Shown one piece after another: positions 1 through 64,000 of a stretch of 64,000 nucleotides of DNA. The DNA is from Aporhodopirellula rubra (GTDB taxonomy: Bacteria; Planctomycetota; Planctomycetia; Pirellulales; Pirellulaceae). How positions within the stretch are numbered: the first letter of the stretch is position 1; every line of letters begins with the position of its first letter. The stretch covers positions 1-64,000 of the forward strand of contig NZ_JACHXU010000014.1 of assembly GCF_014192335.1 (NCBI RefSeq), given 5' to 3'. The notes under the pieces were generated by a model. The model ran no database searches. It saw only the letters and a list, made by a program, of their open reading frames with translations, and was not told the DNA's origin. Both the position numbers and the translations under genes were made by a program.

Positions 1-2
1 AG

Positions 3-140
3 TTCATGCTGATCCTGGCAAAGCTGGGAGGCTACCTGGATCAGAAAGGCCAAGGCTCGCCTGGATCAAAGACCATCTGGCGAGGACTGCGGCGAATGGA
101 AGCCTACCGCGAAGCCTACACCGTCTTCGGAACTAGCTAA
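3..140 (+). CDS. IS4-type transposase, C-terminal end (partial)
   Basis: The reading frame is open from the window edge to a TAA at 138-140 and gives 45 residues. They include LGGYLDQKG, a proline-glycine segment, and TIWRGLRRMEAYREAY. From memory this pattern (LGGxLxRKxDGxPGxxTxWxGLxRL) closes IS4-family (IS4/Tn5-like) transposases, where it follows the catalytic DDE core. The catalytic residues would lie upstream, outside the window, so I cannot say whether the element is intact. The palindromic repeats that follow directly do not look like a clear terminal inverted repeat of the IS. Confidence 0.6.
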   Translation, partial: FMLILAKLGGYLDQKGQGSPGSKTIWRGLRRMEAYREAYTVFGTS

Positions 141-650
141 TAAGATGTGGGCTATAAAGAGGGTTTACACCCCCGGCATCCGGTGTACCGGCCCTCCGGG
201 CCTGAAGTGCAACCAACATCGATGAGCACACACAAAAAGGGCACCAAAACCAGCACGGCCGACACAACTCTGCCATCCCAAGCCCGGAGGGCTGATACAA
301 CTAATGCCGGGGCCGACAGGCCCCGGATACTTAACTCATCCAAAACTAAGGCCTGAAGGGCCGATACAACTCTGTCACGACACCCAGTAGTGCAGACAGT
401 TGTGTCGGCCCTCCAGGCCTTTGGTTTTGGCTCATCTGACTGACGGGGGCGCAAGGCTGAGTGCGTTGGAGGGAGTCACGCTAATGGGTACAATGCCCGG
501 CAATGTAGCGGTTCGCAGGTTTGGAATCAGACCTTGGTCGGCTTTGCTTGGCAGGCCCCGCGTGACAACATGGTCAACGTTTCTCCGAGTCACTAAGAAG
601 TTTACGCTCGTGTGTGCGCGCCGGTGCGACCCACGAGGCTCTCGTCGCTG
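141..650. other. Repeat-rich intergenic region
   Basis: No convincing gene lies here; the frames on both strands are low-complexity shadows. Variants of one motif, roughly GGCC(T/C)GAAGGGCCGATACAACT, recur at about 190-215, 251-270, 281-302, 349-371 and, inverted, 398-420. From 421 to 650 I see no repeat, tRNA or strong promoter. Confidence 0.55.
349..420. repeat. Long imperfect inverted repeat (REP-like hairpin)
   Basis: Bases 349-371 and 398-420 are reverse complements over 23 positions with two mismatches, separated by 26 bases. Pairing extends outward through CCAAAAC with one gap. The arms share the AGGGCC...ACAACT core seen in the other repeats of this region, so this is probably a mobile REP-type palindrome rather than a simple terminator. 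There is no T-run after the stem. Confidence 0.6.
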
Positions 651-3600
651 ATGAAATCTTCCATGAATGACGTCTCTCGCAATTCGCCTTCGTCGGCCGA
701 TTGGAAATCGCTCGCCGCGGAACTCGATGGTGAACTGCATACCGGCGATTTGATGCGTCGGATTTATGCGACGGATGCGTCGGCGTACCAGGAGATGCCT
801 GCAGCGGTCGCGATCCCGACGTGCGAGAATGACATCGCCACCCTGATTCGGTTCGCGGGAAAGCACCAGATCGGATTGATCCCACGCACCGCGGGAACGT
901 CACTCGCAGGCCAGGTCGTCGGCAGCGGGATGGTGGTCGATGTGTCTCGTCACTTCACACGCATCGTCGAAGTTAACGTGAACGAGGGTTGGGTGCGTGT
1001 TCAGCCCGGCGTGATTCGTAACGAACTCAATGCCCATTTGGCGCCACTCGGTTTTTGGTTCGCGCCGGAAACATCGACTCAGAACCGCGCCATGATCGGC
1101 GGCATGGTCGGTAACAATTCCTGTGGCAGCAACAGTATCAAATTTGGCAGTACTCGCGATCACTTGCTCGAGGTGCGAGGGTTTTTGTCCGACGGCAGCG
1201 AGGCGATGTTCGCGGATTTGTCGAGGGCCCAGTTCGATGAAAAGTGCGCTGCCGCCGACTCACTCGAAACACGTCTCTACCGTCATGCACGCGAACGCCT
1301 CACCGATCCCGTCATCCGCGAAGAGATCACTCGCGAATTTCCCAGGCCTTCGATTCGGCGTCGCAACACGGGATACGCGATCGACGTTCTGATGGACAGC
1401 GACGTGTTCACCAACCCATCTCAGCAGCAGAACAATGACGCGGGCGGGCTGCCGTTTAACTTCTGCCGTTTGATCGCGGGTAGCGAAGGGACGTTGTTTT
1501 TCGCGACCGAAATCAAGCTGCGGATTTTACCGCTCCGCCCGCCATGCTCGGGATTGATGTACGCCCACTTTTCCACCGTGACCGACGCATTGAACGCGAC
1601 GCTGATCGCGGTTCGGCATGATATCGATGCGTGCGAGTTGATTGACGACGTCATTTTGAAATGCACGCAGCGGAGTATCGAGCATCGACAGAATCGATTT
1701 TTCATCCAAGGTGAGCCGGCGGCGATTTTGGTCACCGAAGTACGCGGACAAACGGATGACGAGGTGCGAGCGATACAGGATCGAATTGCCGCGGAGATGA
1801 AGACCGCCGGATTGGGCTTTCACTTTCCCGTTCTGTTCGGCGATGAAGGCGAACGCGTTTGGGATTTACGCAAAGCGGGGTTGGGGCTGTTGGGGAACAT
1901 TCCCGGCGACGAGAAAACGGTTCCCGTGATCGAAGACACCGCAGTCGACGTGCGGGATTTGCCCGCGTACATCGCCGAGGTGAACGAGTTGCTACGGAAA
2001 CGCTTCGGGCTCGAGTGTGTGCAATACGCTCATGCCGGTTCCGGTGAGATTCATTTGCGTCCGATCATCAATCTAAAAACCGCCGAAGGAAAGCTGCTGT
2101 TCCGCAGCGTCGCATCGGAAATCGTGACGCTCGTCAAGAAGTATCGCGGATCGTTATCGGGTGAACATGGCGATGGGCGTTTGCGTGGCGAATTCCTCAA
2201 GCAAATGATTGGCGACGCAAACTACCAGTTGATTCGCGAATTTAAGAAGGCGTGGGATCCCGGCGGTGTGTTTAATCCCAATAAGATTGTTGACACGCCG
2301 CAGATGAACACGTCGCTTCGGTACGAGCCCGGCCAAACGTCGGGCGACGGAATCGAAACGGTTTTCGATTTTTCGTCGGACCAGGGCATCCTACGAGCGG
2401 CCGAAATGTGCAACGGCTCAGGCGATTGCCGAAAAACGCATCTCACCGGTGGTGTGATGTGCCCGAGTTACATGGCGACGCGAAACGAGAAAGACACGAC
2501 GCGGGCGCGAGCGAACACGTTACGCCAGATTCTCACCTCGTCGGAAAAGTCGAATCCCTTTGATAGTGAAGAGATTAGAGACGTGATGGACCTCTGTCTG
2601 TCATGCAAAGGCTGTAAATCCGAGTGCCCATCGACGGTCGACATGGGCAAAATGAAAGCGGAGTTTCTGCAGCACTACTATGATGCCAACGGGGTTCCGC
2701 GACGCACGCGAATGATTGCGGGGTATGTGCGGGCTCAATCCATGATCGCAAATGCTCCCGCGCTGTTCAACGCGTTGGTCGGTGTGCCAGCGATACGTCG
2801 CACGATGAACCGACTGATCGGTTTTCATCCTGACCGTTCGATTCCCAAAGCGGCGCGGCAGACGTTTCGAAAATGGTTTCAAACGCGTCCACGTCAATTT
2901 GATGGTGCCGGTTCGAACGGACGCAAAGTTTGGATCTTTGCCGATGAGTTTACGCAGTACGGCGAACCGGAAATCGGGATCGCCGTGGTCGAGTTGCTCG
3001 AGCGCCTTGGGTATGAGGTCGGTATTCCCGATCATCTCGAAAGCGGCCGAAGTTCGTTGTCAAAAGGTTTGCTGAGAAACTCGCGTGATATCGCGAAGCA
3101 GAATGTTGCAATGCTGCGAGAAGTTGTCAGCGTACGAGAGCCGTTAATCGGAATCGAGCCGTCAGCAATCCTGTCGTTTCGTGATGAGTACCCGCAATTG
3201 GTTGGCGAGGCCGCACGCGACGACGCGGCGCGTTTGAGTGAAAACTGCTTTCTGTTTGATGAGTGGCTCGCGCGTGAAATCGAGGCGGGGCACGTCACCT
3301 CGGAAGCGTTTGTTTCTGACGCACGCAGTATTCTGGTCCATGGTCACTGCCATCAGAAGGCACTCGCGTCGATGTCGCCAACCATTCGGATACTGCAGTT
3401 GCCGGCGAATTACACCGCATCGTTGATTCGGAGTGGGTGTTGCGGCATGGCGGGTTCGTTCGGATACGAGCGAGAACACTACGATGTGTCAATGAAGATC
3501 GGCGAACTTGTCCTGTTACCCGCCGTACGAGCCGCTGAAGAAGACACGATCCTCGCTGTGGCGGGAACGTCGTGTCGCCATCAAATTCTCGACGGAACCG

Positions 3601-3656
3601 GCAAACACGCAAAACATCCCGCTGAAATCCTACGCGACGCGCTTCGCGGAGAGTAA
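651..3656 (+). CDS. FAD-linked oxidase / Fe-S dehydrogenase (YdiJ-like D-2-hydroxyacid dehydrogenase)
   Basis: A protein of about 1001 residues that probably oxidises a D-2-hydroxyacid (D-lactate, glycolate or D-2-hydroxyglutarate) and passes electrons through Fe-S clusters to the respiratory chain. An FAD_binding_4 domain comes first (PRTAGTSLAGQ near 78-88). The FAD-oxidase C-terminal domain follows, with SGEHGDGR at 503-510. Next are ferredoxin-type cysteines (C587, then C649, C652, C655, C659) and a CCG-type domain with HGHCHQK and SGCCG (C930, C931). This single-chain order and the length of about 1000 residues match E. coli YdiJ. An upstream ATG at 612 would add 13 residues that look unrelated; ATG 663 is also possible. 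No clear Shine-Dalgarno site helps the choice. The substrate is not readable from the sequence. Confidence 0.88.
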   Translation: MKSSMNDVSRNSPSSADWKSLAAELDGELHTGDLMRRIYATDASAYQEMPAAVAIPTCENDIATLIRFAGKHQIGLIPRTAGTSLAGQVVGSGMVVDVSRHFTRIVEVNVNEGWVRVQPGVIRNELNAHLAPLGFWFAPETSTQNRAMIGGMVGNNSCGSNSIKFGSTRDHLLEVRGFLSDGSEAMFADLSRAQFDEKCAAADSLETRLYRHARERLTDPVIREEITREFPRPSIRRRNTGYAIDVLMDSDVFTNPSQQQNNDAGGLPFNFCRLIAGSEGTLFFATEIKLRILPLRPPCSGLMYAHFSTVTDALNATLIAVRHDIDACELIDDVILKCTQRSIEHRQNRFFIQGEPAAILVTEVRGQTDDEVRAIQDRIAAEMKTAGLGFHFPVLFGDEGERVWDLRKAGLGLLGNIPGDEKTVPVIEDTAVDVRDLPAYIAEVNELLRKRFGLECVQYAHAGSGEIHLRPIINLKTAEGKLLFRSVASEIVTLVKKYRGSLSGEHGDGRLRGEFLKQMIGDANYQLIREFKKAWDPGGVFNPNKIVDTPQMNTSLRYEPGQTSGDGIETVFDFSSDQGILRAAEMCNGSGDCRKTHLTGGVMCPSYMATRNEKDTTRARANTLRQILTSSEKSNPFDSEEIRDVMDLCLSCKGCKSECPSTVDMGKMKAEFLQHYYDANGVPRRTRMIAGYVRAQSMIANAPALFNALVGVPAIRRTMNRLIGFHPDRSIPKAARQTFRKWFQTRPRQFDGAGSNGRKVWIFADEFTQYGEPEIGIAVVELLERLGYEVGIPDHLESGRSSLSKGLLRNSRDIAKQNVAMLREVVSVREPLIGIEPSAILSFRDEYPQLVGEAARDDAARLSENCFLFDEWLAREIEAGHVTSEAFVSDARSILVHGHCHQKALASMSPTIRILQLPANYTASLIRSGCCGMAGSFGYEREHYDVSMKIGELVLLPAVRAAEEDTILAVAGTSCRHQILDGTGKHAKHPAEILRDALRGE

Positions 3657-4104
3657 CCGTAAGGCAATGCAGGTCGATAGGAGGCTTTGATTCCTTGCGA
3701 GCGCCCGAACGCCGAAGGCGTCAATTTGTTCTTGCGCACTCAAGAATACCAAACGCCATGCGAAACTTGTAGCGCGACCGAACGCCTCAAGTCGTTTCAC
3801 TCATCAAACCGGCGACGACATGTTCTTTAGCCTCTAGAAAAATCGAAAAATCTGTTCGCGGTTTTTGGGTTGCTGGCGAGGGCAGAATCTTGGTACAGCT
3901 GACGATGGTCGCTTGCGTTTCCCTGCTGGTTTGCACCCCGCTTTGTTTCACGGTGTTGTTTCACGGTTGTGGTGTGGAGTCAGCGGTAAGACTGCTGCAA
4001 AATTTCACTTGACTTTTTGCAAACACGCGAAACTGTAGCAAGCACATTCGGCTCATCGTTGTGGTGAGACGCAGAGGATGGAACTGCGAAGAAGGAGCAT
4101 AGCG
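3657..4104. other. Intergenic region with a weak promoter candidate
   Basis: No gene is supported. A short direct repeat (TTGTTTCACGGT twice) sits at about 3943-3966. TTGACT at 4009-4014 is a fair -35 box, but the only -10 candidate (TGTAGC at 4034) has a poor 19-base spacer. It would serve the gene starting at 4105. Confidence 0.3.
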
Positions 4105-5124
4105 ATGCGACGAAAAAAAAAGGATTCTCTCGGACTGTTTCAAGTCCTGTTGTTCACCACGTTCTTTTACGTGTGGAGCTTCGTCGATTCCGGTCCTACG
4201 GGGACACACACGCTTCAAGCGCAAACCGCAACGCTGCCGTTTCGTCCGATTGGAAGTGCCAGCGCCGTTGACCGATATTCACAACCGAGACGCTTCACCG
4301 AGCCTGCTCGTGATTCGCAGTGGCAGCGTGATGCACAGCCGGGCGCTTACCGCCAACCAGAACGCGACTCCGGGGTGAGGTATATCGAGACAGGGTACCG
4401 GGACGACATGCGTCGTACGGATGCGTACGGAAACGTTCGTCAGGTGTCGATGCAATCCGGTGGGTTCACTCTGCCGTCGGGAGGAGGTTCGGCACCTCTA
4501 CCGAATGAATACACGCCTCCGCCACTGAACACGCCACCGAATCTGTTGCCTGGCGGTACGCAGCCACCGGCTCCGTCGGGCAACCTGCAAACGGCGCCGA
4601 CGATGACTCAGCCGCAACTCGCTCCGCCGCCGACTTACAGCGGCCCGGCATACAATGCACCACCAGCGACCGAGAATTCCGCACCACGATCGTTGCCTAC
4701 ACCCGGAACAGGAACGCAGTCGTATCCGAGTGGCCCGGTCGCGGACTATCAGCCCGTCGCGCCGCCTCAACTGTCCAACGGTGGTTTTGCGACGATGAGT
4801 GATTGTCGATTGATCACACCGGCGAGTTCGTACTCGGCGATGAGTCCCTATGGTGACACCTGTGGCGGAGTTGCGCCGACGGGATACTCGGGGACATACG
4901 TCGCACCGCCGGCGCAAATCGCCGCACCCGCTGCGATGCCTGCCTATCCAACGCCGCCTCCGGGAGCGTTGGTGGGTTCCCCTACGGCCGCACCGGTAGG
5001 AAGTTTGGTAACGTTCGGGCAGGAAACGTTCCCGGTTCAGGTCGGTCAGGGTTTGTGGGGCCAACCGGTGGCGTACGTACCCGGCCAACGGTTCCGCAAT
5101 TGGCTGCGATATTTTTCATTCTAG
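4105..5124 (+). CDS. Secreted proline-rich hypothetical protein
   Basis: I do not recognise a family. The protein is 339 residues. It begins MRRKKKDS, followed by a hydrophobic stretch (LFQVLLFTTFFYVW), and looks like an exported or membrane-anchored protein. The body is rich in Pro, Gln, Ser, Thr, Gly and Tyr (runs such as PPPLNTPPNLLPGG), as in low-complexity envelope proteins. The C-terminal 40 residues are less biased and end NWLRYFSF. ATG 4105 is preferred over ATG 4078 because AAGGAG at 4092-4097 is spaced seven bases from it, one of the better ribosome binding sites in the window. The long minus-strand frame here is a shadow of the biased codons. Confidence 0.7.
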   Translation: MRRKKKDSLGLFQVLLFTTFFYVWSFVDSGPTGTHTLQAQTATLPFRPIGSASAVDRYSQPRRFTEPARDSQWQRDAQPGAYRQPERDSGVRYIETGYRDDMRRTDAYGNVRQVSMQSGGFTLPSGGGSAPLPNEYTPPPLNTPPNLLPGGTQPPAPSGNLQTAPTMTQPQLAPPPTYSGPAYNAPPATENSAPRSLPTPGTGTQSYPSGPVADYQPVAPPQLSNGGFATMSDCRLITPASSYSAMSPYGDTCGGVAPTGYSGTYVAPPAQIAAPAAMPAYPTPPPGALVGSPTAAPVGSLVTFGQETFPVQVGQGLWGQPVAYVPGQRFRNWLRYFSF

Positions 5125-5381
5125 TGATGCGACCGATCTGCCAATTGAGTTAGTTATGTGTTAAGGAGCGCGATCCACTCGGCACCTTTTAATCCGAAAT
5201 GCCGTGTTGATCCGAACGCACCTCGGGCAGTTCACGCGGCGACCGAGATTTGAATTGAGTACGAACGACTCAAAATTCCGAAATAACGATTGATGGTGCC
5301 TCGCCTTATCGCAACCTCCCACTCGCGACGCGACGCTCACCATCGCTCCAATCCCATTCACCTTCACGGAAAGAAGATCCC

Positions 5382-5642
5382 ATGCGCACCACGTTCCATC
5401 TGGGGATCGCTTCGTGCCTCTTGTTCGCGGTTGTCGCCGCAGGATGTCGCGGTCGATCGTTTCTGCCAGCCGCTGGCACGATGAATCAACAGCAAGCCAA
5501 TGCAGTCGTTCATGACCCCTACCCGCTCGATGACATCGGACCGAGTGATCTAGGGGCGCGGCCGCCAAGTTACCAAAACCCGTTGCCCGAACCGGTTCGA
5601 AACCGCATCGGAGCCGACGCGATGCCTTGGTTGGGGCGATAA
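5382..5642 (+). CDS. Small lipoprotein
   Basis: An 86-residue protein with a classical lipoprotein signal: MRTTFHLG, a hydrophobic core, then the lipobox VAAGC, so Cys22 should be lipidated. The mature part is short and has no recognised domain; it carries DPYPLDD and ends MPWLGR. The 257 bases upstream (5125-5381) show no other gene. A hairpin of six base pairs with loop CAA (5648-5662) directly follows the stop but lacks a T-tract, so it is only a weak terminator candidate. Small lipoproteins of unknown role are common in Planctomycetes. Confidence 0.7.
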   Translation: MRTTFHLGIASCLLFAVVAAGCRGRSFLPAAGTMNQQQANAVVHDPYPLDDIGPSDLGARPPSYQNPLPEPVRNRIGADAMPWLGR

Positions 5643-5679
5643 ACCCCGACAGTCAAACTGTCACCCCAAAACGAAACGC

Positions 5680-5745
5680 CAGGTAAGAAGAATGCGTGAA
5701 GAAAGTTGCGAGCGTTTGCACTTTCGATCCGCGGCTTCTTACCTG
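5680..5745. repeat. 11-bp perfect inverted repeat
   Basis: CAGGTAAGAAG at 5680-5690 is exactly complementary to CTTCTTACCTG at 5735-5745, with 44 bases between. It lies in the convergent gap between the small lipoprotein and the purine nucleoside phosphorylase. It could act as a bidirectional processing or termination structure, but no T-run supports a standard terminator. Confidence 0.4.
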
Positions 5746-5854
5746 TTGTCGTTTCATGACGCCTCGGTTTGAGACTCACGCCAGTGTGTTTGCGGCGCAC
5801 TGGCTCGTCGAGGTGTTGGCGTGACTCTGTGTCCGCGTCACTCTCTCGCATGTG

Positions 5855-6682
5855 TTACTGATTGAGTTCGCCGATCACGCCACGAACGATCGCTCGCAGT
5901 TTCGGTTCGGCCGCGTTTGCGATCGCGATGATCTCGCTAACTTCGGCGGGTTTGATCGCGTCGGGCAAGCACATGTCCGTGATCACACTCAGCCCGACGA
6001 CTTTTAGTCCGCAGTGGATTGCGACGATCGTTTCTGGCACTGTGCTCATCCCGACGACGTCCGCACCGATTTGACGGAGGAAGCGATACTCCGCTCGGGT
6101 TTCCAGGCACGGCCCTGCAACCGCGACGAAGACGCCTTTGTGTGGGAAGAGCCCTTCGCGGTGAGCGACGTCCATCGTTCGTTCGATCCATTTCTGATCG
6201 TAGGGTTCGCACATGTCGGGGAACCGTGGCCCGAGCCGATCGTCGTTGATACCGATCAGTGGGTTTCCGCCCATCAAATTGATCTGGTCTTCGATCACCA
6301 TGATGTCGCCGCTTTCGTAGTAGGGATTCAAACCCCCGCACGCGTTACTGACGACGAGCAATTCACAGCCGAGTTCTTTGAAGACACGGACTGGCAGCGT
6401 GATGTCCTGCAGCGGGTACCCTTCATAGAAATGGAAGCGTCCTTCCATCGCCATCACGGGGACGCCGCCGAGTTTGCCGATCACGAGACGGCCGGCATGT
6501 GACGTTGCGGTCGAGCTTAGGAAGTTGGGGATGTCGGCGTAGTCCAGCGTGGCTTCGACGTCGATATCGCCGACCAATCCGCCCAATCCGGTGCCGAGGA
6601 TGATTCCCGCACGCGGAGCAACGTTGGTGTGTTGCCGGATGAAGGCACAGGTTTCTTGGATTTTGTCGTGCAAAGCGAGCAT
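5855..6682 (-). CDS. punA: Purine nucleoside phosphorylase (trimeric type)
   Basis: Cytoplasmic purine salvage enzyme: it splits inosine or guanosine with phosphate into base and ribose-1-phosphate. The 275-residue length matches the trimeric, mammalian-like family. Visible motifs are the phosphate loop GTGLGG (30-35), GRFHFYEGY (81-89), SNACGGLN (112-119), GPCLETRAEYR (190-200) containing the conserved base-binding Glu, and GMSTVPE (211-217). An MTA phosphorylase is the closest alternative, but SNACGGLN and GMSTVPE favour PNP. The gene is divergent from the ATPase gene that follows; the short gap between them must hold both promoters. Confidence 0.93.
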   Translation of the reverse strand: MLALHDKIQETCAFIRQHTNVAPRAGIILGTGLGGLVGDIDVEATLDYADIPNFLSSTATSHAGRLVIGKLGGVPVMAMEGRFHFYEGYPLQDITLPVRVFKELGCELLVVSNACGGLNPYYESGDIMVIEDQINLMGGNPLIGINDDRLGPRFPDMCEPYDQKWIERTMDVAHREGLFPHKGVFVAVAGPCLETRAEYRFLRQIGADVVGMSTVPETIVAIHCGLKVVGLSVITDMCLPDAIKPAEVSEIIAIANAAEPKLRAIVRGVIGELNQ

Positions 6683-6808
6683 AGCAGAGGGATGCAGATT
6701 GAAGAGGAATGAGCTGGTCAGGCCGTATCGGACCTACGCTGAACGTTTGAATTTTGTATGTTAGCACGCTCGCACTTTTTCCGCATTCCTTCGACGATTG
6801 ATTTTGCA

Positions 6809-9244
6809 ATGGCCGTTCCCTCTCCGGACGTTTTCGAAAAACTCGCGACCTTTTACCTCGGTCGCCAATACGATTTACCGAACGGAAAACTGCTCGACGA
6901 CCTTCTGCTCTATGACGCCAAGGACCTATGCACCCATGCGATGTGCGTCGGGATGACGGGCAGCGGTAAAACGGGATTGTGTTTGTCATTGCTCGAAGAA
7001 GCCGCCATTGATGGGATCCCCGCGATCTGCATCGACCCCAAAGGCGATCTCGCAAACTTGATGCTTGCGTTCCCCGACATGAAGCCGGGGGATTTCAAAC
7101 CCTGGTTGGAAGCCGGTGACGCGAGTCGCAAGGGCATGACGCTCGACGAGTTGGCAGAATCGACGGCAACAAAATGGAAAGAGGGGCTCGCGTCTTGGGG
7201 ACAGACACCAGAAAGAGTGGCGAAGTTTAAGGCGGCCGCGGACGTGGCGATCTACACGCCCGGCAGCAGTATCGGATTGCCCCTGACGGTCTTGAAGAGC
7301 TTTGATGCGCCGCCGGCCGAGGTGCTCGACGATGCCGATGCGATGCGGGAGCGAGTCACCGGAGCGGCATCGGGACTGTTGACTCTGCTCGGAATGGAAG
7401 CCGACCCGCTGCTCTCTCGCGAGCATATCTTGATCAGTTCGATACTCGATCACTGTTGGCGTGAGCAACGCAACGTCTCCATTGGTGATTTGATCGGATT
7501 GATTACGTCGCCCCCGATCACTCGTGTCGGCGTCTTGGATCTCGATTCGTTCATGTCGTCAAATGATCGTGGAAAACTCGCGATGACGTTGAACAACCTG
7601 CTCGCCTCCCCGGCCTTTTCGACATGGCTCGAAGGCGAAGCGTTGTCGGTTAAGAAATTGCTGCACACGCCCGAAGGCAAACCACGTTTGTCGATCATTT
7701 CGATCGCCCACCTCAGCGAACAGGAGCGGATGTTCTTCGTGACGATCCTTCTCAATGAGGTAGTTTCGTGGATGCGAACGCAGAGTGGAACCAGTTCGCT
7801 GCGAGCGTTGTTGTATATGGATGAGGTGGCGGGCTATTTTCCTCCGGTCGCCAACCCGCCATCGAAACCGCCCATGTTGACGCTGCTCAAACAGGCCCGC
7901 GCCTTCGGTCTCGGGGTCACGCTCGCAACGCAGAACCCCGTTGATTTGGACTACAAGGGGCTGTCGAACATCGGGACGTGGTTCCTCGGCCGGCTGCAAA
8001 CCGAACGCGATAAAGCACGCGTGCTCGAAGGTCTCGAAGGCGCCGCCGCTCAATCCGGCAAACCGTTCAACAAGAGCGAAATGGAGCAACTGCTCGCGTC
8101 CTTGGGCAGCCGCGTGTTCCTGATGAACAACGTGCATGACGAAGGCCCGTGCGTGTTTCAAACGCGGTGGGCGATGTCGTTTTTGGCCGGTCCTCTCGCC
8201 CGGGGGCAGATTTCGGACTTGATGGCCGATCGAAAGGCGGAGTTGGAAAAGCAGGCGAAGAGTCAGAACGAATCCGTGGCAAAGAAAGCCGCGACGCCAA
8301 CGCGTCCGGTGTTGCCTCAGGGCGTCGACGAATCGTTCCTCGTTCCGAGTCGTTATGTACGCGGCGAAGGCGAGCGGATTTATCGAGCGGCGCTGCTCGG
8401 CGAGGGCACGATGCACTTCGTTCGCAGTTCCGCGGGCGTTGACTCCTGGGTGGATGTGACTCGATTTTTGCGATGCGGAAACGGTGTTCCGAAGGACGTT
8501 TGGGAATCGAGTGAGATGCTCGACCCGGATGCGGAGCTAGAAAAGGAGCCGGATCCTACGTTTGCTTTCTCGCCGCTGCCCGATGACCTCTGCAGTGCCC
8601 GAACGGTGAAGTCGATCACGAAGGAACTGAAGGAGTACCTGTACCGCCATCACCCCATGGAACTTTACAAGAGTCCGACGCTTGGCGAGTACGCACCGCC
8701 GGGACTGAGTGAAACGGACGCCCGGTTGCACTTCGAACAGGCCGCTCGCGAGCATCGAGATCTCGAGACCGATAAACTGCGAATGAAGTACCTCAAGAAG
8801 ATGAAAACCATCGAAGGGAAAATTCGTACTGCCGAAGAACGTGTTGCGAGAGAATCGGATCAATACGAGTCCGCGAAAATGTCGTCGCTGATGTCGTTCG
8901 GTGCCTCCGTGCTCGGTGCGTTCATGGGGCGCAAACTCGCCAGCAGTCGAAACGTGTCGAAAATGTCCACCGCCGCGCGGAGTGCGTCCAACGCCGCGCA
9001 GCAACGAGGCGACGTCAAACGGGCCGAAGAAGCGTTGGAGAGATACCGCATCGACATGCAGGACATGAACGACCGCCTCGAAGCGGAGTTGGCCGATTTG
9101 ACTCACGAGCTGGACGTCGAAAATCTCGAACTCGAAACTCTCGTCATTCCTCCGCGAAAGGGCGACCTCAAAATCAGTGATCCGGTCATTGTATGGACGC
9201 CATGGCAAATGACCGACGACGGCGACGCGACTCCGTTGTTCTGA
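6809..9244 (+). CDS. HerA/VirB4-like P-loop ATPase with C-terminal coiled coil
   Basis: A protein of about 811 residues. It has a Walker A motif GMTGSGKTG at 48-56, a CIDPKGDLANL strand typical of the HerA/FtsK/TraG-like class, and a Walker B-like LLYMDE around 338-339 followed by QARAFGLGVTLATQNP, a sensor-type segment. The C-terminal third (about 640-800) is rich in Glu, Lys, Arg and Ala and should form long coiled coils, with a Gly/Ala-rich hydrophobic patch (SFGASVLGAFMG). The family usually pumps or remodels DNA or protein, but the substrate here is unknown. No nuclease, SIR2 or pilus genes are adjacent. ATG 6758 would add 17 residues; 6809 was chosen because MAVPSPDVFEKL starts the well-formed domain, with no ribosome binding site to decide. 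Confidence 0.75.
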   Translation: MAVPSPDVFEKLATFYLGRQYDLPNGKLLDDLLLYDAKDLCTHAMCVGMTGSGKTGLCLSLLEEAAIDGIPAICIDPKGDLANLMLAFPDMKPGDFKPWLEAGDASRKGMTLDELAESTATKWKEGLASWGQTPERVAKFKAAADVAIYTPGSSIGLPLTVLKSFDAPPAEVLDDADAMRERVTGAASGLLTLLGMEADPLLSREHILISSILDHCWREQRNVSIGDLIGLITSPPITRVGVLDLDSFMSSNDRGKLAMTLNNLLASPAFSTWLEGEALSVKKLLHTPEGKPRLSIISIAHLSEQERMFFVTILLNEVVSWMRTQSGTSSLRALLYMDEVAGYFPPVANPPSKPPMLTLLKQARAFGLGVTLATQNPVDLDYKGLSNIGTWFLGRLQTERDKARVLEGLEGAAAQSGKPFNKSEMEQLLASLGSRVFLMNNVHDEGPCVFQTRWAMSFLAGPLARGQISDLMADRKAELEKQAKSQNESVAKKAATPTRPVLPQGVDESFLVPSRYVRGEGERIYRAALLGEGTMHFVRSSAGVDSWVDVTRFLRCGNGVPKDVWESSEMLDPDAELEKEPDPTFAFSPLPDDLCSARTVKSITKELKEYLYRHHPMELYKSPTLGEYAPPGLSETDARLHFEQAAREHRDLETDKLRMKYLKKMKTIEGKIRTAEERVARESDQYESAKMSSLMSFGASVLGAFMGRKLASSRNVSKMSTAARSASNAAQQRGDVKRAEEALERYRIDMQDMNDRLEAELADLTHELDVENLELETLVIPPRKGDLKISDPVIVWTPWQMTDDGDATPLF

Positions 9245-9591
9245 TCTGCGATTGCTCGGAGCGTTTAGACGGTGACGAGGCGGTTGTTAGCGGAGGGCTT
9301 AATGCGGAATTTACGCGTTCGCTTGCCGCCGACGCGAGTTTTTCGGACGTGGTCTCTGCGTGGAACAAGCGGCGATCGATTCCTCGTCGCATTGCTTTCA
9401 AACCGTCTACAGGTTTGCCGCGGCGGTTCGTGATCGAGAGTGCGCAGCCTCGATGCCGCGAAATTGTCAATGTTTTGCGGGCTTTCGTCTCATCTGCACA
9501 GCGAAGAAAGTCATCTGGACGATCGGGCGCTGGGCGGGAGCAGATGACTGCCGAATTTGTCGAAATCCGCCATGAAACCGTCCAAAGGTAG
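9193..9591 (+). CDS. Doubtful small ORF overlapping the ATPase gene
   Basis: A 132-codon frame that begins inside the last 52 bases of the ATPase gene, in another frame, and runs to a TAG at 9589-9591. The product (MDAMANDRR..., with DCSERLDGDEAVVSGG and LPRRFVIES) matches no family I know. A minus-strand frame of similar length covers the same bases, which lowers confidence in both. It may be a real, poorly conserved protein or chance. Confidence 0.25.
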   Translation: MDAMANDRRRRRDSVVLICDCSERLDGDEAVVSGGLNAEFTRSLAADASFSDVVSAWNKRRSIPRRIAFKPSTGLPRRFVIESAQPRCREIVNVLRAFVSSAQRRKSSGRSGAGREQMTAEFVEIRHETVQR

Positions 9592-9718
9592 CAGTCAGCC
9601 CTCAAGTGAGACGTCCGCAAGTGACGATGAAATCGATTGTACGAGAAAAATCTATTTTTCGTATTGACTCGGTATCAACGGAGATGCCGAGCAGGTTTCA
9701 ATCGGCAGTAGGATTCGC
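9592..9718. other. Leader region of the secretin gene
   Basis: A short A/T-richer stretch upstream of the secretin gene. TTGTAC at 9638 and ATTTTTCGTATTGACTC at about 9651-9667 could contribute promoter elements, but no good -35/-10 pair with normal spacing is evident. Confidence 0.25.
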
Positions 9719-12700
9719 ATGGTGTTTCACGCAAGTACTCGTTCGACCACCGAACAGAAATGGGCCATTGTCGGAGCGCTACTATTCGCACTCGCGTGCT
9801 GGAATGCTTCGCTCGCCACTGCCGATCGTCCCAACGCTCCTGAGCTACGGCAAGTTCCGGTTCCCATGGAACTCGTCGAGCCGATTGCGACGCGGCTCAA
9901 TCTCCACTATCACGGCGAAGCCGGTGTGACGATCACCGCCGACGACCGCGATGGCGGAGCGATCCTCGTCATGGCTCCACCGTCGATCCAAGACAAGATC
10001 GCCAGCGACGCCTTTGCTCTCGCGAAACGGCTCGCACCAACGATGGCGAAGGCCGGTGAGCCGACCTCCATGAGCGTGCATCTGATTCACATCAGTTGGC
10101 GAGAGGCCGAAGACACGCTGAAGGCGATCGCGGGCGGACATGTTCCCGTCACGACCAGCCGGAATGGTGAGCGAGCTTCGTTCCAAATCAACCTTGGTGA
10201 AACCGGCTCGGCAACGCACGTCGAAGTGGACCGTCGCAGCAATCAAGTGACGCTCACGGCATTGCCACAATCGCATGCGACGTGGCAACGTGTTCTCAGT
10301 GCGATCGACGCACCGGTTCGTTACAACAACGAACAGACCGAAGTGTTGCGTTTGGTTAACGCCGAAGTCGCACCCGTGCAACGTGCGATTCGCTTGCTCC
10401 GTAACCTCGAATCACCAGCGGCACCCAAACCGGCACGTCGCATCGCACGACCTGCTTCGGCAACCAACCGTGCCGGAAAGCAGTCGGCTCAATTCCGCAC
10501 CGCCGCGTTCGCACAAGACAGCGACGCAGATCAAGATGAGACAACTCAGTCAGCCGATGTTGAGGCATCTGACGATTCCGAGGCAACCGAAGGTGGTGTG
10601 ATCGGCGACACTGAAATCCAGATCGTTCCCGACTCCGGTTTGATCATCATCAAAGGTGCCAAACGTGATGTCGAGCGGATCAAAGAAGTCATCGCTGAAA
10701 TCGAAGCCCAAGCCAAAATAACGCAACCGGAAGTCGAGGTTCGCCAACTGCAACACGCTGATTCCAACGCCGTTGCGACTTTGCTCGCTCAGTTGTACGA
10801 AGACGTTTTGTCGGCTCGCCAAGGTGACGTCAGCATCACGTCGCTCGATGCTCCCAACGCATTGTTGCTGATCGGTCGCGCCGAAGCGATTAAAGCCGTG
10901 CTCGATCTCGTTGACAAAATTGATCAACCGATCCCAGAGTCCGATCGCTTGCGGGTGTTCCGCCTCAAACATGCTTCGGCTAATGACGCCGAAGCCACAA
11001 TCCGTGAGTTTTTCACGGCGATCCCAGGCGAAGACTCCGATCCGCGACCCGGCATCGGTAACCGAGTTCGCATCACAGCCGATTACCGCACGAACTCATT
11101 GATCATTGCCGCGGCACCACGTGACATGGTCGAGGTCACTCGTCTGGTCGAACAGCTCGATGTTCGTCAAACCGAGTCGTCCAGTCAAATTCGAATCTTC
11201 CCACTGCGTAACGCACGTGCCGAAGACCTCGCACCGGTTCTCGAAGACGCGATCAGCGCCGAACCCGAAAACGTTCCAGGCGACACGACGGTAAAGTCCT
11301 CGTCGCTCTCCATCGTTTCGCTCGGCAATCCCGGCAACCCTGTCCTAGACTCAGGAATCCTTTCCGGAGCCGTCGTGACCGCAGACAACAATGCAAACGC
11401 AATTGTCGTCCGTGCACCGAGCGAAGGCATGCCATTGATCGCCGAGTTGATTCGTCAGCTCGACCAGGCTCCTGGTATCGATTCGTTGGTGAAAGTGTTC
11501 ACGATCGAAAATAGCGATGCGGCACAACTGACGACTGCACTGCAAAACTTATTCGGCGAAGACGCAAGTTCCAGCGGAACGAGTATCGGTGCGGGCAACC
11601 AAGCCGGACTGCCGTCGTTGTCGGCCGCCGACAGTGCTCTCGTGCCACTGCGATTCTCGACCGACGCTCGCACGAACAGCATCATCGCGAGCGGATCGGC
11701 CGAAGACCTCGAAGTCGTCGAAAGCATTTTGCTTCGCCTCGACAGTGCAGGCTTTGCTGAACGCATTACAGAAGTGATTTGGCTGAAGCATCAGATCGCC
11801 ATCAACATCGCAACCGCGATCCAAGAATACGTTAGCTCGCGTCAGCAGTCGCAGAACATCATTCCTCAACTGCAACAGGGCCTTGGTCCTTACGACCTTC
11901 CCGATCGCGATTTGATTGTTGTTGCCGAAGGGCAAACGAACAGCCTGCTGCTGAGTGTATCGCCTCGCATGTACGAAGAGGTGCGTCAATTGATCGACCG
12001 TCTCGATCGTCGCCCGCCAATGGTGTTGATCAAGACTCTGATTGCAGAGGTTGTTCTCAGCGACGGATTCGAACTCGGTGGTGAATTCGGTTTGCAAGAT
12101 TCGATCTTGTTCGATCGAGGTATCGCTGCCGACCCACAGGTGTCTTCTGTTCCCGGATTTAACTTTAACGATGCCGGAACGCCAAACCTAAATACGGCCG
12201 GCCGCGAAGATCTTGGCTCACGCGGTGTGACGACGTTCGGAGTGGCTCAGAGTGTGCTCGATTCGACGAACAACGGTGGTTTCGTATTCTCCGCCGCCAG
12301 CGAATCGATCAGCTTGTTCCTGCGAACACTGCAAACAGCAGACCGGCTACAGATCCTCAGTCGTCCTGAAGTCATGACGGCCGACAACACCGAAGGTTTC
12401 GTGCAGGTTGGTCAGAACTTCCCACGTCCGACCGAAATCTCGACGACTGCTCAAGGTCAGACGTTGATCGGGATTGAAGACGTTGACATCGGGATCATCC
12501 TTCGTGTCACCCCGCGTGTTGGGGCTGACGGGCTGATTTTGATGGACATCGATGCGACACGTTCGGCGATCAACAACACCGTTGGTCAGAACATCGGTTT
12601 TGACAATAACAACAACCCGATCTTCGTGCCGGCGATCGACACGACAACGGCTCAAGCGACGGTGACGGCGTTCGACGGACAAACGGTTGTGTTCGGTGGT

Positions 12701-13492
12701 TTGATCACTAAGCGGCGTGAGAACTTCACCCGCCGGGTACCTTACCTCGCCGACGTGCCATTGTTGGGAACGTTCTTCAAGTATGACCGCGAACAGGAAC
12801 GTCGCACCGAGTTGTTGGTTGTGATGACGCCTGTTTTGGTCACTGGCAACGAAGATTTGGAATACGTCAAACAGATCGAATCGAGCCGCATGAGTTGGTG
12901 CTTGGCTGACGTGGTCGAAGCACACGGCGACGTGGGACTGTCGGGCGGATACGGATTGTGGGGACCCGCAATTGGCCCAACGATTTATCCTGACGTGCAT
13001 CCGACCGTTGACGTCTTCCCTGCCCAGGACATGCCGAAACACTCGGCCGTCCGCAACGGCATCCCGATGTACCAAGAGAGCAGCTACGGCGGTAACGTCA
13101 TTGGCACGGGAGCGACGGGGATCGACCTCGCACCAGGCGAGTCGATCATCTCCGACGACGGCATGTTGGGATCGGAACCGTACGCACCACTGCCAGGAAA
13201 CCAAGATCCAGGTGCATGGGCCCCGCAATCAAACGTTGCACCTGCGTCGGAGTTGCCGGTTCCATCATCGGGAATCAACGCACCGGGTGCTGAGGTGTTG
13301 CCCGCACCCGTGCAACAGGCGTTGCCGCCGATCCCAGCCTCGGGTGCTTCGGCAACCGTGCCGGCGAAGCAAGGCATCATGAAAACCATTTCGACAGGCC
13401 CTCAGGATTCGACCGAGGCTCCGAAAGAACGACCCGGACGATGGTCGAGCTTCAACGGAAAATTGGGTTCGTTCATCTCACCGAGTAAGTGA
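9719..13492 (+). CDS. Secretin / type II-III secretion outer-membrane channel protein (GspD-like)
   Basis: A 1257-residue outer-membrane pore subunit. An N-terminal hydrophobic segment (about 15-35) serves as signal sequence. At least four or five repeated N-type domains follow, each with the secretin short-domain pattern (for example TNSLIIAA, ANAIVVRAP and TNSIIAS, near the ends of betaalphabeta units). The conserved secretin domain lies at about 760-1040: VGQNFPRPTE, GIILRVTPRV and RRVPYLADVPLLGTFFK, ending in RRTELLVVMTPVLV. A Pro/Gly-rich tail of about 210 residues follows and is not part of the standard domain. The family is usually 600-750 residues, so this is long because of extra N domains and the tail. 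No other secretion genes are nearby. It is coupled to the lipoprotein gene directly downstream, which may encode its pilotin-like partner (inference). Confidence 0.9.
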   Translation: MVFHASTRSTTEQKWAIVGALLFALACWNASLATADRPNAPELRQVPVPMELVEPIATRLNLHYHGEAGVTITADDRDGGAILVMAPPSIQDKIASDAFALAKRLAPTMAKAGEPTSMSVHLIHISWREAEDTLKAIAGGHVPVTTSRNGERASFQINLGETGSATHVEVDRRSNQVTLTALPQSHATWQRVLSAIDAPVRYNNEQTEVLRLVNAEVAPVQRAIRLLRNLESPAAPKPARRIARPASATNRAGKQSAQFRTAAFAQDSDADQDETTQSADVEASDDSEATEGGVIGDTEIQIVPDSGLIIIKGAKRDVERIKEVIAEIEAQAKITQPEVEVRQLQHADSNAVATLLAQLYEDVLSARQGDVSITSLDAPNALLLIGRAEAIKAVLDLVDKIDQPIPESDRLRVFRLKHASANDAEATIREFFTAIPGEDSDPRPGIGNRVRITADYRTNSLIIAAAPRDMVEVTRLVEQLDVRQTESSSQIRIFPLRNARAEDLAPVLEDAISAEPENVPGDTTVKSSSLSIVSLGNPGNPVLDSGILSGAVVTADNNANAIVVRAPSEGMPLIAELIRQLDQAPGIDSLVKVFTIENSDAAQLTTALQNLFGEDASSSGTSIGAGNQAGLPSLSAADSALVPLRFSTDARTNSIIASGSAEDLEVVESILLRLDSAGFAERITEVIWLKHQIAINIATAIQEYVSSRQQSQNIIPQLQQGLGPYDLPDRDLIVVAEGQTNSLLLSVSPRMYEEVRQLIDRLDRRPPMVLIKTLIAEVVLSDGFELGGEFGLQDSILFDRGIAADPQVSSVPGFNFNDAGTPNLNTAGREDLGSRGVTTFGVAQSVLDSTNNGGFVFSAASESISLFLRTLQTADRLQILSRPEVMTADNTEGFVQVGQNFPRPTEISTTAQGQTLIGIEDVDIGIILRVTPRVGADGLILMDIDATRSAINNTVGQNIGFDNNNNPIFVPAIDTTTAQATVTAFDGQTVVFGGLITKRRENFTRRVPYLADVPLLGTFFKYDREQERRTELLVVMTPVLVTGNEDLEYVKQIESSRMSWCLADVVEAHGDVGLSGGYGLWGPAIGPTIYPDVHPTVDVFPAQDMPKHSAVRNGIPMYQESSYGGNVIGTGATGIDLAPGESIISDDGMLGSEPYAPLPGNQDPGAWAPQSNVAPASELPVPSSGINAPGAEVLPAPVQQALPPIPASGASATVPAKQGIMKTISTGPQDSTEAPKERPGRWSSFNGKLGSFISPSK

Positions 13493-13497
13493 TCACC

Positions 13498-14364
13498 ATG
13501 AAAAATCGTACGCTATCTATCGTTCTGCTGGCCAGCACCGTCGGTGCGATGACGAGTGGTTGCTCGACCTTTCAAAAGAAGGACGACTCGCTGCTCTCAT
13601 CGACTCCGAAGAAGAGTCTGAGTGAGCGGATGCCGTGGTCGAAACCGAAAGACGAGATGCCCGAGCCGTATCCTAATCCCGTGAAGCTCGCTTCCACGTG
13701 GACGCCGGACACGCTGACTCAAACCGGCCGTGTTCCGACTCGCGGTTTCGGTGCTCGGGTGTTCTTCTACGACGAAAAATCACGAGCTGTTCCCGTTGAC
13801 GGAACGCTAATCGTGGTCGGGTTCGACGAGAAGGAAACGCGTGAAGACGGAACGCCGTTGGTGAAGCGATACGAATTCACGCCGGAACAGTTCACCCGCC
13901 ATTTCAGCCAATCGGATCTCGGCGCTTCTTATAGCGTTTGGATCCCGTGGGATGCCGTTGGTGGAAAGCAGACTCGCGTCTCACTCGTTGCCTCCTTCAA
14001 AACGAAGGAAGGCAAAGTGGTCCAGGGATCACCGACGAAAGTCATGTTGCCCGGCAAGAAGGACAGCGCCGAGACGACACTTGCTCAGCGGTACGCACCT
14101 GAATATCGGGAATGGAAAGTCGCCGCGGCGGGCAATTCGAAGCCAACGAGCGGATTGACGACCACGACGATTCATCGCAGTGCTCCGGCGGCTCGTGTCA
14201 TGCCGGAAGTCCCCGAGATGCCCGGCATGTCGCAAGAGTGGAACGTTGCCTCGTCGAATGCGGGTTCCGCGTTTGATGTGACGATGAAACCCACGCAATC
14301 GCTACCGAGCGGATTCAGTACTGGTACGCCCGCCATGCCGGCGAGCACCCAGCTGAAACGCTAA
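13498..14364 (+). CDS. Lipoprotein coupled to the secretin
   Basis: A 288-residue protein with signal sequence MKNRTLSIVLLAS and lipobox MTSGC (Cys22). The middle (GFGARVFFYDEKSRAVPVDG, TLIVVGFDE) looks like a beta-sandwich. The C-terminal 90 residues are low-complexity (Pro, Ser, Met). The start codon lies five bases after the secretin stop; a GTG at 13489 would overlap it but places extra residues before the signal peptide, so ATG 13498 is preferred. The tight spacing suggests translational coupling, and a role alongside the secretin in the envelope is inferred from that. Confidence 0.75.
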   Translation: MKNRTLSIVLLASTVGAMTSGCSTFQKKDDSLLSSTPKKSLSERMPWSKPKDEMPEPYPNPVKLASTWTPDTLTQTGRVPTRGFGARVFFYDEKSRAVPVDGTLIVVGFDEKETREDGTPLVKRYEFTPEQFTRHFSQSDLGASYSVWIPWDAVGGKQTRVSLVASFKTKEGKVVQGSPTKVMLPGKKDSAETTLAQRYAPEYREWKVAAAGNSKPTSGLTTTTIHRSAPAARVMPEVPEMPGMSQEWNVASSNAGSAFDVTMKPTQSLPSGFSTGTPAMPASTQLKR

Positions 14365-14391
14365 ACAGCACCGCAACCAGGCTGGCAACCA

Positions 14392-14476
14392 AACACGTAC
14401 CACAGGCTGCCAGCCTGTCGGAAAAACTACCGGCTGCCGCCTGCTTGAACACGTACCACAGGCTGCTAGCCTGTCC
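14392..14476. repeat. Two direct copies of a palindromic REP-like element
   Basis: A 29-base unit (AACACGTACCACAGGCTG...) occurs at 14392-14420 and 14448-14476 with two differences. Inside each unit ACAGGCT and AGCCTGT form a hairpin. A degenerate half (CAGGCTGG) precedes the first copy at 14378. The units sit between a stop codon and the convergent MFS gene, a typical REP location. Confidence 0.6.
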
Positions 14477-14519
14477 GGTGCCTATCTACCGACGCCACGT
14501 TGAACGCCATCAGTCCCTA

Positions 14520-15899
14520 TCACGGCGACTCAAACTCTTCCGGCGGTTCAGGCAACAGGAACGACAGTCCGCTGCCGACGAGATACACGAACAAGGCGAC
14601 GATGCCTGCCGCGACTGCCGTGCTTCCCGAGGGCAACAGCGTCGTCAGGTAGGCGGTTACAGCGGCGAATGAGGTACCGATCATCCGGCCTCCGATGTTA
14701 GCGGCAAAACTCTCGCCGGTTCCTCGCAGATGCAGCGGGAACACACGTGGCAAATAGTTTCCCCAAAAGCTGAACTGCGCCACCGTCAGCATTCCGGCTA
14801 CGAAAATGCCCCACTTGAGTAGTTCGAGGTTGTCGCGTGCGGGATAAAAATACAGTAGCGGCACGACGATCAATCCCGGCCACTGGAACACTCGCAACAG
14901 CCAACGGCGACTGACGATTACCATCGCGAGGGACGCGAGCACAAAACGTCCGAGTAATCCTCCGAACTCTTGATAGCCGTTCACTGTGGCGGCGATCTTT
15001 TGCTCCGTCTGTTTCCGTTGCGGCACGGTCATCTCGGCGGTCGCCGTTTTGACTTCCGGCAGATTTGGGACGATCGAGGGCGTTTGCTGCAACGCTCCGA
15101 AAGCGGCCCCGTAACTGCATGCGAACATCAGCGTCGTCACGATCGTTGTGCGACGTAGCTTCGGTGCGAACAATTCGCCGATGCTCGGACGCCCCAACGT
15201 GCCTTCGGCTTTCTTATGTGCCCACTGAGGCGACTCCGGTAAGAACGGGCGAATGAGGATCAGCGGAATTGCGGGGATCACCCCGGAGATTACCGTGTAT
15301 CGCCAGGCTTCGTGTCCGCCCACGATTTCGGGCAGCGACGTGGCGTAGTGGATCGAAAGGTAGTTCGCCGCCGTAACCAACAAGCCGCCGATCGACGAGA
15401 ACGCTTGCGTGTAGCCCAAGACGGCTTCACGCTGTTTGGGATCAGGGAACAACTCCGCCAACCAAGCGACCGCGGCAACGAACTCGACACAAACGCCGAT
15501 GAATGTCGTGCACCGAAAGAACAAAAGCCATTCGACCGAGGTGACGAATCCACTCGCCATCGCCGAAAACGCGTAGAGCAAGATACTGATGACGAGCACG
15601 CGCCGACGGCCCCAAAGGTCAGTCAGATAGCCACCGAGCAGACCGAACACGCCGCCGACCATGGCGGGAACAAAGAATAGAATTCCACGCCAGTACTCGA
15701 ATTCGGGAGTGCCCGGCATCGCACCGACCAACTCAGCCAAGGCAGGCCGAAGGATCAACGGCAGCATCAACAGTTCGTAGATGTCGAAGGCAAAACCGAT
15801 CGCAGCAATGACGCATACGATCGCTTTGACAGTGCGAGAAGGAGTCGGATAGACGGAGGGGGACACAGGCGAGGTCTTCGAGGATAGATGCCGAGGCAC
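14520..15899 (-). CDS. MFS transporter (sugar porter / MHS-like)
   Basis: A 459-residue inner-membrane permease with about twelve hydrophobic segments. Family signs are the loop GGYLTDLWGRRRVL after TM2 (the MFS G-x-x-x-D-x-x-GRR motif) and a central hydrophilic loop, here expanded around 245-310 (ELFAPKLRR, ATAEMTVPQRKQTEQK). The LPESPQWAHKK segment before the central loop is characteristic of the sugar porter/MHS group. The C-terminal half contains GNYLPRVFPLHLRGTGES, a repeat of the RxxxGE pattern. The substrate cannot be read; metabolite:H+ symport is the default. It is transcribed alone; upstream (15900-16080) is a short gap after the PQQ protein gene. Confidence 0.85.
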   Translation of the reverse strand: MPRHLSSKTSPVSPSVYPTPSRTVKAIVCVIAAIGFAFDIYELLMLPLILRPALAELVGAMPGTPEFEYWRGILFFVPAMVGGVFGLLGGYLTDLWGRRRVLVISILLYAFSAMASGFVTSVEWLLFFRCTTFIGVCVEFVAAVAWLAELFPDPKQREAVLGYTQAFSSIGGLLVTAANYLSIHYATSLPEIVGGHEAWRYTVISGVIPAIPLILIRPFLPESPQWAHKKAEGTLGRPSIGELFAPKLRRTTIVTTLMFACSYGAAFGALQQTPSIVPNLPEVKTATAEMTVPQRKQTEQKIAATVNGYQEFGGLLGRFVLASLAMVIVSRRWLLRVFQWPGLIVVPLLYFYPARDNLELLKWGIFVAGMLTVAQFSFWGNYLPRVFPLHLRGTGESFAANIGGRMIGTSFAAVTAYLTTLLPSGSTAVAAGIVALFVYLVGSGLSFLLPEPPEEFESP

Positions 15900-16080
15900 A
15901 AAAACAGAGTTGCGGTAAGATAGCGTGAGCGAGCAGTTCGGCTCACGTGAGTGACACTGCAGTCACCGGAATGCGATTCCAGATTGCCCGGTCGATGCCG
16001 ACACGGGCGATCGTAAGAGGGCGACTCAGAAGATTTGCAAACGTGAGCGGCAGCGTCCCACGGTGCTGCGGAGTTGTGGC

Positions 16081-18321
16081 TCACTCATTTGCAACAACAT
16101 TGACGTTGTCGATGAAAATTTCCGCGTTGGTTGCGTTGCCGAACAAACCCGGACTGCCTTCCCGGTTCGGTGCCTCATCGATCGCCGTCAACGTCCAATC
16201 GCTGGGCTCCGTTTCGCCGCGTTTCCATACTTTGCCACGCAACACCGCGACTTCGTCTTCGACGGACGCTTGCAGTTTCAACGTGTACCACTGGTCCGCT
16301 CGCCACTCAAAGGGAACGCTCTTGGCCATCCGCAACTGTGCCGCCCAGGTGCGAATCTGCAATTGCTGCGACTCGCCCATCAGGTCGAGCGTGTAACGCT
16401 GGGCGATGACGCCCATGTCTGGCAACTTCGTCGTCCCGCGTGCTGCTTTGACGTCCGCCGTGATCGTGTAGTCATGCAGCGCCGTGGGGCCAAACCATGT
16501 TTGGCTCCGCGTTCCTTTCGGAATCGTTGTGATCTTGACGATTGCTGGATCCCCATCGATATCACGTGCTTCATGACGGTACCGAGCGCCGATCCAAGTC
16601 ACGGGGACTTCACGATCAGAAAAATCGAACTTCCACGGAAGCGATCCGACCACCCGCAGTCTCGATTGGGCGCTAACGTCATCAATCGATGCAGTCACCG
16701 TCAAGGCACGATGTGTGTTCCCATTGCCGGCCCGAACGACCCCGGCCCCGTCGATCGTGGCATCGCCGGAAACGTGAAAGCGGATGTCGCCGAGATCCGG
16801 CGTCGGCACGTGATCACCGTTGGCGTTGAACGCGAACACTCGCATCGACAACGATTCGCCCGGCTGGACAATCGCTTCGGCGGGAACGAGTTGCAATTGA
16901 GCGATTGAGTCGTCCTTTGGCGAGACTTCGGATTCTTCGGCAAGCGAAGTGTCGTTCTGCGCCAGCGAACCGGTCTGTGCCGGATCGCCGATACAGTACA
17001 ACCCGCCGGTGGTCGGCAAATAGAGGCGGCCGTGCGAAACAATCGGGGATCCACCAACGTCGTGGCCCTTTGGTAGTCTCACTTTGAAGAGTGTCTCGAC
17101 TCCGTTTTCGGTCGGACGCATGACATGGAAGATGCCGGTGGACGTCGCCGCGTAGATCTTCCCGTCCGCATAGAGAAGGCTGCCTCGCATCGCCGTACCC
17201 AGCTTGATCGGTTTGCCAATCGGTTGTCCGGTGGTTGTGTGCAGAACATGCATCCGCGATGAATCTTCGACGACGTACAGACGGTCGCCGACGAGCAACG
17301 GCGAACTCTTGCCAACGGTGAGTTCTTCGGTGCGCCACTTTTCAGCCGAGGCCGAATCGAGCGACGCGTATCGCGATTCGATGCAGACCACTGCGCCCAT
17401 AGCGGTGCCCTCCGGGTTTTCTTCACCGTGGGTGGCAAACACCATGCCATCGGAGTCGACGGCAGCGGTGGTATTGATGCCACGTCGGGAGATCGTTTCG
17501 CTCCACAGGATCTTGCCCGTTCGTGGTTGGATCCCATAAACGTTCCCATCGCCCGCGCCGGCAACCATCACGAATTGACCGTCGATCGATCGGATCACGG
17601 GAGTGCTGTAGGTCGTGTCTTCGGGCAACGGCCGAGTGCTGGTCGTCCACGCGAGAAGTCCGGTGATCTTATCGAACGCGAAAAAACGATGCGCTGGACG
17701 AGCGGCGGAGTCCCAACCGGTGGTCACGCCGCTGATGATGACCAAATCTTCGAAAACGACAGGCGTGTTCGTTCGACCGCCATACGTGCTCAGCATTCCG
17801 AACTCTTCACTGAGTGAATGCGACCAAAGCGTTTTGCCGGTCTCGGCGTCCATGCATTGAAACAGACAGCACGCACCGAGTGCGTAGACGCGTGATGACT
17901 CTGGATCGCCGCAAACGTTCGACCAACCGACACGTTCGGCGGGAAGGTCGGAGAGGAAAACGTTGTAAACGTTCTCCCATAGAAGTTCGCCTGACTGCGC
18001 ATCAAGGCAGATGACTTTTTCCGCGTCGCGGATGGAACCCGGTTGGTCACGAACAATGGTGAACAGCCGACCGTTCATCACGACAGGTGTCGAAATGCCC
18101 GCTGCCTCTTCGGATTTAAAGAGGACGTTACTGTCGTCGCCGCCTTTGGGATCAAAACGATCGACCAGCCCTGTTTCGGCGGAAACATGGTCTTGGTGCA
18201 AACCGTTCCAAGCCGGCCAGTCCATGGGGTCATGCGTTTGGGCAGTGACCAAGTTGGGGAGAAGAGACACGAAACAAACCAAACTCAAACCAAAGCGAGC
18301 AGGTCGCATGTTTTGGGGCAC
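16081..18321 (-). CDS. Secreted PQQ-type beta-propeller protein with C-terminal jelly-roll domain
   Basis: A 746-residue exported protein (signal LSLVCFVSLLPNLVTAQ). Residues of about 30-440 are a beta-propeller with repeated blades of the PQQ/BamB type: VICLDAQSGELLWE, MDAETGKTLWSH, FDKITGLLAWTT, IQPRTGKILWSE. A linker and a short Ig-like stretch follow (LSMRVFAFNANGD, FHVSGDATIDGAG). The last 200 residues form a LamG/DUF1080-like sandwich starting WKFDFSDREVPVTW and ending in an FIDNVNV strand. This architecture is frequent in Planctomycetes and often predicted to act on or scaffold polysaccharides. PQQ binding itself is not shown; no tryptophan-docking enzyme motif is evident. An internal ATG four codons in (18309) is an equally good start. 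Confidence 0.82.
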   Translation of the reverse strand: MPQNMRPARFGLSLVCFVSLLPNLVTAQTHDPMDWPAWNGLHQDHVSAETGLVDRFDPKGGDDSNVLFKSEEAAGISTPVVMNGRLFTIVRDQPGSIRDAEKVICLDAQSGELLWENVYNVFLSDLPAERVGWSNVCGDPESSRVYALGACCLFQCMDAETGKTLWSHSLSEEFGMLSTYGGRTNTPVVFEDLVIISGVTTGWDSAARPAHRFFAFDKITGLLAWTTSTRPLPEDTTYSTPVIRSIDGQFVMVAGAGDGNVYGIQPRTGKILWSETISRRGINTTAAVDSDGMVFATHGEENPEGTAMGAVVCIESRYASLDSASAEKWRTEELTVGKSSPLLVGDRLYVVEDSSRMHVLHTTTGQPIGKPIKLGTAMRGSLLYADGKIYAATSTGIFHVMRPTENGVETLFKVRLPKGHDVGGSPIVSHGRLYLPTTGGLYCIGDPAQTGSLAQNDTSLAEESEVSPKDDSIAQLQLVPAEAIVQPGESLSMRVFAFNANGDHVPTPDLGDIRFHVSGDATIDGAGVVRAGNGNTHRALTVTASIDDVSAQSRLRVVGSLPWKFDFSDREVPVTWIGARYRHEARDIDGDPAIVKITTIPKGTRSQTWFGPTALHDYTITADVKAARGTTKLPDMGVIAQRYTLDLMGESQQLQIRTWAAQLRMAKSVPFEWRADQWYTLKLQASVEDEVAVLRGKVWKRGETEPSDWTLTAIDEAPNREGSPGLFGNATNAEIFIDNVNVVANE

Positions 18322-18619
18322 TCACGAGCAGATTTCACGCGTTCGCGCGGACGGGGATTCTCGAACGCAATATTCTGCTAATTCCGAACTCTGTCGAGAA
18401 GGGGAAAAATCCCCAAAATCTTCACCGTGTTTCGATGCACGCGAGCGTCTATCGCCAACACGCATCGGAAGTCGGCACCGATTCCCGTCTTGGGAACCGC
18501 CCTTGAGACAGTTGAGGAATGGAGCTCGACACGGTTCCTTGCCACGCTCGCTAGGGCTGACGCTTAACCGTTGGCGAGAGTTCGGCTGGGGGAATTTTCG
18601 TTGGGGGAGTGAGCGGAAC

Positions 18620-20242
18620 TCAATCCGTTTGATCGAAGCGGCTGAGTGCTCGTAGTAGTCCCATGGTAGCTTCGGTTTCTTCGATGACGATGTGATCGAC
18701 TCCGAGGCGTTGCAGGCGTGTCTTGCTCGATTGATAGCGACAGCGAACGATCAGCTTTCCCGAGCGGTTAATACGGCGGATCGCCCGGACAATTTTTACC
18801 GCGGTGACATCTTGCGGGACGCAGACGACGCACAACGGACAGTCGCTCACGCCGGCCAATTTCAACACCTGCCCGTCACTGGCGTCACCGACCACGGTGT
18901 GGAAACCCGCCTGAGCGAACGATTGCAAATTCATCGGGCTGAGATCGATCAGGCAAACGTCCTTGCCCATCGTTTCGAGCTGGGAGGTCAATCGTCCGCC
19001 GATGGGGCCCGCACCGATGATGGTCGCCCGCTCGTTGTTCATCGGGACTTCCTTCGAGTCGGCGTCCGCTTCATCCGTGTTCGATCCGATGCCGATGAGT
19101 CTCAGCCCTGCTTTCATGAGCGGCGGAGTCAAAATGAGTGAGCCGACGGCTACCGCGACGACACGTTGGTACTCGATTTCGGAGAGCACTTCGGATTGCA
19201 ATCCTAGCAAGACCAGCACGAACGCGAACTCACCAATTTGTGCCAATCCCAATCCCATTCCGATTGCATGGCGAAGAGACATCCCCGTTAACCGCAACGC
19301 GATCGCCGCGGCACAGGTCTTGATCAGCAGGACACCGGCCAGCGAACCGAAAATGAGTACGGGCTCCTGCCAATACAAACGTGGATCGAATATCAGCCCG
19401 AGCCCAATGAAAAAAACCGCCGCGAACGTTTCGCGGAACGGCAGCACCAACGCGTCGATCTGATGTGTCCAACGGTTCCCATTGAAGATCAGGCCTGCGG
19501 CGAATGCGCCGACGGCTGGTGGCAGCCCAACGGAATGTGCCGCCAACGTGACACCACCGAGTGACACGATCGTAAACAGAATCACCAACTCGGGGCTGCG
19601 GTAACCCGCGAAGAAGGGAATCACCCACTGCGACAACACCACTCGCAACAACGCGATGACACAGATGAATGCGGTCGAAATGCCCGCGAGGGTCAGGTAA
19701 TCATTCACGCCCGGTGCCCCGTCCACGCCGGTCAACAGCGGCACGAGCAACAGCAGGGGAATCAGGGCGGCGTCTTGAAACAGCAGGATGCCGATCGCGC
19801 GACGTCCGTGCGTGGACCGAGATTGGCCCCAGTCCGACAACGCTTTGAAAACCAAAACCGTGCTGCTGAACGTGATCGCCGACGAGATCAGTACCGCCGA
19901 TTGCCAGTTCAGCCCCATCGCGATCAAGGTTGCCGTGACGGGGATGCCGACCAAGCTCATTTGAACGACGCCGCCGAGCAAAAATTTACTGCCCAGCCGC
20001 GAGAGATCGTCCAACGAAAACTCGACGCCGATCGAGAACAGCAGCAAGAAAACGCCCGCCTCCGCAAAATGTTCGAGTTGGTGGGCGTCATCGGAAATCC
20101 AACTCAAACCTCCCTGACCGAGAATCGCGCCGACGACGAGATACCCGATGAGGACAGAGCACTGCAACCAACGACAAACCAGAGCCGCGACCAAGCCGGC
20201 GCTAAGGATGATGAGTAGGTCGTGGATGAGAGATTCGGTCAT
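18620..20242 (-). CDS. KefB/YbaL-type cation:proton antiporter with RCK_N domain
   Basis: A 540-residue CPA2 antiporter for K+ or Na+ efflux against H+. The first 390 residues contain about twelve membrane segments, including FAEAGVFLLLFSIGVEFSL and VGLPPAVGAFAAGLIFNG, hallmarks of the KefB/KefC exchanger domain. A cytosolic Rossmann domain follows from about residue 405 (TIIGAGPIGGRL, then VCLIDLSPMN and VVGDASDG), i.e. TrkA-N/RCK_N, which senses NAD(H) or glutathione adducts in the family. The protein ends soon after this domain, without TrkA-C. No KefF/KefG ancillary gene is adjacent, so glutathione gating is uncertain. The gene is divergent from the glutaredoxin-CcdA fusion. Confidence 0.9.
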   Translation of the reverse strand: MTESLIHDLLIILSAGLVAALVCRWLQCSVLIGYLVVGAILGQGGLSWISDDAHQLEHFAEAGVFLLLFSIGVEFSLDDLSRLGSKFLLGGVVQMSLVGIPVTATLIAMGLNWQSAVLISSAITFSSTVLVFKALSDWGQSRSTHGRRAIGILLFQDAALIPLLLLVPLLTGVDGAPGVNDYLTLAGISTAFICVIALLRVVLSQWVIPFFAGYRSPELVILFTIVSLGGVTLAAHSVGLPPAVGAFAAGLIFNGNRWTHQIDALVLPFRETFAAVFFIGLGLIFDPRLYWQEPVLIFGSLAGVLLIKTCAAAIALRLTGMSLRHAIGMGLGLAQIGEFAFVLVLLGLQSEVLSEIEYQRVVAVAVGSLILTPPLMKAGLRLIGIGSNTDEADADSKEVPMNNERATIIGAGPIGGRLTSQLETMGKDVCLIDLSPMNLQSFAQAGFHTVVGDASDGQVLKLAGVSDCPLCVVCVPQDVTAVKIVRAIRRINRSGKLIVRCRYQSSKTRLQRLGVDHIVIEETEATMGLLRALSRFDQTD

Positions 20243-20525
20243 GAATTGAATTTAGGTGAAAGCCTGCTCAGTCGCTATGGCTGGTCCCCGTGGTCGCAAT
20301 CAACCCGAGTGAGTCGGTCGTCCGCGATGGAACCATTTCGTCACAGTCGAGGAACACATGCGTGCCCATTGTCACGCCTTTGACGCGAAGTGAATGTCTC
20401 GCCGAGTGTGATTGCTAACGGAACGATGAGTGAACGCGTGCGGGCAGGCGGGGCGGCGCGATCGGCATGTGTTTTGCGATCCCTTTTGCGGTTACCGAAT
20501 CGATCGATTCGCCTCCCGCCAAATC
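20243..20525. other. Divergent promoter region
   Basis: 283 bases between the antiporter and the glutaredoxin-CcdA gene, so both promoters must lie here. I see no strong consensus promoter or repeat. A plus-strand frame from 20430 continues into the next gene but encodes residues unlike a signal sequence, so I treat it as untranslated leader. Confidence 0.3.
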
Positions 20526-22232
20526 ATGTGCCCTCCCATGTTTCGCTTACTACCGGTCGTCTTCGTCTGCGGTGCTCTGCTCGCGACTGAACTAATCCAC
20601 CCAACCCGTGGCTTCGCCGAGGATTCTACTGACGGTATTCAGGCACCCAACGTAGTTCAGATGGAGGTGTTTGTTCGTGGCGACGTTCAATCGGCCAAGG
20701 ACGTCACGCGGTATGTTGACGCGTTGCAAGGTCGAATTCGAGGGTTAGAGGTGTTCGTCCATGATGTTATTAAAGACCGCAAACACCTCGTTCGGCTCTA
20801 TGAGCTGTCGAAGAAAGCAGGTCGCGACAAACCCGTCGTTCCGGCATTCTATAGTTGCGATCGAATGTATTTCGGGTTCGAGGGTGAAGCGAAGAGTGGG
20901 CCCGGGATCGAGGAATTGTTCACGGCGGAAGTCTACACGCGTTCGACGTGCCCCCGGTGTGGTGAAGCAAAGCGATATCTCAAAGAGGTGCAAAAGCGTT
21001 GGCCGGCGATTCGGTTTCGCATTTATGAAATCACCGATGATGTGGCAGCCCGGCAGCGTTGGGAGGCGCTTTGTCGAGGCAGCGGATCGACGCCCGGACT
21101 TCCCGTAATCGACTTCGGACGAAACGTCATCATTGGTTATCAAGGCGACGACGTGACGGGCCGTCTCATCGAAGACGTGATTCGTCGCAAAGCCCGGATC
21201 GAACAAGAACCCGAGACGAAAACGCAGCAAGGCGATCGATACGGAATGCTGCCCGTGTTTGGACTCGGTCCCTCGTTCCTTGCGGCTGGCATGTTGCAAT
21301 TGGATTCCGCACCCGATGAGTCGACCGCAGATGCAGCATTAGACGCGACCTCGGACGCAGACGTCGAAGCGGCGAACGACGCGATGTTCAATCTGGATGA
21401 TCTGGCACTCCCCGAAGTGGCCAGCGACTCGGAGACGGGCGAGGTTGCCTTTGAGGCAAGTGAGGCGGAGCCGGAAGAGATCGAAGCCATCGACGTTCCA
21501 CTGTTTGGCGAACTGCGTGTTCGTGATTATGGGATGCCGTTGTTCTCTTTTCTCGTTGGTTTGGTTGACGGTTTTAATCCATGCGCCATGTGGATTCTCG
21601 TCTTTCTGCTTTCCGTGCTCGTCAACATCAAGGACCGGCGAAAAATCTTGCTGATCGCCGGAACGTTTGTTTTGGTCAGCGGGCTCGCTTACTACGCGTT
21701 CATGGCCGCGTGGTTGAGTTTGTTCTTGTTCATCGGGATCGCCCGGCCGGTTCAGATCGCACTGGGCGTTTTGGCTTTGATCATCGGAATCGTGAACGTC
21801 AAAGACTTCTTCGCTTTTAAGAAAGGCATTTCCTTTTCAATTCCCGAAAGTCAAAAGCCGGGGTTGTACCGTCGGGTACGAAAAATCGTCGAGGCCGAGT
21901 ATCTGACCGCTGCGGTGGCGGGCGCAGTGACGTTGGCGGTCGTGGTCAACATGGTCGAGCTTTTGTGCACGGCCGGGTTGCCGGCGCTGTACACCCAAGT
22001 ACTGACGTTACAGGAGTTACCCGCCTGGCAAAATCATCTCTATCTGTTGATCTACATTTTTGCCTACATGCTCGACGATCTCGTGTTGGTGACGATCGTG
22101 GTCGCCACGCTTTCGAACCGCCGGTTGCAAGAACGAGAAGGCCGATGGCTCAAACTGCTCAGCGGTATCGTCATCCTGCTTCTGGGGCTTTGCATGCTGT
22201 TCCGCCCTGAATGGCTGACGCTGGGCTATTAG
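20526..22232 (+). CDS. Exported glutaredoxin-like domain fused to a CcdA/DsbD-like membrane domain
   Basis: A protein of about 568 residues. A signal sequence (MFRLLPVVFVCGALLA) is followed by a short N-terminal module (VVQMEVFVRGDV), then a glutaredoxin-like fold with the redox motif TCPRC (C142, C145) and a cis-Pro-type TPGLPVIDF. An acidic linker (about 270-330) leads to seven or so membrane segments of the CcdA/DsbD-beta class. These carry NPC (C353) in the first helix and a partner LCT (C481) about 130 residues later, the usual pair that shuttles electrons across the membrane. The likely role is transfer of reducing power from the cytosol to periplasmic thiols. ATG 20526 (or 20538) is chosen over 20430 because it gives a proper signal peptide. 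Confidence 0.82.
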   Translation: MCPPMFRLLPVVFVCGALLATELIHPTRGFAEDSTDGIQAPNVVQMEVFVRGDVQSAKDVTRYVDALQGRIRGLEVFVHDVIKDRKHLVRLYELSKKAGRDKPVVPAFYSCDRMYFGFEGEAKSGPGIEELFTAEVYTRSTCPRCGEAKRYLKEVQKRWPAIRFRIYEITDDVAARQRWEALCRGSGSTPGLPVIDFGRNVIIGYQGDDVTGRLIEDVIRRKARIEQEPETKTQQGDRYGMLPVFGLGPSFLAAGMLQLDSAPDESTADAALDATSDADVEAANDAMFNLDDLALPEVASDSETGEVAFEASEAEPEEIEAIDVPLFGELRVRDYGMPLFSFLVGLVDGFNPCAMWILVFLLSVLVNIKDRRKILLIAGTFVLVSGLAYYAFMAAWLSLFLFIGIARPVQIALGVLALIIGIVNVKDFFAFKKGISFSIPESQKPGLYRRVRKIVEAEYLTAAVAGAVTLAVVVNMVELLCTAGLPALYTQVLTLQELPAWQNHLYLLIYIFAYMLDDLVLVTIVVATLSNRRLQEREGRWLKLLSGIVILLLGLCMLFRPEWLTLGY

Positions 22233-22463
22233 AGCATTTTCAAAAAAGTCGTCGCCGATGTCTCCAGATTTGGGCTGGCTGAATCCGGTCGAGACGTCTC
22301 TGAATTGACCGCAGTCGGCGGTCGACGCGTTTGGAGACGCAGCAGCCTCAGGAATCGGAGGTCTTAAGGCAAACGAAAAAAAGGCAACGCGAGCGTCCGC
22401 CTCATCTCGCGATGCCCCTGAGCGTGGCATGTATTTGTGGTTAGTCAAACGCAACCGAGTCGG

Positions 22464-22937
22464 TCAGCCCATCTCGGCGACGAATCGAACGTAATCGGTT
22501 GCCGACACAATGCCGAGCAACTTCTTGTCATGGTTGATCACCGGGACATGATGAACTTGATGTTTGACCATCATCTTGGCGACCTCTTGAAGACAGTCGT
22601 TTTGTTCGGCGGTGACGGTGGCATTGGACATCACCGTTGCGACCTCATCACTACCCAAGCATTCCCGGATCAGATCGACGACCAAGTAGCTTTCGTCGTA
22701 GATCGCCATATCGCAATCGAGTGTCCGTTCGGCGTCTTGGATCAGACGCAGCATGTCACTGACTGTGAGGATCCCTTTGAGGGAACCGTCGTCGTCGATG
22801 ACCGGGAGCGCCGACAGATGATTCTCGGTCATCTTTTCAACCGCATCCTGGATCGTGTCAGTCTCGGTGACGGTGATCGGTCCGCGTCGCATGAAACTAT
22901 GAAGAGGAATTTGCAGATCGGTTTGTGTCGCGTTCAT
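22464..22937 (-). CDS. CBS-domain pair protein
   Basis: A 157-residue cytosolic protein consisting of two CBS motifs: MRRGPITVTETDTIQDAV...LPVIDDDGSLKGILTVSDML (about 16-65) and MSNATVTAEQNDCLQEVAKMM...VPVINHDKKLLGIVSATDYV (about 103-153). CBS pairs bind adenine nucleotides and report energy state. A stand-alone pair of this size resembles Mycobacterium Hrp1, a hypoxia-response protein, and fits the neighbourhood of universal stress proteins. A good sigma-54 promoter candidate lies 71 bases upstream on the same strand (23008-23023). Confidence 0.9.
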   Translation of the reverse strand: MNATQTDLQIPLHSFMRRGPITVTETDTIQDAVEKMTENHLSALPVIDDDGSLKGILTVSDMLRLIQDAERTLDCDMAIYDESYLVVDLIRECLGSDEVATVMSNATVTAEQNDCLQEVAKMMVKHQVHHVPVINHDKKLLGIVSATDYVRFVAEMG

Positions 22938-23007
22938 GGTCTTGCCTCGCTAAAGTTCAGACGGACGATCTCATGCACACTGCGTGATGATGATCAACGC
23001 GATGAGT

Positions 23008-23023
23008 CGCAAACCCTGTGCCC
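23008..23023 (-). promoter_or_regulatory. Sigma-54 promoter candidate for the CBS gene
   Basis: Read on the minus strand the site is GGGCAC, five bases, TTGCG. It has the invariant GG and GC with exactly ten bases between, and differs from TGGCAC-N5-TTGC at one position. The GC is 71-72 bases before the CBS start codon, a normal promoter distance. Confidence 0.6.
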
Positions 23024-23104
23024 TCCTCCGTTTTTCGTTCGTGTGTCGGCGTACACAGGGTGCTCGCGTCGAGACGTGTGATAGACGCACGATCATGCGC
23101 GACG

Positions 23105-23126
23105 CAACGCACATTTAGGTGCGTTG
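23105..23126. promoter_or_regulatory. Perfect 8-bp inverted repeat, possible activator site
   Basis: CAACGCAC (23105-23112) and GTGCGTTG (23119-23126) are exact complements around a six-base centre. The site is about 85-115 bases upstream of the CBS sigma-54 promoter, where enhancer-binding proteins normally bind. GCAC/GTGC half-sites also occur near other candidate sigma-54 promoters of the island (30578-30593, 23398-23403). Confidence 0.4.
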
Positions 23127-23467
23127 GGTGGACAGGAGAGCACATGGACGGGCGCATCCAATGTCTGCCAAATCGGATCGAAATGGATGTCGCAAAATAG
23201 AGGTAAGGCGGGTTGGCAGATAAGCACAACGCTGGGGACGTCGTCGCGTTGATCGTCATGCCAAAGATACCCTGCTTTCCCTAGTGTTCGTAAACATTTC
23301 TCCAGTACTCATAAATGAAGCTGCGATTGCGGGAAACTTGGAAGTGTCGCGATCGCCAGAGGGGAATGTGCGACGAATTTGGCCATCACGCAAATTGACG
23401 CACTTGTCTATTCCGGTCGGTCGTTGCAATCGGTTCGGTCATCAAATCAGGTGCGACTGAATACTGT

Positions 23468-23482
23468 TGGCACAATGCTTGC
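23468..23482 (+). promoter_or_regulatory. Sigma-54 promoter candidate (perfect consensus)
   Basis: TGGCAC, five bases, TTGC: every consensus position of the -24/-12 element matches with the correct spacing. It points toward the BON-domain gene, with a leader of about 250 bases. Confidence 0.65.
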
Positions 23483-23742
23483 GGCCTTAACGTGGGTAGG
23501 TCATGTTCCCTAAGCGTGCGGCAAGGAGTGGTGAAACGCCTTCCGCGTTGGGCTGCTAGGGCGTGAGCATGAGATTGGCGGTCGATGAGAGTTGCGTTCC
23601 CAAGTCGTCTTCGGACAGGGCCCGCTCAAACGAGAAAGTATGTTACGTCGAATGAGACCTTTCCATCGCGGGTTCAATCTTAAAACTGATGCAACGCATC
23701 GAAGGAATTATTGAGAACATCGCACTTCATTGGGGATCTCCT

Positions 23743-24054
23743 ATGTTCGACACGCTTGAACAGCCGACTCAATTCATTTCGCGTTCAACGAATGCCTCTT
23801 CCCACGCGGCAGACCCAACGTCCAAGCCGCGTATCGCCGGCCCTCGTCAGATCGATCCGGTCGTCGAGCGTCTTCACCGGGCCCTTGCTGATTCCAAACG
23901 ATGTGGATTGCGAAACGCGCGATGCCGATTCGATCGTGGTGTCGTCACGCTGTTAGGAACGGTTGATTCGTTCTATCTCAAACAGATTGCACAAGAAATC
24001 GTTCGCCGGGTTCCAGCGGTAAAGACGATTCGCAATCAACTGCACGTCCGTTAG
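23743..24054 (+). CDS. BON-domain protein
   Basis: A 103-residue protein. The last 65 residues form one BON domain: VVERLHRALADSKRCGLRNARCRFDRGVVTLLG, then VDSFYLKQIAQEIVRRVPAVKTIRNQLHV, ending at the stop. BON domains bind phospholipid or envelope partners and are common in osmotic and envelope stress proteins (OsmY). The first 35 residues (polar, Ser/Thr/Pro) show no signal peptide, so location is uncertain. ATG 23743 is used in place of 23689, which would add 18 residues. It lies downstream of a perfect sigma-54 promoter match. Confidence 0.78.
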   Translation: MFDTLEQPTQFISRSTNASSHAADPTSKPRIAGPRQIDPVVERLHRALADSKRCGLRNARCRFDRGVVTLLGTVDSFYLKQIAQEIVRRVPAVKTIRNQLHVR

Positions 24055-24507
24055 GGGGCAATCGCTATCGCAGAAAACCCCGCTGGCCGTGTTGTCGGGT
24101 GGACGAGCGGGCCGACGGAGTAACGCGGTTTGCCGACTCAATTGGTGCGGATTTGCTGCTCGCCCCGCGCTTCCGAATCTCTCCCAAATCGAACGTGCGG
24201 GTTCGGAACCTCATTCCCGATGACGGGCGTGTCCCCCCATCCGGGAAACGCTTTCGCATTCTTCCACCGCTCCTTTTCTATTGCGATGCCTAAGTGGCGG
24301 CCTTATTCAGCCTCCGAGGCCATTTTAGCGGAATCTTTTTCCTGGCTGGTTCAGGTGGCGAGTTGCTAGCTCGCAATTGCAGGTATTCCACTCGGGGGAG
24401 CCCTACAAAACTTGACACGTTATTGTATTACTACAAGAATGGCGAGGTCTTCCATTGCGGGGCTGCAGTGGGGCGTTCCTTGCCTCTGGATGTCAAGGGT
24501 ATTTGTC
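24055..24507. other. Intergenic region upstream of DUF1559 gene
   Basis: No gene supported. It holds a small inverted repeat (GCGAG...CTCGC, 24358-24374) and the sigma-70-like promoter listed separately. Frames on both strands are short and unlike any protein I know. Confidence 0.4.
24412..24440 (+). promoter_or_regulatory. Sigma-70-type promoter candidate
   Basis: TTGACA at 24412-24417 is a perfect -35 hexamer. Seventeen bases later AAGAAT (24435-24440) matches four of six -10 positions. It lies about 70 bases before the DUF1559 start, so this gene probably uses housekeeping sigma, unlike its neighbours. Confidence 0.45.
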
Positions 24508-25797
24508 ATGATTAGATTTTCGAAGCGGCGGCGCCACGGTTTTACGCTGGTGGAGCTTTTGGTTGTGATCGCCATTATCGGCGTGTTGGTTGGGTTATTG
24601 TTGCCCGCGGTTCAGGCCGCACGGGAAGCTGCTCGGCGGATGAGTTGCAGCAACAACTTCAAACAGATTGGTTTGGCACTGCATAATTACCATTCCGCGT
24701 ACAAGCAGTTGCCGCGGCACATGGGCGGTTCGCGATCGCCAACGAATCAACAGTGGTATTCGGGCGGTGATGGAGCGCGGGCCGCCAATGCGTCCTCGTT
24801 GAGTATTTTCGTTGGGATGTTGCCGTTCATCGAGCAGCAAGCGTTGTGGGAGCAGATATCCAACCCCAATAACAGTTATTGGAACGGATCTTCGGTGGTC
24901 AGTCCGATGCCGACGAGTCCATGGAATTCGATGGGGCCGTCCCCGCATGAATCACGGTATGTGCCGTGGCGTACTCAAGTTCCCGGCTTCCGTTGCCCGA
25001 GCGATCCTGGCCAGGGGGAACCATCTTACGGTCGGACGAACTACGCCGCGTGTCTCGGCGATGGGATCAGTTACACCTCAACCGGTGTCGGTTCTTATAA
25101 CTCGGCGGGATGGCTCGACGAAGTGTCCGTTGGCACCAACGCGTGGCAAACTCCGGAAGGGCGATCGCGTTACACCCGCGCAGGTTGCCGGGGAGTGTTC
25201 GTGCCACGTAAGGACATGCGTTTTCGTGACATTCTCGACGGTCTCGCCAACACGATCATGGCCGGAGAGATCGCGACTGATCTAGGCGACCTCGACAAGC
25301 GAACAATTTCGATGCGAACCGGCAGTCACAACAGCGCTACGACCGGACCTCTTCGTGAACCAGACGCGTGTACGGATCTCGGTTACATCGATCCCGAGCG
25401 GCCTCAGTTCTGGGAATCATCGCGGGCCTATACCGGTTCAGGTGCTCCGAGTAACGGTGAGGTTGAGCGGCCTCAGTTTGGACGCGGTTACCGTTGGGCG
25501 GTTGGTTCGCCGACCATGACCGGCATGTTGACGGTGTTGCCGCCAAACCGAGAACTCTGCAACGCGTACAACCATAACGGTGAGTCCACTGCAACAGCGA
25601 GTAGCCGTCACCAAGGCGGTGTCCATGTGTTGATGGGTGACGGAGCGGTTAAGTTCATTACCGATTCGATTGAAGCGGGTGATTCCAGCGCCGATGGGAT
25701 CTTCCTCAACAATCAACCAGGCGGACAGAGTCCTTACGGTTTATGGGGTGCGTTAGGATCTCGAGCTGCCAAAGAAGTGATCGACGAAGAGTTCTAA
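24508..25797 (+). CDS. DUF1559 protein with prepilin-type N-terminus
   Basis: A 429-residue planctomycete-specific protein (SBP_bac_10/DUF1559). The N-terminus carries the type IV prepilin methylation signal: basic residues, then [26 protein letters not shown], with cleavage expected after the Gly and Glu at mature +5. The family motif [27 protein letters not shown] follows. The C-terminus has the H-x9-DG sequence [16 protein letters not shown] typical of the family. These proteins occur in dozens to hundreds of copies per planctomycete genome and are thought to form pseudopilus-like or extracellular structures. ATG 24508 is chosen because AAGGG lies eight bases upstream; the longer frame from 24412 overlaps the promoter. 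Confidence 0.92.
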
Positions 25798-25881
25798 CTG
25801 TTTTGGCACCGTTGATTTGAGAGGTTTAACCCGCGGGCTCGCTTCCTAACGAAGAAAACGAGGGGAATGGCGAGTACCCGT

Positions 25882-25956
25882 CCGGTGTCACCTAAAATTT
25901 ATCGCCATCTAATCACTTGGCCCCCCGATCGGGTAAGCTAGTTTTTGTGACACCGG
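25882..25956. repeat. 10-bp perfect inverted repeat around a second palindrome
   Basis: CCGGTGTCAC (25882-25891) pairs with GTGACACCGG (25947-25956). Between them lies CCCGATCGGG (25924-25933), itself a palindrome, so a cruciform or branched RNA is possible. It sits between the DUF1559 gene and the small lipoprotein gene, perhaps controlling read-through. No T-run follows. Confidence 0.4.
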
Positions 25957-26016
25957 TCGTCATCCCATGGCGTCCGGTTTCTTTTTTGTTTCGTTCATGT
26001 TCCCAATGGAATTGAA

Positions 26017-26196
26017 ATGTTGTTCACACGCTTTGCGTTCGTCGGTTTGTTGGCTCTTTCGCTGTCTTGTGTTACCGGTTGTGGTGGCAGTGAGGAGCCT
26101 CAACTTGTCGAAGGCCCCGTTGTCGAAAACGGCGGGATGTCAGAGGAAGAGTTGAACTTCGACGCACCTGAAGAAGAAACTTCGGGCGCTTATTAG
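26017..26196 (+). CDS. 59-residue lipoprotein following DUF1559
   Basis: A short frame read directly from the sequence: MLFTRFAFVGLLALSLSC, then a lipobox ending VTGCGG (Cys23) and an acidic tail (EEPQLVEGP, MSEEELNFDAPEEE). Codon choice fits coding sequence. Tiny lipoproteins with a CGG lipobox and an acidic tail commonly sit just downstream of DUF1559 genes in Planctomycetes (from memory), so the pair may work together at the envelope. No strong ribosome binding site is seen. Confidence 0.75.
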   Translation: MLFTRFAFVGLLALSLSCVTGCGGSEEPQLVEGPVVENGGMSEEELNFDAPEEETSGAY

Positions 26197-26630
26197 ACGC
26201 CGTTACCTCTGCGAGACGGCACTACTCACGTGCCGATCTCGCTTTTTTGCATTTCACGCGGGTGTCGACGCCCGTCGCAAACCTTTCTTGGCACCGCGAT
26301 CACGATGTCCGGTGCCCGTCGATGCCCCAACCTCCTCGGGTTGATTTTCTTTCGCCGGATCAGGCATTCCGAGCTAGCGCGATCACTTCTTTCACATCGC
26401 ACCGCTGTTTGATGTCTTGGATGCACCTCGATCGCCGCAACTTCTTTTTATGGGGGAGCATTTTGTTTGGCATCTGCCTGTGCAGACGTGACACGTGCGC
26501 AGCCGTTGTGAGCGTAATCGCACGCAGTGTGCTCTACCGGTGAGGTAGACGCGTAAATCGCGGTTGGTACCTCGTTTGCAACTGAGTCCATCGACCATCT
26601 TTAAACGGTAACTGGACTACGGAGTCGATC
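26197..26630. other. Intergenic region upstream of the USP gene
   Basis: 434 bases with no supported gene; the 98-codon plus frame from 26247 lacks any family features. It contains the sigma-54 candidate at 26565-26580 and, further up, alternating GTGC/CGCAC sequences (26480-26525) where an activator could bind. Confidence 0.4.
26565..26580 (+). promoter_or_regulatory. Sigma-54 promoter candidate for USP gene
   Basis: TGGTAC, five bases, TTGCA. One mismatch to TGGCAC-N5-TTGCA, with the GG and GC elements correctly spaced. It ends 50 bases before the USP start codon. Confidence 0.6.
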
Positions 26631-27587
26631 ATGCGAGTACTTTTGGCGAACGATGCTTCCAAGCATTCCCATGCCGCAGCAGAATATCTGCTGGCCCTTC
26701 CGTTTCGCAAACCGATCGACCTGGACATCGCTTCGGCGGTAATGCCGCCTGTGTTTATGGACATGGGCTCTCTCGGAGTGCCGGACGATCTCACGGAGTT
26801 TATTAGCGAAGAGTGCGAGAGTGCGAAGGAGCGGGTTGCGAAGACCGCCGAGGAATTAGGCGGCCCGGTTCACAAAGTCCAAACACACGTTTCAATCGGT
26901 CAACCGTCACACGAATTGCTTTCACTCGCTGATGAACTCCACGCGGATTTGATCGTGATGGGTGCGGTCGGTCACTCGGCTCTCGATCGGGTTCTGTTGG
27001 GGAGCGTGTCCGACTACGTTGCTACGCACAGCGAAACGTCAACACTCGTCGTTCGTCCTCGTCGTGATTCTGACATCCCTCCCAAACTGGAAAAGATCGC
27101 GATCGCGTTGTCTGGCAGTCCCGAAGATCAACGCATGATCGACTGGCTAAAACAATTTCATCTGCATCCGAGTATCGAAGTGCATTTAGTTCGTGTGCTG
27201 CGATTGGATACGTTCTATCGTCAGGACATTCGACGCAGAGCGTCCAAGTTTTGGGACGGGTTCGTGAACAGCGCCCAGGCTCAGATTTTGGACTTGGAAA
27301 CGCAACTGCAGTCGATGGGGCTAACCACGGAAACGCATCTCGTTGAATCCGATCATGTCGGCGACGCGTTGATCAACTACGCGGAAACGCATGGCTGTGA
27401 TCTCCTCGTGACGGGCGATAGCGACAGCGGAATCTTGACACGCGTGTTTATCGGCAGTACGTCACGATACGTCCTCCGTCATGCGGAATGCAGTGTTCTG
27501 ATCGTTCGTGATCGAGAAGATCGGGCTCGCGCAAAAGAATCTGTGTTGAATGAACCCAAGCGGACCAGCGCGACTGCGGTGAGTTAA
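26631..27587 (+). CDS. Tandem universal stress protein
   Basis: A 318-residue cytosolic protein made of two UspA domains. Domain 1 starts MRVLLANDASKHS and contains MGAVGHSALDRVLLGS, matching the ATP-binding G-2x-G-9x-G-S pattern. Domain 2 starts KIAIALSGSPED and has GDSDSGILTRVFIGSTS, which keeps the last loop but lacks the exact first glycine spacing. USPs support survival in growth arrest, anoxia and energy shortage. It resembles the tandem USP at 38593-39495, so the two look like paralogues. A sigma-54 site precedes it, and the P-type ATPase gene follows after 182 bases on the same strand, possibly as one operon. Confidence 0.93.
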   Translation: MRVLLANDASKHSHAAAEYLLALPFRKPIDLDIASAVMPPVFMDMGSLGVPDDLTEFISEECESAKERVAKTAEELGGPVHKVQTHVSIGQPSHELLSLADELHADLIVMGAVGHSALDRVLLGSVSDYVATHSETSTLVVRPRRDSDIPPKLEKIAIALSGSPEDQRMIDWLKQFHLHPSIEVHLVRVLRLDTFYRQDIRRRASKFWDGFVNSAQAQILDLETQLQSMGLTTETHLVESDHVGDALINYAETHGCDLLVTGDSDSGILTRVFIGSTSRYVLRHAECSVLIVRDREDRARAKESVLNEPKRTSATAVS

Positions 27588-27769
27588 CGCCGAACGTTTG
27601 TTACGAGAGTGGCAATTGATGGATCGGCAACCGCATCGAGTGAGATTGGCGGAGTCGGACCAATTGCATCGCGATGTGCAGCGTGGGGCGGCCCGGCCGA
27701 TCTAGATGCTGCGTCGGACCGCGGTGGGGGTGGAATTTCGAGGGGAGAATCCAGCATTAAGTTCATCCG

Positions 27770-30550
27770 ATGGCAATCCAAACGGTTGTTGAGTTACCGA
27801 GTGACCCGGACCACGAGCAAGAGGTGATAGCACCGCCCGGCGGTTACCATGCCGATCGGGTTGATACCGTTGTCGAGTCATTGCAAACTTCTTTGTCGAC
27901 GGGACTGACCGAGGTGGAGGTTGCAAGGCGACGCGACCAATACGGCATCAACACGCTGCATGGAGGTCAAGAGGCCCGTTGGTATCAGGTGCTCGGTCGT
28001 CAATTCACCGACGTGTTGATCCTGATCTTGATCGTCGCAGCGATCGTTTCGTTGGGTGTGGGCGAAGTCACCGACGCGGTCACGATCTTTGCGATCGTGT
28101 TGCTCAATGGGGCACTCGGCTTTGTTCAGGAATGGAAAGCAGAACGTTCTCTCGCGGCACTTCGAAACATGTTGGCTCCGACGTGCCACGTCATTCGTGA
28201 TGGCGACGAACGAACCGTGGAAGCTGATACGCTCGTTCCCGGTGACATCGTGCGTCTCGAGACCGGAGACAATGTGCCGGCCGATTTGCGGATCGCTGAA
28301 TGTCGAAACCTTCGTATCGATGAGTCGGCGTTGACAGGAGAGTCCGTCTCCGTTTTTAAACATGCCGATCCGGTCGATGCCGGAACCAATTTGGCCGAGC
28401 GAACCGATATGGCATGGATGGGAACGGCAGCAACGGGTGGCCATGGTATTGGTATTGTGGTCGCCACGGGGGGGCAAACCGAGTTCGGACGCATCGCGAC
28501 GATGACCGAAGCGATCGGACGCGACACCACGCCGTTGCAGCAAAAACTCGGCGTGCTCGGCAAACAACTCGGGCTTGCGGCGGTGGGAGTATCGGTCATT
28601 GTCGCGTTGACAGGTTGGGCGATGGGCAAACCGTTGTTGGAAATGTTCCTGACGGGTGTGTCTCTCGCGGTGGCCGTGGTGCCGGAGGGATTGCCTGCGG
28701 TGGTGACGTTAACGTTGGCACTTGGTGTGCGAGAGATGGTGCGGCGGAAAGCCTTGCTGCGTCGATTGCGTGCGGCCGAAGGTTTGGGCGCAGCGACCGT
28801 CATTTGCACGGACAAGACGGGGACTTTGACGCAAAACCAGATGACTGTCCAACGGATTTGGATGGCGAATGATGAGGTCAACGTGACCGGTGTGGGATAC
28901 GATCCTGCAGGCCATTTTGAGATTGATGGTGAAAAGATCGATCACCGAGAACACGACGGTTTGCGTCATTTGCTCCGGTCGAGTCTCCGGTGCAACCACG
29001 CGAAATTGACGAAAGAGAACGGTGTTTGGCAACAACGGGGCGCGCCCACCGAGAGTGCGTTGGTTGTCGCGGCGTTCAAGGCGTGGTTAGATCCGTCGGA
29101 TCACCACCGTGTGGTCGAAGAACACTGTTTCGATTCGACTCGAAAACGAATGACGGTGATCGAGCAATCCGGCGACAGCCTGACGGCGCATGTTAAAGGG
29201 GCCCCTGAGGTCATCCTATCACTGTGTTCGCATATCTGCGATCACGGACGCTGTCGTCAGTTGACGAAAGATGATGTCGCTCGTGTGAATATGGCCACGG
29301 AATCAATGGCGAGCCAGGGGCTACGGACGCTCGCGATCGCACGCCGCGATCTTCCCAACCATCATTCGCTCGACGCAGACAGTGTTGAGAATTCGCTCAC
29401 GCTCCTTGGCATCGTTGGGATGATGGACCCACCACGTCCGGAAGTTACTGATGCGATTGCGTTGGCGGGGACTGCGGGGATCCGTGTCTTGATGATCACG
29501 GGAGACTCAGCGGCGACCGCGTTTGCGATCGCAAAACAGATCGGATTGTCTGCGAAGAAATCGCTCCTGGGGAGTGAACTCGATGCGATGACTGACGAGG
29601 AGTTATCGCGGGATCTGAAAAGCGACGTTGTCTTCGCCCGAACAACGCCTGAGCACAAGTTGCGAATCGTGAAGGTCCTTCAGTCTCAGGGGCACGTTGT
29701 TGGAATGACTGGCGATGGCGTCAACGATGCTCCTGCGTTGAAGAAGGCTGACATCGGAATCGCGATGGGGAAACGGGGGACCGATGTCGCCAAAGGTGCA
29801 TCCGATATTGTTTTGACAGACGACAATTTCAGCTCGATCATCAGTGCGGTCGAAGAAGGTCGGCGACAATACGACAACATACAAAAGTTCGTCAGATACT
29901 TATTGTCATCGAACACCGGCGAGGTCATCGCAATCTTTGCGAATATCATCATCGGCGGACCGTTGCTGTTCCTACCGGTGCAGATTCTTTGGATGAATTT
30001 GGTCACGGACGGCTTAACCGCGGTTGCTCTCGGTTTAGAGCCTGCGGAACGTGGAACGATGCGCCGTCCGCCCCGCAGTCCTGATGAGCCCGTGTTGACG
30101 AAGTCGGGGATCGCGATGATTGCTGCCCTCGGTACTTACGTGGGCCTCGTTTCGTTGGCGTTGTTTCATTTCTACCTGCGTGAAGGTGACACTCATTCGT
30201 TGATCGTCGCTCAAACGGTCGCCTTTACCGGCATCATCGTGATTGAGAAGGTTAACGTTCTAAACTTCCGGTCGTTGCATACACCTATGAAGTCGGTCGG
30301 GTTTTTCAGTAACCCGTGGGTGTTGGTAGCGATCGTCCTAACGATCCTCTTGCAAGTTGCCGCCGTGTATGTGCCACTGCTTCAGTCGGCACTGCGTACC
30401 GTGCCACTGACATGGCAGGATTGGGCGTTGATCGTCGCCGTGGCAATGCCCGTGTTCTTGGTAACCGAGGCGGTGAAGCTGTTCGCGAATCGTGGCGAGA
30501 CCAACGAAGTCGGTACGACGGGTATCGAGTCGGCTGTGCAGTCAAAGTAG
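27770..30550 (+). CDS. Cation-transporting P-type ATPase (Ca2+ / P2A-like)
   Basis: A 926-residue inner-membrane pump. Order: N-terminal cation ATPase domain (VESLQTSLSTGLTEVEV), first TM pair, actuator domain with DESALTGESV, and TM4 with AVAVVPEGLPAVV (the PEGLP ion site of SERCA/PMR1-like pumps). The phosphorylation site DKTGTLT has Asp348; the hinge MTGDGVNDAPALKKADIGIAMG comes later, followed by the C-terminal six-helix domain (LPVQILWMNLVTDG). These features place it in the Ca2+/Mn2+ group, although bacterial members of this type may move Na+, K+ or Ca2+. Mycobacterium CtpF, part of the DosR regulon, has the same layout. No own sigma-54 site of quality was found, so it may be read from the upstream USP promoter. 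Confidence 0.93.
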   Translation: MAIQTVVELPSDPDHEQEVIAPPGGYHADRVDTVVESLQTSLSTGLTEVEVARRRDQYGINTLHGGQEARWYQVLGRQFTDVLILILIVAAIVSLGVGEVTDAVTIFAIVLLNGALGFVQEWKAERSLAALRNMLAPTCHVIRDGDERTVEADTLVPGDIVRLETGDNVPADLRIAECRNLRIDESALTGESVSVFKHADPVDAGTNLAERTDMAWMGTAATGGHGIGIVVATGGQTEFGRIATMTEAIGRDTTPLQQKLGVLGKQLGLAAVGVSVIVALTGWAMGKPLLEMFLTGVSLAVAVVPEGLPAVVTLTLALGVREMVRRKALLRRLRAAEGLGAATVICTDKTGTLTQNQMTVQRIWMANDEVNVTGVGYDPAGHFEIDGEKIDHREHDGLRHLLRSSLRCNHAKLTKENGVWQQRGAPTESALVVAAFKAWLDPSDHHRVVEEHCFDSTRKRMTVIEQSGDSLTAHVKGAPEVILSLCSHICDHGRCRQLTKDDVARVNMATESMASQGLRTLAIARRDLPNHHSLDADSVENSLTLLGIVGMMDPPRPEVTDAIALAGTAGIRVLMITGDSAATAFAIAKQIGLSAKKSLLGSELDAMTDEELSRDLKSDVVFARTTPEHKLRIVKVLQSQGHVVGMTGDGVNDAPALKKADIGIAMGKRGTDVAKGASDIVLTDDNFSSIISAVEEGRRQYDNIQKFVRYLLSSNTGEVIAIFANIIIGGPLLFLPVQILWMNLVTDGLTAVALGLEPAERGTMRRPPRSPDEPVLTKSGIAMIAALGTYVGLVSLALFHFYLREGDTHSLIVAQTVAFTGIIVIEKVNVLNFRSLHTPMKSVGFFSNPWVLVAIVLTILLQVAAVYVPLLQSALRTVPLTWQDWALIVAVAMPVFLVTEAVKLFANRGETNEVGTTGIESAVQSK

Positions 30551-30670
30551 ACGCAAAGTGAAACAATGTTGGGCAAGGCACTTCGGCAGGTGCGCATCCG
30601 ATTGCACAGTAGCACGAGTTGATGAGTCTTTATGACACGGTTTTTTTACCAATCGAATGATCCGGTGCCA

Positions 30671-30686
30671 CGGCGCACAAATTGCA
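30671..30686 (+). promoter_or_regulatory. Sigma-54 promoter candidate for the aldolase operon
   Basis: CGGCGC, five bases, TTGCA. The GG and GC elements and their ten-base spacing are right; two non-invariant positions differ. It ends 57 bases before the aldolase ATG. A GCAC/GTGC inverted pair (30578-30593) lies about 80 bases upstream. Confidence 0.5.
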
Positions 30687-30743
30687 CGTTCTAGATGTCA
30701 CGTAAATTGCTTCGTTCGCCACATAAGTCGGGAGAGTTCTGAG

Positions 30744-31796
30744 ATGGCCACTTCAATTGAAACTCTGTTGGGAGACGACGCTCGATTTCTCTTGGATCAT
30801 GAGGCAACCACGATTGACCGAGGCCGTTTGCAACTGCCGGGGCCCGATTTTATCGAACGGGTTGTCAGCGGGAGTGATCGCAATCAGCGGGTGATAAACA
30901 ACCTCACGAGACTTTTTGATCACGGCCGTTTAGCGGGAACCGGTTACGTTTCCATCTTGCCTGTCGATCAAGGGATTGAGCACACCGCCGGGGCTTCGTT
31001 TGCCCCAAACCCGGACTACTTCGATCCGGAGAACATTGTGCGGTTGGCGATGGAGGGCGGTTGCAACGCCGTCGCGTCCACATTTGGAGTTCTCGGTGCG
31101 GTTTCTCGGAAGTATGCCCATCGCATCCCGTTTCTAGTGAAGATCAATCATAACGAATTGCTTACCTATCCGAATTCCTACGACCAAGTCATGTTCGGCG
31201 GTGTGGAGCGAGCGTTCGATATGGGCGCTGCTGCCGTTGGGGCGACAATCTACTTCGGATCTCAGGAATCGCGTCGCCAGATTGTGGATGTTGCCGAAGC
31301 GTTCGAGCACGCTCATGATCTCGGGATGGCCACGGTGCTGTGGTGTTACCTGCGCAATTCCGATTTCAAAACGGACAAAGACTATCACACGTCGGCGGAT
31401 TTGACCGGCCAAGCGAATCACTTGGGTGTCACCATTCAAGCGGACATTATCAAACAGAAACTGCCTACCAACAACGGAGGATTCACCGCGATCGGGTTCG
31501 GAAAGACTTCTCCGCTCGTTTACAACGAACTCACGTCCGAGCACCCGATCGATCTTTGTCGTTATCAGGTCGCGAACTGCTACATGGGGCGTGCTGGGCT
31601 GATTAATTCGGGCGGCGCGTCGTCGGGTGCGTCCGATCTTTCCGAAGCGGTCAAAACCGCCGTGATCAACAAACGTGCCGGCGGGACTGGGTTGATCTCA
31701 GGCCGTAAAGCGTTCCAGCGTCCGATGAAGGACGGAATCGAACTGCTGAATCGAATCCAAGACGTCTACTTGGATGACTCTATCACGATTGCTTAA
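30744..31796 (+). CDS. fbaB: Class I fructose-bisphosphate aldolase (DhnA/FbaB type)
   Basis: A 350-residue cytosolic enzyme that splits fructose-1,6-bisphosphate into dihydroxyacetone phosphate and glyceraldehyde-3-phosphate by Schiff base chemistry. The length equals E. coli FbaB. Family segments seen: [53 protein letters not shown] and [11 protein letters not shown] near the phosphate site. ATG 30744 is preferred over 30657 because GGGAG lies about ten bases upstream, and the longer frame would overlap the sigma-54 site. The small FPASDPP protein and glgX follow with short spacing, suggesting one operon that feeds glycogen carbon to glycolysis. Confidence 0.93.
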
Positions 31797-31820
31797 CTGA
31801 ATTCCAACGAGGAGATCAAA

Positions 31821-32129
31821 ATGAAAGACCCGTTTGTACAATCGCAGTGGGAACAGCTTTGCGATCACTTGGATCAGGTTGCTGAACATTTGGGTGAGAA
31901 AACGCACCAGGTAGCAGAATTTCGCCGTGAAGCGGAGGCGTTTCGAAATGGCGAATCGCCAGACCGCTACCAGCATCTACTCGAACGAGTCGCGCAGGCA
32001 ACCGAGATCGCGATCCGTTGGCAATCAGCGAGCGATCGGCATGAACATGACGACGCTCTCGTCGATGAAGCGAGCGATGAAAGCTTTCCCGCGAGCGATC
32101 CACCGGTGTTCAGCCACAGTCATGCCTGA
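31821..32129 (+). CDS. Small hypothetical protein with C-terminal FPASDPP motif
   Basis: A 102-residue protein with GAGGAG eight bases before the ATG. The first 75 residues are a charged helical region (DHLDQVAEHLGEKTHQVAEFRREAEAF), probably one or two helices. The tail has DEASDESFPASDPPVFSHSHA. I recognise the xESFPASDPP motif as recurring at the ends of small bacterial proteins of unknown function. The gene sits between fbaB and glgX, and its stop overlaps the glgX start by eight bases, so it is co-translated with them. A regulatory or scaffolding role in carbon mobilisation is only an inference. Confidence 0.78.
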   Translation: MKDPFVQSQWEQLCDHLDQVAEHLGEKTHQVAEFRREAEAFRNGESPDRYQHLLERVAQATEIAIRWQSASDRHEHDDALVDEASDESFPASDPPVFSHSHA

Positions 32130-34194
32130 GCCCATGTCGCGGCGATGGGAATCACGGGAAGGTTCGCCCTACCCGCTCGGTGCATCGTACCTTGAGTCCG
32201 ACGAAGCATTCAATTTTGCAATCTATTCGAAACACGCCGAACGAGTGACGTTGTTGTTGTTCAGCGAAACGGACATGACGAATCCGGTCGTGCGTTTCGA
32301 GTTCGATTACTTGTACAACAAGTCGGGGGCCGTTTGGCATTGCCGAATCCCATTGGCTTCGATGGCGGACGCAAAATACTACGGATATCAGATCGATGGT
32401 CCGGCGCCGGGAAGTACCTTTGAATTTCACGCGTTCGATCATGAAAAGCTGCTTCTCGATCCATACACGCGAGCGGTGCACTTCCCGGAAGGCTTCAATC
32501 GTGAGGCCGCACGGAGGCCCGGTTCCACCGTCGGCGTCGCGCCGTTGGGCGTTTTACCCACGGTCGGCTGTGGGTTCGATTGGGGTGACGAAACTCGTCC
32601 ACGGCATGAATTTGATTTTGTGATCTACGAATTGCATGTGCGTGGGTTAACGCAACATGAGAGTTCAGGTGTGGCTCCCGATAGGCGGGGCACATTTTTG
32701 GCCGTTGTCGACAAAATTCCGTACCTTCACGATCTCGGAGTTACCGCGGTTCAGTTGATGCCCGTTTTCCAGTTTGATCCCGACGATGGAAACTATTGGG
32801 GCTACATGCCGTTGGCGCTCTTCGCGCCCCATCATGCCTACGCCAGCAGCTCGCATCATTGCCGGCAACGCGACGAGTTTCGGACGATGGTCAAAGCGTT
32901 TCATGACGCGGGCATCGAGGTGTTGTTGGATGTGGTTTATAACCATACCTGCGAAGGTGACCACACGGGCCCGATCTACAGTTTCAAGGGAATCGATAAC
33001 AGCACCTACTACGTTGCCTCTGGTGATCAGGCGAATCCGTACGCAAACTTCAGCGGCACGGGCAATACGTTGCACACCGCCAATCGCAATGTCCGGCGTT
33101 TGGTCGTTGACAGCATGCGACATTGGGTCGACGAGATGCACGTCGACGGATTTCGGTTTGACCTCGCGTCGATCTTCACACGCAGTTCCGATGGATCCAT
33201 CAACGCGAGCGATCCGCCTATTATCGGGCAAATCGGTGCGGAGGATGATCTCGCCCATATTCGTTTGATTGCCGAGCCCTGGGACGCATCGGGCGCCTTC
33301 CAACTCGGCCGGAGTTTTCCGGGGTTGCAGTGGAGGCAGTGGAACGCTCGGTTTCGAGAATGCGTGCAAAAATTCGTTCGAGGTGATCGCGGTCTCGTGC
33401 CAGAATTAATGACACGTATCTATGGCAGTTGCGATCTTTTTCCCGATGACCGGATGGATGCGTACCGACCGTTCCAGAGTGTAAATTACGTTGCCTCGCA
33501 TGACGGTCTCACGATGGCCGATCTGGTTTCTTACTCCCGAAAGAATAATTGGGCCAACGGACATCAGAATGCAGATGGGCCCGTCGACTACAGTTTCAAT
33601 TGTGGCGTCGAAGGTTGGTTGGCGGTCACCGATGATGTGCTCGCCGAGCGAAAGTTGCGGGTGAAGAACTTTTTCGCGATCCTGATGCTGTCTGCGGGAA
33701 CACCTATGTTTCGAATGGGCGACGAGTTTCTCAATTCACAATCAGGAAACAGCAACCCGTACAACCAAGACAACGAAACGAGCTGGCTCGATTGGAATCT
33801 CACGGAACAGCACCAGGATATGCTTCGATACGTTCGAATGATGATTGCGTTCCGTAAGTCGCATCCATCGATATGTCGCTCGCGGTTTTGGCGAGATGAC
33901 ATCAAGTGGTACGGCACCGATCATTTGGTCGATCTCTCGGCGGAGTCACAACATCTCGCGTATTGTTTGCATGGTGACGTCGAAGACGACTCCGATCTGT
34001 ATGTGATTATTAACAACTCAGAACGATCGAGTTCCTTCGGAATCCAAGAAGGCGGTCCAGGATCATGGCGACGAATCATCGACACGGCCCAAACTAGTCC
34101 GCTGGATATTGTCGACGAATCCACCGCCGAACTGGTCGTGGATAGTTTCTATCTCGCATCGCCCCATAGTATTGTGGTGTTCACGCGTGAGTGA
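32122..34194 (+). CDS. glgX: Glycogen debranching enzyme (GlgX/isoamylase family)
   Basis: A protein of about 690 residues in GH13. An N-terminal CBM48 (about 20-110: YPLGASYLESDEAFNFAIYSKHAERVTLLLF) precedes the TIM barrel. Conserved barrel regions: DVVYNHT (starting at D270), DGFRFDLAS with the nucleophile Asp347, IAEPWDA carrying the acid Glu, and NYVASHDG. The NPYNQDNETSWLDW stretch is diagnostic for GlgX/TreX-type alpha-1,6-glucosidases. The enzyme removes limit-dextrin branches after phosphorylase action. The start at 32122 overlaps the preceding stop (32127-32129); the longer frame from 31927 lies wholly inside the upstream gene and is discarded. ATG 32134 is an alternative. Confidence 0.92.
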   Translation: MPEPMSRRWESREGSPYPLGASYLESDEAFNFAIYSKHAERVTLLLFSETDMTNPVVRFEFDYLYNKSGAVWHCRIPLASMADAKYYGYQIDGPAPGSTFEFHAFDHEKLLLDPYTRAVHFPEGFNREAARRPGSTVGVAPLGVLPTVGCGFDWGDETRPRHEFDFVIYELHVRGLTQHESSGVAPDRRGTFLAVVDKIPYLHDLGVTAVQLMPVFQFDPDDGNYWGYMPLALFAPHHAYASSSHHCRQRDEFRTMVKAFHDAGIEVLLDVVYNHTCEGDHTGPIYSFKGIDNSTYYVASGDQANPYANFSGTGNTLHTANRNVRRLVVDSMRHWVDEMHVDGFRFDLASIFTRSSDGSINASDPPIIGQIGAEDDLAHIRLIAEPWDASGAFQLGRSFPGLQWRQWNARFRECVQKFVRGDRGLVPELMTRIYGSCDLFPDDRMDAYRPFQSVNYVASHDGLTMADLVSYSRKNNWANGHQNADGPVDYSFNCGVEGWLAVTDDVLAERKLRVKNFFAILMLSAGTPMFRMGDEFLNSQSGNSNPYNQDNETSWLDWNLTEQHQDMLRYVRMMIAFRKSHPSICRSRFWRDDIKWYGTDHLVDLSAESQHLAYCLHGDVEDDSDLYVIINNSERSSSFGIQEGGPGSWRRIIDTAQTSPLDIVDESTAELVVDSFYLASPHSIVVFTRE

Positions 34195-34229
34195 CGATCC
34201 GCGGAGAAGGCAGTTCGCTGAGCGTGATG

Positions 34230-35282
34230 CTAGTGCGTGGTGGGGTGCCCCCAGCGATCGGAGTGCAAGACGTGAACGGCGCTCTCGGAATCGATCGTCT
34301 CGAGGCGTTTGGTAAGTGCGGCGATGTACGCTGAACGCTCTTGCTCGTCCGTGAACTCGAGTGGCCGCTGTGTCTGCAAATCTCGCAAGGATTTCATTTG
34401 GTGTCGATCTAAGAAAACGGTCAACCCGTCTAGCAAGGATCGGATTACGTCAGGTCCTTCGCGATAGATCGCCGACGTCACCATGGCAACGTCTGCTCCG
34501 GCGAGGAGAGCCTTGATCAAGTGATCGGCGTGTCCGATTCCGCCACTCGCGGCGAGCGGCATCGCGGGGCAGAAGCCATGGACTTGCATCAACGAGTCTA
34601 ACGCGTCCGTCTCGGATTCCGAGGACGTCAAACGCCAACGCGATGCGAGCTTGAGGCTATCGAGGCAGATGTCGACGGTCGGTGCCCGTCCGTGCAAGAC
34701 CAACCCCTGTGCTCCAGATTGCAATTGCCGCGCGATGTGAGGGATGCTGGTGAAATTCCGCCCCAGTTTCACGAACAGCGGAATCGTGATCGCTGCGTTC
34801 ACGTCACGAACGGCATCCAAAATCGTCGTTTCGATCTCGGCAGAGCTTTTGTATTCCCTCGCTCGGCTGTGGTACACGTTCAATTCGATGGCTGCTGCGC
34901 CCGCCTCTTGCAGCTCGCCCGCGAAATCCATCCAACCACCGGCTGTGTAACCGTTCAGGCTCGCGATGACGGGAATGTTGAGCATTGAGCTCGCTCGATT
35001 AACCAACGCGAGGTACGACTCCGCGTTCGGGCACGCCCAATTATGTCGCGACGCGTCAGCGGAATTGAGGATACGTCGCTCGCGTCCGGTGAGAGCACGG
35101 CCGATCTCAACGCTCCACTTGACGACTTGTTCCTCAAACAGCGAGGGCAACACGATCGCGCCGGCACCTGCGTTTTGCATTGCGATGCGTGTTTGCTCGT
35201 TCATGGTCATGGGACACGCGCCGATAATCACCGGCGACGTCAGGGAAAGTCCGCCAAAATCGGTGTTGAGATGTGTGTACAT
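34230..35282 (-). CDS. Dihydroorotate-dehydrogenase-like flavoprotein
   Basis: A 350-residue FMN-binding TIM-barrel protein. It starts LNTDFGGLSLTSPVIIGACPMT and contains AGAGAIVLPSLFEEQ, VIASLNGYTAGGWMDFA, ELNVYHS, IPLFVKLGRNF, GLVLHGRAP and LAASGGIGHADHLIKALLAGADVAMVTSAIYREG, all typical of the DHODH fold with its FMN-phosphate site. It belongs to the DHODH-like group often found with anaerobic or stress genes. True PyrD function is doubtful since no pyrimidine genes are near and the substrate loop differs. It converges on glgX with 35 bases between stops, and it follows the kinase/AAA gene on the minus strand. Confidence 0.85.
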   Translation of the reverse strand: MYTHLNTDFGGLSLTSPVIIGACPMTMNEQTRIAMQNAGAGAIVLPSLFEEQVVKWSVEIGRALTGRERRILNSADASRHNWACPNAESYLALVNRASSMLNIPVIASLNGYTAGGWMDFAGELQEAGAAAIELNVYHSRAREYKSSAEIETTILDAVRDVNAAITIPLFVKLGRNFTSIPHIARQLQSGAQGLVLHGRAPTVDICLDSLKLASRWRLTSSESETDALDSLMQVHGFCPAMPLAASGGIGHADHLIKALLAGADVAMVTSAIYREGPDVIRSLLDGLTVFLDRHQMKSLRDLQTQRPLEFTDEQERSAYIAALTKRLETIDSESAVHVLHSDRWGHPTTH

Positions 35283-35368
35283 CGGATGTGTCCTAAAGAT
35301 AAGAGGGGCGTTGTGCGAATGGTACGGTTGAGTATTAATCTGACCGAGCTATTCGCGATGAATACTTC

Positions 35369-36931
35369 TTACAGACGGCTCACGGTGTCGACCAAGTTGG
35401 GGATTTCAATGACGTAACGACGTTCAGACGGGCTCAGGCAATCTCGCTCGGCGAGTTGGTGATTGAGTACATTCACGTCCGCATCCGATGCGCTCGTGTC
35501 TTTGGCGATGCGATCGGCGACACGTTGATGTAGCGTTTGAAGATCCGATTGGCATTCCAGAATCCGGAACGCGACGCCTTCGTTTTTCGCGATCTGTTCA
35601 AACTGCTCGCGGTGTTGTCGTTTGAGGAACGTGGCATCCACGATGACGCTGTAGCCGGCGTGGAGGACGCGACGAGCCAAACATCCCAATCGCTGGTACG
35701 TCGTCTCTGTGTGCTCGGTCCCGTAGAGTGTTTTCTTGGCGATGTCCGAGACACGATCAGTCGGTTCGAGACCGAGGCGACGCTTTCGTTCGACATCGCT
35801 GACGACGCGAAAGCAATCATGACGCTGCACCACGAATTCGCTCAAGGTGGTTTTACCGCTTCCGCTAACGCCGTAGGTGATCCACAGGCTTGGTGTTTCC
35901 TTCAGCGTGAAGCGATAGGCGAGGTCGAGATGCCGCCGTGCGTCGATCGTGGCTTGGTCTTGCTCCTCTTTTGAAATATCAAACTGAGATGCTCTCATCA
36001 TCGGCACCATCGCCCGGACGAGAGCCCGGTAGAACAGGAACCAACGCAGCAGGCTTAACGAGTCGTAGTCACCAGATCGTTGAACGTACGCGTTGATGAA
36101 ACTGCGAGAGAGATCGAGGTGGCCACGTGCGGCGAGATCCATAGCCAGAAACGCGGCGTCGCTGAGCACGTCGATCCAGCGCAGCCGTTCGTTGAATTCA
36201 ATGCCGTCAAACGGAATCAGACGATCTCCCCAATGCACGACATTCTGTAGGTGAAGGTCGCCATGGCATTCTCGGATATAGCCATCCGACACGCGTTGAG
36301 CGAACTGGTCGCGGTGGTTGGCAATGTATTCCTTGGACCAATCACGTAGCACCTTAATCGTCGCGACGGTGCTGTCATCGATCGCTTGGTCTTCCAATCG
36401 GTCGAGCAGGAGACGGGAATTGGAACTTAAGAAGTCGGGCCACCCGTCGGCAAATTCGGGTTCGCAGACAGCCGCGGATTGGTGAAAAGCAGCGATCCAG
36501 TCAGCGAGGTCGAGCACTTCTTGGCTCGTCAACAGGCCCTCGTCGATGCGTTCGCTTAGCAACGAACCCTTGGGGAAACGTGTCATCTTGACTGCGTATT
36601 CGACGATTTTACCATCGCCGCCGACTTTCAATTCGCCATCATGTAGCGTGATGGGAACGACGCCGAGATAGAGCGTTTCATCATAGCGACGGCCCAATCT
36701 GACTTCCTCGGCGCAGTAGTATTCGCGTAATTGAAGATTGCTGTAATCGAGGAAGTCTGTCGTCAGCGGTTTCTTAATTTTGTATGCAAACTGACCAACC
36801 AAGAACACGATCGAAATGTGGGTTTCAAATGTTTCGATTTCGCCGACGACGTCATGAGGGTATGCCTCTGGGCGGGTCAGCGAATCCTTCAACTCGGTCG
36901 TGTGGACGTCCTCAGCAGATGAGATCTTCAT
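35369..36931 (-). CDS. Aminoglycoside-phosphotransferase-like kinase fused to an AAA/Zeta-like P-loop kinase
   Basis: A 520-residue cytosolic two-domain protein. The N-terminal 330 residues have the APH/choline-kinase-type catalytic loop CHGDLHLQN (H223, G224, D225) and the magnesium motif PFDGIEFN. The C-terminal domain has a P-loop GVSGSGKT (354-361) and a lid region with VIVDATFLKRQHREQF, as in gluconate/polynucleotide-type small-molecule kinases. The fusion is known in many bacteria as the bifunctional APH/ATP-binding family, but its substrate is unknown; antibiotic modification is unlikely. It starts three bases after the cytochrome gene ends on the same strand, so the two are co-transcribed. 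Confidence 0.85.
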   Translation of the reverse strand: MKISSAEDVHTTELKDSLTRPEAYPHDVVGEIETFETHISIVFLVGQFAYKIKKPLTTDFLDYSNLQLREYYCAEEVRLGRRYDETLYLGVVPITLHDGELKVGGDGKIVEYAVKMTRFPKGSLLSERIDEGLLTSQEVLDLADWIAAFHQSAAVCEPEFADGWPDFLSSNSRLLLDRLEDQAIDDSTVATIKVLRDWSKEYIANHRDQFAQRVSDGYIRECHGDLHLQNVVHWGDRLIPFDGIEFNERLRWIDVLSDAAFLAMDLAARGHLDLSRSFINAYVQRSGDYDSLSLLRWFLFYRALVRAMVPMMRASQFDISKEEQDQATIDARRHLDLAYRFTLKETPSLWITYGVSGSGKTTLSEFVVQRHDCFRVVSDVERKRRLGLEPTDRVSDIAKKTLYGTEHTETTYQRLGCLARRVLHAGYSVIVDATFLKRQHREQFEQIAKNEGVAFRILECQSDLQTLHQRVADRIAKDTSASDADVNVLNHQLAERDCLSPSERRYVIEIPNLVDTVSRL

Positions 36932-36934
36932 CGA

Positions 36935-37354
36935 CTACTCCGTTTGTAAACTCATCAATTCAATTCGGTGCTTACGCATATAGGAATGGCACTCGACGCA
37001 GCGAACCGTCATCGCAACATACCCAAGCGTGGCACGGTTGATGTCTTTGTCCTGAGCGGCTTCCGCGATGAGATCAGCACTACGCCGAAAATCACGACTT
37101 TGCGATGCGTATTCTTTGGTCTGCAAGACATTCCATCCCGCCTCCATGCTGAGCAGTCGCATGCCTCTAGCGTTCGACGCAACCTTTTCGTAATCCTCCA
37201 TTGTCAATCCTTCGAGGATTGATTTCGATTTCTCCAACTTCATCCGCATCAGCGGGCTGAGCTGCGTCGCGGGTGCCGATGGAGGATCGGCATGGATAGG
37301 CAAACCAAACGCAACTGCGGCAACCACGAGAGTGCAAATGATGATCCGGTTCAT
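36935..37354 (-). CDS. Exported single-haem c-type cytochrome-like protein
   Basis: A 139-residue protein with signal peptide MNRIIICTLVVAAVAFGLPIHA. The mature part is helical and ends with one haem-binding motif CVECH (C119, C122, H123), followed by SYMRKHR. A C-terminal CxxCH in a small helical bundle is the plan of cytochrome c-prime/c556. Location is periplasm or paryphoplasm. The frame's first ATG (37387) gives residues before the signal sequence, so 37354 is chosen. It is the first gene of a likely operon with the kinase/AAA and possibly the DHODH-like gene. I found no sigma-54 match in the 215 bases upstream. Confidence 0.8.
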   Translation of the reverse strand: MNRIIICTLVVAAVAFGLPIHADPPSAPATQLSPLMRMKLEKSKSILEGLTMEDYEKVASNARGMRLLSMEAGWNVLQTKEYASQSRDFRRSADLIAEAAQDKDINRATLGYVAMTVRCVECHSYMRKHRIELMSLQTE

Positions 37355-37569
37355 GTCGATTCTCCAAAGAATGTCGTCACGCCACATGTCGTGGGTGACC
37401 GCGGGTGGGGTGTCGGTGGCTGCGATCGCAGAGCGATTTGGTCCCTTAGTGTGCTGAGCGTTAGCGTCGTTCCATGGTGTTCTGTCAGAGTGGTTGAGAA
37501 TGATTCGCGAGATCGCGGCACGTCTCGGTCTCAGGAAAATCCCACGACCTCAACAAGGAAGCTATCCGG

Positions 37570-38544
37570 TTAGATCAGCGGAAGAGGTTCGTCCTCCTGT
37601 GTTAATACCGATCCACTCGGAGCGACGGGTGACCGGAAATCGTCCGGCTTTAACGCCAACAGCGAGCAACTGATGTCCGAGATGACGGTTTCTGCGGTAT
37701 TGCCGATCAGAACACCCGATATCCCCGTCCGGCATACCGTGCCCATTACCATCAAGTCCGCCTCAACCTCGTCGGTGACATCCCGAATGACGGTGGCGGC
37801 ACTTCCTTGACGCAAATGCAAATGGATGTCGTTGGCTTCGGCGAACGGAGCCTGCAACAATTGGTCGACGGCCTGACGGACACGCGCGTGATGGTCGCGC
37901 CGCATGGATTCGATTTTTTCCGGTCCGACGTGCTGCAGCATGGAATCTTCCATCCACAATCTCCACGCGGCGACAATGTGGAGTGTCGCCCGATCACGTC
38001 GTGCGATTGAATAGGCTTGCTCGAGGATTTCACGATTCAGATTGCAGTGTTTCTGATCGGTGGATTCGACGTCGATTGCCGCAACGACCTGATCGAACTC
38101 TCCGTGCAACTGTGGTTTGAGTAACAGTACCGGGCACGGACAAATACGCAGCAGCGACGTGCCGACACTGCCGAACAAACGTCCCGTTGGCGAGAAGGCG
38201 TCTGCGTTCTTGACGACCAAGTCGTGGTCCTCGTCGATCACTCGCCTCGTGATCTCGGTGGCGGCGTCACCAACGGCAACGCACACGTCGATTGGCCGAC
38301 CGATGTCGGAGATCTCGCTCGCGATTTCCATTAAACGCCGCCGACGATCAGCCGCCACTAACGCTTCGATTTCATCTGGTTTAGCAACATCCGTCATCAG
38401 GCCGAGCACCGATGGCATCGGCTTGACCACGTCCATCAACGTCAAAGACGCTTTGTTGTCGAGTGCCAGTTGAGCGGCGCGGGTAACGGCGGACTCGCGG
38501 TGTTCGGTCCCCGCGTAGACGAGAATGTTGTTGAAGCGTTTCAT
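37570..38544 (-). CDS. Tandem universal stress protein (UspE-like)
   Basis: A 324-residue protein with two Usp domains. Domain 1 starts FNNILVYAGTEHRESAV and has GRLFGSVGTSLLRICPCPVLLLKP; the first glycine of the ATP motif is replaced (NADAFSPTG), so it may not bind ATP. Domain 2 ends MVMGTVCRTGISGVLIGNTAETVI, the form seen in E. coli UspE. It is thus a different subtype from the other two USPs of this window. It begins 48 bases after the end of the upstream USP gene on the same strand, so both should share the sigma-54 candidate at 39561-39576. Confidence 0.92.
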   Translation of the reverse strand: MKRFNNILVYAGTEHRESAVTRAAQLALDNKASLTLMDVVKPMPSVLGLMTDVAKPDEIEALVAADRRRRLMEIASEISDIGRPIDVCVAVGDAATEITRRVIDEDHDLVVKNADAFSPTGRLFGSVGTSLLRICPCPVLLLKPQLHGEFDQVVAAIDVESTDQKHCNLNREILEQAYSIARRDRATLHIVAAWRLWMEDSMLQHVGPEKIESMRRDHHARVRQAVDQLLQAPFAEANDIHLHLRQGSAATVIRDVTDEVEADLMVMGTVCRTGISGVLIGNTAETVISDISCSLLALKPDDFRSPVAPSGSVLTQEDEPLPLI

Positions 38545-38592
38545 GAGTCTGACTTCCAGATCGGGCGTTAGGGAAGGAGTCGCGTGTGCGGA

Positions 38593-39495
38593 TTACGCAC
38601 CGTGGGCCCCGATTTCTTCCATCTCTTTCTTTTTTCCACCGTGAATCATTCGGTTGCGAGTGATCCAGACGCTGCAGGGAGCGTGTCGAAGGACATACCG
38701 CGTCATGCTGCCCATCAAAACACGTCCAAGACGCGTTCGCGGAGTTTCTCCAACCACCATCAAATCGACTTCATGCGATTCGGCGTATCTCACCAGCCCT
38801 TCACCGATGTGATCGCTTTCGATGAGAAGTCCCTTGGCGTTGGGAGCCGAGTCGTGTAGTGCAGCGGCCGCTCGCTGGATCGATTCCGGGGACACCTTTG
38901 GCGGAGGTGCATCGAAAAAGCGATCCGGATAACACACCGAGATCAGCCGCACGTTGCTTTCGGCGCCCCAATCGAATTCGGCGAATTCTTCGATTGCCGC
39001 CTGTGCGGGGCCGGCGTCTTCGTAGCCGATCAAGACACGAAGCGGATGGACACCCTCAACAGCGCCGGTCGGGCGAATCACCAAGACACTGCAGGGTGCG
39101 TGTGTCGCGACGTAGTCACTCGTGCTGCCCAACAAAACGCGGGCGATACCAGCGTGCCCCGTTGCACCGAGGACAACTAGCTCAGGGTGAATCTCGCGAG
39201 CAACGGCGGTGATCGTTTCCGCCGGATGTCCCTCACGTACGATCTGTCTTAATACGACATTGGCACCCGTGAACATCTCCTGCACGCTCGCGAACGCTTT
39301 GTCTGCGAGTTTGCGTTCTCTCGCCAGACAGGTCTCGTACCAATCGCCGGCCAAGTAGGTTTTCTGGGCGCCGGGAACGTAGATCACCGTCACAACGGTC
39401 AACTCGATCTGCTCATCGTGTGGCAAATGCGCGAGGAAGCGGGCCGCGTCATTCGCTGTCGAGGAACCATCGGTCGCGAGTAAAATGGACTTCAT
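38593..39495 (-). CDS. Tandem universal stress protein
   Basis: A 300-residue protein with two Usp domains. Domain 1: MKSILLATDGSSTANDA at the start and LGATGHAGIARVLLGSTSDYVATHAPCSVLVIR, a full G-2x-G-9x-G-S ATP-binding pattern. Domain 2: VLIGYEDAGPAQAAIEEF and GETPRTRLGRVLMGSMTRYVLRHAPCSVWITR. It closely parallels the USP at 26631-27587 (shared YVATH and YVLRHA segments). First gene of a two-USP operon, preceded by a sigma-54 candidate 66 bases upstream. The ATG has AAGGAG spaced seven bases, a good ribosome binding site on the minus strand. Confidence 0.93.
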   Translation of the reverse strand: MKSILLATDGSSTANDAARFLAHLPHDEQIELTVVTVIYVPGAQKTYLAGDWYETCLARERKLADKAFASVQEMFTGANVVLRQIVREGHPAETITAVAREIHPELVVLGATGHAGIARVLLGSTSDYVATHAPCSVLVIRPTGAVEGVHPLRVLIGYEDAGPAQAAIEEFAEFDWGAESNVRLISVCYPDRFFDAPPPKVSPESIQRAAAALHDSAPNAKGLLIESDHIGEGLVRYAESHEVDLMVVGETPRTRLGRVLMGSMTRYVLRHAPCSVWITRNRMIHGGKKKEMEEIGAHGA

Positions 39496-39560
39496 CAGAT
39501 ACTCCTTCGAATCGAACTCACCAATCGCACTTCGGTGCCAGGTATGCCTCGAATGATCGT

Positions 39561-39576
39561 TGCATTCCGGGTACCA
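39561..39576 (-). promoter_or_regulatory. Sigma-54 promoter candidate for the USP pair
   Basis: On the minus strand: TGGTAC, five bases, ATGCA. GG and GC are correctly spaced, with two mismatches to TGGCAC-N5-TTGC. It lies 66 bases before the USP start. Confidence 0.5.
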
Positions 39577-39684
39577 AACCTCAAAACCTCTTCAACTCGG
39601 CTGTTCCAGAGAAACCTCCCGTGCACCCACGCACAGGCGCGCAGATGTGACCAACCTTGCCCTGGCGTTGACTCCTACTGCCAA

Positions 39685-40680
39685 TCAGTTCGGTGTGATT
39701 CGACCGTGTCCCTCTTCCCACATCGAAGGCAGTTCGGGGTACGGTGATTGACCGGCAACTGGTTGATGAAAATTGCAATGAGTTGTGTAGTGTTCGCGAC
39801 ACTCGTCTTCGCGACCGCGCACGATTCGGCAGCCTTGCAATTTGCCGAACTGCGACGTGATCACGGTCCACCGACCATGTGACTGCGCGTCGTCGCGGAA
39901 GATTACAACCCAATCATGAGTCGTGTTAAGTTCATGTGCTCGAGCGGTGTTGGAGAACATCGCTGTGTAGTGTCGTCCGCCGCGTTCAGTATGAAGGATC
40001 GGTAGCCACGCGATGTTCTTTGGGTTGAACTTCGAAGGTGAGATTTTGGGCAGTTGACCGGCGATCGCCTTTTCCCGGTACTCCTCGTCAATGTCCAACA
40101 GTTCCTTGATCGGCACGGCCTTTCCTTCGTCAATTTCCGCGCCAGGTTGTGATGGCGAGCCCTCCGTGAGTTTCACTGCAAGCGAGTCTTTGATCGCTTG
40201 AACGCGTTTGCGTCCGATGCCGGGAACCCGTTCGAGACGACCCTCCCATGCGGCCGCGTCGAGTTCCGCGAGTGTCTCGATGTGAAGGTGTTCGTGAATC
40301 CGATGCGATAGCTCTCGCCCGATACCGGGCACCGTTGAAAACAGCGTCTCCGCATGTGATTCCCCACGAAGACGATCGAGCAGCGACATCCGTCCGGTTT
40401 GAAGGTATTGCTGGACCAAGTTCGCGATCGAGTTTCCGACCGATGGCAGCGCGATGAGTCCTTCAATGCCGTCATGTTCGACTAAGACACGGACTGACGT
40501 TGGGAGGCTCCGGATCGTTTTGGCCGCCGCATGATACGCACGGACTCGAAATTCGCTGGCCTTCTGATCATTGAGAAGCTGAGCGATTTCATCGAGCGTT
40601 TGCGCGATCTGCTGATTCTCGTGAAGCGAATCGATCTCGTCGCTGGCGTGCAGCGGATCGGATGAGTTCAGGACTGCCAT
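39685..40680 (-). CDS. Helix-hairpin-helix protein related to the PolX N-terminal region
   Basis: A 331-residue protein. Residues of about 20-180 match the N-terminal part of family X DNA polymerases: an 8-kDa-like domain (IAQTLDEIAQLLNDQKASEFRVRAYHAAAKTIRSLP) and helix-hairpin-helix turns IALPSVGNSIAN, VPGIGRELSHRI and VPGIGRKRVQAI. The nucleotidyltransferase palm with its catalytic Asp residues is absent. In its place is a C-terminal domain of about 120 residues (AWLPILHTERGGRHYTAMFSNT, DWVVIFRDD) that I do not recognise by name. It likely binds DNA without polymerase activity; a repair role in the stress island is inference. Only a weak sigma-54-like site (40777-40792, minus) lies upstream. 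Confidence 0.82.
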   Translation of the reverse strand: MAVLNSSDPLHASDEIDSLHENQQIAQTLDEIAQLLNDQKASEFRVRAYHAAAKTIRSLPTSVRVLVEHDGIEGLIALPSVGNSIANLVQQYLQTGRMSLLDRLRGESHAETLFSTVPGIGRELSHRIHEHLHIETLAELDAAAWEGRLERVPGIGRKRVQAIKDSLAVKLTEGSPSQPGAEIDEGKAVPIKELLDIDEEYREKAIAGQLPKISPSKFNPKNIAWLPILHTERGGRHYTAMFSNTARAHELNTTHDWVVIFRDDAQSHGRWTVITSQFGKLQGCRIVRGREDECREHYTTHCNFHQPVAGQSPYPELPSMWEEGHGRITPN

Positions 40681-41298
40681 GGCGAATTCCTTCAGTGTTC
40701 GTTACCTCTGCTGTCGCCGGTGAACGATGACCGCATCGGTGTGCCGTTGTGGGATCGATGGTCCGGTGTGCGGCACTGCGCACAACGAGCCATGTCACCC
40801 ACCTGAATGTCTTCGAGCGGGCCAATCGGCACAGTCCGTTCCGGCCCGCCCAGCGCTGTCACGTATCACTTTTGCGACAGACGGTCACTCTGGGCAGCGG
40901 TGCGGAAGTGGGGGTTACGGGCGAACTGCGGATGCGATGTCCGCCGTAAAGCCGATTCGCCGATAGTGTTGGTCTATGCGTCAATAGCCGCAAACGACGT
41001 ACCGAGGCCTGGAATCGTGTAGATCGCACTCAATGGCACACAATTGTGACGCGGCGTCGCGCGATGCTGGTCGGAGCCGCACTCCCTTCGACCAATTCCC
41101 GAACGAAATCGCACTTCGGCAAACCAATCCGGAAAGCTTGAACGGCACGATAGCCGGTGGATCCCTCCTCTCTAAAGTGGCGTAAACAATTCTTTCCTCG
41201 ATCCGTCAGCGCCCGGTATCGTCCTGGTGGCGTGGAGGCATGTCACGCCGAAATGACGCGGTTCGCGTCAGTTTGACGCTGGCGTTCTCATGTGGATT
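40681..41298. other. Intergenic region between HhH gene and giant kinase
   Basis: About 620 bases without a supported gene or tRNA. A weak sigma-54-like site (TGGCTC-N5-GCGCA, minus strand, 40777-40792) faces the HhH gene. A 10-bp palindrome CACAATTGTG lies at 41039-41048. Nothing else is evident. Confidence 0.35.
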
Positions 41299-44200
41299 TC
41301 AGCTGCCTGTCAATTTTGCGACACGGCTGACAAGGTCAACCGCATCGACCGGTTTGGCGACGAATTCGGTGCAACCGGCCGCGAGAGCATCGTTGATCTC
41401 TTCGGCCGTCGCACCGGCGGTGAGTGCGATGATTGGAATCGTGACTCCGTGGTCGCGGATCTGTTGGGTAGCTTCGCGACCGTTGAGTTCGGGCATTTGC
41501 ATGTCCATCAGGATACAAGCGAACGGTCTGCCCTCGCGTTCGGCGTCGCGAACCGCCGCGACCGCTTCGGCTCCGTTGACCACCTCGGACACCTCGGCAC
41601 CGGCACGGGATAGAAACCGAGTCGTCACGAGTCGAATGTCACGCGCGTCATCCGCGACCAAGACGCGAGCCTTAATCCGGTCGAGTTTCGCACCGCTGGC
41701 CCGTCGCGGTTGCAGATCGGCAGGCGTTGGCGTGATCAACTCAGTCAGATCTTCGACGGGAAGACGCAGCGTGAACTCGCTGCCGTGTCCTTCAGTACTC
41801 TTCACGGAGATGTCTCCGCCGAGCAGGTTCGCGAGACGTTTGCTGATCACGAGTCCTAATCCAGTTCCTTCGACACCCACAATCTTGCGATCATGGACTT
41901 GGGTGAACGTTTGGAACAGGCGATCGAGATTTGCGTTGGAGATTCCGATGCCGGTATCGATCACGCGGAAACAGAGCGTTTCTGGTTCGTCGTCGTCCAT
42001 GCATGTGACGACACGAACGTTGCCATCAGGTGTGAACTTAAGTGCGTTGCCAATTAGGTTGACGAGAATCTGTTCGACTCGAGATCGATCGCTGCGAAGC
42101 CGCAGGGGGACGGAGCCTTCGAATTCGAATACCAGCGGAACGCCGGAGGATTCACTGCGGTGTCGCATTAACTCGTTGATGTCAGCGAGCATCGGAAGGA
42201 GTTTGAAACGCGACCGACGCACATCCAATTTGCCAGCTTCGACTTTGGAGAGATCTAAAATGTCGTTGATAATTCGCAAAAGGAAGCGGCCGTTGCGAAT
42301 GACCGTTTCGAGATGCCCCGCGTCGACTTGTTTGCCTTCTCGAAGATCACGCAGCGACAGATCAGTGAAGCCCAGAATAGCCGACATCGGCGATCGAATT
42401 TCATGACTCATGTTGGTCAAGAAATTGCTCTTCGCCAAACTGGCCTCTTCTGCCGCAACGCGGGCGGACTCGAGATACGATTCCGTCTCTTTTCGGCCCG
42501 TGACGTCAGTCATGTACACCGCTGCGCCGTTGTCGACGGGAAAGACGCGAGCGTCGTACCATCGTTGTAGTCGACGTGAGTAGTACTCGGTAGTCTCTCC
42601 AATTTGCGAACGGTGGACTCGCGCAAGTGCGGCCACCAGCGGAGCCTCGGCATGATCGGAGAATAAGTCTGCGTATTGCCTTCCCACCAAGACGGTTTCG
42701 AGACCGGCGAGTTGCTGCGCCGCTTGATTGGCGAATTGAATCTCACCGTTCTCATCGAAACTGATAAACGGGTCGTGGCTTTGTTCGATCACTTCCGTGA
42801 TGATCGCGCGAGAAGCGGCGAGTTTCTGTTCGGTTAGTTTGCGTTCGGTGATATCCTCGATCAACGCAATGCTGCATTCGAGTTTGCCGTCGACATCGCG
42901 TCGCAGAGATGTCGTGAGGTTCGCCCACAGGGTTTGTCCGTCGGCGCGGGTGTAACGTTTCTCGAGTGTGTATCCTTCGATCTCACCACGCTTCATTTGG
43001 GCAAAGAGAAGTAGATCCTTGTCGAGATCGTCGGGGTGGGTGATGTCTTGGAACGTCATCGAGGTCAGTTCATCGAGCGAGTAACCCAAAATCTGGCAGA
43101 GTTTCTCGTTCGCGTGTAACCATTCCCCGTCGAGGCCGACGTGAGCGATTCCGATCGCGGCGTTCTCGAAAGTCGTTCGGTATTCGATCTCACTATTGCG
43201 CAGTGATAGATTTGCCTCGACGACTTCGGTGACATCGCTTTGAATGCCGACGAAGTGGGTTACGTCGCCGTCCGGTCCGGAAACGGGCGTCACGATAAGG
43301 TCGTTGTAAAACGGTTTTCCATCGCGCCGGTAGTTCAGAATGGTGACTCGGCAGCTCTCGCGATTGGCAATCGCTTCCCGGATTTGTTGAACATCGGCGG
43401 GGTCGGTCTTGGGGCCCTGCAGGAACCGGCAATTGCGGCCCGTGATGTCATCGAGGCGGTAGCCTGTCAGTTTCTCGAATCCCTGGTTTGCGTAGACGAT
43501 CGGCATGTCGTCTTTGGTCGCATCCACAATGAGAAAACCGTTACTCGCCGCATCAATTGCTCGTGTCCGCAGGCGGAGTTGCTCTTCCGCCTTGCGCATG
43601 GACGTGATGTCATAAATCGTGATGGCGGCGGCATTCACCCGCTCGTATTCGTCCAGCACCGGAGTCACGCGAATTTGGAGAGTCAGTTCGCGCGACCCAA
43701 CACGCGTTGATACTTCTTGAGCCCCCGCTTCGCCTCGGCGAGCGATTTCGCGTAGCATCGTTTCGCATATTTCGCTCACCGATGAAGGCAGCACATCGTT
43801 GAGTCCCGCGTTGCGCGAAACATCGAGGTCGTGATTGAACAGACGCACTGCACCGCGATTCCAACTGGTAATGCGAGAATCAAGATCTACTCCAATGATC
43901 GCGTCGGTGCTGTCCTGCACGATCGAGGTGAGTTTGCGAAGTTTGTCAGCGGTTTCCTTGACGGTTCGTAGGTTCGTCATCGTCAGGACGATGCCACCGC
44001 GATCTCGGTAAGGAGCGACTCTCAACAGAATCGGCTCGTCGCGACGATCGACCGTTTCGAGTTCGATGGGTTGGTTCTCCGCTTCCACCTCGCGTACCAA
44101 TTTGATGAGGTCGATGCCTTCGAGTGCGTGAGCGTAGTCCGAGAGTGTTTCGCCTTTGGCGTCGTTGCGCCGGATCAAAAGAATGTCAGCCGCAGCAGGG

Positions 44201-46515
44201 GTCACTTGCCGAATATTTAGGTCGGAATCGAGCAGCACGATACCGACATCGCTTTCCCGCATCACGTTTTCGAGATCTCGGGTCATCTCTGTCAGCAATT
44301 GCAATCGCCGGCTGCTTTCGGCGTTGGTCGTGTGCAGTTCTTCGTTGACGCTGTGCAGTTCCTCGTTCGTGCTCTGCAACTCCTCGTTGCTGCTGGTCAG
44401 TTCTTCATTGCTCGATTGGAGTTCCTCATTGGTGGTCTCCACTTCCTCGATCGTTGCTTGCAGGTTTTCTCGCGTGAAGTCGAGATCCATCTCGAGCATT
44501 CGGATTCTCTCTTCCGCCAAGACGTTGTTATGCGGTGTGTGAACGTCACTGGTGTTTGACGAAATCGCCTTTGACACGGCGTGTGGACTGGGGAGGGAAG
44601 GAGTTTCGGGCTTCGCAATGTGCTCGAATGTGATGAAGTAATGCGTTTCGGAGTACGTCGGGTGATGCAGTGCTCTGACGTGAACGTCGATGCGTTCCCC
44701 GTTCACGATTCCTCGTTCGGAACAGAGCGGAGATTGGTGATGACGGATTCGCTGGATCGTGACGGCAACGGGTAACCGAAGTGATTCAACGAGCATGTCG
44801 TCAATCGTCCCGTTGAGTCGACCGGGCCGCGTTTCAATAAAACGCGAAATGTCACCGAAAATTTGCAGAGGTCGCATTCCCTCATCGACGAGAATCCCCG
44901 ACGGTGCATACTGTTCCAGTAGGCGGTCATACGATCCGATCAAGGCAGGCGACGGACCACGCGACGTTCGTGGTCGGAGCGAAACGGATGCGTTCGTTGG
45001 AGGGCGTTTACGTAACTTCAAATCCAGAGGCAAGCGAGATTCGCGTTCCTTTTGGAAGATACGCCATTGTTTGTCCAGGACCGCGAAGTCATCGTCCAGA
45101 TCACCCGGCGTTTCGCTCGGTCCGAGCCAAAGGACACCCCGTGACCGCATCGCATGGGCAAACATGTTGAGAACGCGGGACTGAGCGTCTTCGACCAGAT
45201 AGATCAGCAAATTGCGACACGAGATCAGATCCATGTTGGTGAAGGGAGCGTCTTGCAGAACGTCATGTCGAGCGAAGACGATCGTGTTCCGGATCGCCGG
45301 GATGATTTCGAATCCGTCATCGGTCTGGCTCAGGTATTTTTCGCGAAACTCACTCGGTATCTCGGCGAACGAGCTCTCGGGAAAGAGACCGCGTTGGGCG
45401 TACCGAATCGCATCGGGATGAACGTCGGTCGCGAAGATCTTGATCGTGAAATCGATTCCTGACTTTTCACGTTCGTGATGGATCAACATCGCGATGCTGT
45501 ACGCTTCCTGTCCGGTGGCGCAGCCTGCGATCCAGGCGCGGAACTCATCGCCCTCCGCTTTCCCGCTGACCGCCGTTCGGATGCAGCGATTCGCGAGACG
45601 ATGATAGCCGTCGGGGTCGCGAAAGAATCGTGTCACGCCAATCATCAAGTCATCGGCTAGTCGAGAAAGCTCGGTCGGATCGCTGTCGAGCTTTGCGATG
45701 TACCTGTCCAACTCGTCAATCTTCGACAACATCATGCGTCGCGATAATCGACGGGTAAACGTGCCGTGTTTGTACTGACCAAAGTCGATGCCACACGATT
45801 TTTCCAAGCGGCTGTAAACCGCCGTTAATTCGTTACGTTCAATCGATGGTGCAGTCTGCGCGATGACTCGGTCGATCTCCGAGCCACCGAGAAACGCCAC
45901 CAGGGATTCGGCGAGCTCGGCGACGGGAGCAACCACGTGAACCGCGCCGGTCTTCATCGCGTTGAGCGGCATGCTGTTAAACTGGGCACTGTCTTCATCT
46001 TGAGAGATGACGAGTCCCCCGGCGCGATTGACGCTCTGAATCCCATCGCTGCCGTCGCTGCCAGTGCCCGACAACACCACTGCGGCAATGCGACGTTCTT
46101 TTTCATTGGCTAAGGAGTGAAAGAACTTGTCGATCGGAAGGTTCAACTCGCCGTCGTCTTCACGGTCTTCCAGTTGAAGGCGGCCATGCTCGATGACGAC
46201 GTGTTTGCCCGGCGGCAACAGGTAAACCGTGTTGGGCTGTGGAACCAGGGATTCGGTCACCTGGATCGCACCCATCCGAGTCCGGCGGCCCAGCAATTCG
46301 CTCATGTGGCTCTGGTATGCCGGCGAAAGATGTTGCACGACGACAAAGGCCGCCCCTGTCGTGGAGGGCAGTTGTTCGAACAAGGTCTCGAGTGCCGAGA
46401 GTCCGCCTGCAGACGCCCCAATTCCGACGATCGAAACGCCGCTGAGGTCTGAATCGGAACGTCGCGTCGTTTCGTTTTGGATGGCTACGTCGTCTGGGTA
46501 GGCGGGTTGGTCCAT
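41299..46515 (-). CDS. CheB-CheR-PAS hybrid histidine kinase with receiver domain
   Basis: A 1738-residue signalling protein. Order: CheB methylesterase (about 25-210; GASAGG with Ser35, His62, Asp154); CheR methyltransferase (about 225-490; SAM loop GCATGQEAYS 331-340, NLLIY); a coiled coil of repeated E-E-L-x-S/T-x-N heptads (about 665-735); several PAS/PAC domains (for example ITGRNCRFLQGPKTD, a LOV/PAS-like core with QNCRFLQ-type cysteine); HisKA with His1371 in NMSHEIRSP; HATPase; and a C-terminal receiver with Asp1671 in LMDMQMP. No transmembrane segment is seen, so it is cytosolic. Such fusions sense small ligands or light and redox through PAS domains. No separate response regulator lies beside it. 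Confidence 0.93.
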   Translation of the reverse strand: MDQPAYPDDVAIQNETTRRSDSDLSGVSIVGIGASAGGLSALETLFEQLPSTTGAAFVVVQHLSPAYQSHMSELLGRRTRMGAIQVTESLVPQPNTVYLLPPGKHVVIEHGRLQLEDREDDGELNLPIDKFFHSLANEKERRIAAVVLSGTGSDGSDGIQSVNRAGGLVISQDEDSAQFNSMPLNAMKTGAVHVVAPVAELAESLVAFLGGSEIDRVIAQTAPSIERNELTAVYSRLEKSCGIDFGQYKHGTFTRRLSRRMMLSKIDELDRYIAKLDSDPTELSRLADDLMIGVTRFFRDPDGYHRLANRCIRTAVSGKAEGDEFRAWIAGCATGQEAYSIAMLIHHEREKSGIDFTIKIFATDVHPDAIRYAQRGLFPESSFAEIPSEFREKYLSQTDDGFEIIPAIRNTIVFARHDVLQDAPFTNMDLISCRNLLIYLVEDAQSRVLNMFAHAMRSRGVLWLGPSETPGDLDDDFAVLDKQWRIFQKERESRLPLDLKLRKRPPTNASVSLRPRTSRGPSPALIGSYDRLLEQYAPSGILVDEGMRPLQIFGDISRFIETRPGRLNGTIDDMLVESLRLPVAVTIQRIRHHQSPLCSERGIVNGERIDVHVRALHHPTYSETHYFITFEHIAKPETPSLPSPHAVSKAISSNTSDVHTPHNNVLAEERIRMLEMDLDFTRENLQATIEEVETTNEELQSSNEELTSSNEELQSTNEELHSVNEELHTTNAESSRRLQLLTEMTRDLENVMRESDVGIVLLDSDLNIRQVTPAAADILLIRRNDAKGETLSDYAHALEGIDLIKLVREVEAENQPIELETVDRRDEPILLRVAPYRDRGGIVLTMTNLRTVKETADKLRKLTSIVQDSTDAIIGVDLDSRITSWNRGAVRLFNHDLDVSRNAGLNDVLPSSVSEICETMLREIARRGEAGAQEVSTRVGSRELTLQIRVTPVLDEYERVNAAAITIYDITSMRKAEEQLRLRTRAIDAASNGFLIVDATKDDMPIVYANQGFEKLTGYRLDDITGRNCRFLQGPKTDPADVQQIREAIANRESCRVTILNYRRDGKPFYNDLIVTPVSGPDGDVTHFVGIQSDVTEVVEANLSLRNSEIEYRTTFENAAIGIAHVGLDGEWLHANEKLCQILGYSLDELTSMTFQDITHPDDLDKDLLLFAQMKRGEIEGYTLEKRYTRADGQTLWANLTTSLRRDVDGKLECSIALIEDITERKLTEQKLAASRAIITEVIEQSHDPFISFDENGEIQFANQAAQQLAGLETVLVGRQYADLFSDHAEAPLVAALARVHRSQIGETTEYYSRRLQRWYDARVFPVDNGAAVYMTDVTGRKETESYLESARVAAEEASLAKSNFLTNMSHEIRSPMSAILGFTDLSLRDLREGKQVDAGHLETVIRNGRFLLRIINDILDLSKVEAGKLDVRRSRFKLLPMLADINELMRHRSESSGVPLVFEFEGSVPLRLRSDRSRVEQILVNLIGNALKFTPDGNVRVVTCMDDDEPETLCFRVIDTGIGISNANLDRLFQTFTQVHDRKIVGVEGTGLGLVISKRLANLLGGDISVKSTEGHGSEFTLRLPVEDLTELITPTPADLQPRRASGAKLDRIKARVLVADDARDIRLVTTRFLSRAGAEVSEVVNGAEAVAAVRDAEREGRPFACILMDMQMPELNGREATQQIRDHGVTIPIIALTAGATAEEINDALAAGCTEFVAKPVDAVDLVSRVAKLTGS

Positions 46516-46906
46516 GGGCGGCTGTTATGAAGCCTCAACAGAAGACCGAGGCGGAAGGAAAATCGACAGAACACTCGAATACAGAATTTACCGGGGCGTT
46601 GACGAATACGAAACAGCCGCCTCGATGAAAGGGGTGGGAATCTTGGCTCACCTGTGACGGTATTCAAATAGCGTGCCGAACCCTGGAATGCCGTGCCCGC
46701 AGGGTTGTGTTGGATGATGGTCGAGCATGTTGGTCAGTTATCAGCCAGTGTCATGCACGCCTGAACATTGGCATACGCCGCGTCGACTCGCGGCGGGTAC
46801 TCACCATTGAAACGCGATTGGTTATCGCCCAGAATGCCGCCGCAAAGAATCACGAAGCAGTTTTCCGCGGTCACGACGTGCATCCTCCGTCGTGGTCGTT
46901 TGAGAG
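46516..46906. other. Divergent region between two sensor kinases
   Basis: 391 bases between oppositely oriented kinase genes. No gene is supported. I see no sigma-54 match, and only isolated T/A-rich hexamers, so promoters cannot be placed. Confidence 0.3.
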
Positions 46907-48949
46907 ATGGACTTTTCAATTATCGCAAGATCGTCGAAGGCTCTCCTGTTCGTGATACCAACGTCACGAGAACTGATTCAGGCCTTCCCTTTGAAATCTC
47001 ACAGTACGAGCGAAGAGCGATTGAGGCTAGCGGTATCCGTAGCCGAATTCGGGATCATCGAAATCGATTACGAAAGTGGAACCGCCGTCGCTGACGAAAA
47101 AGCCGCTGAACTGTTCGATGTTCCATCATCGGTTGCGTTGTCACGCCGCGAGGTGCATCAACGCATTCACTCCGAAGATGTTGAGGATGTCGAGCGGAGG
47201 GTAGCGGAGTCGTTGAAACCCGACGGCAAGGGCGAATTCGCGATGCAGCACCGCGTCGTCCACCGTGATGGGACGGTGAAATGGGTCAACGTGCGTAAGC
47301 GGATTTTTTTCAACGAGAAGCACGGCACACGTGTTCCCGTTTCGGGAATGGTCGCCGCCGTTGATATCACCGAACAGAAGGAATCCGAACAGAAGATTCG
47401 ATCGAAAGAGAACCGACTGAAACTCGCTGCCAAAACCACCGGGTTTGGAACTTATGATCTGAACGCTCGCAGCAGTGAAACGATTTGGTCGGACGAGATA
47501 CTTCAAATCTTCGGAATCGATAACGGACGGTCGTTCACCCGGAGCGACATGTTCGAACAGATCCATGCGGACGATCGAGATCGCTATCGAGAATTGTTTC
47601 AACAGCTACTGCGTCGCGATGCGCCGGAAAACTTCAAGTTGGAACACCGGATCGTTCGACCCTCGGGGGAAGTGCGATGGATCGTCAATTCGGGATGTGT
47701 GCTCTTTAAACAAGGACAGGCCTCGGGATTTCCTGATCGTGTGATTGGAACGATGCAGGACATCACCGAACGAAAACTTTTCGAACAATCGCTGCAGCGA
47801 GCACGACGCGCCGCCGAAGCCGCCAACCGATCACGGGGCGAATTCCTTGCAAACATGTCGCACGAAATTCGGACACCGATGGCCGCCATCATCGGACATG
47901 CGGATATTTTGCGAGATCATTTGAGCGATCCTGACAATTTGCAAGTCGTTGAAACGATCCGTCGAAACGGGAATTTCTTACTCGGCATTATCAACGACAT
48001 TCTGGACCTGTCAAAAATCGATGCGGGCAAATTGGAAGTCGAACGCGAACCGGTTCGTCCGGACGCGATCGTCGCTGAGGTACGCTCGCTGATGGACGTT
48101 CGGGCTGCCGAAAAGAAGCTTCCTTTGAAAGTGTCGTTCAATGGCCCTGTGCCTGCAACACTGAACACGGACGCGATTCGCGTTCGGCAAATTCTCGTTA
48201 ATCTCGTCGGCAACGCGATTAAGTTTACCGACGAGGGGAAAGTCGAGCTGATTGTTCGTTTTGACCAAGAGGCGAGCGTGCTGCACTTCGAAGTCGCCGA
48301 TACCGGGATCGGGATCCGATCGGAGGACCATGAGTCGCTGTTTGATCCCTTTGTGCAAGCCGACAACACCTCGACCCGGTCCTTTGGCGGGACCGGATTG
48401 GGGCTCGCGATTTGCCAGCGACTCGCTCACGCCCTCGGCGGTGAAGTGAAAGTGGAGAGTGAGTTCGGCGTTGGCAGTGTCTTCACGCTTTCGATCGCCG
48501 TTGCCAAAGGCGTTCCGCTGATCAAGCCTGACTTGGGGCTGGACATCCACTCGGAACAGAGGGGCGTTGAGGTCGAACTGTCTGCGAGAGTGCTCGTCGT
48601 TGATGACCGTCGGGATATCCGTTACCTGGCTCAGCACTTCATCGAAAAAGCGGGCGGTGAGGTTCTCACGGCGACCAACGGTAAGGAGGCGATTGACTTC
48701 ATCGAGAGCGAGACCAAACCCGATGTGGACTTGATCGTGATGGATATGCAAATGCCGGTGATGGACGGATACGAGGCAACCAGCGAGCTGCGCAAACGGG
48801 GCTGTACGCTGCCGATCATCGCCTTGACCGCCAACGCGATGAAAAGTGATCGCGACGCATGCTTGGCCGCGGGGTGTACCGACTACACGACCAAACCGCT
48901 CAATAGCCGGAAACTGATCACGATGATTGATCGATTGGTTAACGTCTGA
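46907..48949 (+). CDS. PAS-PAS hybrid histidine kinase with receiver domain
   Basis: A 680-residue cytosolic kinase. Two PAS_3-type sensory domains (about 40-155 and 165-290), each ending with a PAC strand (VAAVDITEQK, GTMQDITERK). Then HisKA with His319 in ANMSHEIRTP, HATPase (VGNAIKFTDEGKVEL; GTGLGLAI), and a receiver whose Asp613 sits in VMDMQMPVMDG. There is no output domain or Hpt module, so the receiver probably acts in a phosphorelay or in feedback on the kinase. The start is uncertain: the first 35 residues are unlike a PAS domain, and a later start is possible. It is the divergent neighbour of the giant CheB-CheR kinase, and the two may cooperate. Confidence 0.9.
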   Translation: MDFSIIARSSKALLFVIPTSRELIQAFPLKSHSTSEERLRLAVSVAEFGIIEIDYESGTAVADEKAAELFDVPSSVALSRREVHQRIHSEDVEDVERRVAESLKPDGKGEFAMQHRVVHRDGTVKWVNVRKRIFFNEKHGTRVPVSGMVAAVDITEQKESEQKIRSKENRLKLAAKTTGFGTYDLNARSSETIWSDEILQIFGIDNGRSFTRSDMFEQIHADDRDRYRELFQQLLRRDAPENFKLEHRIVRPSGEVRWIVNSGCVLFKQGQASGFPDRVIGTMQDITERKLFEQSLQRARRAAEAANRSRGEFLANMSHEIRTPMAAIIGHADILRDHLSDPDNLQVVETIRRNGNFLLGIINDILDLSKIDAGKLEVEREPVRPDAIVAEVRSLMDVRAAEKKLPLKVSFNGPVPATLNTDAIRVRQILVNLVGNAIKFTDEGKVELIVRFDQEASVLHFEVADTGIGIRSEDHESLFDPFVQADNTSTRSFGGTGLGLAICQRLAHALGGEVKVESEFGVGSVFTLSIAVAKGVPLIKPDLGLDIHSEQRGVEVELSARVLVVDDRRDIRYLAQHFIEKAGGEVLTATNGKEAIDFIESETKPDVDLIVMDMQMPVMDGYEATSELRKRGCTLPIIALTANAMKSDRDACLAAGCTDYTTKPLNSRKLITMIDRLVNV

Positions 48950-49026
48950 TTGGATCGGGGCATTTCTAAAGCGATTCGCTGTCCGATCGCCTCGCGATGC
49001 ATAAGGTGGCGAGGTAACAACGTGGT

Positions 49027-50295
49027 TCACTCGATGCAGTACAACGCCTGATCGCTGCGGAGGTACAGTTTGCCATCGCTAACGGCGGGGGAGGCATTGA
49101 AATCAGATTCGTCTGATGCGAATCGATTCCGTGCGATCGGCTGGAACGTGTCGCCCGGTTGGAAAACGATCGTGCCGCTGCGCCGCGTGACCACGTAGAT
49201 GGAATCGCCGATCAAGACGGGGGAAGCGTAGACGGGGCGGCCACTTTCCAAATCACCAACGCGTTGACGATAGACGACCTCACCGTCATCCGCGGACGTG
49301 CAGTATGCGATGCCTCGATCGTCGATCCAGTAAAATCGTCCCTCGTGCAACAGTGGCGTCGCGACATAACTGCTCGATCGGTTCGTCCATAAAACATTTT
49401 GATCGGTTACGTCAGCATTGCCTGATTGTTTGCCTTCAGCTTCGACTGCGATGCTGCCCGAGGCGCGATAGCCGCCGAAACTGTACACGGTGTTGCCGTC
49501 GACGATGACCGACGGCGAGACGTTGCCTGTCATCGGGGTGGAGGCATACCAATCCAGTTCCCCAGACGTCGGGTCGAGTGCCCAGATTTGTTCGGGGACA
49601 CTGATCACAATCTCGTCACCGGCGGTCGATCGGACGAGTCGCGGCGTGCCGTAGGTCAATTCGAGCATTCGATCGCTTTTTCGCCATCGCTCACGCCCAC
49701 TCGCAGTGTCCAACGCGATGATCGCTTTCGCCTCTTCGGCCGCATTGACGATCACGGTGTCTTCGTACAACAGAAGGCTGGCCCCGGAACCCCATCTGCG
49801 ATTGCTGGACCCTTTTCCCGTATCCACGCTCCAGTTCAGCTTCCCATCGAGCGTGAGCGAATGCACACCGCCTTTGCCGAGGAACACGTAGATGTTCTTG
49901 CCGTCGGTAACGGGTGTGTTGCTCGCGTAACCGTGTTCGGTGATGTAACCGCGGAAACCGTCTTCTCGATAGTCGATCGGGAAATCATAAGCCCACTGTT
50001 GTTTGCCCGTTTTCTTGTCGAAACACAACGCCTGACGCATCGCGGGAGAACCGTTTGCCACGTAACACGTGACGATGACGCGATCGCCAACAATGATCGG
50101 GCTGGACGATCCGCTGCCTGGTAAGTCCACCTTCCACGCGAGGTTCTGCGAATCGCTCCACGTCGTTGTGACGGATTCGTCGGAGTGAGCCGATCCGTTG
50201 GGACCGAGAAACGCGGGCCAGTCCTCGGCGAACACGGTCGACGAAGTGAGCAAGCCGGACAGAATGGCCGCGACGAACACGGATGATCGAATCAT
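49027..50295 (-). CDS. Secreted PQQ-like (BamB-type) beta-propeller protein
   Basis: A 422-residue protein with signal sequence (VFVAAILSGLLTSSTVFAEDW). Nearly the whole chain is a propeller with blades such as LCFDKKTGKQQWAYD, LTLDGKLNWSVD, IALDTASGRERWRK and WALDPTSGELDWYA, and ends DQALYCIE. BamB-like folds assist outer-membrane assembly or serve as scaffolds; direct BamB function is not supported here. It is the last gene of the ECF sigma/kinase operon: its ATG overlaps the previous stop in an ATGA arrangement (50292-50295). Confidence 0.83.
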   Translation of the reverse strand: MIRSSVFVAAILSGLLTSSTVFAEDWPAFLGPNGSAHSDESVTTTWSDSQNLAWKVDLPGSGSSSPIIVGDRVIVTCYVANGSPAMRQALCFDKKTGKQQWAYDFPIDYREDGFRGYITEHGYASNTPVTDGKNIYVFLGKGGVHSLTLDGKLNWSVDTGKGSSNRRWGSGASLLLYEDTVIVNAAEEAKAIIALDTASGRERWRKSDRMLELTYGTPRLVRSTAGDEIVISVPEQIWALDPTSGELDWYASTPMTGNVSPSVIVDGNTVYSFGGYRASGSIAVEAEGKQSGNADVTDQNVLWTNRSSSYVATPLLHEGRFYWIDDRGIAYCTSADDGEVVYRQRVGDLESGRPVYASPVLIGDSIYVVTRRSGTIVFQPGDTFQPIARNRFASDESDFNASPAVSDGKLYLRSDQALYCIE

Positions 50296-51662
50296 GAGCG
50301 GGGCACCGTTTGCGGTTCAGGGGACGGATGTTTGAACTGACGGCGTGCGGCGATCGCAATCCCGCTCGTGATCGCAACAATCGCCGGGTAAGCGGCCGCC
50401 GGCAAACGTGGGACCGCTGTCACACCGACCGGTTGATTTTGCGACGACGCGGCTTCCTCGAGTGACGCCATGATCGCATCGAGTACCGGACCGGACAGCG
50501 GCGGGACGACTCCGCTTGCCACCATTCCTAACGAGCGATGCAACATGACTGCGGACTCGAGTTGCACATCGATCGAAAGGTTTTCAATCGTGAATTTGGG
50601 TGACGGCAACAGCACACGATCCAACGCGATCATGCCGCCGGGGCCACTGAACCAACCGGCCATCAACTCGTCCGCGATTTCGATGCGCTCCTCCGGAGAC
50701 GCTTCGATCACGCGTTTGAGCAGTGGCAGAGTATCGCGACTGAGTTCCCACTCGTTTTGGACGTTCTGGCCGTCTTGGTGAGACTGTCCGAATCCCCAAA
50801 GAGGAACCCACTTCAGCAATCCGTGATCATGCTCTCGCGATTCATCATCGGATGCCAACAACAACGCACCCGCTTCGCTGGACTCGGTCGTTTCGCTCTC
50901 CACCACGAATCCGTCGGATTCAGGCTCGATCGTCGACACCGGTTGCACGGAATCCGCAGCCGACACGGCGGTCGTTTGCTCGCTACTCGCCGAGGTCAAC
51001 GAGCTAATTGCAGCATCGATCGCAACGACCGCGCGCGGGTTGCTTTGTTGAACGAGGAAATCGCCGCCGACGTTACCGCCCGAGGTGAAGTTGCTACCGG
51101 AGCTGTTACCGGTAGATACCGTCGCGTTGAAGTTCGTGTTGTTCGAGCTAGAATTGCTCGATGGGCTGCTTCCGCCGAGCGAATTGTTGGAGGAATTGCT
51201 GGAAGAAAACGACTCGCCCGATGCGTTCGACTGCGCCGACGTAATTGGGGATTGTTGGTCTGCGCGATTCGGCTCATTGTCGCGCGACAGCCGCCGGTTG
51301 ACTGGATCCCGCCGGTCGGAGTCTCTCCTGATTGGATCTCTTCCGCCGGCCCGGTCCAAATCGTTTCCGCGCGAGTCATTCGATCGCAATTGATCCTCAC
51401 GCGCACCGTCTCGTTGTGCGGCATCGCCCCGCTGCGAGTCGATGCCACGTTGTTCCCGGGCTCGATCCGCACCTCCTGGAATGCCGCGAGCCGACGATAC
51501 TTCGGCAGAAGTCGACGAAAAGTCACCCGTGACGTCTCTGCGCGATGGAGGGTCGGTAACGTGTTCGACCGTCTCGCCGAATTGAAAGATGCCTCCGGCG
51601 AGCAACGTTCGAACTTCGAGTCGTTCGAGTCGCAACAGTCGTGACTCATTCGCATCACTCAT
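50292..51662 (-). CDS. Planctomycete extracellular-motif protein, Ser/Asn-rich
   Basis: A 456-residue protein of unknown function. It opens with SRLLRLERLEVRTLLAG, the short N-terminal motif (L-E-x-R-x-L-L/M) known in large exported planctomycete proteins (Planc_extracel). Residues of about 45-190 are highly polar: Arg/Asp-rich, then Ser/Asn runs (SSSNSSNNSLGGSS). Near the C-terminus is one hydrophobic segment (YPAIVAITSGIAIAARR) that may anchor it in the membrane. Given the operon (ECF sigma factor, membrane Ser/Thr kinase), it could be a sensor partner or anti-sigma-like anchor, but no anti-sigma motif is visible. ATGA overlaps connect it to both neighbours. Confidence 0.72.
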   Translation of the reverse strand: MSDANESRLLRLERLEVRTLLAGGIFQFGETVEHVTDPPSRRDVTGDFSSTSAEVSSARGIPGGADRAREQRGIDSQRGDAAQRDGAREDQLRSNDSRGNDLDRAGGRDPIRRDSDRRDPVNRRLSRDNEPNRADQQSPITSAQSNASGESFSSSNSSNNSLGGSSPSSNSSSNNTNFNATVSTGNSSGSNFTSGGNVGGDFLVQQSNPRAVVAIDAAISSLTSASSEQTTAVSAADSVQPVSTIEPESDGFVVESETTESSEAGALLLASDDESREHDHGLLKWVPLWGFGQSHQDGQNVQNEWELSRDTLPLLKRVIEASPEERIEIADELMAGWFSGPGGMIALDRVLLPSPKFTIENLSIDVQLESAVMLHRSLGMVASGVVPPLSGPVLDAIMASLEEAASSQNQPVGVTAVPRLPAAAYPAIVAITSGIAIAARRQFKHPSPEPQTVPRS

Positions 51663-54169
51663 GATTCGCCTCTTAGTTGATTCAAATTGGTTTCGTGTTT
51701 TTGTAGAAAGATTCGGTACCTTGGAACTTGCGGGGCCAAGTCCACCGCGAGTTGTTGATGCGAAATCGCTTCGTCGTAATACTCTTCGGCTTGACGACGA
51801 TCACCGAGTTGTTCGCAGAGGAATCCGAGATTGTTCAGGATACCGCCCGTCATGCTGTGGACTTCGGCGTCATCAGGAAATGCCTCTCGCAGTGCACTCG
51901 CATGTTCGTTTGCTCGGAGGAATGACTCACGTGAAAGTTCGAGATCACCGATCGCAGCGAGCGATAACCCGAGGTGATTGAGGCTGATACCGAGGTCGCG
52001 ACGAAAGGTTTGCTGGTCGGGCCAACGTGCCCGTAATTGTTCGCTGATGTCAATGGCTTGGCGAAGCGACGTGATGGCGTCGCGGTGACGTGACTGTTCG
52101 GCCTGTGCGGTCGCCAACGTGTTGAGCGTCAACACGACTTGCGTTGCCGCCTGAGCGTCGCCCCGATCACGGTTGAGTCGGTCCAACTGCCCGCCGAGAG
52201 AACGCCTCGCCAACACGGACGCCTGTGACGGGTCGCGTTTGACCAACACACCCGCGAGATTGGACTGAATTGTCGAACGCAATTTTTCCTCATCCTCATT
52301 CTTCTCGAGTAATTCGATTGCACGCTGATAAACCGTTTGGGCTTCGTCGACGTTTTCCGTATCGCTCAGCATTTGCCCGAGGTTATTCAACGTCGTGGCG
52401 AGTTCTCTCGTTGATGATTCGTTTCCGAGTGAGTGTAAACGCGTCTGGTTTACGATCGCTTTGCCAAACCAAGACGTCGCTGCATCGAGGTCACCACTGC
52501 GGGCATAGCGTTCGGCCAAGTTGTTTTGACTGACGGACCACTGCAACTGGATGTCGTCGTTGCGTGGATCATTTCGTGCGACTTCTTCGAGCAGTTCTTC
52601 TGATCGAATCAGGGCCTTGATCGCGTCCGCGTTCTGGCCGAGTTCACCCTTAATCGTGCCAATCTTCCCGTAGGTGATTGCCAGATCGAGTTGTTGTTCA
52701 CGGTTCGTCGCCGAACTCGCGTCCGACTCGGATTCCAGGCGTTGGTAGTATCCGAGTACTTGCAGAAGCAATCGTTGCCTGGCGGCGTTTGCTGCCGGGA
52801 TGTCATCGAGCAATTCTGCGACCTTTGAACCGAGTCCGTCAATCGCTTCTCGAGCGACGATTAGGTTGTTGATCGCCTTGGTTGCATTCGTGTCGGAGAC
52901 GCGTTTTTCGGCTGCCAATAAGACTGTTCCGATTGCAAATCCGGCAATCATCAACAGACCGATCACCGTCCCCGCCGCAACCAAACCTTGATATCGCACG
53001 GCATAACGAACGCAGTGATCCAACAAAGTCGGCGGACGTGCGATGGTAGGTTCCCCCGCGAGTACCCGGCGGAGATCGTCCGCAAATTTCTGAGCCGTTT
53101 CGTAGCGATCGTCGCGTCGTTTGGCCATCGCCTTCGCAACGACGGTATCGAGATCGCGAGGAATATCACGGCAATGCGTTTGCAGCGACACCACAGAATC
53201 CTCATCAATTTGACGAAGGATCGCGGGAGCATCCACGCCGTCGTGGGCCGGTTTACCCGAGAGGACTTCGTAGAGTGTCGCACCGAGCGAATAGACGTCG
53301 GCTCGACCGTCCACGATCGCGGATTCGCCGCGTGTCTGCTCCGGGCTCATGTAACGCATCGTACCGATCACATCGCCCGACTGCGTCAACGACACATCGT
53401 TTTGCACTCTAGCGAGTCCGAAGTCACTGATCCAGGCTTTCCCTTCACTATCGATGATCAGGTTGGACGGTTTGATGTCTCGATGAATGATTCCGAGTTC
53501 GTGTGCAGCATGCAAACCTTCGGCAACGGCAATGGCCTGTGTCACGACGGCACGCCAACCATCATGCGTGGCGGGCGTCTTGCCTCGTTCGATCACTTTG
53601 TCGAGCGAGTCACCGGCGACGTACTGCATCGCGTAGAAATGCGTTCCCCGCTCGCATCCGACCGCGAAGATCGGCACGATGTTGGGATGCTGCAAACACG
53701 CTGCTGCCTCGGCTTCGTGTTGGAACCGAGTCAGCTTTTGTTGGTCGAGTATCGAGGCGAGCGGCAGCAGTTTGATTGCCACGGTCCGTCGAAGTGATAG
53801 CTGTGTGGCGCGGTACACGACGCCCATCCCGCCACGACCGATCTCTTCATGTAACTCGAAATCGCCGAGACGGTGGGCGGTCGAGTCTTTATCGGCGATC
53901 AGTCGCGGTGCGGGACTGCGTACGGCGAGTTGATGAAGGTTTTCGAGTCCGTCGACGCAATCCCGCAGTGCATCACGCAGTTCCGGATTCGACCGGGTCA
54001 GCGACTCAACCGAGGGTGGCAGTCCCGATTCCAAGGCGGACATGTACTCATCGAGCAGATCGGCGAGTTGGTTCTTTTGGTCGCCGGTGAGATTGCGCAT
54101 CACGAGCGGTTCATCGTCTGACCAATCCTCACGTGATTCGAACGCCAACGCATTGACCGGCGTGATCAT
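51659..54169 (-). CDS. Ser/Thr protein kinase with TPR-like C-terminus (ECF-linked)
   Basis: An 836-residue inner-membrane receptor-type kinase (PknB group). The kinase domain (about 103-370) is complete: GRGGMG 111-116, Lys133 in AIK, Asp231 in HRDIKPSN, DFG 249-251, and SPEQ. A membrane helix follows (about 397-419). The C-terminal 400 residues are helical repeats (for example NNLGQMLSDTENVDEAQTVYQRAIELL, LGLSLAAIGDLELSRESFLRAN), which I read as TPR. The N-terminal 100 residues contain a helical region (SNPELRDALRDCVDGLENL) found ahead of many planctomycete kinases. The upstream gene encodes an ECF sigma factor whose stop overlaps this start by four bases. Confidence 0.93.
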   Translation of the reverse strand: MITPVNALAFESREDWSDDEPLVMRNLTGDQKNQLADLLDEYMSALESGLPPSVESLTRSNPELRDALRDCVDGLENLHQLAVRSPAPRLIADKDSTAHRLGDFELHEEIGRGGMGVVYRATQLSLRRTVAIKLLPLASILDQQKLTRFQHEAEAAACLQHPNIVPIFAVGCERGTHFYAMQYVAGDSLDKVIERGKTPATHDGWRAVVTQAIAVAEGLHAAHELGIIHRDIKPSNLIIDSEGKAWISDFGLARVQNDVSLTQSGDVIGTMRYMSPEQTRGESAIVDGRADVYSLGATLYEVLSGKPAHDGVDAPAILRQIDEDSVVSLQTHCRDIPRDLDTVVAKAMAKRRDDRYETAQKFADDLRRVLAGEPTIARPPTLLDHCVRYAVRYQGLVAAGTVIGLLMIAGFAIGTVLLAAEKRVSDTNATKAINNLIVAREAIDGLGSKVAELLDDIPAANAARQRLLLQVLGYYQRLESESDASSATNREQQLDLAITYGKIGTIKGELGQNADAIKALIRSEELLEEVARNDPRNDDIQLQWSVSQNNLAERYARSGDLDAATSWFGKAIVNQTRLHSLGNESSTRELATTLNNLGQMLSDTENVDEAQTVYQRAIELLEKNEDEEKLRSTIQSNLAGVLVKRDPSQASVLARRSLGGQLDRLNRDRGDAQAATQVVLTLNTLATAQAEQSRHRDAITSLRQAIDISEQLRARWPDQQTFRRDLGISLNHLGLSLAAIGDLELSRESFLRANEHASALREAFPDDAEVHSMTGGILNNLGFLCEQLGDRRQAEEYYDEAISHQQLAVDLAPQVPRYRIFLQKHETNLNQLRGES

Positions 54170-54822
54170 GAGAGGTCTCCTGCCATGTTGACGTCACACA
54201 CTTCTTTGAATTTTGCAATCGCTCGCAACCATAGCATCCGTGCGGCACCTGGTTTGATGTCCATCTTTGTTGCGATTTCTTCGAACGAGCATCCCTGCAA
54301 ATTGCGATACACGATCACGTCGTGATAGCTCGGTTTCAGCTTTGCAAGTTGATCGGCCAGGTCCGCGGCGAGTTCACGCCGGCATACGATCTCACTCGGC
54401 GTGGCCGCAGGATCGGGAATTAGATTCGACAACCCCGCGATGCTGTCATCGATCCGCTTAGCCACTTTGTCGAGCGAAACTTCGCGGCGGATGTCGCGTT
54501 TCTTTGCGAACACGTTCCGCTCGATTGCGTGACTGAGATGGTGGCTGAGAATTTGTCGCAGCCATGCGAGCAGTTCGCCCTCGCTGCCACCACGAAATTG
54601 ATCGAAATCCCGGTGGGCAGCCAGCATGGTTTCCTGAACCAAGTCCGACGTACTCATCCTTCGCCGCAGACGCGCATCCAACTGAGTCGTCGCCAAAATA
54701 TTGAGATAGTTTCGGTATATCTGCAACAAGTCCCCGAGCGATTGGCGGCGTCCGCTGCGAATACGGGTGATCATTTCCGAAATGGAAACTTCCGGAGCGG
54801 CTTCGGCAGGAGCAGAGGACAT
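54166..54822 (-). CDS. ECF-type RNA polymerase sigma factor
   Basis: About 218 residues. Region 2 contains STSDLVQETMLAAHRDFDQFRGGSEGELLAWLRQIL, the core-binding and -10 recognition part. Region 4 (HDVIVYRNLQGCSFEEIATKMDIKPGAARMLWLRAIAKF) is a helix-turn-helix for the -35 element. It belongs to the planctomycete ECF groups that are genetically linked to Ser/Thr kinases. The frame extends to 55056, but the extra N-terminal part has no sigma features. ATG 54822 has AAGG about seven bases upstream; 54846 is an alternative. It leads a four-gene operon with ATGA overlaps. Confidence 0.88.
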   Translation of the reverse strand: MSSAPAEAAPEVSISEMITRIRSGRRQSLGDLLQIYRNYLNILATTQLDARLRRRMSTSDLVQETMLAAHRDFDQFRGGSEGELLAWLRQILSHHLSHAIERNVFAKKRDIRREVSLDKVAKRIDDSIAGLSNLIPDPAATPSEIVCRRELAADLADQLAKLKPSYHDVIVYRNLQGCSFEEIATKMDIKPGAARMLWLRAIAKFKEVCDVNMAGDLS

Positions 54823-55452
54823 GCGTGTGCCTTTTTGAGCGTTCATGGGTGACTGTTTGTCGAAATCGTGAACCACATTGGTCGTATGATTCTTAGGTCC
54901 GACTTTGAGATGAGATGTCACACTGAAATGCGTCGTTTCACCGCACTTTGGGTCAAAAACTTCTCTTTTTCGTGACAAACGAAGCGGAAATTCGCCCTTG
55001 AGTACGTTGGCGTCGTGCTCGAAACGCATTCCATGCTCTCGTGTCGCTATGAGCAAACGAGAGCGACAAGTCCCCCAAAATGACTCGCAAATCGATTTTC
55101 GTGGCTTCGATGACAGTCTTACGCTCCAAGGCGAAAACAGGTTGACCGCTGGGCGAGTTTAGGACGTCGCAAGCCCCAAGATCGTACGATTCGCTTCGCA
55201 TCGGCCTGCGTGGTGTGTCGTTATCGGCGAATTTTGATCTTGGATGGCCCTGTTGGAAACGGGTTCGCGCATTACGTCCTGCAATCCCCATGCTTGATCC
55301 AATCGAAGCGTTCGTGGGCACTGAATCGGAATTCTCCCGTCCTGTCGCCCTACGGCGAGTGAAACATCGCGAGCGGTCTGGTCTTCCCCCCCTCGTTTCG
55401 ATTGCGGATGAAGCATTCCCTATTTCACACGAATTCAAGAAAAGGAATTTCA
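54823..55452. other. Divergent intergenic region
   Basis: About 630 bases between the ECF sigma gene and the glycine-rich protein gene. An open minus-strand frame reaches to 55056 as a possible N-terminal extension of the sigma factor, but its residues look non-coding. No promoter of consensus quality or repeat was found. Confidence 0.35.
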
Positions 55453-56070
55453 ATGAATCCTGTCTCCTCCACGTCAGCGTTTTCGCAGACTCAAGTCAGT
55501 TCCAGTGCCAGCCGCGCTCAATCGGCAGGCCAAAGTCCGGCGAAACGGTTGGATGAATCGTTGTCGGCGTTCCTGACCGAAAAGGGCGTCTCGAGTGAAG
55601 ATCAGACCGCGATCAAGTCTGAACTGAGTGACGCAATCACGTCGTTGGTGAGCGCCGGTACGGCCGTCAGCCCAACGGAAGTCAAAGCGGCATTGAGCGA
55701 GATTTTGAGCGACCGCGGTCTTGATGGAGAAGGCTTCGTCAGCCAACTCGGGACACCCGGATCAGGCGGTAGGCAGGGCTCATCATCCAGGGAACAAGGC
55801 GGGCAACGCGTTGGTGGTGGCCGTCGTGGCGGCGGAGGCGGTGGCCCACGCGGCGCGGGCGGACCTCCTCCGGGCGGCCGACCGGGCGCCGCGGATGAAT
55901 CGACCGAAACAACGTCCACATCCGAAACCAGCGAAATCGATGATCTGCTCGCTTGGTTGGAATCGCAGACCAGTGAAAGCGAATCGAACTCTGGATCCAA
56001 GACAACGACGCACACTCTACCAGGATCGTTCATCAAACGCGGCGGCGGGAATCTCGACGCGACTGTATAA
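55453..56070 (+). CDS. Hypothetical protein with central Gly/Arg/Pro-rich region
   Basis: A 205-residue protein of no recognised family. Residues of about 25-95 look folded and helical (SLSAFLTEKGVSSEDQTAIKSELSDAITSLV, TEVKAALSEILSDRGL). Residues of about 97-140 are low-complexity Gly/Arg/Pro. The tail is Ser/Thr/Glu-rich and ends in NLDATV. There is no signal peptide. ATG 55453 has AAGGAA six bases upstream; the longer frame from 55402 is rejected. The following gene on the opposite strand (YHYH protein) has a similar Gly/Pro-rich stretch, but no homology is claimed. Confidence 0.62.
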   Translation: MNPVSSTSAFSQTQVSSSASRAQSAGQSPAKRLDESLSAFLTEKGVSSEDQTAIKSELSDAITSLVSAGTAVSPTEVKAALSEILSDRGLDGEGFVSQLGTPGSGGRQGSSSREQGGQRVGGGRRGGGGGGPRGAGGPPPGGRPGAADESTETTSTSETSEIDDLLAWLESQTSESESNSGSKTTTHTLPGSFIKRGGGNLDATV

Positions 56071-56249
56071 CGGAAGTGCAGTACGGAAACGCCGGAGGGC
56101 GTTGGTCATGGTCTGTCTTGCCCCGGAACCAGGCCAGCGTCCGACGGCTTTGTGTGTCGCTTTCAATCAAGACAAGCGAGCGATGAGCCAGAGTCAGGGG
56201 CAAAACCCGTTTGAGTTCGTTTGCAAGGGGCTACAGTCATTGGCTACGA

Positions 56250-57608
56250 TCACCGGCCGCGAAAGTCGGGGCGGCGGAGATTTCCGTTTGATCCCGCGGG
56301 CCCCATCGGATGTCCGCCGGGCGGTGCGTTTTGATGCAACAAACGTTGCTGATCCTTTGTCAAAATGCTTTCAAGTCGTTGGTCGACGTGCGTCTGCAGT
56401 TGCTCAAGTTCCCGGCTTTGCGCCGCGGTTAGATTCAAGAATTGACGCACGAATGCGGGCAGCACAACGCCTGGCAACGGAGGTCCAGGATGCATCCCTT
56501 CGCCACCTGGAGTTCCGTTAGGAGGCCCACCAATGCCCGGCATCGGTCCATCAAATCCACCACGACTTTCGCCGCGAATTCGCCCGTCGCGATCACCCGG
56601 GCCGCTGGCAAAACGGTCGTCACCTCGTCCACCAAAGCCGCGTTCGCGAGAACCGAAACCACCTGCCCCGGAGTTACCAGGATGCATCGAGCCAGGGCCC
56701 AACGAACCAGGGTTTGGGCCGTGGCGGAAATCTTCTGATGGAGTTCCCCGGTAGCAACGTGGTACAACGGGCCATGCTTCCGTCATGAAATAGGCGTACG
56801 TGCCGTCTGAGTATTCGGGCGTGATTGTGAAGCGGCCGTTGCACTCATCCAAGTCACCGCTGCCTTCGACGTGTTCGTAATCGCGCACAAACGTACCGTC
56901 GTACTTTCCGTCGGGCGCGTTGCCGCCCGGGCGACTGCCTTTCTTGAGTTGATAACTCGATGTTAACTTCACAACATCGGAATCCGAGTTCTTCGGATCA
57001 CTGTAACCGTAGACCGCGTAAATCGGGAAACCGTCCGCCGCCCATCCGATCAGAGGCGAGTGCTGCCCCGCTTCCACTTTGACTGAATCGATCAATCCGG
57101 TCGGTAGCCCGTGGTAGTGATATTTGCCGGTCGGTTGCACGTGAGCATGCGAAACATCAATTCCGAGCGCGATCGCACCTGACAATGGCTCGTACTGCCA
57201 CCCCGGTTCTCCGTCGTAGAACTCGCCCGCGCCCGGATCAAACGGCACCCCGTTGATTGCAACGCCGAATTCGCCATGCATCGGAGTGATCCGATCGGCG
57301 ATTTTGGGATTGGCGGGGACCCGATATTCATGTCGTTGGGCGGTAATACGATTTGGGTTTCCGCGGTTTGGGAACGCGCCCGTTCTATGATTGGGAATGC
57401 CGTTGGCGCGGATGATCCGTTCGTCGCCGACGACCTCGATCGAGACTTCGTTCTTGATCGCAGGAGTCGATGTGGCCGGCAGCGGTTTGAGGACGCCTCG
57501 CTGTGTGATGGTGTGCAAGCGAGGACGTGGCGGTTGTTGGGCGATCGCGATTGCGGTCGCGCCGACGCACAGGGTAGCCAAGCTACACATGATCCAACGA
57601 CGTTTCAT
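56250..57608 (-). CDS. Secreted YHYH-domain protein with LTxxQ-like C-terminus
   Basis: A 452-residue exported protein (signal MKRRWIMCSLATLCVGATAIAIA). The YHYH domain spans roughly residues 60-280; its signature GKYHYHGLP is visible, with conserved INGVPFDPGAGEFYDG and GWAADGFPIYAVYGY before and after. A Gly/Arg/Asp/Pro-rich linker (about 300-390) follows. The end, LNLTAAQSRELEQLQTHVDQRLESILTKDQQ, has the LTxxQ pattern of Spy/CpxP-type periplasmic proteins. YHYH proteins are secreted and of unknown activity; the histidines suggest metal binding. The first ATG of the frame (57683) would precede the signal peptide, so 57608 is used. Confidence 0.82.
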   Translation of the reverse strand: MKRRWIMCSLATLCVGATAIAIAQQPPRPRLHTITQRGVLKPLPATSTPAIKNEVSIEVVGDERIIRANGIPNHRTGAFPNRGNPNRITAQRHEYRVPANPKIADRITPMHGEFGVAINGVPFDPGAGEFYDGEPGWQYEPLSGAIALGIDVSHAHVQPTGKYHYHGLPTGLIDSVKVEAGQHSPLIGWAADGFPIYAVYGYSDPKNSDSDVVKLTSSYQLKKGSRPGGNAPDGKYDGTFVRDYEHVEGSGDLDECNGRFTITPEYSDGTYAYFMTEAWPVVPRCYRGTPSEDFRHGPNPGSLGPGSMHPGNSGAGGFGSRERGFGGRGDDRFASGPGDRDGRIRGESRGGFDGPMPGIGGPPNGTPGGEGMHPGPPLPGVVLPAFVRQFLNLTAAQSRELEQLQTHVDQRLESILTKDQQRLLHQNAPPGGHPMGPAGSNGNLRRPDFRGR

Positions 57609-57973
57609 GGTCACGGTCTTTGGGTATGAGAATCGGTTGGGGGCGGGCCCCTCTTTATCGTTTCCAACGTCACCAAGCACCAACTGCGCTCGCGCGAACG
57701 CAGTTTCCTCTCTATCACGTACAGTGACTGTTGGTTGCTATCTCATGCGTTCTGGAACGCCGATGTGGGCCACGAGAACCGATGTGTTTTTGAAAAACAT
57801 CTACCGCGTGTACAGTGTCATACCCTATGACGAGTCACACGCGGTCCGCGATCGAGCGGCGACGAGAGCACATCAATCAATGATGTGCCCGAACACAGCA
57901 AACCAATCCGGTTCCCCGAAGTTTTTCGAAATCGCAATCTTGCGACATCACGCACGCCTCGCTGAGAAGTGCC
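57609..57973. other. Intergenic region
   Basis: 365 bases downstream of the YebC gene and upstream of the YHYH gene. A plus-strand frame from 57391 runs through it, but it is a shadow of the YHYH gene for half its length and shows no family features. No promoter or repeat stands out. Confidence 0.35.
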
Positions 57974-58696
57974 TTAAGCCGGCAGCTTTGCGTTGTGATA
58001 GATTTCTTGGACGTCGTCGCAGTCGTTTAGCATGCCGACAAATTTCTCGAACATCGGGACGTCGTCCTCTGAAATTTCGCTGCTGGTTTGAGGAATGAAC
58101 GAGATTTCGTCGACGGCCAAAGTCGTGTCGGGGTAGCTATCGAGAATCGCCTGTTTCGCTTTTGCGTATTCGGTCGTGGGGGCAAAGACGAGAATTTGTC
58201 CGTTCTGTTCCTCGACGTCGCTCACATCCACCTCCGCCATCAACAGTGCTTCGAGAACCTCATCGACGGACGGACCGTCAAACGCAAACACCGCGAGATG
58301 GTCGAACGAGTGAGCGACTGAACCGGGGGCACCAAATTTGGAACCGGTTTTGGTGAAGCAGTTTTTCACATCCGTGATCGTCCGCATGTTGTTGTCTGTC
58401 AAGCAGTCGATGATCACGGCACAACCTCCGGGGCCATAGCCCTCGTACCGGGCGCTGACATAATCTTCGCCACCGACGCCTTTGGCTTTCTCCAGCGCGC
58501 GGTCGATCACATGAGCGGGCACTTGGTCGCGTTTGGCTTTCTCGATCAACGCTCGCAGTGACGAGTTGTTTACAGGATCGGCCCCGCTGTTTTTGGCCAT
58601 CACGTAGATTTGCTTGCCATATTTCGAGTAGACCTTCGTTTTCTGGCCCGCGGTTTTGGCCATCGATACCTTGCGAACTTCGAAACTTCTGCCCAT
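57974..58696 (-). CDS. YebC/PmpR-family protein
   Basis: A 240-residue cytosolic protein matching the YebC/TACO1 family: [40 protein letters not shown] in the N-terminal domain; the hallmark [19 protein letters not shown]; then [18 protein letters not shown]. YebC proteins act as transcriptional regulators or, as shown more recently, assist ribosomes on proline-rich sequences. The N-terminus lacks the usual AGHSKWANIK, having [21 protein letters not shown], as in the YeeN-like subgroup. ATG 58696 is chosen: the frame continues to 58870 but has no homologous residues. The gene follows the WD40 kinase gene by 177 bases on the same strand. Confidence 0.9.
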
Positions 58697-58873
58697 CGCG
58701 ATTGACTCGTACTTTTTTGAATTGTTGGGGGTGGGGGATGTTAATGATTCCGGTCGCCATCCTAACGTGCCTGGCTTCCCGATGGCAGGCTGCCATTTTT
58801 GACACGGTTGACGCGGCGTAATCCCCGCCTCGGTAATCCTTCGAGGCGAGCAAAACGTTTCCCCATCCACCGA

Positions 58874-61800
58874 CTACCGCTCGTTCAACGCGATCAGGCT
58901 GCGTTCGGTCAGGTTCTCGTGCGTCGTCGCCCAGCAACGGACGTTTCCGCGAATATCGATGGAATAGAGCGTTTGGTGGGCATCGTTGAAATACAGATCG
59001 ATGATCGGTGCGCGGTGGCCCGGCAACATCGCCATTTCGAGCCCCGTGTCGGTATCCCAAACGCGGACAACACGATCCATTCCAGCCGAAAACAATCGCG
59101 GTTCACTGGGGTGAAACAGAATCGCCAGTACGCTGTCAGTATGGCCGACGAATTTCTGAACGCGTTCGCATTGGGGCAGCTCCCACATCACGACTCGGCT
59201 GTCCCAACTGCCTGTCGCGAGACGTGATCCGTCACGATTGAATCGCAACGCACTGATGACACGCTGGTGTGAGTGAAGAATTTGATGGGGCGCGGTCGGG
59301 TTCGTGTTCCAAACCGTCGTGGTGCTGTTGTCGCAACTCGATGCCAGCCACTTACTGTTAGGGGAAACGGCAAACGCGCGTCCGGTTCCCTCCTGCGCGT
59401 CTTGGACAAACGAGAATTCCGCGGTTTTCGCGTCGAACTTCCAGATTTGGTTCTTGTTTTGAAGGTCAACGGCTCCTTTCATCGCGAACCCGGGCAGATT
59501 GATGTAAATCTCGTCGGCGCTGCGAACCAGTTTTAAACGTGCGCACGCAAATCGATCAGTGACGACAAACGGCACCTCTGCTTGGACGAGCGTTTTCCCG
59601 GACGTGCGTCCGGCACGCGATCCATCATCAACATCCGACAAATCCTCGATTCGAATCGTTCCATCATCGAGAATCAGCACGATCGTTTTGTCGTTCGGAT
59701 CGTGAGACGCTTCCATCGCCACGATCGGGCTCGGATATCGAAGTATGGTTCGCGGGTTGTCGACGTTAAGGTTTCGTCGCATCGGGATTTCGAGCACTTC
59801 GCTCAGCGCCCCGTCGGCCGCGTTAAATGCGACCAGAAGGCGATCACCAAATTGAGTCGTGCAGCAGGGGCGACCAAATTTCGAAAGATTGAGAACCTTG
59901 TCGTTCTCGGGCGACGCATCCCAAAACCGGATGGCTTCGTCGGAACCTCCCGTGATCAATTGTGTGTTACTAAGAAACGCCAAGCAGTTGACGCCTTGCG
60001 AATGCGTGTGGTCGCTCTTGATGATTTTCCGATCGGCGACGTTGCAAAACAGTGTTTGACCGTCATCGCCAGCGATCGCGAGCAATTCACCATTAGGGCT
60101 GAACTCACACGACCGATATCCTGCCTCTCGGGGTGGAAACGCGAAGAGAACCCTTGACGACGTCTTGTCCCAAATCCGACATTTTCCGTCTGATGAACAT
60201 GTGGCGAAGACGTCGACTGAGGTGGGATGCCACGCGACGCCGGTAAGAGCACCCGTGGGTTGTTTGATCAAACTGTTTTCCCACGTCGATGTGTCCCACA
60301 AAATCACGTTGCCCTGTTTGAATCGAGCCTCATGATGCGTCGACGCAACGCCTCCGGCGCCCAGCAATTGATCGCCCGATGGACTCCAGTCAAGATCACG
60401 CACGCAACTAGGCAAATGCTCATCGCGAAAAATTTCTTCACCGCTTGCGACGTCAAAAACAACAAGGAATCCTCGGTCGGGCACGACCTCTTCACGCAGC
60501 GGTTGCCCCCCACCAAACGCCACATGTTGAGCATCAGGCGAAAATGCGACTGAGTAGATTGCCGAGTCGGCCAACGTCAGGACGCATGTTTCGATATCAT
60601 CCGAATCAATCGTTCGTAGGAACCCTTCGCCCGTGTTCGTCCCGTACGCGATCCGCTGTCCGTCAGGTGAACAATCGACCGTAAACAGCCCACCCGGTTG
60701 AAAGGTGATTTCCGTGTGTGAGTGCTGGTCACGGGTCAGGTCCCAACGAAAGAGACTACCCGAGCGAGATGCCGAAAAGAGAGTCGTTCCATCGGGCGTC
60801 AACGCCAGCGACCGCACGCTGTATTTCGTCCCTTGCGGTGATTGATGTCGTAGTTCGAGGCGATATCGATTGATCAGACGGTTGTAGTAATTCCATTCCC
60901 ACTTCTGGTGTTGCGGTTGGCATTCTTCGAGTAACTGTTTGGCCTGTTCCGCGTTGTTCATTTCCCAATGCGATCCGATGCGTCCAATCCGATAAGAGGC
61001 AAGGTTCGACTCGAGCGTTTTCTGAGCGATCCGGGCGAGCTCGACGGCTTGGGTTGCCTTGGAATACGACGCCTGCAATTCGTCCAGGTAGGATTCGCGA
61101 ACAATCAGAAGAGACGTCGTCATGACGGCGATCATGACCGCCACGGCGCTGGTCATGGCCGCGGGGTGACGTTTTCCCCACTGGGTCGTCCGTGACAGCA
61201 AGCTCGGTTGCTGCATGCGGATCGTTTCATGTCGCCGGAATCGACGCAGGTCATCGGCCAAATCGCGTGCCGAACGGTAGCGATCATTGGGGGACTTTCG
61301 TAAGCATGCCGTGCAGACCTGTTCCAATTGAGCGGAGAGATCACGCTTCGATTTGCGAAGAGGTTTGGCCGACTGATAGATCACATTGTGAACGAACGTC
61401 GCCGGATCGTTGCCTTCAATCGGCAGATGACCGGTGAGCAGTTCGTAGAGGATCACGCCGAGGGAGTAGATGTCACTCGAGACCCCAACATCGTGGCTGT
61501 TCCCTTTCGCTTGCTCGGGGCTCATGTAGGCCGGCGTGCCGAGCAGTTGATTGCCGTGTGTCATCGTGACTTGGTCGGAGGCCACGGCCAATCCGAAATC
61601 GATGATAACCGGGCGTGCGGGACTGACAGTGCCTTCGGCGGAGCGTTCCAGCAGAATGTTAGCGGGTTTCAGATCGCGATGAACGATCCCCATCGCGTGA
61701 GCATACTCGAGTCCGTCAGCGATTTGAATTGACAACTCAATCGCTTGGTCGACCGACAGTGTGTTTTCCGCGACGTAGTCCTTCAACGTGACGCCGTCGA

Positions 61801-62425
61801 TGAATCGCGAAACCAAAACTGGTAGATCGCCGACCATGACGACTTCTTCGGGAGCGCCAATGCGTGGATGACGCAACCTCGCCTGCCATCTCGCTTCACG
61901 ACAAAATCGGATCAAAGACGTCAGTGAGCCCAACGCTTCCAAACGCGGAACTTTGATCGTGACCAGTTCCCCGGTTCGACGATCGATCGATTTCCACACT
62001 TCGCTTGTCGCTCCCGAGCCGAGTCGTTCGACAAGCGTGAATTGCTTTTGCAGGCGAGTGTAAATTTCCTTTGAGTGAAGGTTTGCTGGGTTGGATCTCG
62101 CCGGGGCTGGTTCGGTATCTTGGACGGCGTCCGATGGTGCGTCTGGTGCTTGTTCGGTGTGTGCGTAGGAGGGAACATCGTCTAGGTATTGCTGTTTCCA
62201 GTGTTGAGACAACGCGAGTAATTCGTCGCGTGCGAAACCATGCAGTTCTTCATCTAAATCGCCAATCAACGACTCAACATTCGGTTCACCTTCGCCTTCC
62301 CGCCATGCCCGTTCGTACTCGTCACAGATCGCATCGATTGCGAACAAGTCATCTTGGCTGAGTGCTCGCTTTTGGGATGGGCTGTGCAAATCATGGTGGG
62401 AATCGTGTGGCGCGGTCGACATCAC
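58874..62425 (-). CDS. Ser/Thr protein kinase with C-terminal WD40 repeats (ECF-linked)
   Basis: A 1183-residue membrane kinase. The N-terminal 115 residues are an acidic helical region. The kinase domain (about 129-395) has LGSGATSEV (135-143), Lys158, HRDLKPAN (Asp251), DFG 276-278 and SPEQAKG. A transmembrane helix lies at about 423-442. The outer part (about 540-1183) is a beta-propeller with WD40 blades such as VNCLAFLSNTQLITGGSDEAIRFWDAS, ISALRFNRDGSRLATGSWDSRVVMWE and VLAILFHPSEPRLFSAGMDRVVRVWDTD. The glycine loop has Ala and Thr rather than the more usual small residues, but all catalytic residues are kept, so it should be active. Its start overlaps the stop of the ECF sigma gene by ATGA. 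Confidence 0.93.
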   Translation of the reverse strand: MMSTAPHDSHHDLHSPSQKRALSQDDLFAIDAICDEYERAWREGEGEPNVESLIGDLDEELHGFARDELLALSQHWKQQYLDDVPSYAHTEQAPDAPSDAVQDTEPAPARSNPANLHSKEIYTRLQKQFTLVERLGSGATSEVWKSIDRRTGELVTIKVPRLEALGSLTSLIRFCREARWQARLRHPRIGAPEEVVMVGDLPVLVSRFIDGVTLKDYVAENTLSVDQAIELSIQIADGLEYAHAMGIVHRDLKPANILLERSAEGTVSPARPVIIDFGLAVASDQVTMTHGNQLLGTPAYMSPEQAKGNSHDVGVSSDIYSLGVILYELLTGHLPIEGNDPATFVHNVIYQSAKPLRKSKRDLSAQLEQVCTACLRKSPNDRYRSARDLADDLRRFRRHETIRMQQPSLLSRTTQWGKRHPAAMTSAVAVMIAVMTTSLLIVRESYLDELQASYSKATQAVELARIAQKTLESNLASYRIGRIGSHWEMNNAEQAKQLLEECQPQHQKWEWNYYNRLINRYRLELRHQSPQGTKYSVRSLALTPDGTTLFSASRSGSLFRWDLTRDQHSHTEITFQPGGLFTVDCSPDGQRIAYGTNTGEGFLRTIDSDDIETCVLTLADSAIYSVAFSPDAQHVAFGGGQPLREEVVPDRGFLVVFDVASGEEIFRDEHLPSCVRDLDWSPSGDQLLGAGGVASTHHEARFKQGNVILWDTSTWENSLIKQPTGALTGVAWHPTSVDVFATCSSDGKCRIWDKTSSRVLFAFPPREAGYRSCEFSPNGELLAIAGDDGQTLFCNVADRKIIKSDHTHSQGVNCLAFLSNTQLITGGSDEAIRFWDASPENDKVLNLSKFGRPCCTTQFGDRLLVAFNAADGALSEVLEIPMRRNLNVDNPRTILRYPSPIVAMEASHDPNDKTIVLILDDGTIRIEDLSDVDDGSRAGRTSGKTLVQAEVPFVVTDRFACARLKLVRSADEIYINLPGFAMKGAVDLQNKNQIWKFDAKTAEFSFVQDAQEGTGRAFAVSPNSKWLASSCDNSTTTVWNTNPTAPHQILHSHQRVISALRFNRDGSRLATGSWDSRVVMWELPQCERVQKFVGHTDSVLAILFHPSEPRLFSAGMDRVVRVWDTDTGLEMAMLPGHRAPIIDLYFNDAHQTLYSIDIRGNVRCWATTHENLTERSLIALNER

Positions 62426-63021
62426 TCGGTCTCCGGCTGTTGGCCGTGTGATAGCCAGATTTCTCGAATGAGTTGCAATTTGCGTTCGACGCTGCGCACT
62501 GCGACGTTGACCTCTTTAGCCACTTCTTCGTTGGTGAAACCGTCCATCTTGAGAATCGCGACCCGACGCAGAAGCGGTGTTCGCAAGCAATCCAATAACA
62601 CCGTCACTTGTTCGTTGAGCAGCATTACCTCGTCGGGCGGCAACGTGCTCGACGCCAGTTCCAACGTGTGAAGTTCACGATGGTCGCGACGCAGCGCCGA
62701 TCGTTTGAGACGCAGTTCATCGCGTGACAACCGTGCGGCCCGTCGAGCCGTGATCGTCATGAGGACTGGCCACAGCGATTCACGGTCGGTAACCCAAGGA
62801 AAGGCACCGTCCGCAGCATCGAGACAGAAATGACCGAATGCACTTCGCGCGACATCCTCAGCATCATCGTTTCGCTCTCGACGCATTCCAAACTTTGAAA
62901 ACGCAACACGTACCATTCGTGGAGCGTACTTGTTCCAAAGTTGTGTCACGCCATCGTCGTTACCGACACGCAGTAGATCCATCGCACGCGTCACAGACCC
63001 GAACTCGTGAATCGATTCCAT
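62422..63021 (-). CDS. ECF-type RNA polymerase sigma factor
   Basis: A 199-residue sigma factor. Region 2: LWNKYAPRMVRVAFSKFGMRRERNDDAEDVARSAFGHFCLDA. Region 4: LLRRVAILKMDGFTNEEVAKEVNVAVRSVERKLQLIREIW, a clear helix-turn-helix. A linker rich in Arg joins them (ARRAARLSRDELRLKRSALRRDHRE). The ATG at 63021 is fixed by GGAGG six bases upstream, the best ribosome binding site in the window; the frame itself opens at 63054. The gene leads a two-gene operon with the WD40 kinase. Confidence 0.9.
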   Translation of the reverse strand: MESIHEFGSVTRAMDLLRVGNDDGVTQLWNKYAPRMVRVAFSKFGMRRERNDDAEDVARSAFGHFCLDAADGAFPWVTDRESLWPVLMTITARRAARLSRDELRLKRSALRRDHRELHTLELASSTLPPDEVMLLNEQVTVLLDCLRTPLLRRVAILKMDGFTNEEVAKEVNVAVRSVERKLQLIREIWLSHGQQPETE

Positions 63022-63415
63022 AGAATGCCTCCAGTCAAATAGATGATACAGCAAACATTGGATCGCAATCGGCGAACATGTCGGTTTCCACGTTCGCTTC
63101 AGTTTGCCCCAATCTCATCCCCGCCGGAGGTGCCGCGTCTCACGCTCATTCGCGATGAAGCATGCTCGCAAGGAACACCGCCTTGAATGCCCATGCGGTG
63201 TCGAATTGAGCCGAAATCGTGACACAAAAAAATACTTTTGACTTTTTCAGAAATTCGTGACGGGTAGAGAACACCGACAGTAATGTAATTCTTGCGGAAA
63301 ACAATCCCCCGGTAAGCCCGTATAGGGTGTTCATTTTTAACAGGGTAGTGTACGTCCGTTCTTTCGGTCCTCGTTGGGCCGCTGCCGTTCTTTCTTGCTT
63401 TTGGGAGTCGTATTT
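63022..63415. other. Divergent region between ECF sigma and DUF1559 genes
   Basis: About 390 bases. It is A/T-richer than its surroundings at 63220-63350 (TTTTGACTTTTTCAG, TATAGGG). TTGACT at 63237-63242 is a plausible -35 box but no well-spaced -10 was found. No gene is supported. Confidence 0.35.
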
Positions 63416-64000
63416 ATGATCCAATCTCGTCGTCAACAAGGTTTCACGCTAGTGGAACTATTGGTTGTCATCGCCATTATCGGTGTGCTTGTCGGGCTGT
63501 TGCTACCAGCCGTTCAGGCAGCCCGCGAAGCAGCTCGTCGGATGAGTTGCAGCAACAACTTCAAACAGATCGGGTTGGGGCTGCATAATTATCATTCGGC
63601 CTTCAATCGCTTGCCACAACAAAGGACCGGTACTCACGCAACGCAAAACTGGCCGGTCTCGTACAGTGATACCGAAAATGTTTTCCAATTGAGTTTTCTC
63701 GTTGGCATTCTCCCCTTCGTCGAGCAGCAGGCCGTTTGGGAACAGATCTCCAATCCGAACGGTTTTCATTCAGACTTGACCACACGCACGCCTCCATGGC
63801 CGGCAATGGGACCGAGTGTTGACAACCACGACAACTACGGCCCGTGGGTAACAGAAATCGTCACGTATCGTTGTCCGAGCGATCCTGGACGTGGCGCACC
63901 AGCGTACGGGCGAACTAACTACGGTGCGTGTCTCGGAGACAGTTGTAACATGCCAAACGGCGACTACATGTGGTGGGATCACTCATCGGATAGTTCCGCG
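63416..64000 (+). CDS. DUF1559 protein with prepilin-type N-terminus (partial, runs off window)
   Basis: Open for 195 codons to the window end. It starts [16 protein letters not shown] and continues with the prepilin helix and [27 protein letters not shown], nearly the same as the DUF1559 protein at 24508. Later it has [23 protein letters not shown] and [25 protein letters not shown], also shared. GGGAG lies about nine bases upstream of the ATG. The C-terminal H-x9-DG part lies beyond the window. Confidence 0.9.

Follow-up and report, generated by a model that had tools for sequence, protein, structure and literature searches.

A probable sigma-54 stress regulon in Aporhodopirellula rubra, with candidate NtrC-type activators, palindromic enhancers and a possible oxygen-loss input

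Stress genes and sigma-54 elements at the locus

In our window, by which we mean the whole 64-kb stretch of DNA analysed, genes for universal stress proteins (USPs) lie close to genes for a CBS-domain protein, a BON-domain protein, a P-type cation ATPase, an FbaB-type aldolase and a GlgX-like debranching enzyme (Table 1). An earlier note on this DNA had placed five -24/-12 elements ahead of these genes, and we recover all five at the same positions, each with GG-N10-GC spacing; moreover, the element before the BON gene, which it had described as a perfect match, is the sole TGGCAC-N5-TTGC in the window. The element of the USP pair has ATGC, not TTGC, as its -12. To these we add a sixth site, which precedes a gene whose product has no Pfam match at 1e-5 and is likely membrane-bound, as judged by eye.

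Table 1. Features of the window and the two candidate activator genes, in order of position. Distances are from a sigma-54 element to the start of the gene behind it, unless stated otherwise.
Feature	Position	Strand	Remarks
Enhancer GCGTGCCCATTGTCACGC	20360..20377		score 16.0; with the sixth sigma-54 site
Sigma-54 element CGGCATGTGTTTTGCG	20463..20478	plus	sixth site, absent from the earlier list; 60 nt before 20538
Protein with glutaredoxin-like segment, 564 aa	20538..22232	plus	TIGR02196 6e-9, under its cut-off
CBS protein, two CBS domains, 157 aa	22464..22937	minus	PF00571 1e-29, two stretches
Sigma-54 element GGGCACAGGGTTTGCG	23008..23023	minus	CBS start 71 nt further on
Weak UAS-like match, CBS upstream	23097..23114		score 8.8; not significant alone
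Sigma-54 element TGGCACAATGCTTGCG	23468..23483	plus	BON start 260 nt further on (by coordinates)
BON-domain protein, 103 aa	23743..24054	plus	PF04972 2.9e-11
Enhancer GTGAGCGTAATCGCACGC	26508..26525		score 16.6; 39 nt upstream of -24 of USP 26631
Sigma-54 element TGGTACCTCGTTTGCA	26565..26580	plus	USP start 51 nt further on
Tandem universal stress protein, 318 aa	26631..27587	plus	two PF00582 matches
P-type cation ATPase, Ca2+-ATPase-like, 926 aa	27770..30550	plus	
Sigma-54 element CGGCGCACAAATTGCA	30671..30686	plus	FbaB start 58 nt further on
Class I fructose-bisphosphate aldolase, FbaB type	30744..31796	plus	NF006707 9e-197
Small ORF between FbaB and GlgX, 102 aa	31821..32129	plus	without Pfam match
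GlgX-like glycogen debranching enzyme	32122..34194	plus	TIGR02100 5e-168, under its cut-off
Dihydroorotate dehydrogenase-like protein	34230..35282	minus	NF005741 4e-98
Kinase-like protein, AAA_33 domain, 520 aa	35369..36931	minus	PF13671 2e-32
Small protein with CxxCH motif	36935..37354	minus	c-type cytochrome look, by eye
Tandem universal stress protein, 324 aa	37570..38544	minus	
Tandem universal stress protein, 300 aa	38593..39495	minus	
Sigma-54 element TGGTACCCGGAATGCA	39561..39576	minus	USP start 66 nt further on
Enhancer match	39619..39636		score 11.6; 42 nt upstream of USP-pair -24
NtrC-type regulator, REC-AAA+-Fis	C5:172197-173657		candidate activator
NtrC-type paralog of C5 activator, REC-AAA+-Fis	C18:107892-109340		candidate activator

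The individual elements can be followed into related genomes. In relative G012, GGGCATATGTTTTGCA precedes the CBS gene by 71 nt and TGGCACATTGGTTGCG lies 251 nt ahead of the BON gene, whose product is 63% identical to ours; in G008 the counterpart of the FbaB site is CGGCGCACGAATTGCA, at 63 nt. Counterparts of the USP-pair element are present at the orthologs in G008 and G001, where the gene order of the whole cluster is the same, and the dihydroorotate dehydrogenase-like gene likely closes this five-gene USP operon. For the ATPase gene we find no sigma-54 site of its own scoring 11.5 or more in the window, and in G012 and G001 (loci L124 and L125) it does have one. The CxxCH protein has no Pfam match at 1e-5; by eye it resembles L037:3092-3559, which has its own site and upstream enhancer (UAS). 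The CBS protein matches Rv2626c (8e-10), but this is far from its best match, and its identification as a specific relative of Hrp1 is unsupported.

Placement and conservation of the sites, and a palindromic enhancer

Simple counting does not set these sites apart. The pattern GGYRYN5TTGC has 7 matches in the 64 kb against 4.4 expected, a number reached by 22 of 100 shuffles, and there is no excess over the genome either, with 119 matches to TGGYAYN5YTGC against 177 to the reversed pattern. Since the raw count is no higher than chance in either the window or the genome, we dropped counting as evidence. The signal that does rise above chance is the placement of the sites before genes, together with their conservation in relatives. 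Of the window genes called by a script of our own, which missed the BON gene, 25 have 60 nt or more of free sequence upstream, and a site lies ahead of 5 of these, compared with 6 of 378 genes over 800 kb of this genome (Fisher p = 2e-4). Our p-values overstate independence, because many of our loci are near kin (L141-L144, L151/L153) and the held-out promoters used below include orthologs of training promoters. A site stands 41-86 nt ahead of the start in every one of the 11 orthologs of USP 26631, the window's own copy being one of them. Across 45 related loci, scored with a matrix that is our own approximation of the published consensus and not a published table, 54 of 96 stress-family upstream regions carry a site as against 15 of 246 upstream regions of other genes; on the opposite strand 11 of the same 96 are positive, and 100 permuted matrices yield a mean of 0.8 of 96. 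Of the genome's seven USP genes, two (C3, C24) lack a good site directly upstream.

Many of these promoters also carry an enhancer. Dyad counting yielded weak hints only and was replaced by an EM motif search, trained on relatives only, which returned the palindrome GYGTGCG-N4-CGCACRC, a motif that is also present ahead of the window USP. Its log-likelihood over 64 promoters of relatives is 124.5, compared with 41.1, 33.8 and 41.1 in three shuffles, and the 95th percentile of background scores is 9.0. In a held-out test of 26 loci, an enhancer scoring at least 10 accompanies 22 of 35 sites as opposed to 16 of 473 background regions; all 8 sites of five distant Planctomycetaceae loci (L157, L158, L161, L163 and L165) reach the same threshold, as do 8 of 10 held-out sites ahead of activator-family genes, although these sets are not fully independent since they hold orthologs or close relatives of training promoters. 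Taken over 77 promoters, 41 reach a score of 10, with 34 of these 41 matches lying 29-113 nt from the -24; among the USP 26631 orthologs, 3 of 11 have no match of 8 or more.

Genome-wide, GYGWGCGN4CGCWCRC has two exact matches, one being 26508-26525 and the other lying inside a gene, a result that is partly circular because the pattern was written after sight of the window enhancer. With up to one mismatch allowed there is no excess across the genome (58 places against 89 for the reversed pattern), and of eight such places inspected seven lie inside genes and one ahead of a cbb3 oxidase. This last pairing of site and enhancer occurs in only 4 of 15 genomes, namely our own and three close relatives, with a -12 of TTGT in three of them and GTGT in one.

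Candidate activators, a heme-PAS kinase and known systems

The single rpoN whose presence the proposed regulon presupposed is found in the genome (PF04552 match, 5.9e-62). Both candidate activators carry GSFTGA, a GAFTGA-type loop, along with PF00158 and HTH_8 domains, and the C5 regulator is a likely activator of these promoters. At no fewer than 25 of 53 loci a member of its family has a USP gene less than 10 kb away, where about 0.5 would be expected by chance (0.47, assuming 7 Mb genomes and the listed USPs only). For more distant relatives of the activator (29-47% identity) we considered 22 loci (L167-L188, of which L168 and L169 are within the planctomycetes and 20 outside); in none of the 19 with listed genes does a USP adjoin it. 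A sulfhydrogenase-like NiFe hydrogenase comes after the USP that adjoins the C5 activator.

Next to the C18 activator gene, and transcribed away from it, is an operon whose products are a REC-PAS-kinase, a FixL-type heme-PAS kinase and a REC-REC protein. In heme-PAS kinases the proximal His has a heme role. The FixL-type product (L050:5558-6787) matches PDB 1dp6 at 3.2e-37, with His and Arg aligned; the REC-kinase beside it (L050:6784-8235), like that at L037:11257-12750, has Response_reg, PAS, HisKA and HATPase_c domains, and the C18 REC-REC protein (L050:4808-5545) has two Response_reg stretches. Of 47 loci examined, 12 contain a FixL-type ORF, a number that counts the query's locus, and 11 of these ORFs have the HDxY motif; a FixL-type heme-PAS kinase lies within 10 kb of at least 11 of 53 activator loci, a count that rests on a search of 40 of 60 genomes and its best 22 hits. 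In our genome the FixL-type gene is located with the C18 paralog and not with the C5 activator, whose adjoining PAS kinase is, by eye, without the FixL heme motif. With a regulator and a kinase resembling heme oxygen sensors encoded next to genes of this kind, a switch that helps the cell to cope with oxygen loss is suggested.

How does this arrangement compare with known oxygen-responsive systems? In the FixL-FixJ system of rhizobia a heme-PAS kinase has a FixJ-type partner. The heme-PAS kinase recurs here, as does a link to the cbb3 oxidase, the enhancer standing before it in the 4 of 15 genomes above; no FixJ-type partner is found next to the FixL-type kinase, its neighbours being the REC-kinase, the REC-REC protein and the NtrC-type activator. 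DosR/DosS of Mycobacterium pairs a LuxR-type regulator with a heme GAF sensor, and the DosR regulon, which is induced by hypoxia, includes USPs, a CBS protein, a cation pump beside a USP and a small heat-shock protein. All of these have counterparts here, and the likeness to DosR drawn in the earlier note fits as to gene content; it does not extend to the regulator, since the candidates here are NtrC-type with sigma-54 instead of LuxR-type, and the heme domain is PAS instead of GAF.

Myxococcus has a hypoxia regulon of the sigma-54/NtrC-like kind that contains CBS, USP and P-type ATPase genes, and the heme kinase of its NmpRSTU system is modelled as keeping the REC-kinase off in oxygen (passages of PMC11841059 on this regulon). 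With NmpRSTU of Myxococcus xanthus, as presented in those passages, our system has in common sigma-54, an NtrC-like REC-AAA+-Fis activator, a REC-HisKA-CA hybrid kinase (NmpS), a two-receiver protein (NmpT), a heme sensor kinase, a regulated promoter ahead of the kinase operon, and CBS, USP, P-type ATPase and cbb3 oxidase genes among the targets, predicted ones in our case; the divergence of activator and kinase operon matches what the same passages give for Anaeromyxobacter. The sensor differs, however, being a FixL-type heme-PAS kinase here and a protoglobin in NmpU (PMC11841059), and the kinase at the NmpU place has no globin domain in Pfam. The enhancer differs as well from the Myxococcus GCGCA-N5-TGCGC (PMC11841059), a consensus that is not enriched in our promoters (11 of 79 with up to two mismatches, against 12.1 in shuffles), and several tandem USPs, Hsp20, PEP synthase and dihydroorotate dehydrogenase-like genes are among the predicted targets here. 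The gene at L037:285-2714 was considered as PpdK; this label was rejected, and it is a PEP synthase.

For Planctomycetia themselves, PMC12316311 reports in its regulon passages that sigma-54 promoters are enriched before UspA (COG0589) genes, and it names COG0517 (CBS) among Planctomycetes COGs. The link between sigma-54 and USPs in Planctomycetia is already published, and in view of it and of the Myxococcus parallel the regulon of the earlier note is not fully new. What those passages do not name is a USP activator, an enhancer, an oxygen sensor or a joint regulon, all four of which we propose.

Alternative readings and the proposed circuit

The motif is short and common, and the five sites could in principle have arisen by chance, a reading with which the counts agree, the window being within its shuffles and the genome without excess; their placement, their conservation in orthologs, the matrix and strand controls and the separate enhancer motif make this very improbable. 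It is possible, but rather doubtful, that several sigma-54 regulons meet in the window, with the USPs and the site at 20463 under the C5/C18 activators and the CBS, BON and FbaB sites under another activator or due to chance. The genome does have 18 strong sigma-54 activator genes, and the enhancer scores fall along this line, 16.6, 16.0 and 11.6 for the first group against 8.8, 6.5 and 6.1 for CBS, BON and FbaB, values near background that make membership of these three in the same regulon less certain. On the other hand, the CBS and BON sites keep their sequence and distance in G012 and the FbaB site in G008, and a CBS gene and an FbaB gene are found in activator clusters of some relatives (e.g. 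L128, L149, L140). We regard the three promoters as probable, weaker members; the regulon as first proposed stands more firmly for USP 26631 and the USP-pair cluster, in view of rpoN, conserved sites, enhancer and activator family.

The regulon and its activator could also be real and yet form a general system that responds, in the manner of ZraSR, to stress of the envelope, to starvation or to metals rather than to oxygen. NtrC-type regulators of Planctomycetota are indeed assigned to ZraR in the passages of PMC12316311, the FixL heme motif is missing from the PAS domain of the kinase adjoining the C5 activator, and at C5:285-337k the genome has another sigma-54 stress cluster, which goes with a different activator. 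We nevertheless consider a non-oxygen signal unlikely, given the FixL-type kinases close to activator loci, the NiFe hydrogenase on the C5 side and the enhancer at the cbb3 oxidase of our genome and its three close relatives.

We thus think it probable that the window holds part of a conserved Pirellulaceae sigma-54 regulon with an NtrC-type activator, palindromic enhancers and an oxygen-loss input. What is read directly from sequence is that the sites and enhancers, the activator and the kinases exist, and that they are conserved and co-located. In the proposed circuit the C5 and C18 activators would bind GYGTGCG-N4-CGCACRC enhancers upstream of the -24 and would open RNA polymerase-sigma-54 at the target promoters, presumably those of the USPs, the Ca2+-type P-type ATPase, small heat-shock and redox genes and the C18 kinase operon; in relatives, the activator's own gene would also be a target. 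The FixL-type kinase would control the activator, and low oxygen would be the signal. We favour oxygen loss as the most likely input because the operon divergent from the C18 activator has an NmpRSTU-like set of parts.

How far might the resemblance to mycobacteria go? Tentatively, and as a reading somewhat short of probable, we propose that in planctomycetes sigma-54 serves a dormancy programme for low oxygen that resembles the DosR one, with a relay from the FixL-type kinase to the REC-kinase to the NtrC-type activators. While oxygen is present, the heme-PAS kinase would inhibit the REC-kinase; as oxygen falls, the REC-kinase would phosphorylate the activators, which in turn would switch on USPs, the Ca2+-type pump, hydrogenase, small heat-shock and carbon-store genes.

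More generally, our analysis starts from a list of promoter-like sites and arrives at a circuit that can be tested, in which the activator is named and an enhancer, a promoter set and a candidate oxygen sensor are given, and this in a phylum whose regulation is little known. If the dormancy reading is true, the same gene set would stand under unrelated regulators in mycobacteria and planctomycetes, so that the gene set of mycobacterial dormancy would be seen to recur under control of an unrelated, all-or-none type. As a corollary, Nmp-type relays would exist outside the myxobacteria with a different heme sensor, and in such relays globin and PAS heme sensors would be interchangeable.

Promoter elements in the window and in relatives

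The earlier note had proposed that one sigma-54 regulon groups stress genes in the window, and our analysis largely upholds and extends this for the universal stress protein (USP) genes, which carry both the promoter sites and an upstream palindromic enhancer, with CBS, BON and FbaB as probably weaker members, judging from their enhancer scores (see table). All five -24/-12 elements named there are present at the coordinates it gave, with exact GG-N10-GC spacing; the distance from element to gene is 51-71 nt for CBS, the USP at 26631, FbaB and the USP pair, and the BON gene lies 260 nt downstream of its site.

Motif counts alone tell us little: the window contains GGYRYN5TTGC 7 times against 4.4 expected, with at least 7 in 22 of 100 shuffles, and genome-wide TGGYAYN5YTGC has 119 matches against 177 for the reversed pattern. 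Placement before genes, on the other hand, differs from chance. A site scoring at least 11.5 lies 15-200 nt before the start of 5 of the 25 window genes with 60 nt or more of room upstream, versus 6 of 378 genes in 800 kb drawn from four other contigs of the same genome (Fisher p = 2e-4; genes were called by a simple script and the matrix is approximate). The five genes correspond to four of the elements already noted plus a sixth site; the BON gene was not called by the script and so falls outside this count. The genome, searched for rpoN, holds a single copy; a sigma-54-like box, TGGCACTGAATTCGCT, lies upstream of the apparent rpoN.

The same promoters were looked for in relatives, as the earlier note had suggested, and are found there. 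Ten orthologs of the USP at 26631 occur in relatives (56-79% identity), and all 11 genes, our own included, have a site of at least 10.5 at 41-86 nt before the start codon (background at this threshold, 9/378); of six paralogs that are more distant (33-40% identity), one has a site. Sites in comparable places precede the counterparts of CBS and BON in genome G012, and those of FbaB and the USP pair in G008 and G001. In 45 relatives' loci (L122-L166), a site of at least 11.5 lies upstream of 54/96 stress-family genes, 13/70 regulator genes and 15/246 other genes, compared with 11/96, 4/70 and 4/246 on the opposite strand, and 100 column-permuted matrices applied to the stress-family regions gave a mean of 0.8/96 and a maximum of 4. 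The difference between stress-family and other genes has p = 4e-23, a value that ignores the relatedness of the loci. Four of the seven USP genes in our own genome have a site directly upstream; the one at 37570-38544 comes after another USP, and those on contigs C3 and C24 have no site directly upstream.

Near the USP pair, a further site, CGGTACGTCGTTTGCG, lies about 310 nt before an HhH-domain (PolX-N-like) gene, and in G008 TGGTACAGCGTTTGCC lies 317 nt before its ortholog; between site and gene the two genomes have no clearly shared ORF, so that a long leader or a small RNA may lie there. A 1738-aa protein, by eye an apparent CheB/CheR-PAS-kinase fusion, adjoins the USP operon, as does its counterpart in G008.

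Locations (window positions unless a contig, C, or fetched locus, L, is given) and enhancer scores
Feature	Location (strand)	Enhancer score
CBS	22464-22937 (-)	8.8
BON	23743-24054 (+)	6.5
USP	26631-27587 (+)	16.6
FbaB	30744-31796 (+)	6.1
USP pair	38593-39495, 37570-38544 (-)	11.6
Sixth site	20463-20478	16.0
Coding-region site	6805	6.9
C5 cluster, three promoters		13.5, 12.0, 13.5
C4 Hsp20/USP pair		12.2, 12.2
C18 kinase operon		16.6
Activators	C5:172197-173657; C18:107892-109340	
HhH-domain gene; its site	39685-40680; 40989-41004 (-)	
Site before HhH ortholog, G008	L123:3410-3425	
1738-aa protein	41299-46515 (-)	
Its counterpart, G008	L123:3704-8938	
Box upstream of apparent rpoN	L041:8072-8087 (C29)	
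Second sigma-54 cluster (L118-L120)	C5:285744-336864	
PALP gene set	L118:6037-10444	
cbb3 fusion gene	L262:6699-9319 (C5:81.7-84.3k)	
USP and NiFe hydrogenase	L037:13086-18401 (C5:178-183k)	

The enhancer palindrome

A motif search over 77 upstream regions yielded a palindrome whose fitted share is 0.83; trained on 64 relatives' regions only, it reads GtGTGCganntcGCACaC. Its log-likelihood was 124.5; three sets obtained by shuffling gave 41.1, 33.8 and 41.1. We scored 13 promoters of our own genome against a background of 473 regions (95th percentile 9.0), and CBS, BON, FbaB and the coding-region site came out near background. Among the 11 orthologs of the USP at 26631, seven score at least 10, one scores 9.4 and the remaining three lack any match of 8 or more. 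In 26 loci outside the training set, some of them close to training loci, the enhancer reaches 10 at 22/35 sites versus 16/473 background regions, and among these loci the five distant Planctomycetaceae ones with sites have it at 8/8. Sites before activator-family genes in the 26-locus set carry it in 8/10 cases, which suggests that these genes self-activate in relatives.

The motif is not shared by sigma-54 promoters at large: it occurs at 3/11 promoters of a separate cluster (C5:280-340k) and at 0/6 promoters of the C21 activator locus. Since the plain pattern with at most one mismatch has no genome-wide excess (58 vs 89 reversed) and 7 of 8 inspected places fall inside genes, it is informative only together with a sigma-54 site.

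The second dense cluster has 11 TGGYAYN5YTGC matches in 51 kb, with 8 of 11 promoters lacking the USP-regulon enhancer. At its centre an NtrC-type activator is divergent from a hybrid kinase, and its genes include DUF421, DUF1206, BrkB, APP1, glycogen debranching (GDE), glycosyltransferase and Hsp20. One site there is followed by a PLP-dependent enzyme (PALP) and then an apparent dehydrogenase and decarboxylase, a set that by eye resembles a small metallophore-type cluster.

Candidate activators and a putative FixL-type sensor

Of 22 matches in our own genome, 18 are strong sigma-54 activator genes. One NtrC-type candidate, on C5, lies 5 kb from a USP with its own site and enhancer; a second is on C18. 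In a tree of 56 activators both fall in one 38-row clade (support 96/99), together with 35 of 38 relatives' rows, and the Pirellulaceae part of this clade has support 100/100. Among our genome's 16 remaining activators, that on C7 (L004) alone joins, at the base. The family (E 1e-110 or better) occurs in 40/60 genomes, own included, and a listed USP lies within 10 kb of the activator in at least 25/53 loci and at least 23/40 genomes, where about 0.5 loci are expected. Relatives came from named planctomycetes, among them Rhodopirellula, Aporhodopirellula, Stieleria, Neorhodopirellula, Rubripirellula and Fuerstiella. Of the 30 loci L137-L166, which include many short contigs, 11 have a called USP next to the activator, and several of these 11 also carry AAA_33 kinase, DHOD-like, Hsp20, PEP synthase, CBS or hydrogenase genes.

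The C18 activator is divergent from an operon encoding a REC-PAS-HisKA-CA kinase, a FixL-type kinase and a two-receiver-domain protein. This FixL-type kinase has a PAS domain that matches FixL structures (1dp6, 3.2e-37), and in the match a His and an Arg line up. In FixL these residues serve in heme holding and oxygen sensing. Of the 47 loci examined, counting the one of the query itself, 12 have FixL-type ORFs, 11 of these with HDxY, and in G001 the FixL-type gene, USPs and activator share one cluster. Among the top 22 FixL hits, in a search over 40/60 genomes, a hit lies within 10 kb of at least 11/53 activator loci. By eye, the kinase directly adjoining the C5 activator is without the FixL motif.

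Proposed mechanism and relation to known systems

Promoters, enhancer, activator and kinases are conserved and co-located. How might they act together? Low oxygen would lift an inhibition that the FixL-type kinase imposes on the REC-kinase; the activators, once phosphorylated, would bind the palindrome and drive the sigma-54 promoters of the USPs, the P-type ATPase pump and the USP operon. Two features fit such a mechanism: hydrogenase genes downstream of the C5 USP (NCBIfam matches below cut-off) and, in 4/15 genomes, an enhancer plus sigma-54-like box before the cbb3 oxidase. The absence of the latter from the other 11 does not fit it.

The cbb3 gene is a fusion of COX1 and FixO, with two or three enhancer matches and a TGGCAC-N5-TTGTT box upstream, elements kept in G008 and G012 and weaker in G010. 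The hydrogenase after the USP with site and enhancer is a sulfhydrogenase-like NiFe enzyme, accompanied by what by eye are putative hyp maturation genes.

Studholme and Dixon 2004 reportedly deals with Pirellula. As far as the portions consulted go, PMC2754498 mentions rpoN, and a term search of its main text returned neither 'universal stress' nor 'UspA'; PMC12316311 describes an enrichment of sigma-54 promoters in front of UspA genes of Planctomycetia and lists the CBS-domain COG0517 as one of the Planctomycetes COGs. The closest known system is NmpRSTU of Myxococcus xanthus, which, in the part of PMC11841059 consulted, comprises an NtrC-like NmpR, a REC-kinase NmpS, a REC-REC NmpT and a heme kinase NmpU acting with sigma-54, has a hypoxia-induced target, and includes CBS, USP, P-type ATPase and cbb3 among its targets. 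The planctomycete sensor domain and enhancer both differ from it, so we describe the system as working like Nmp and do not call it a member. Among titles and abstract openings of the open-licence literature we found no description of the joint regulon, its activator or a planctomycete oxygen sensor. The kind of system is already known, and its planctomycete form, which has a FixL-type sensor and an enhancer of its own, appears to be new as far as the literature was searched.
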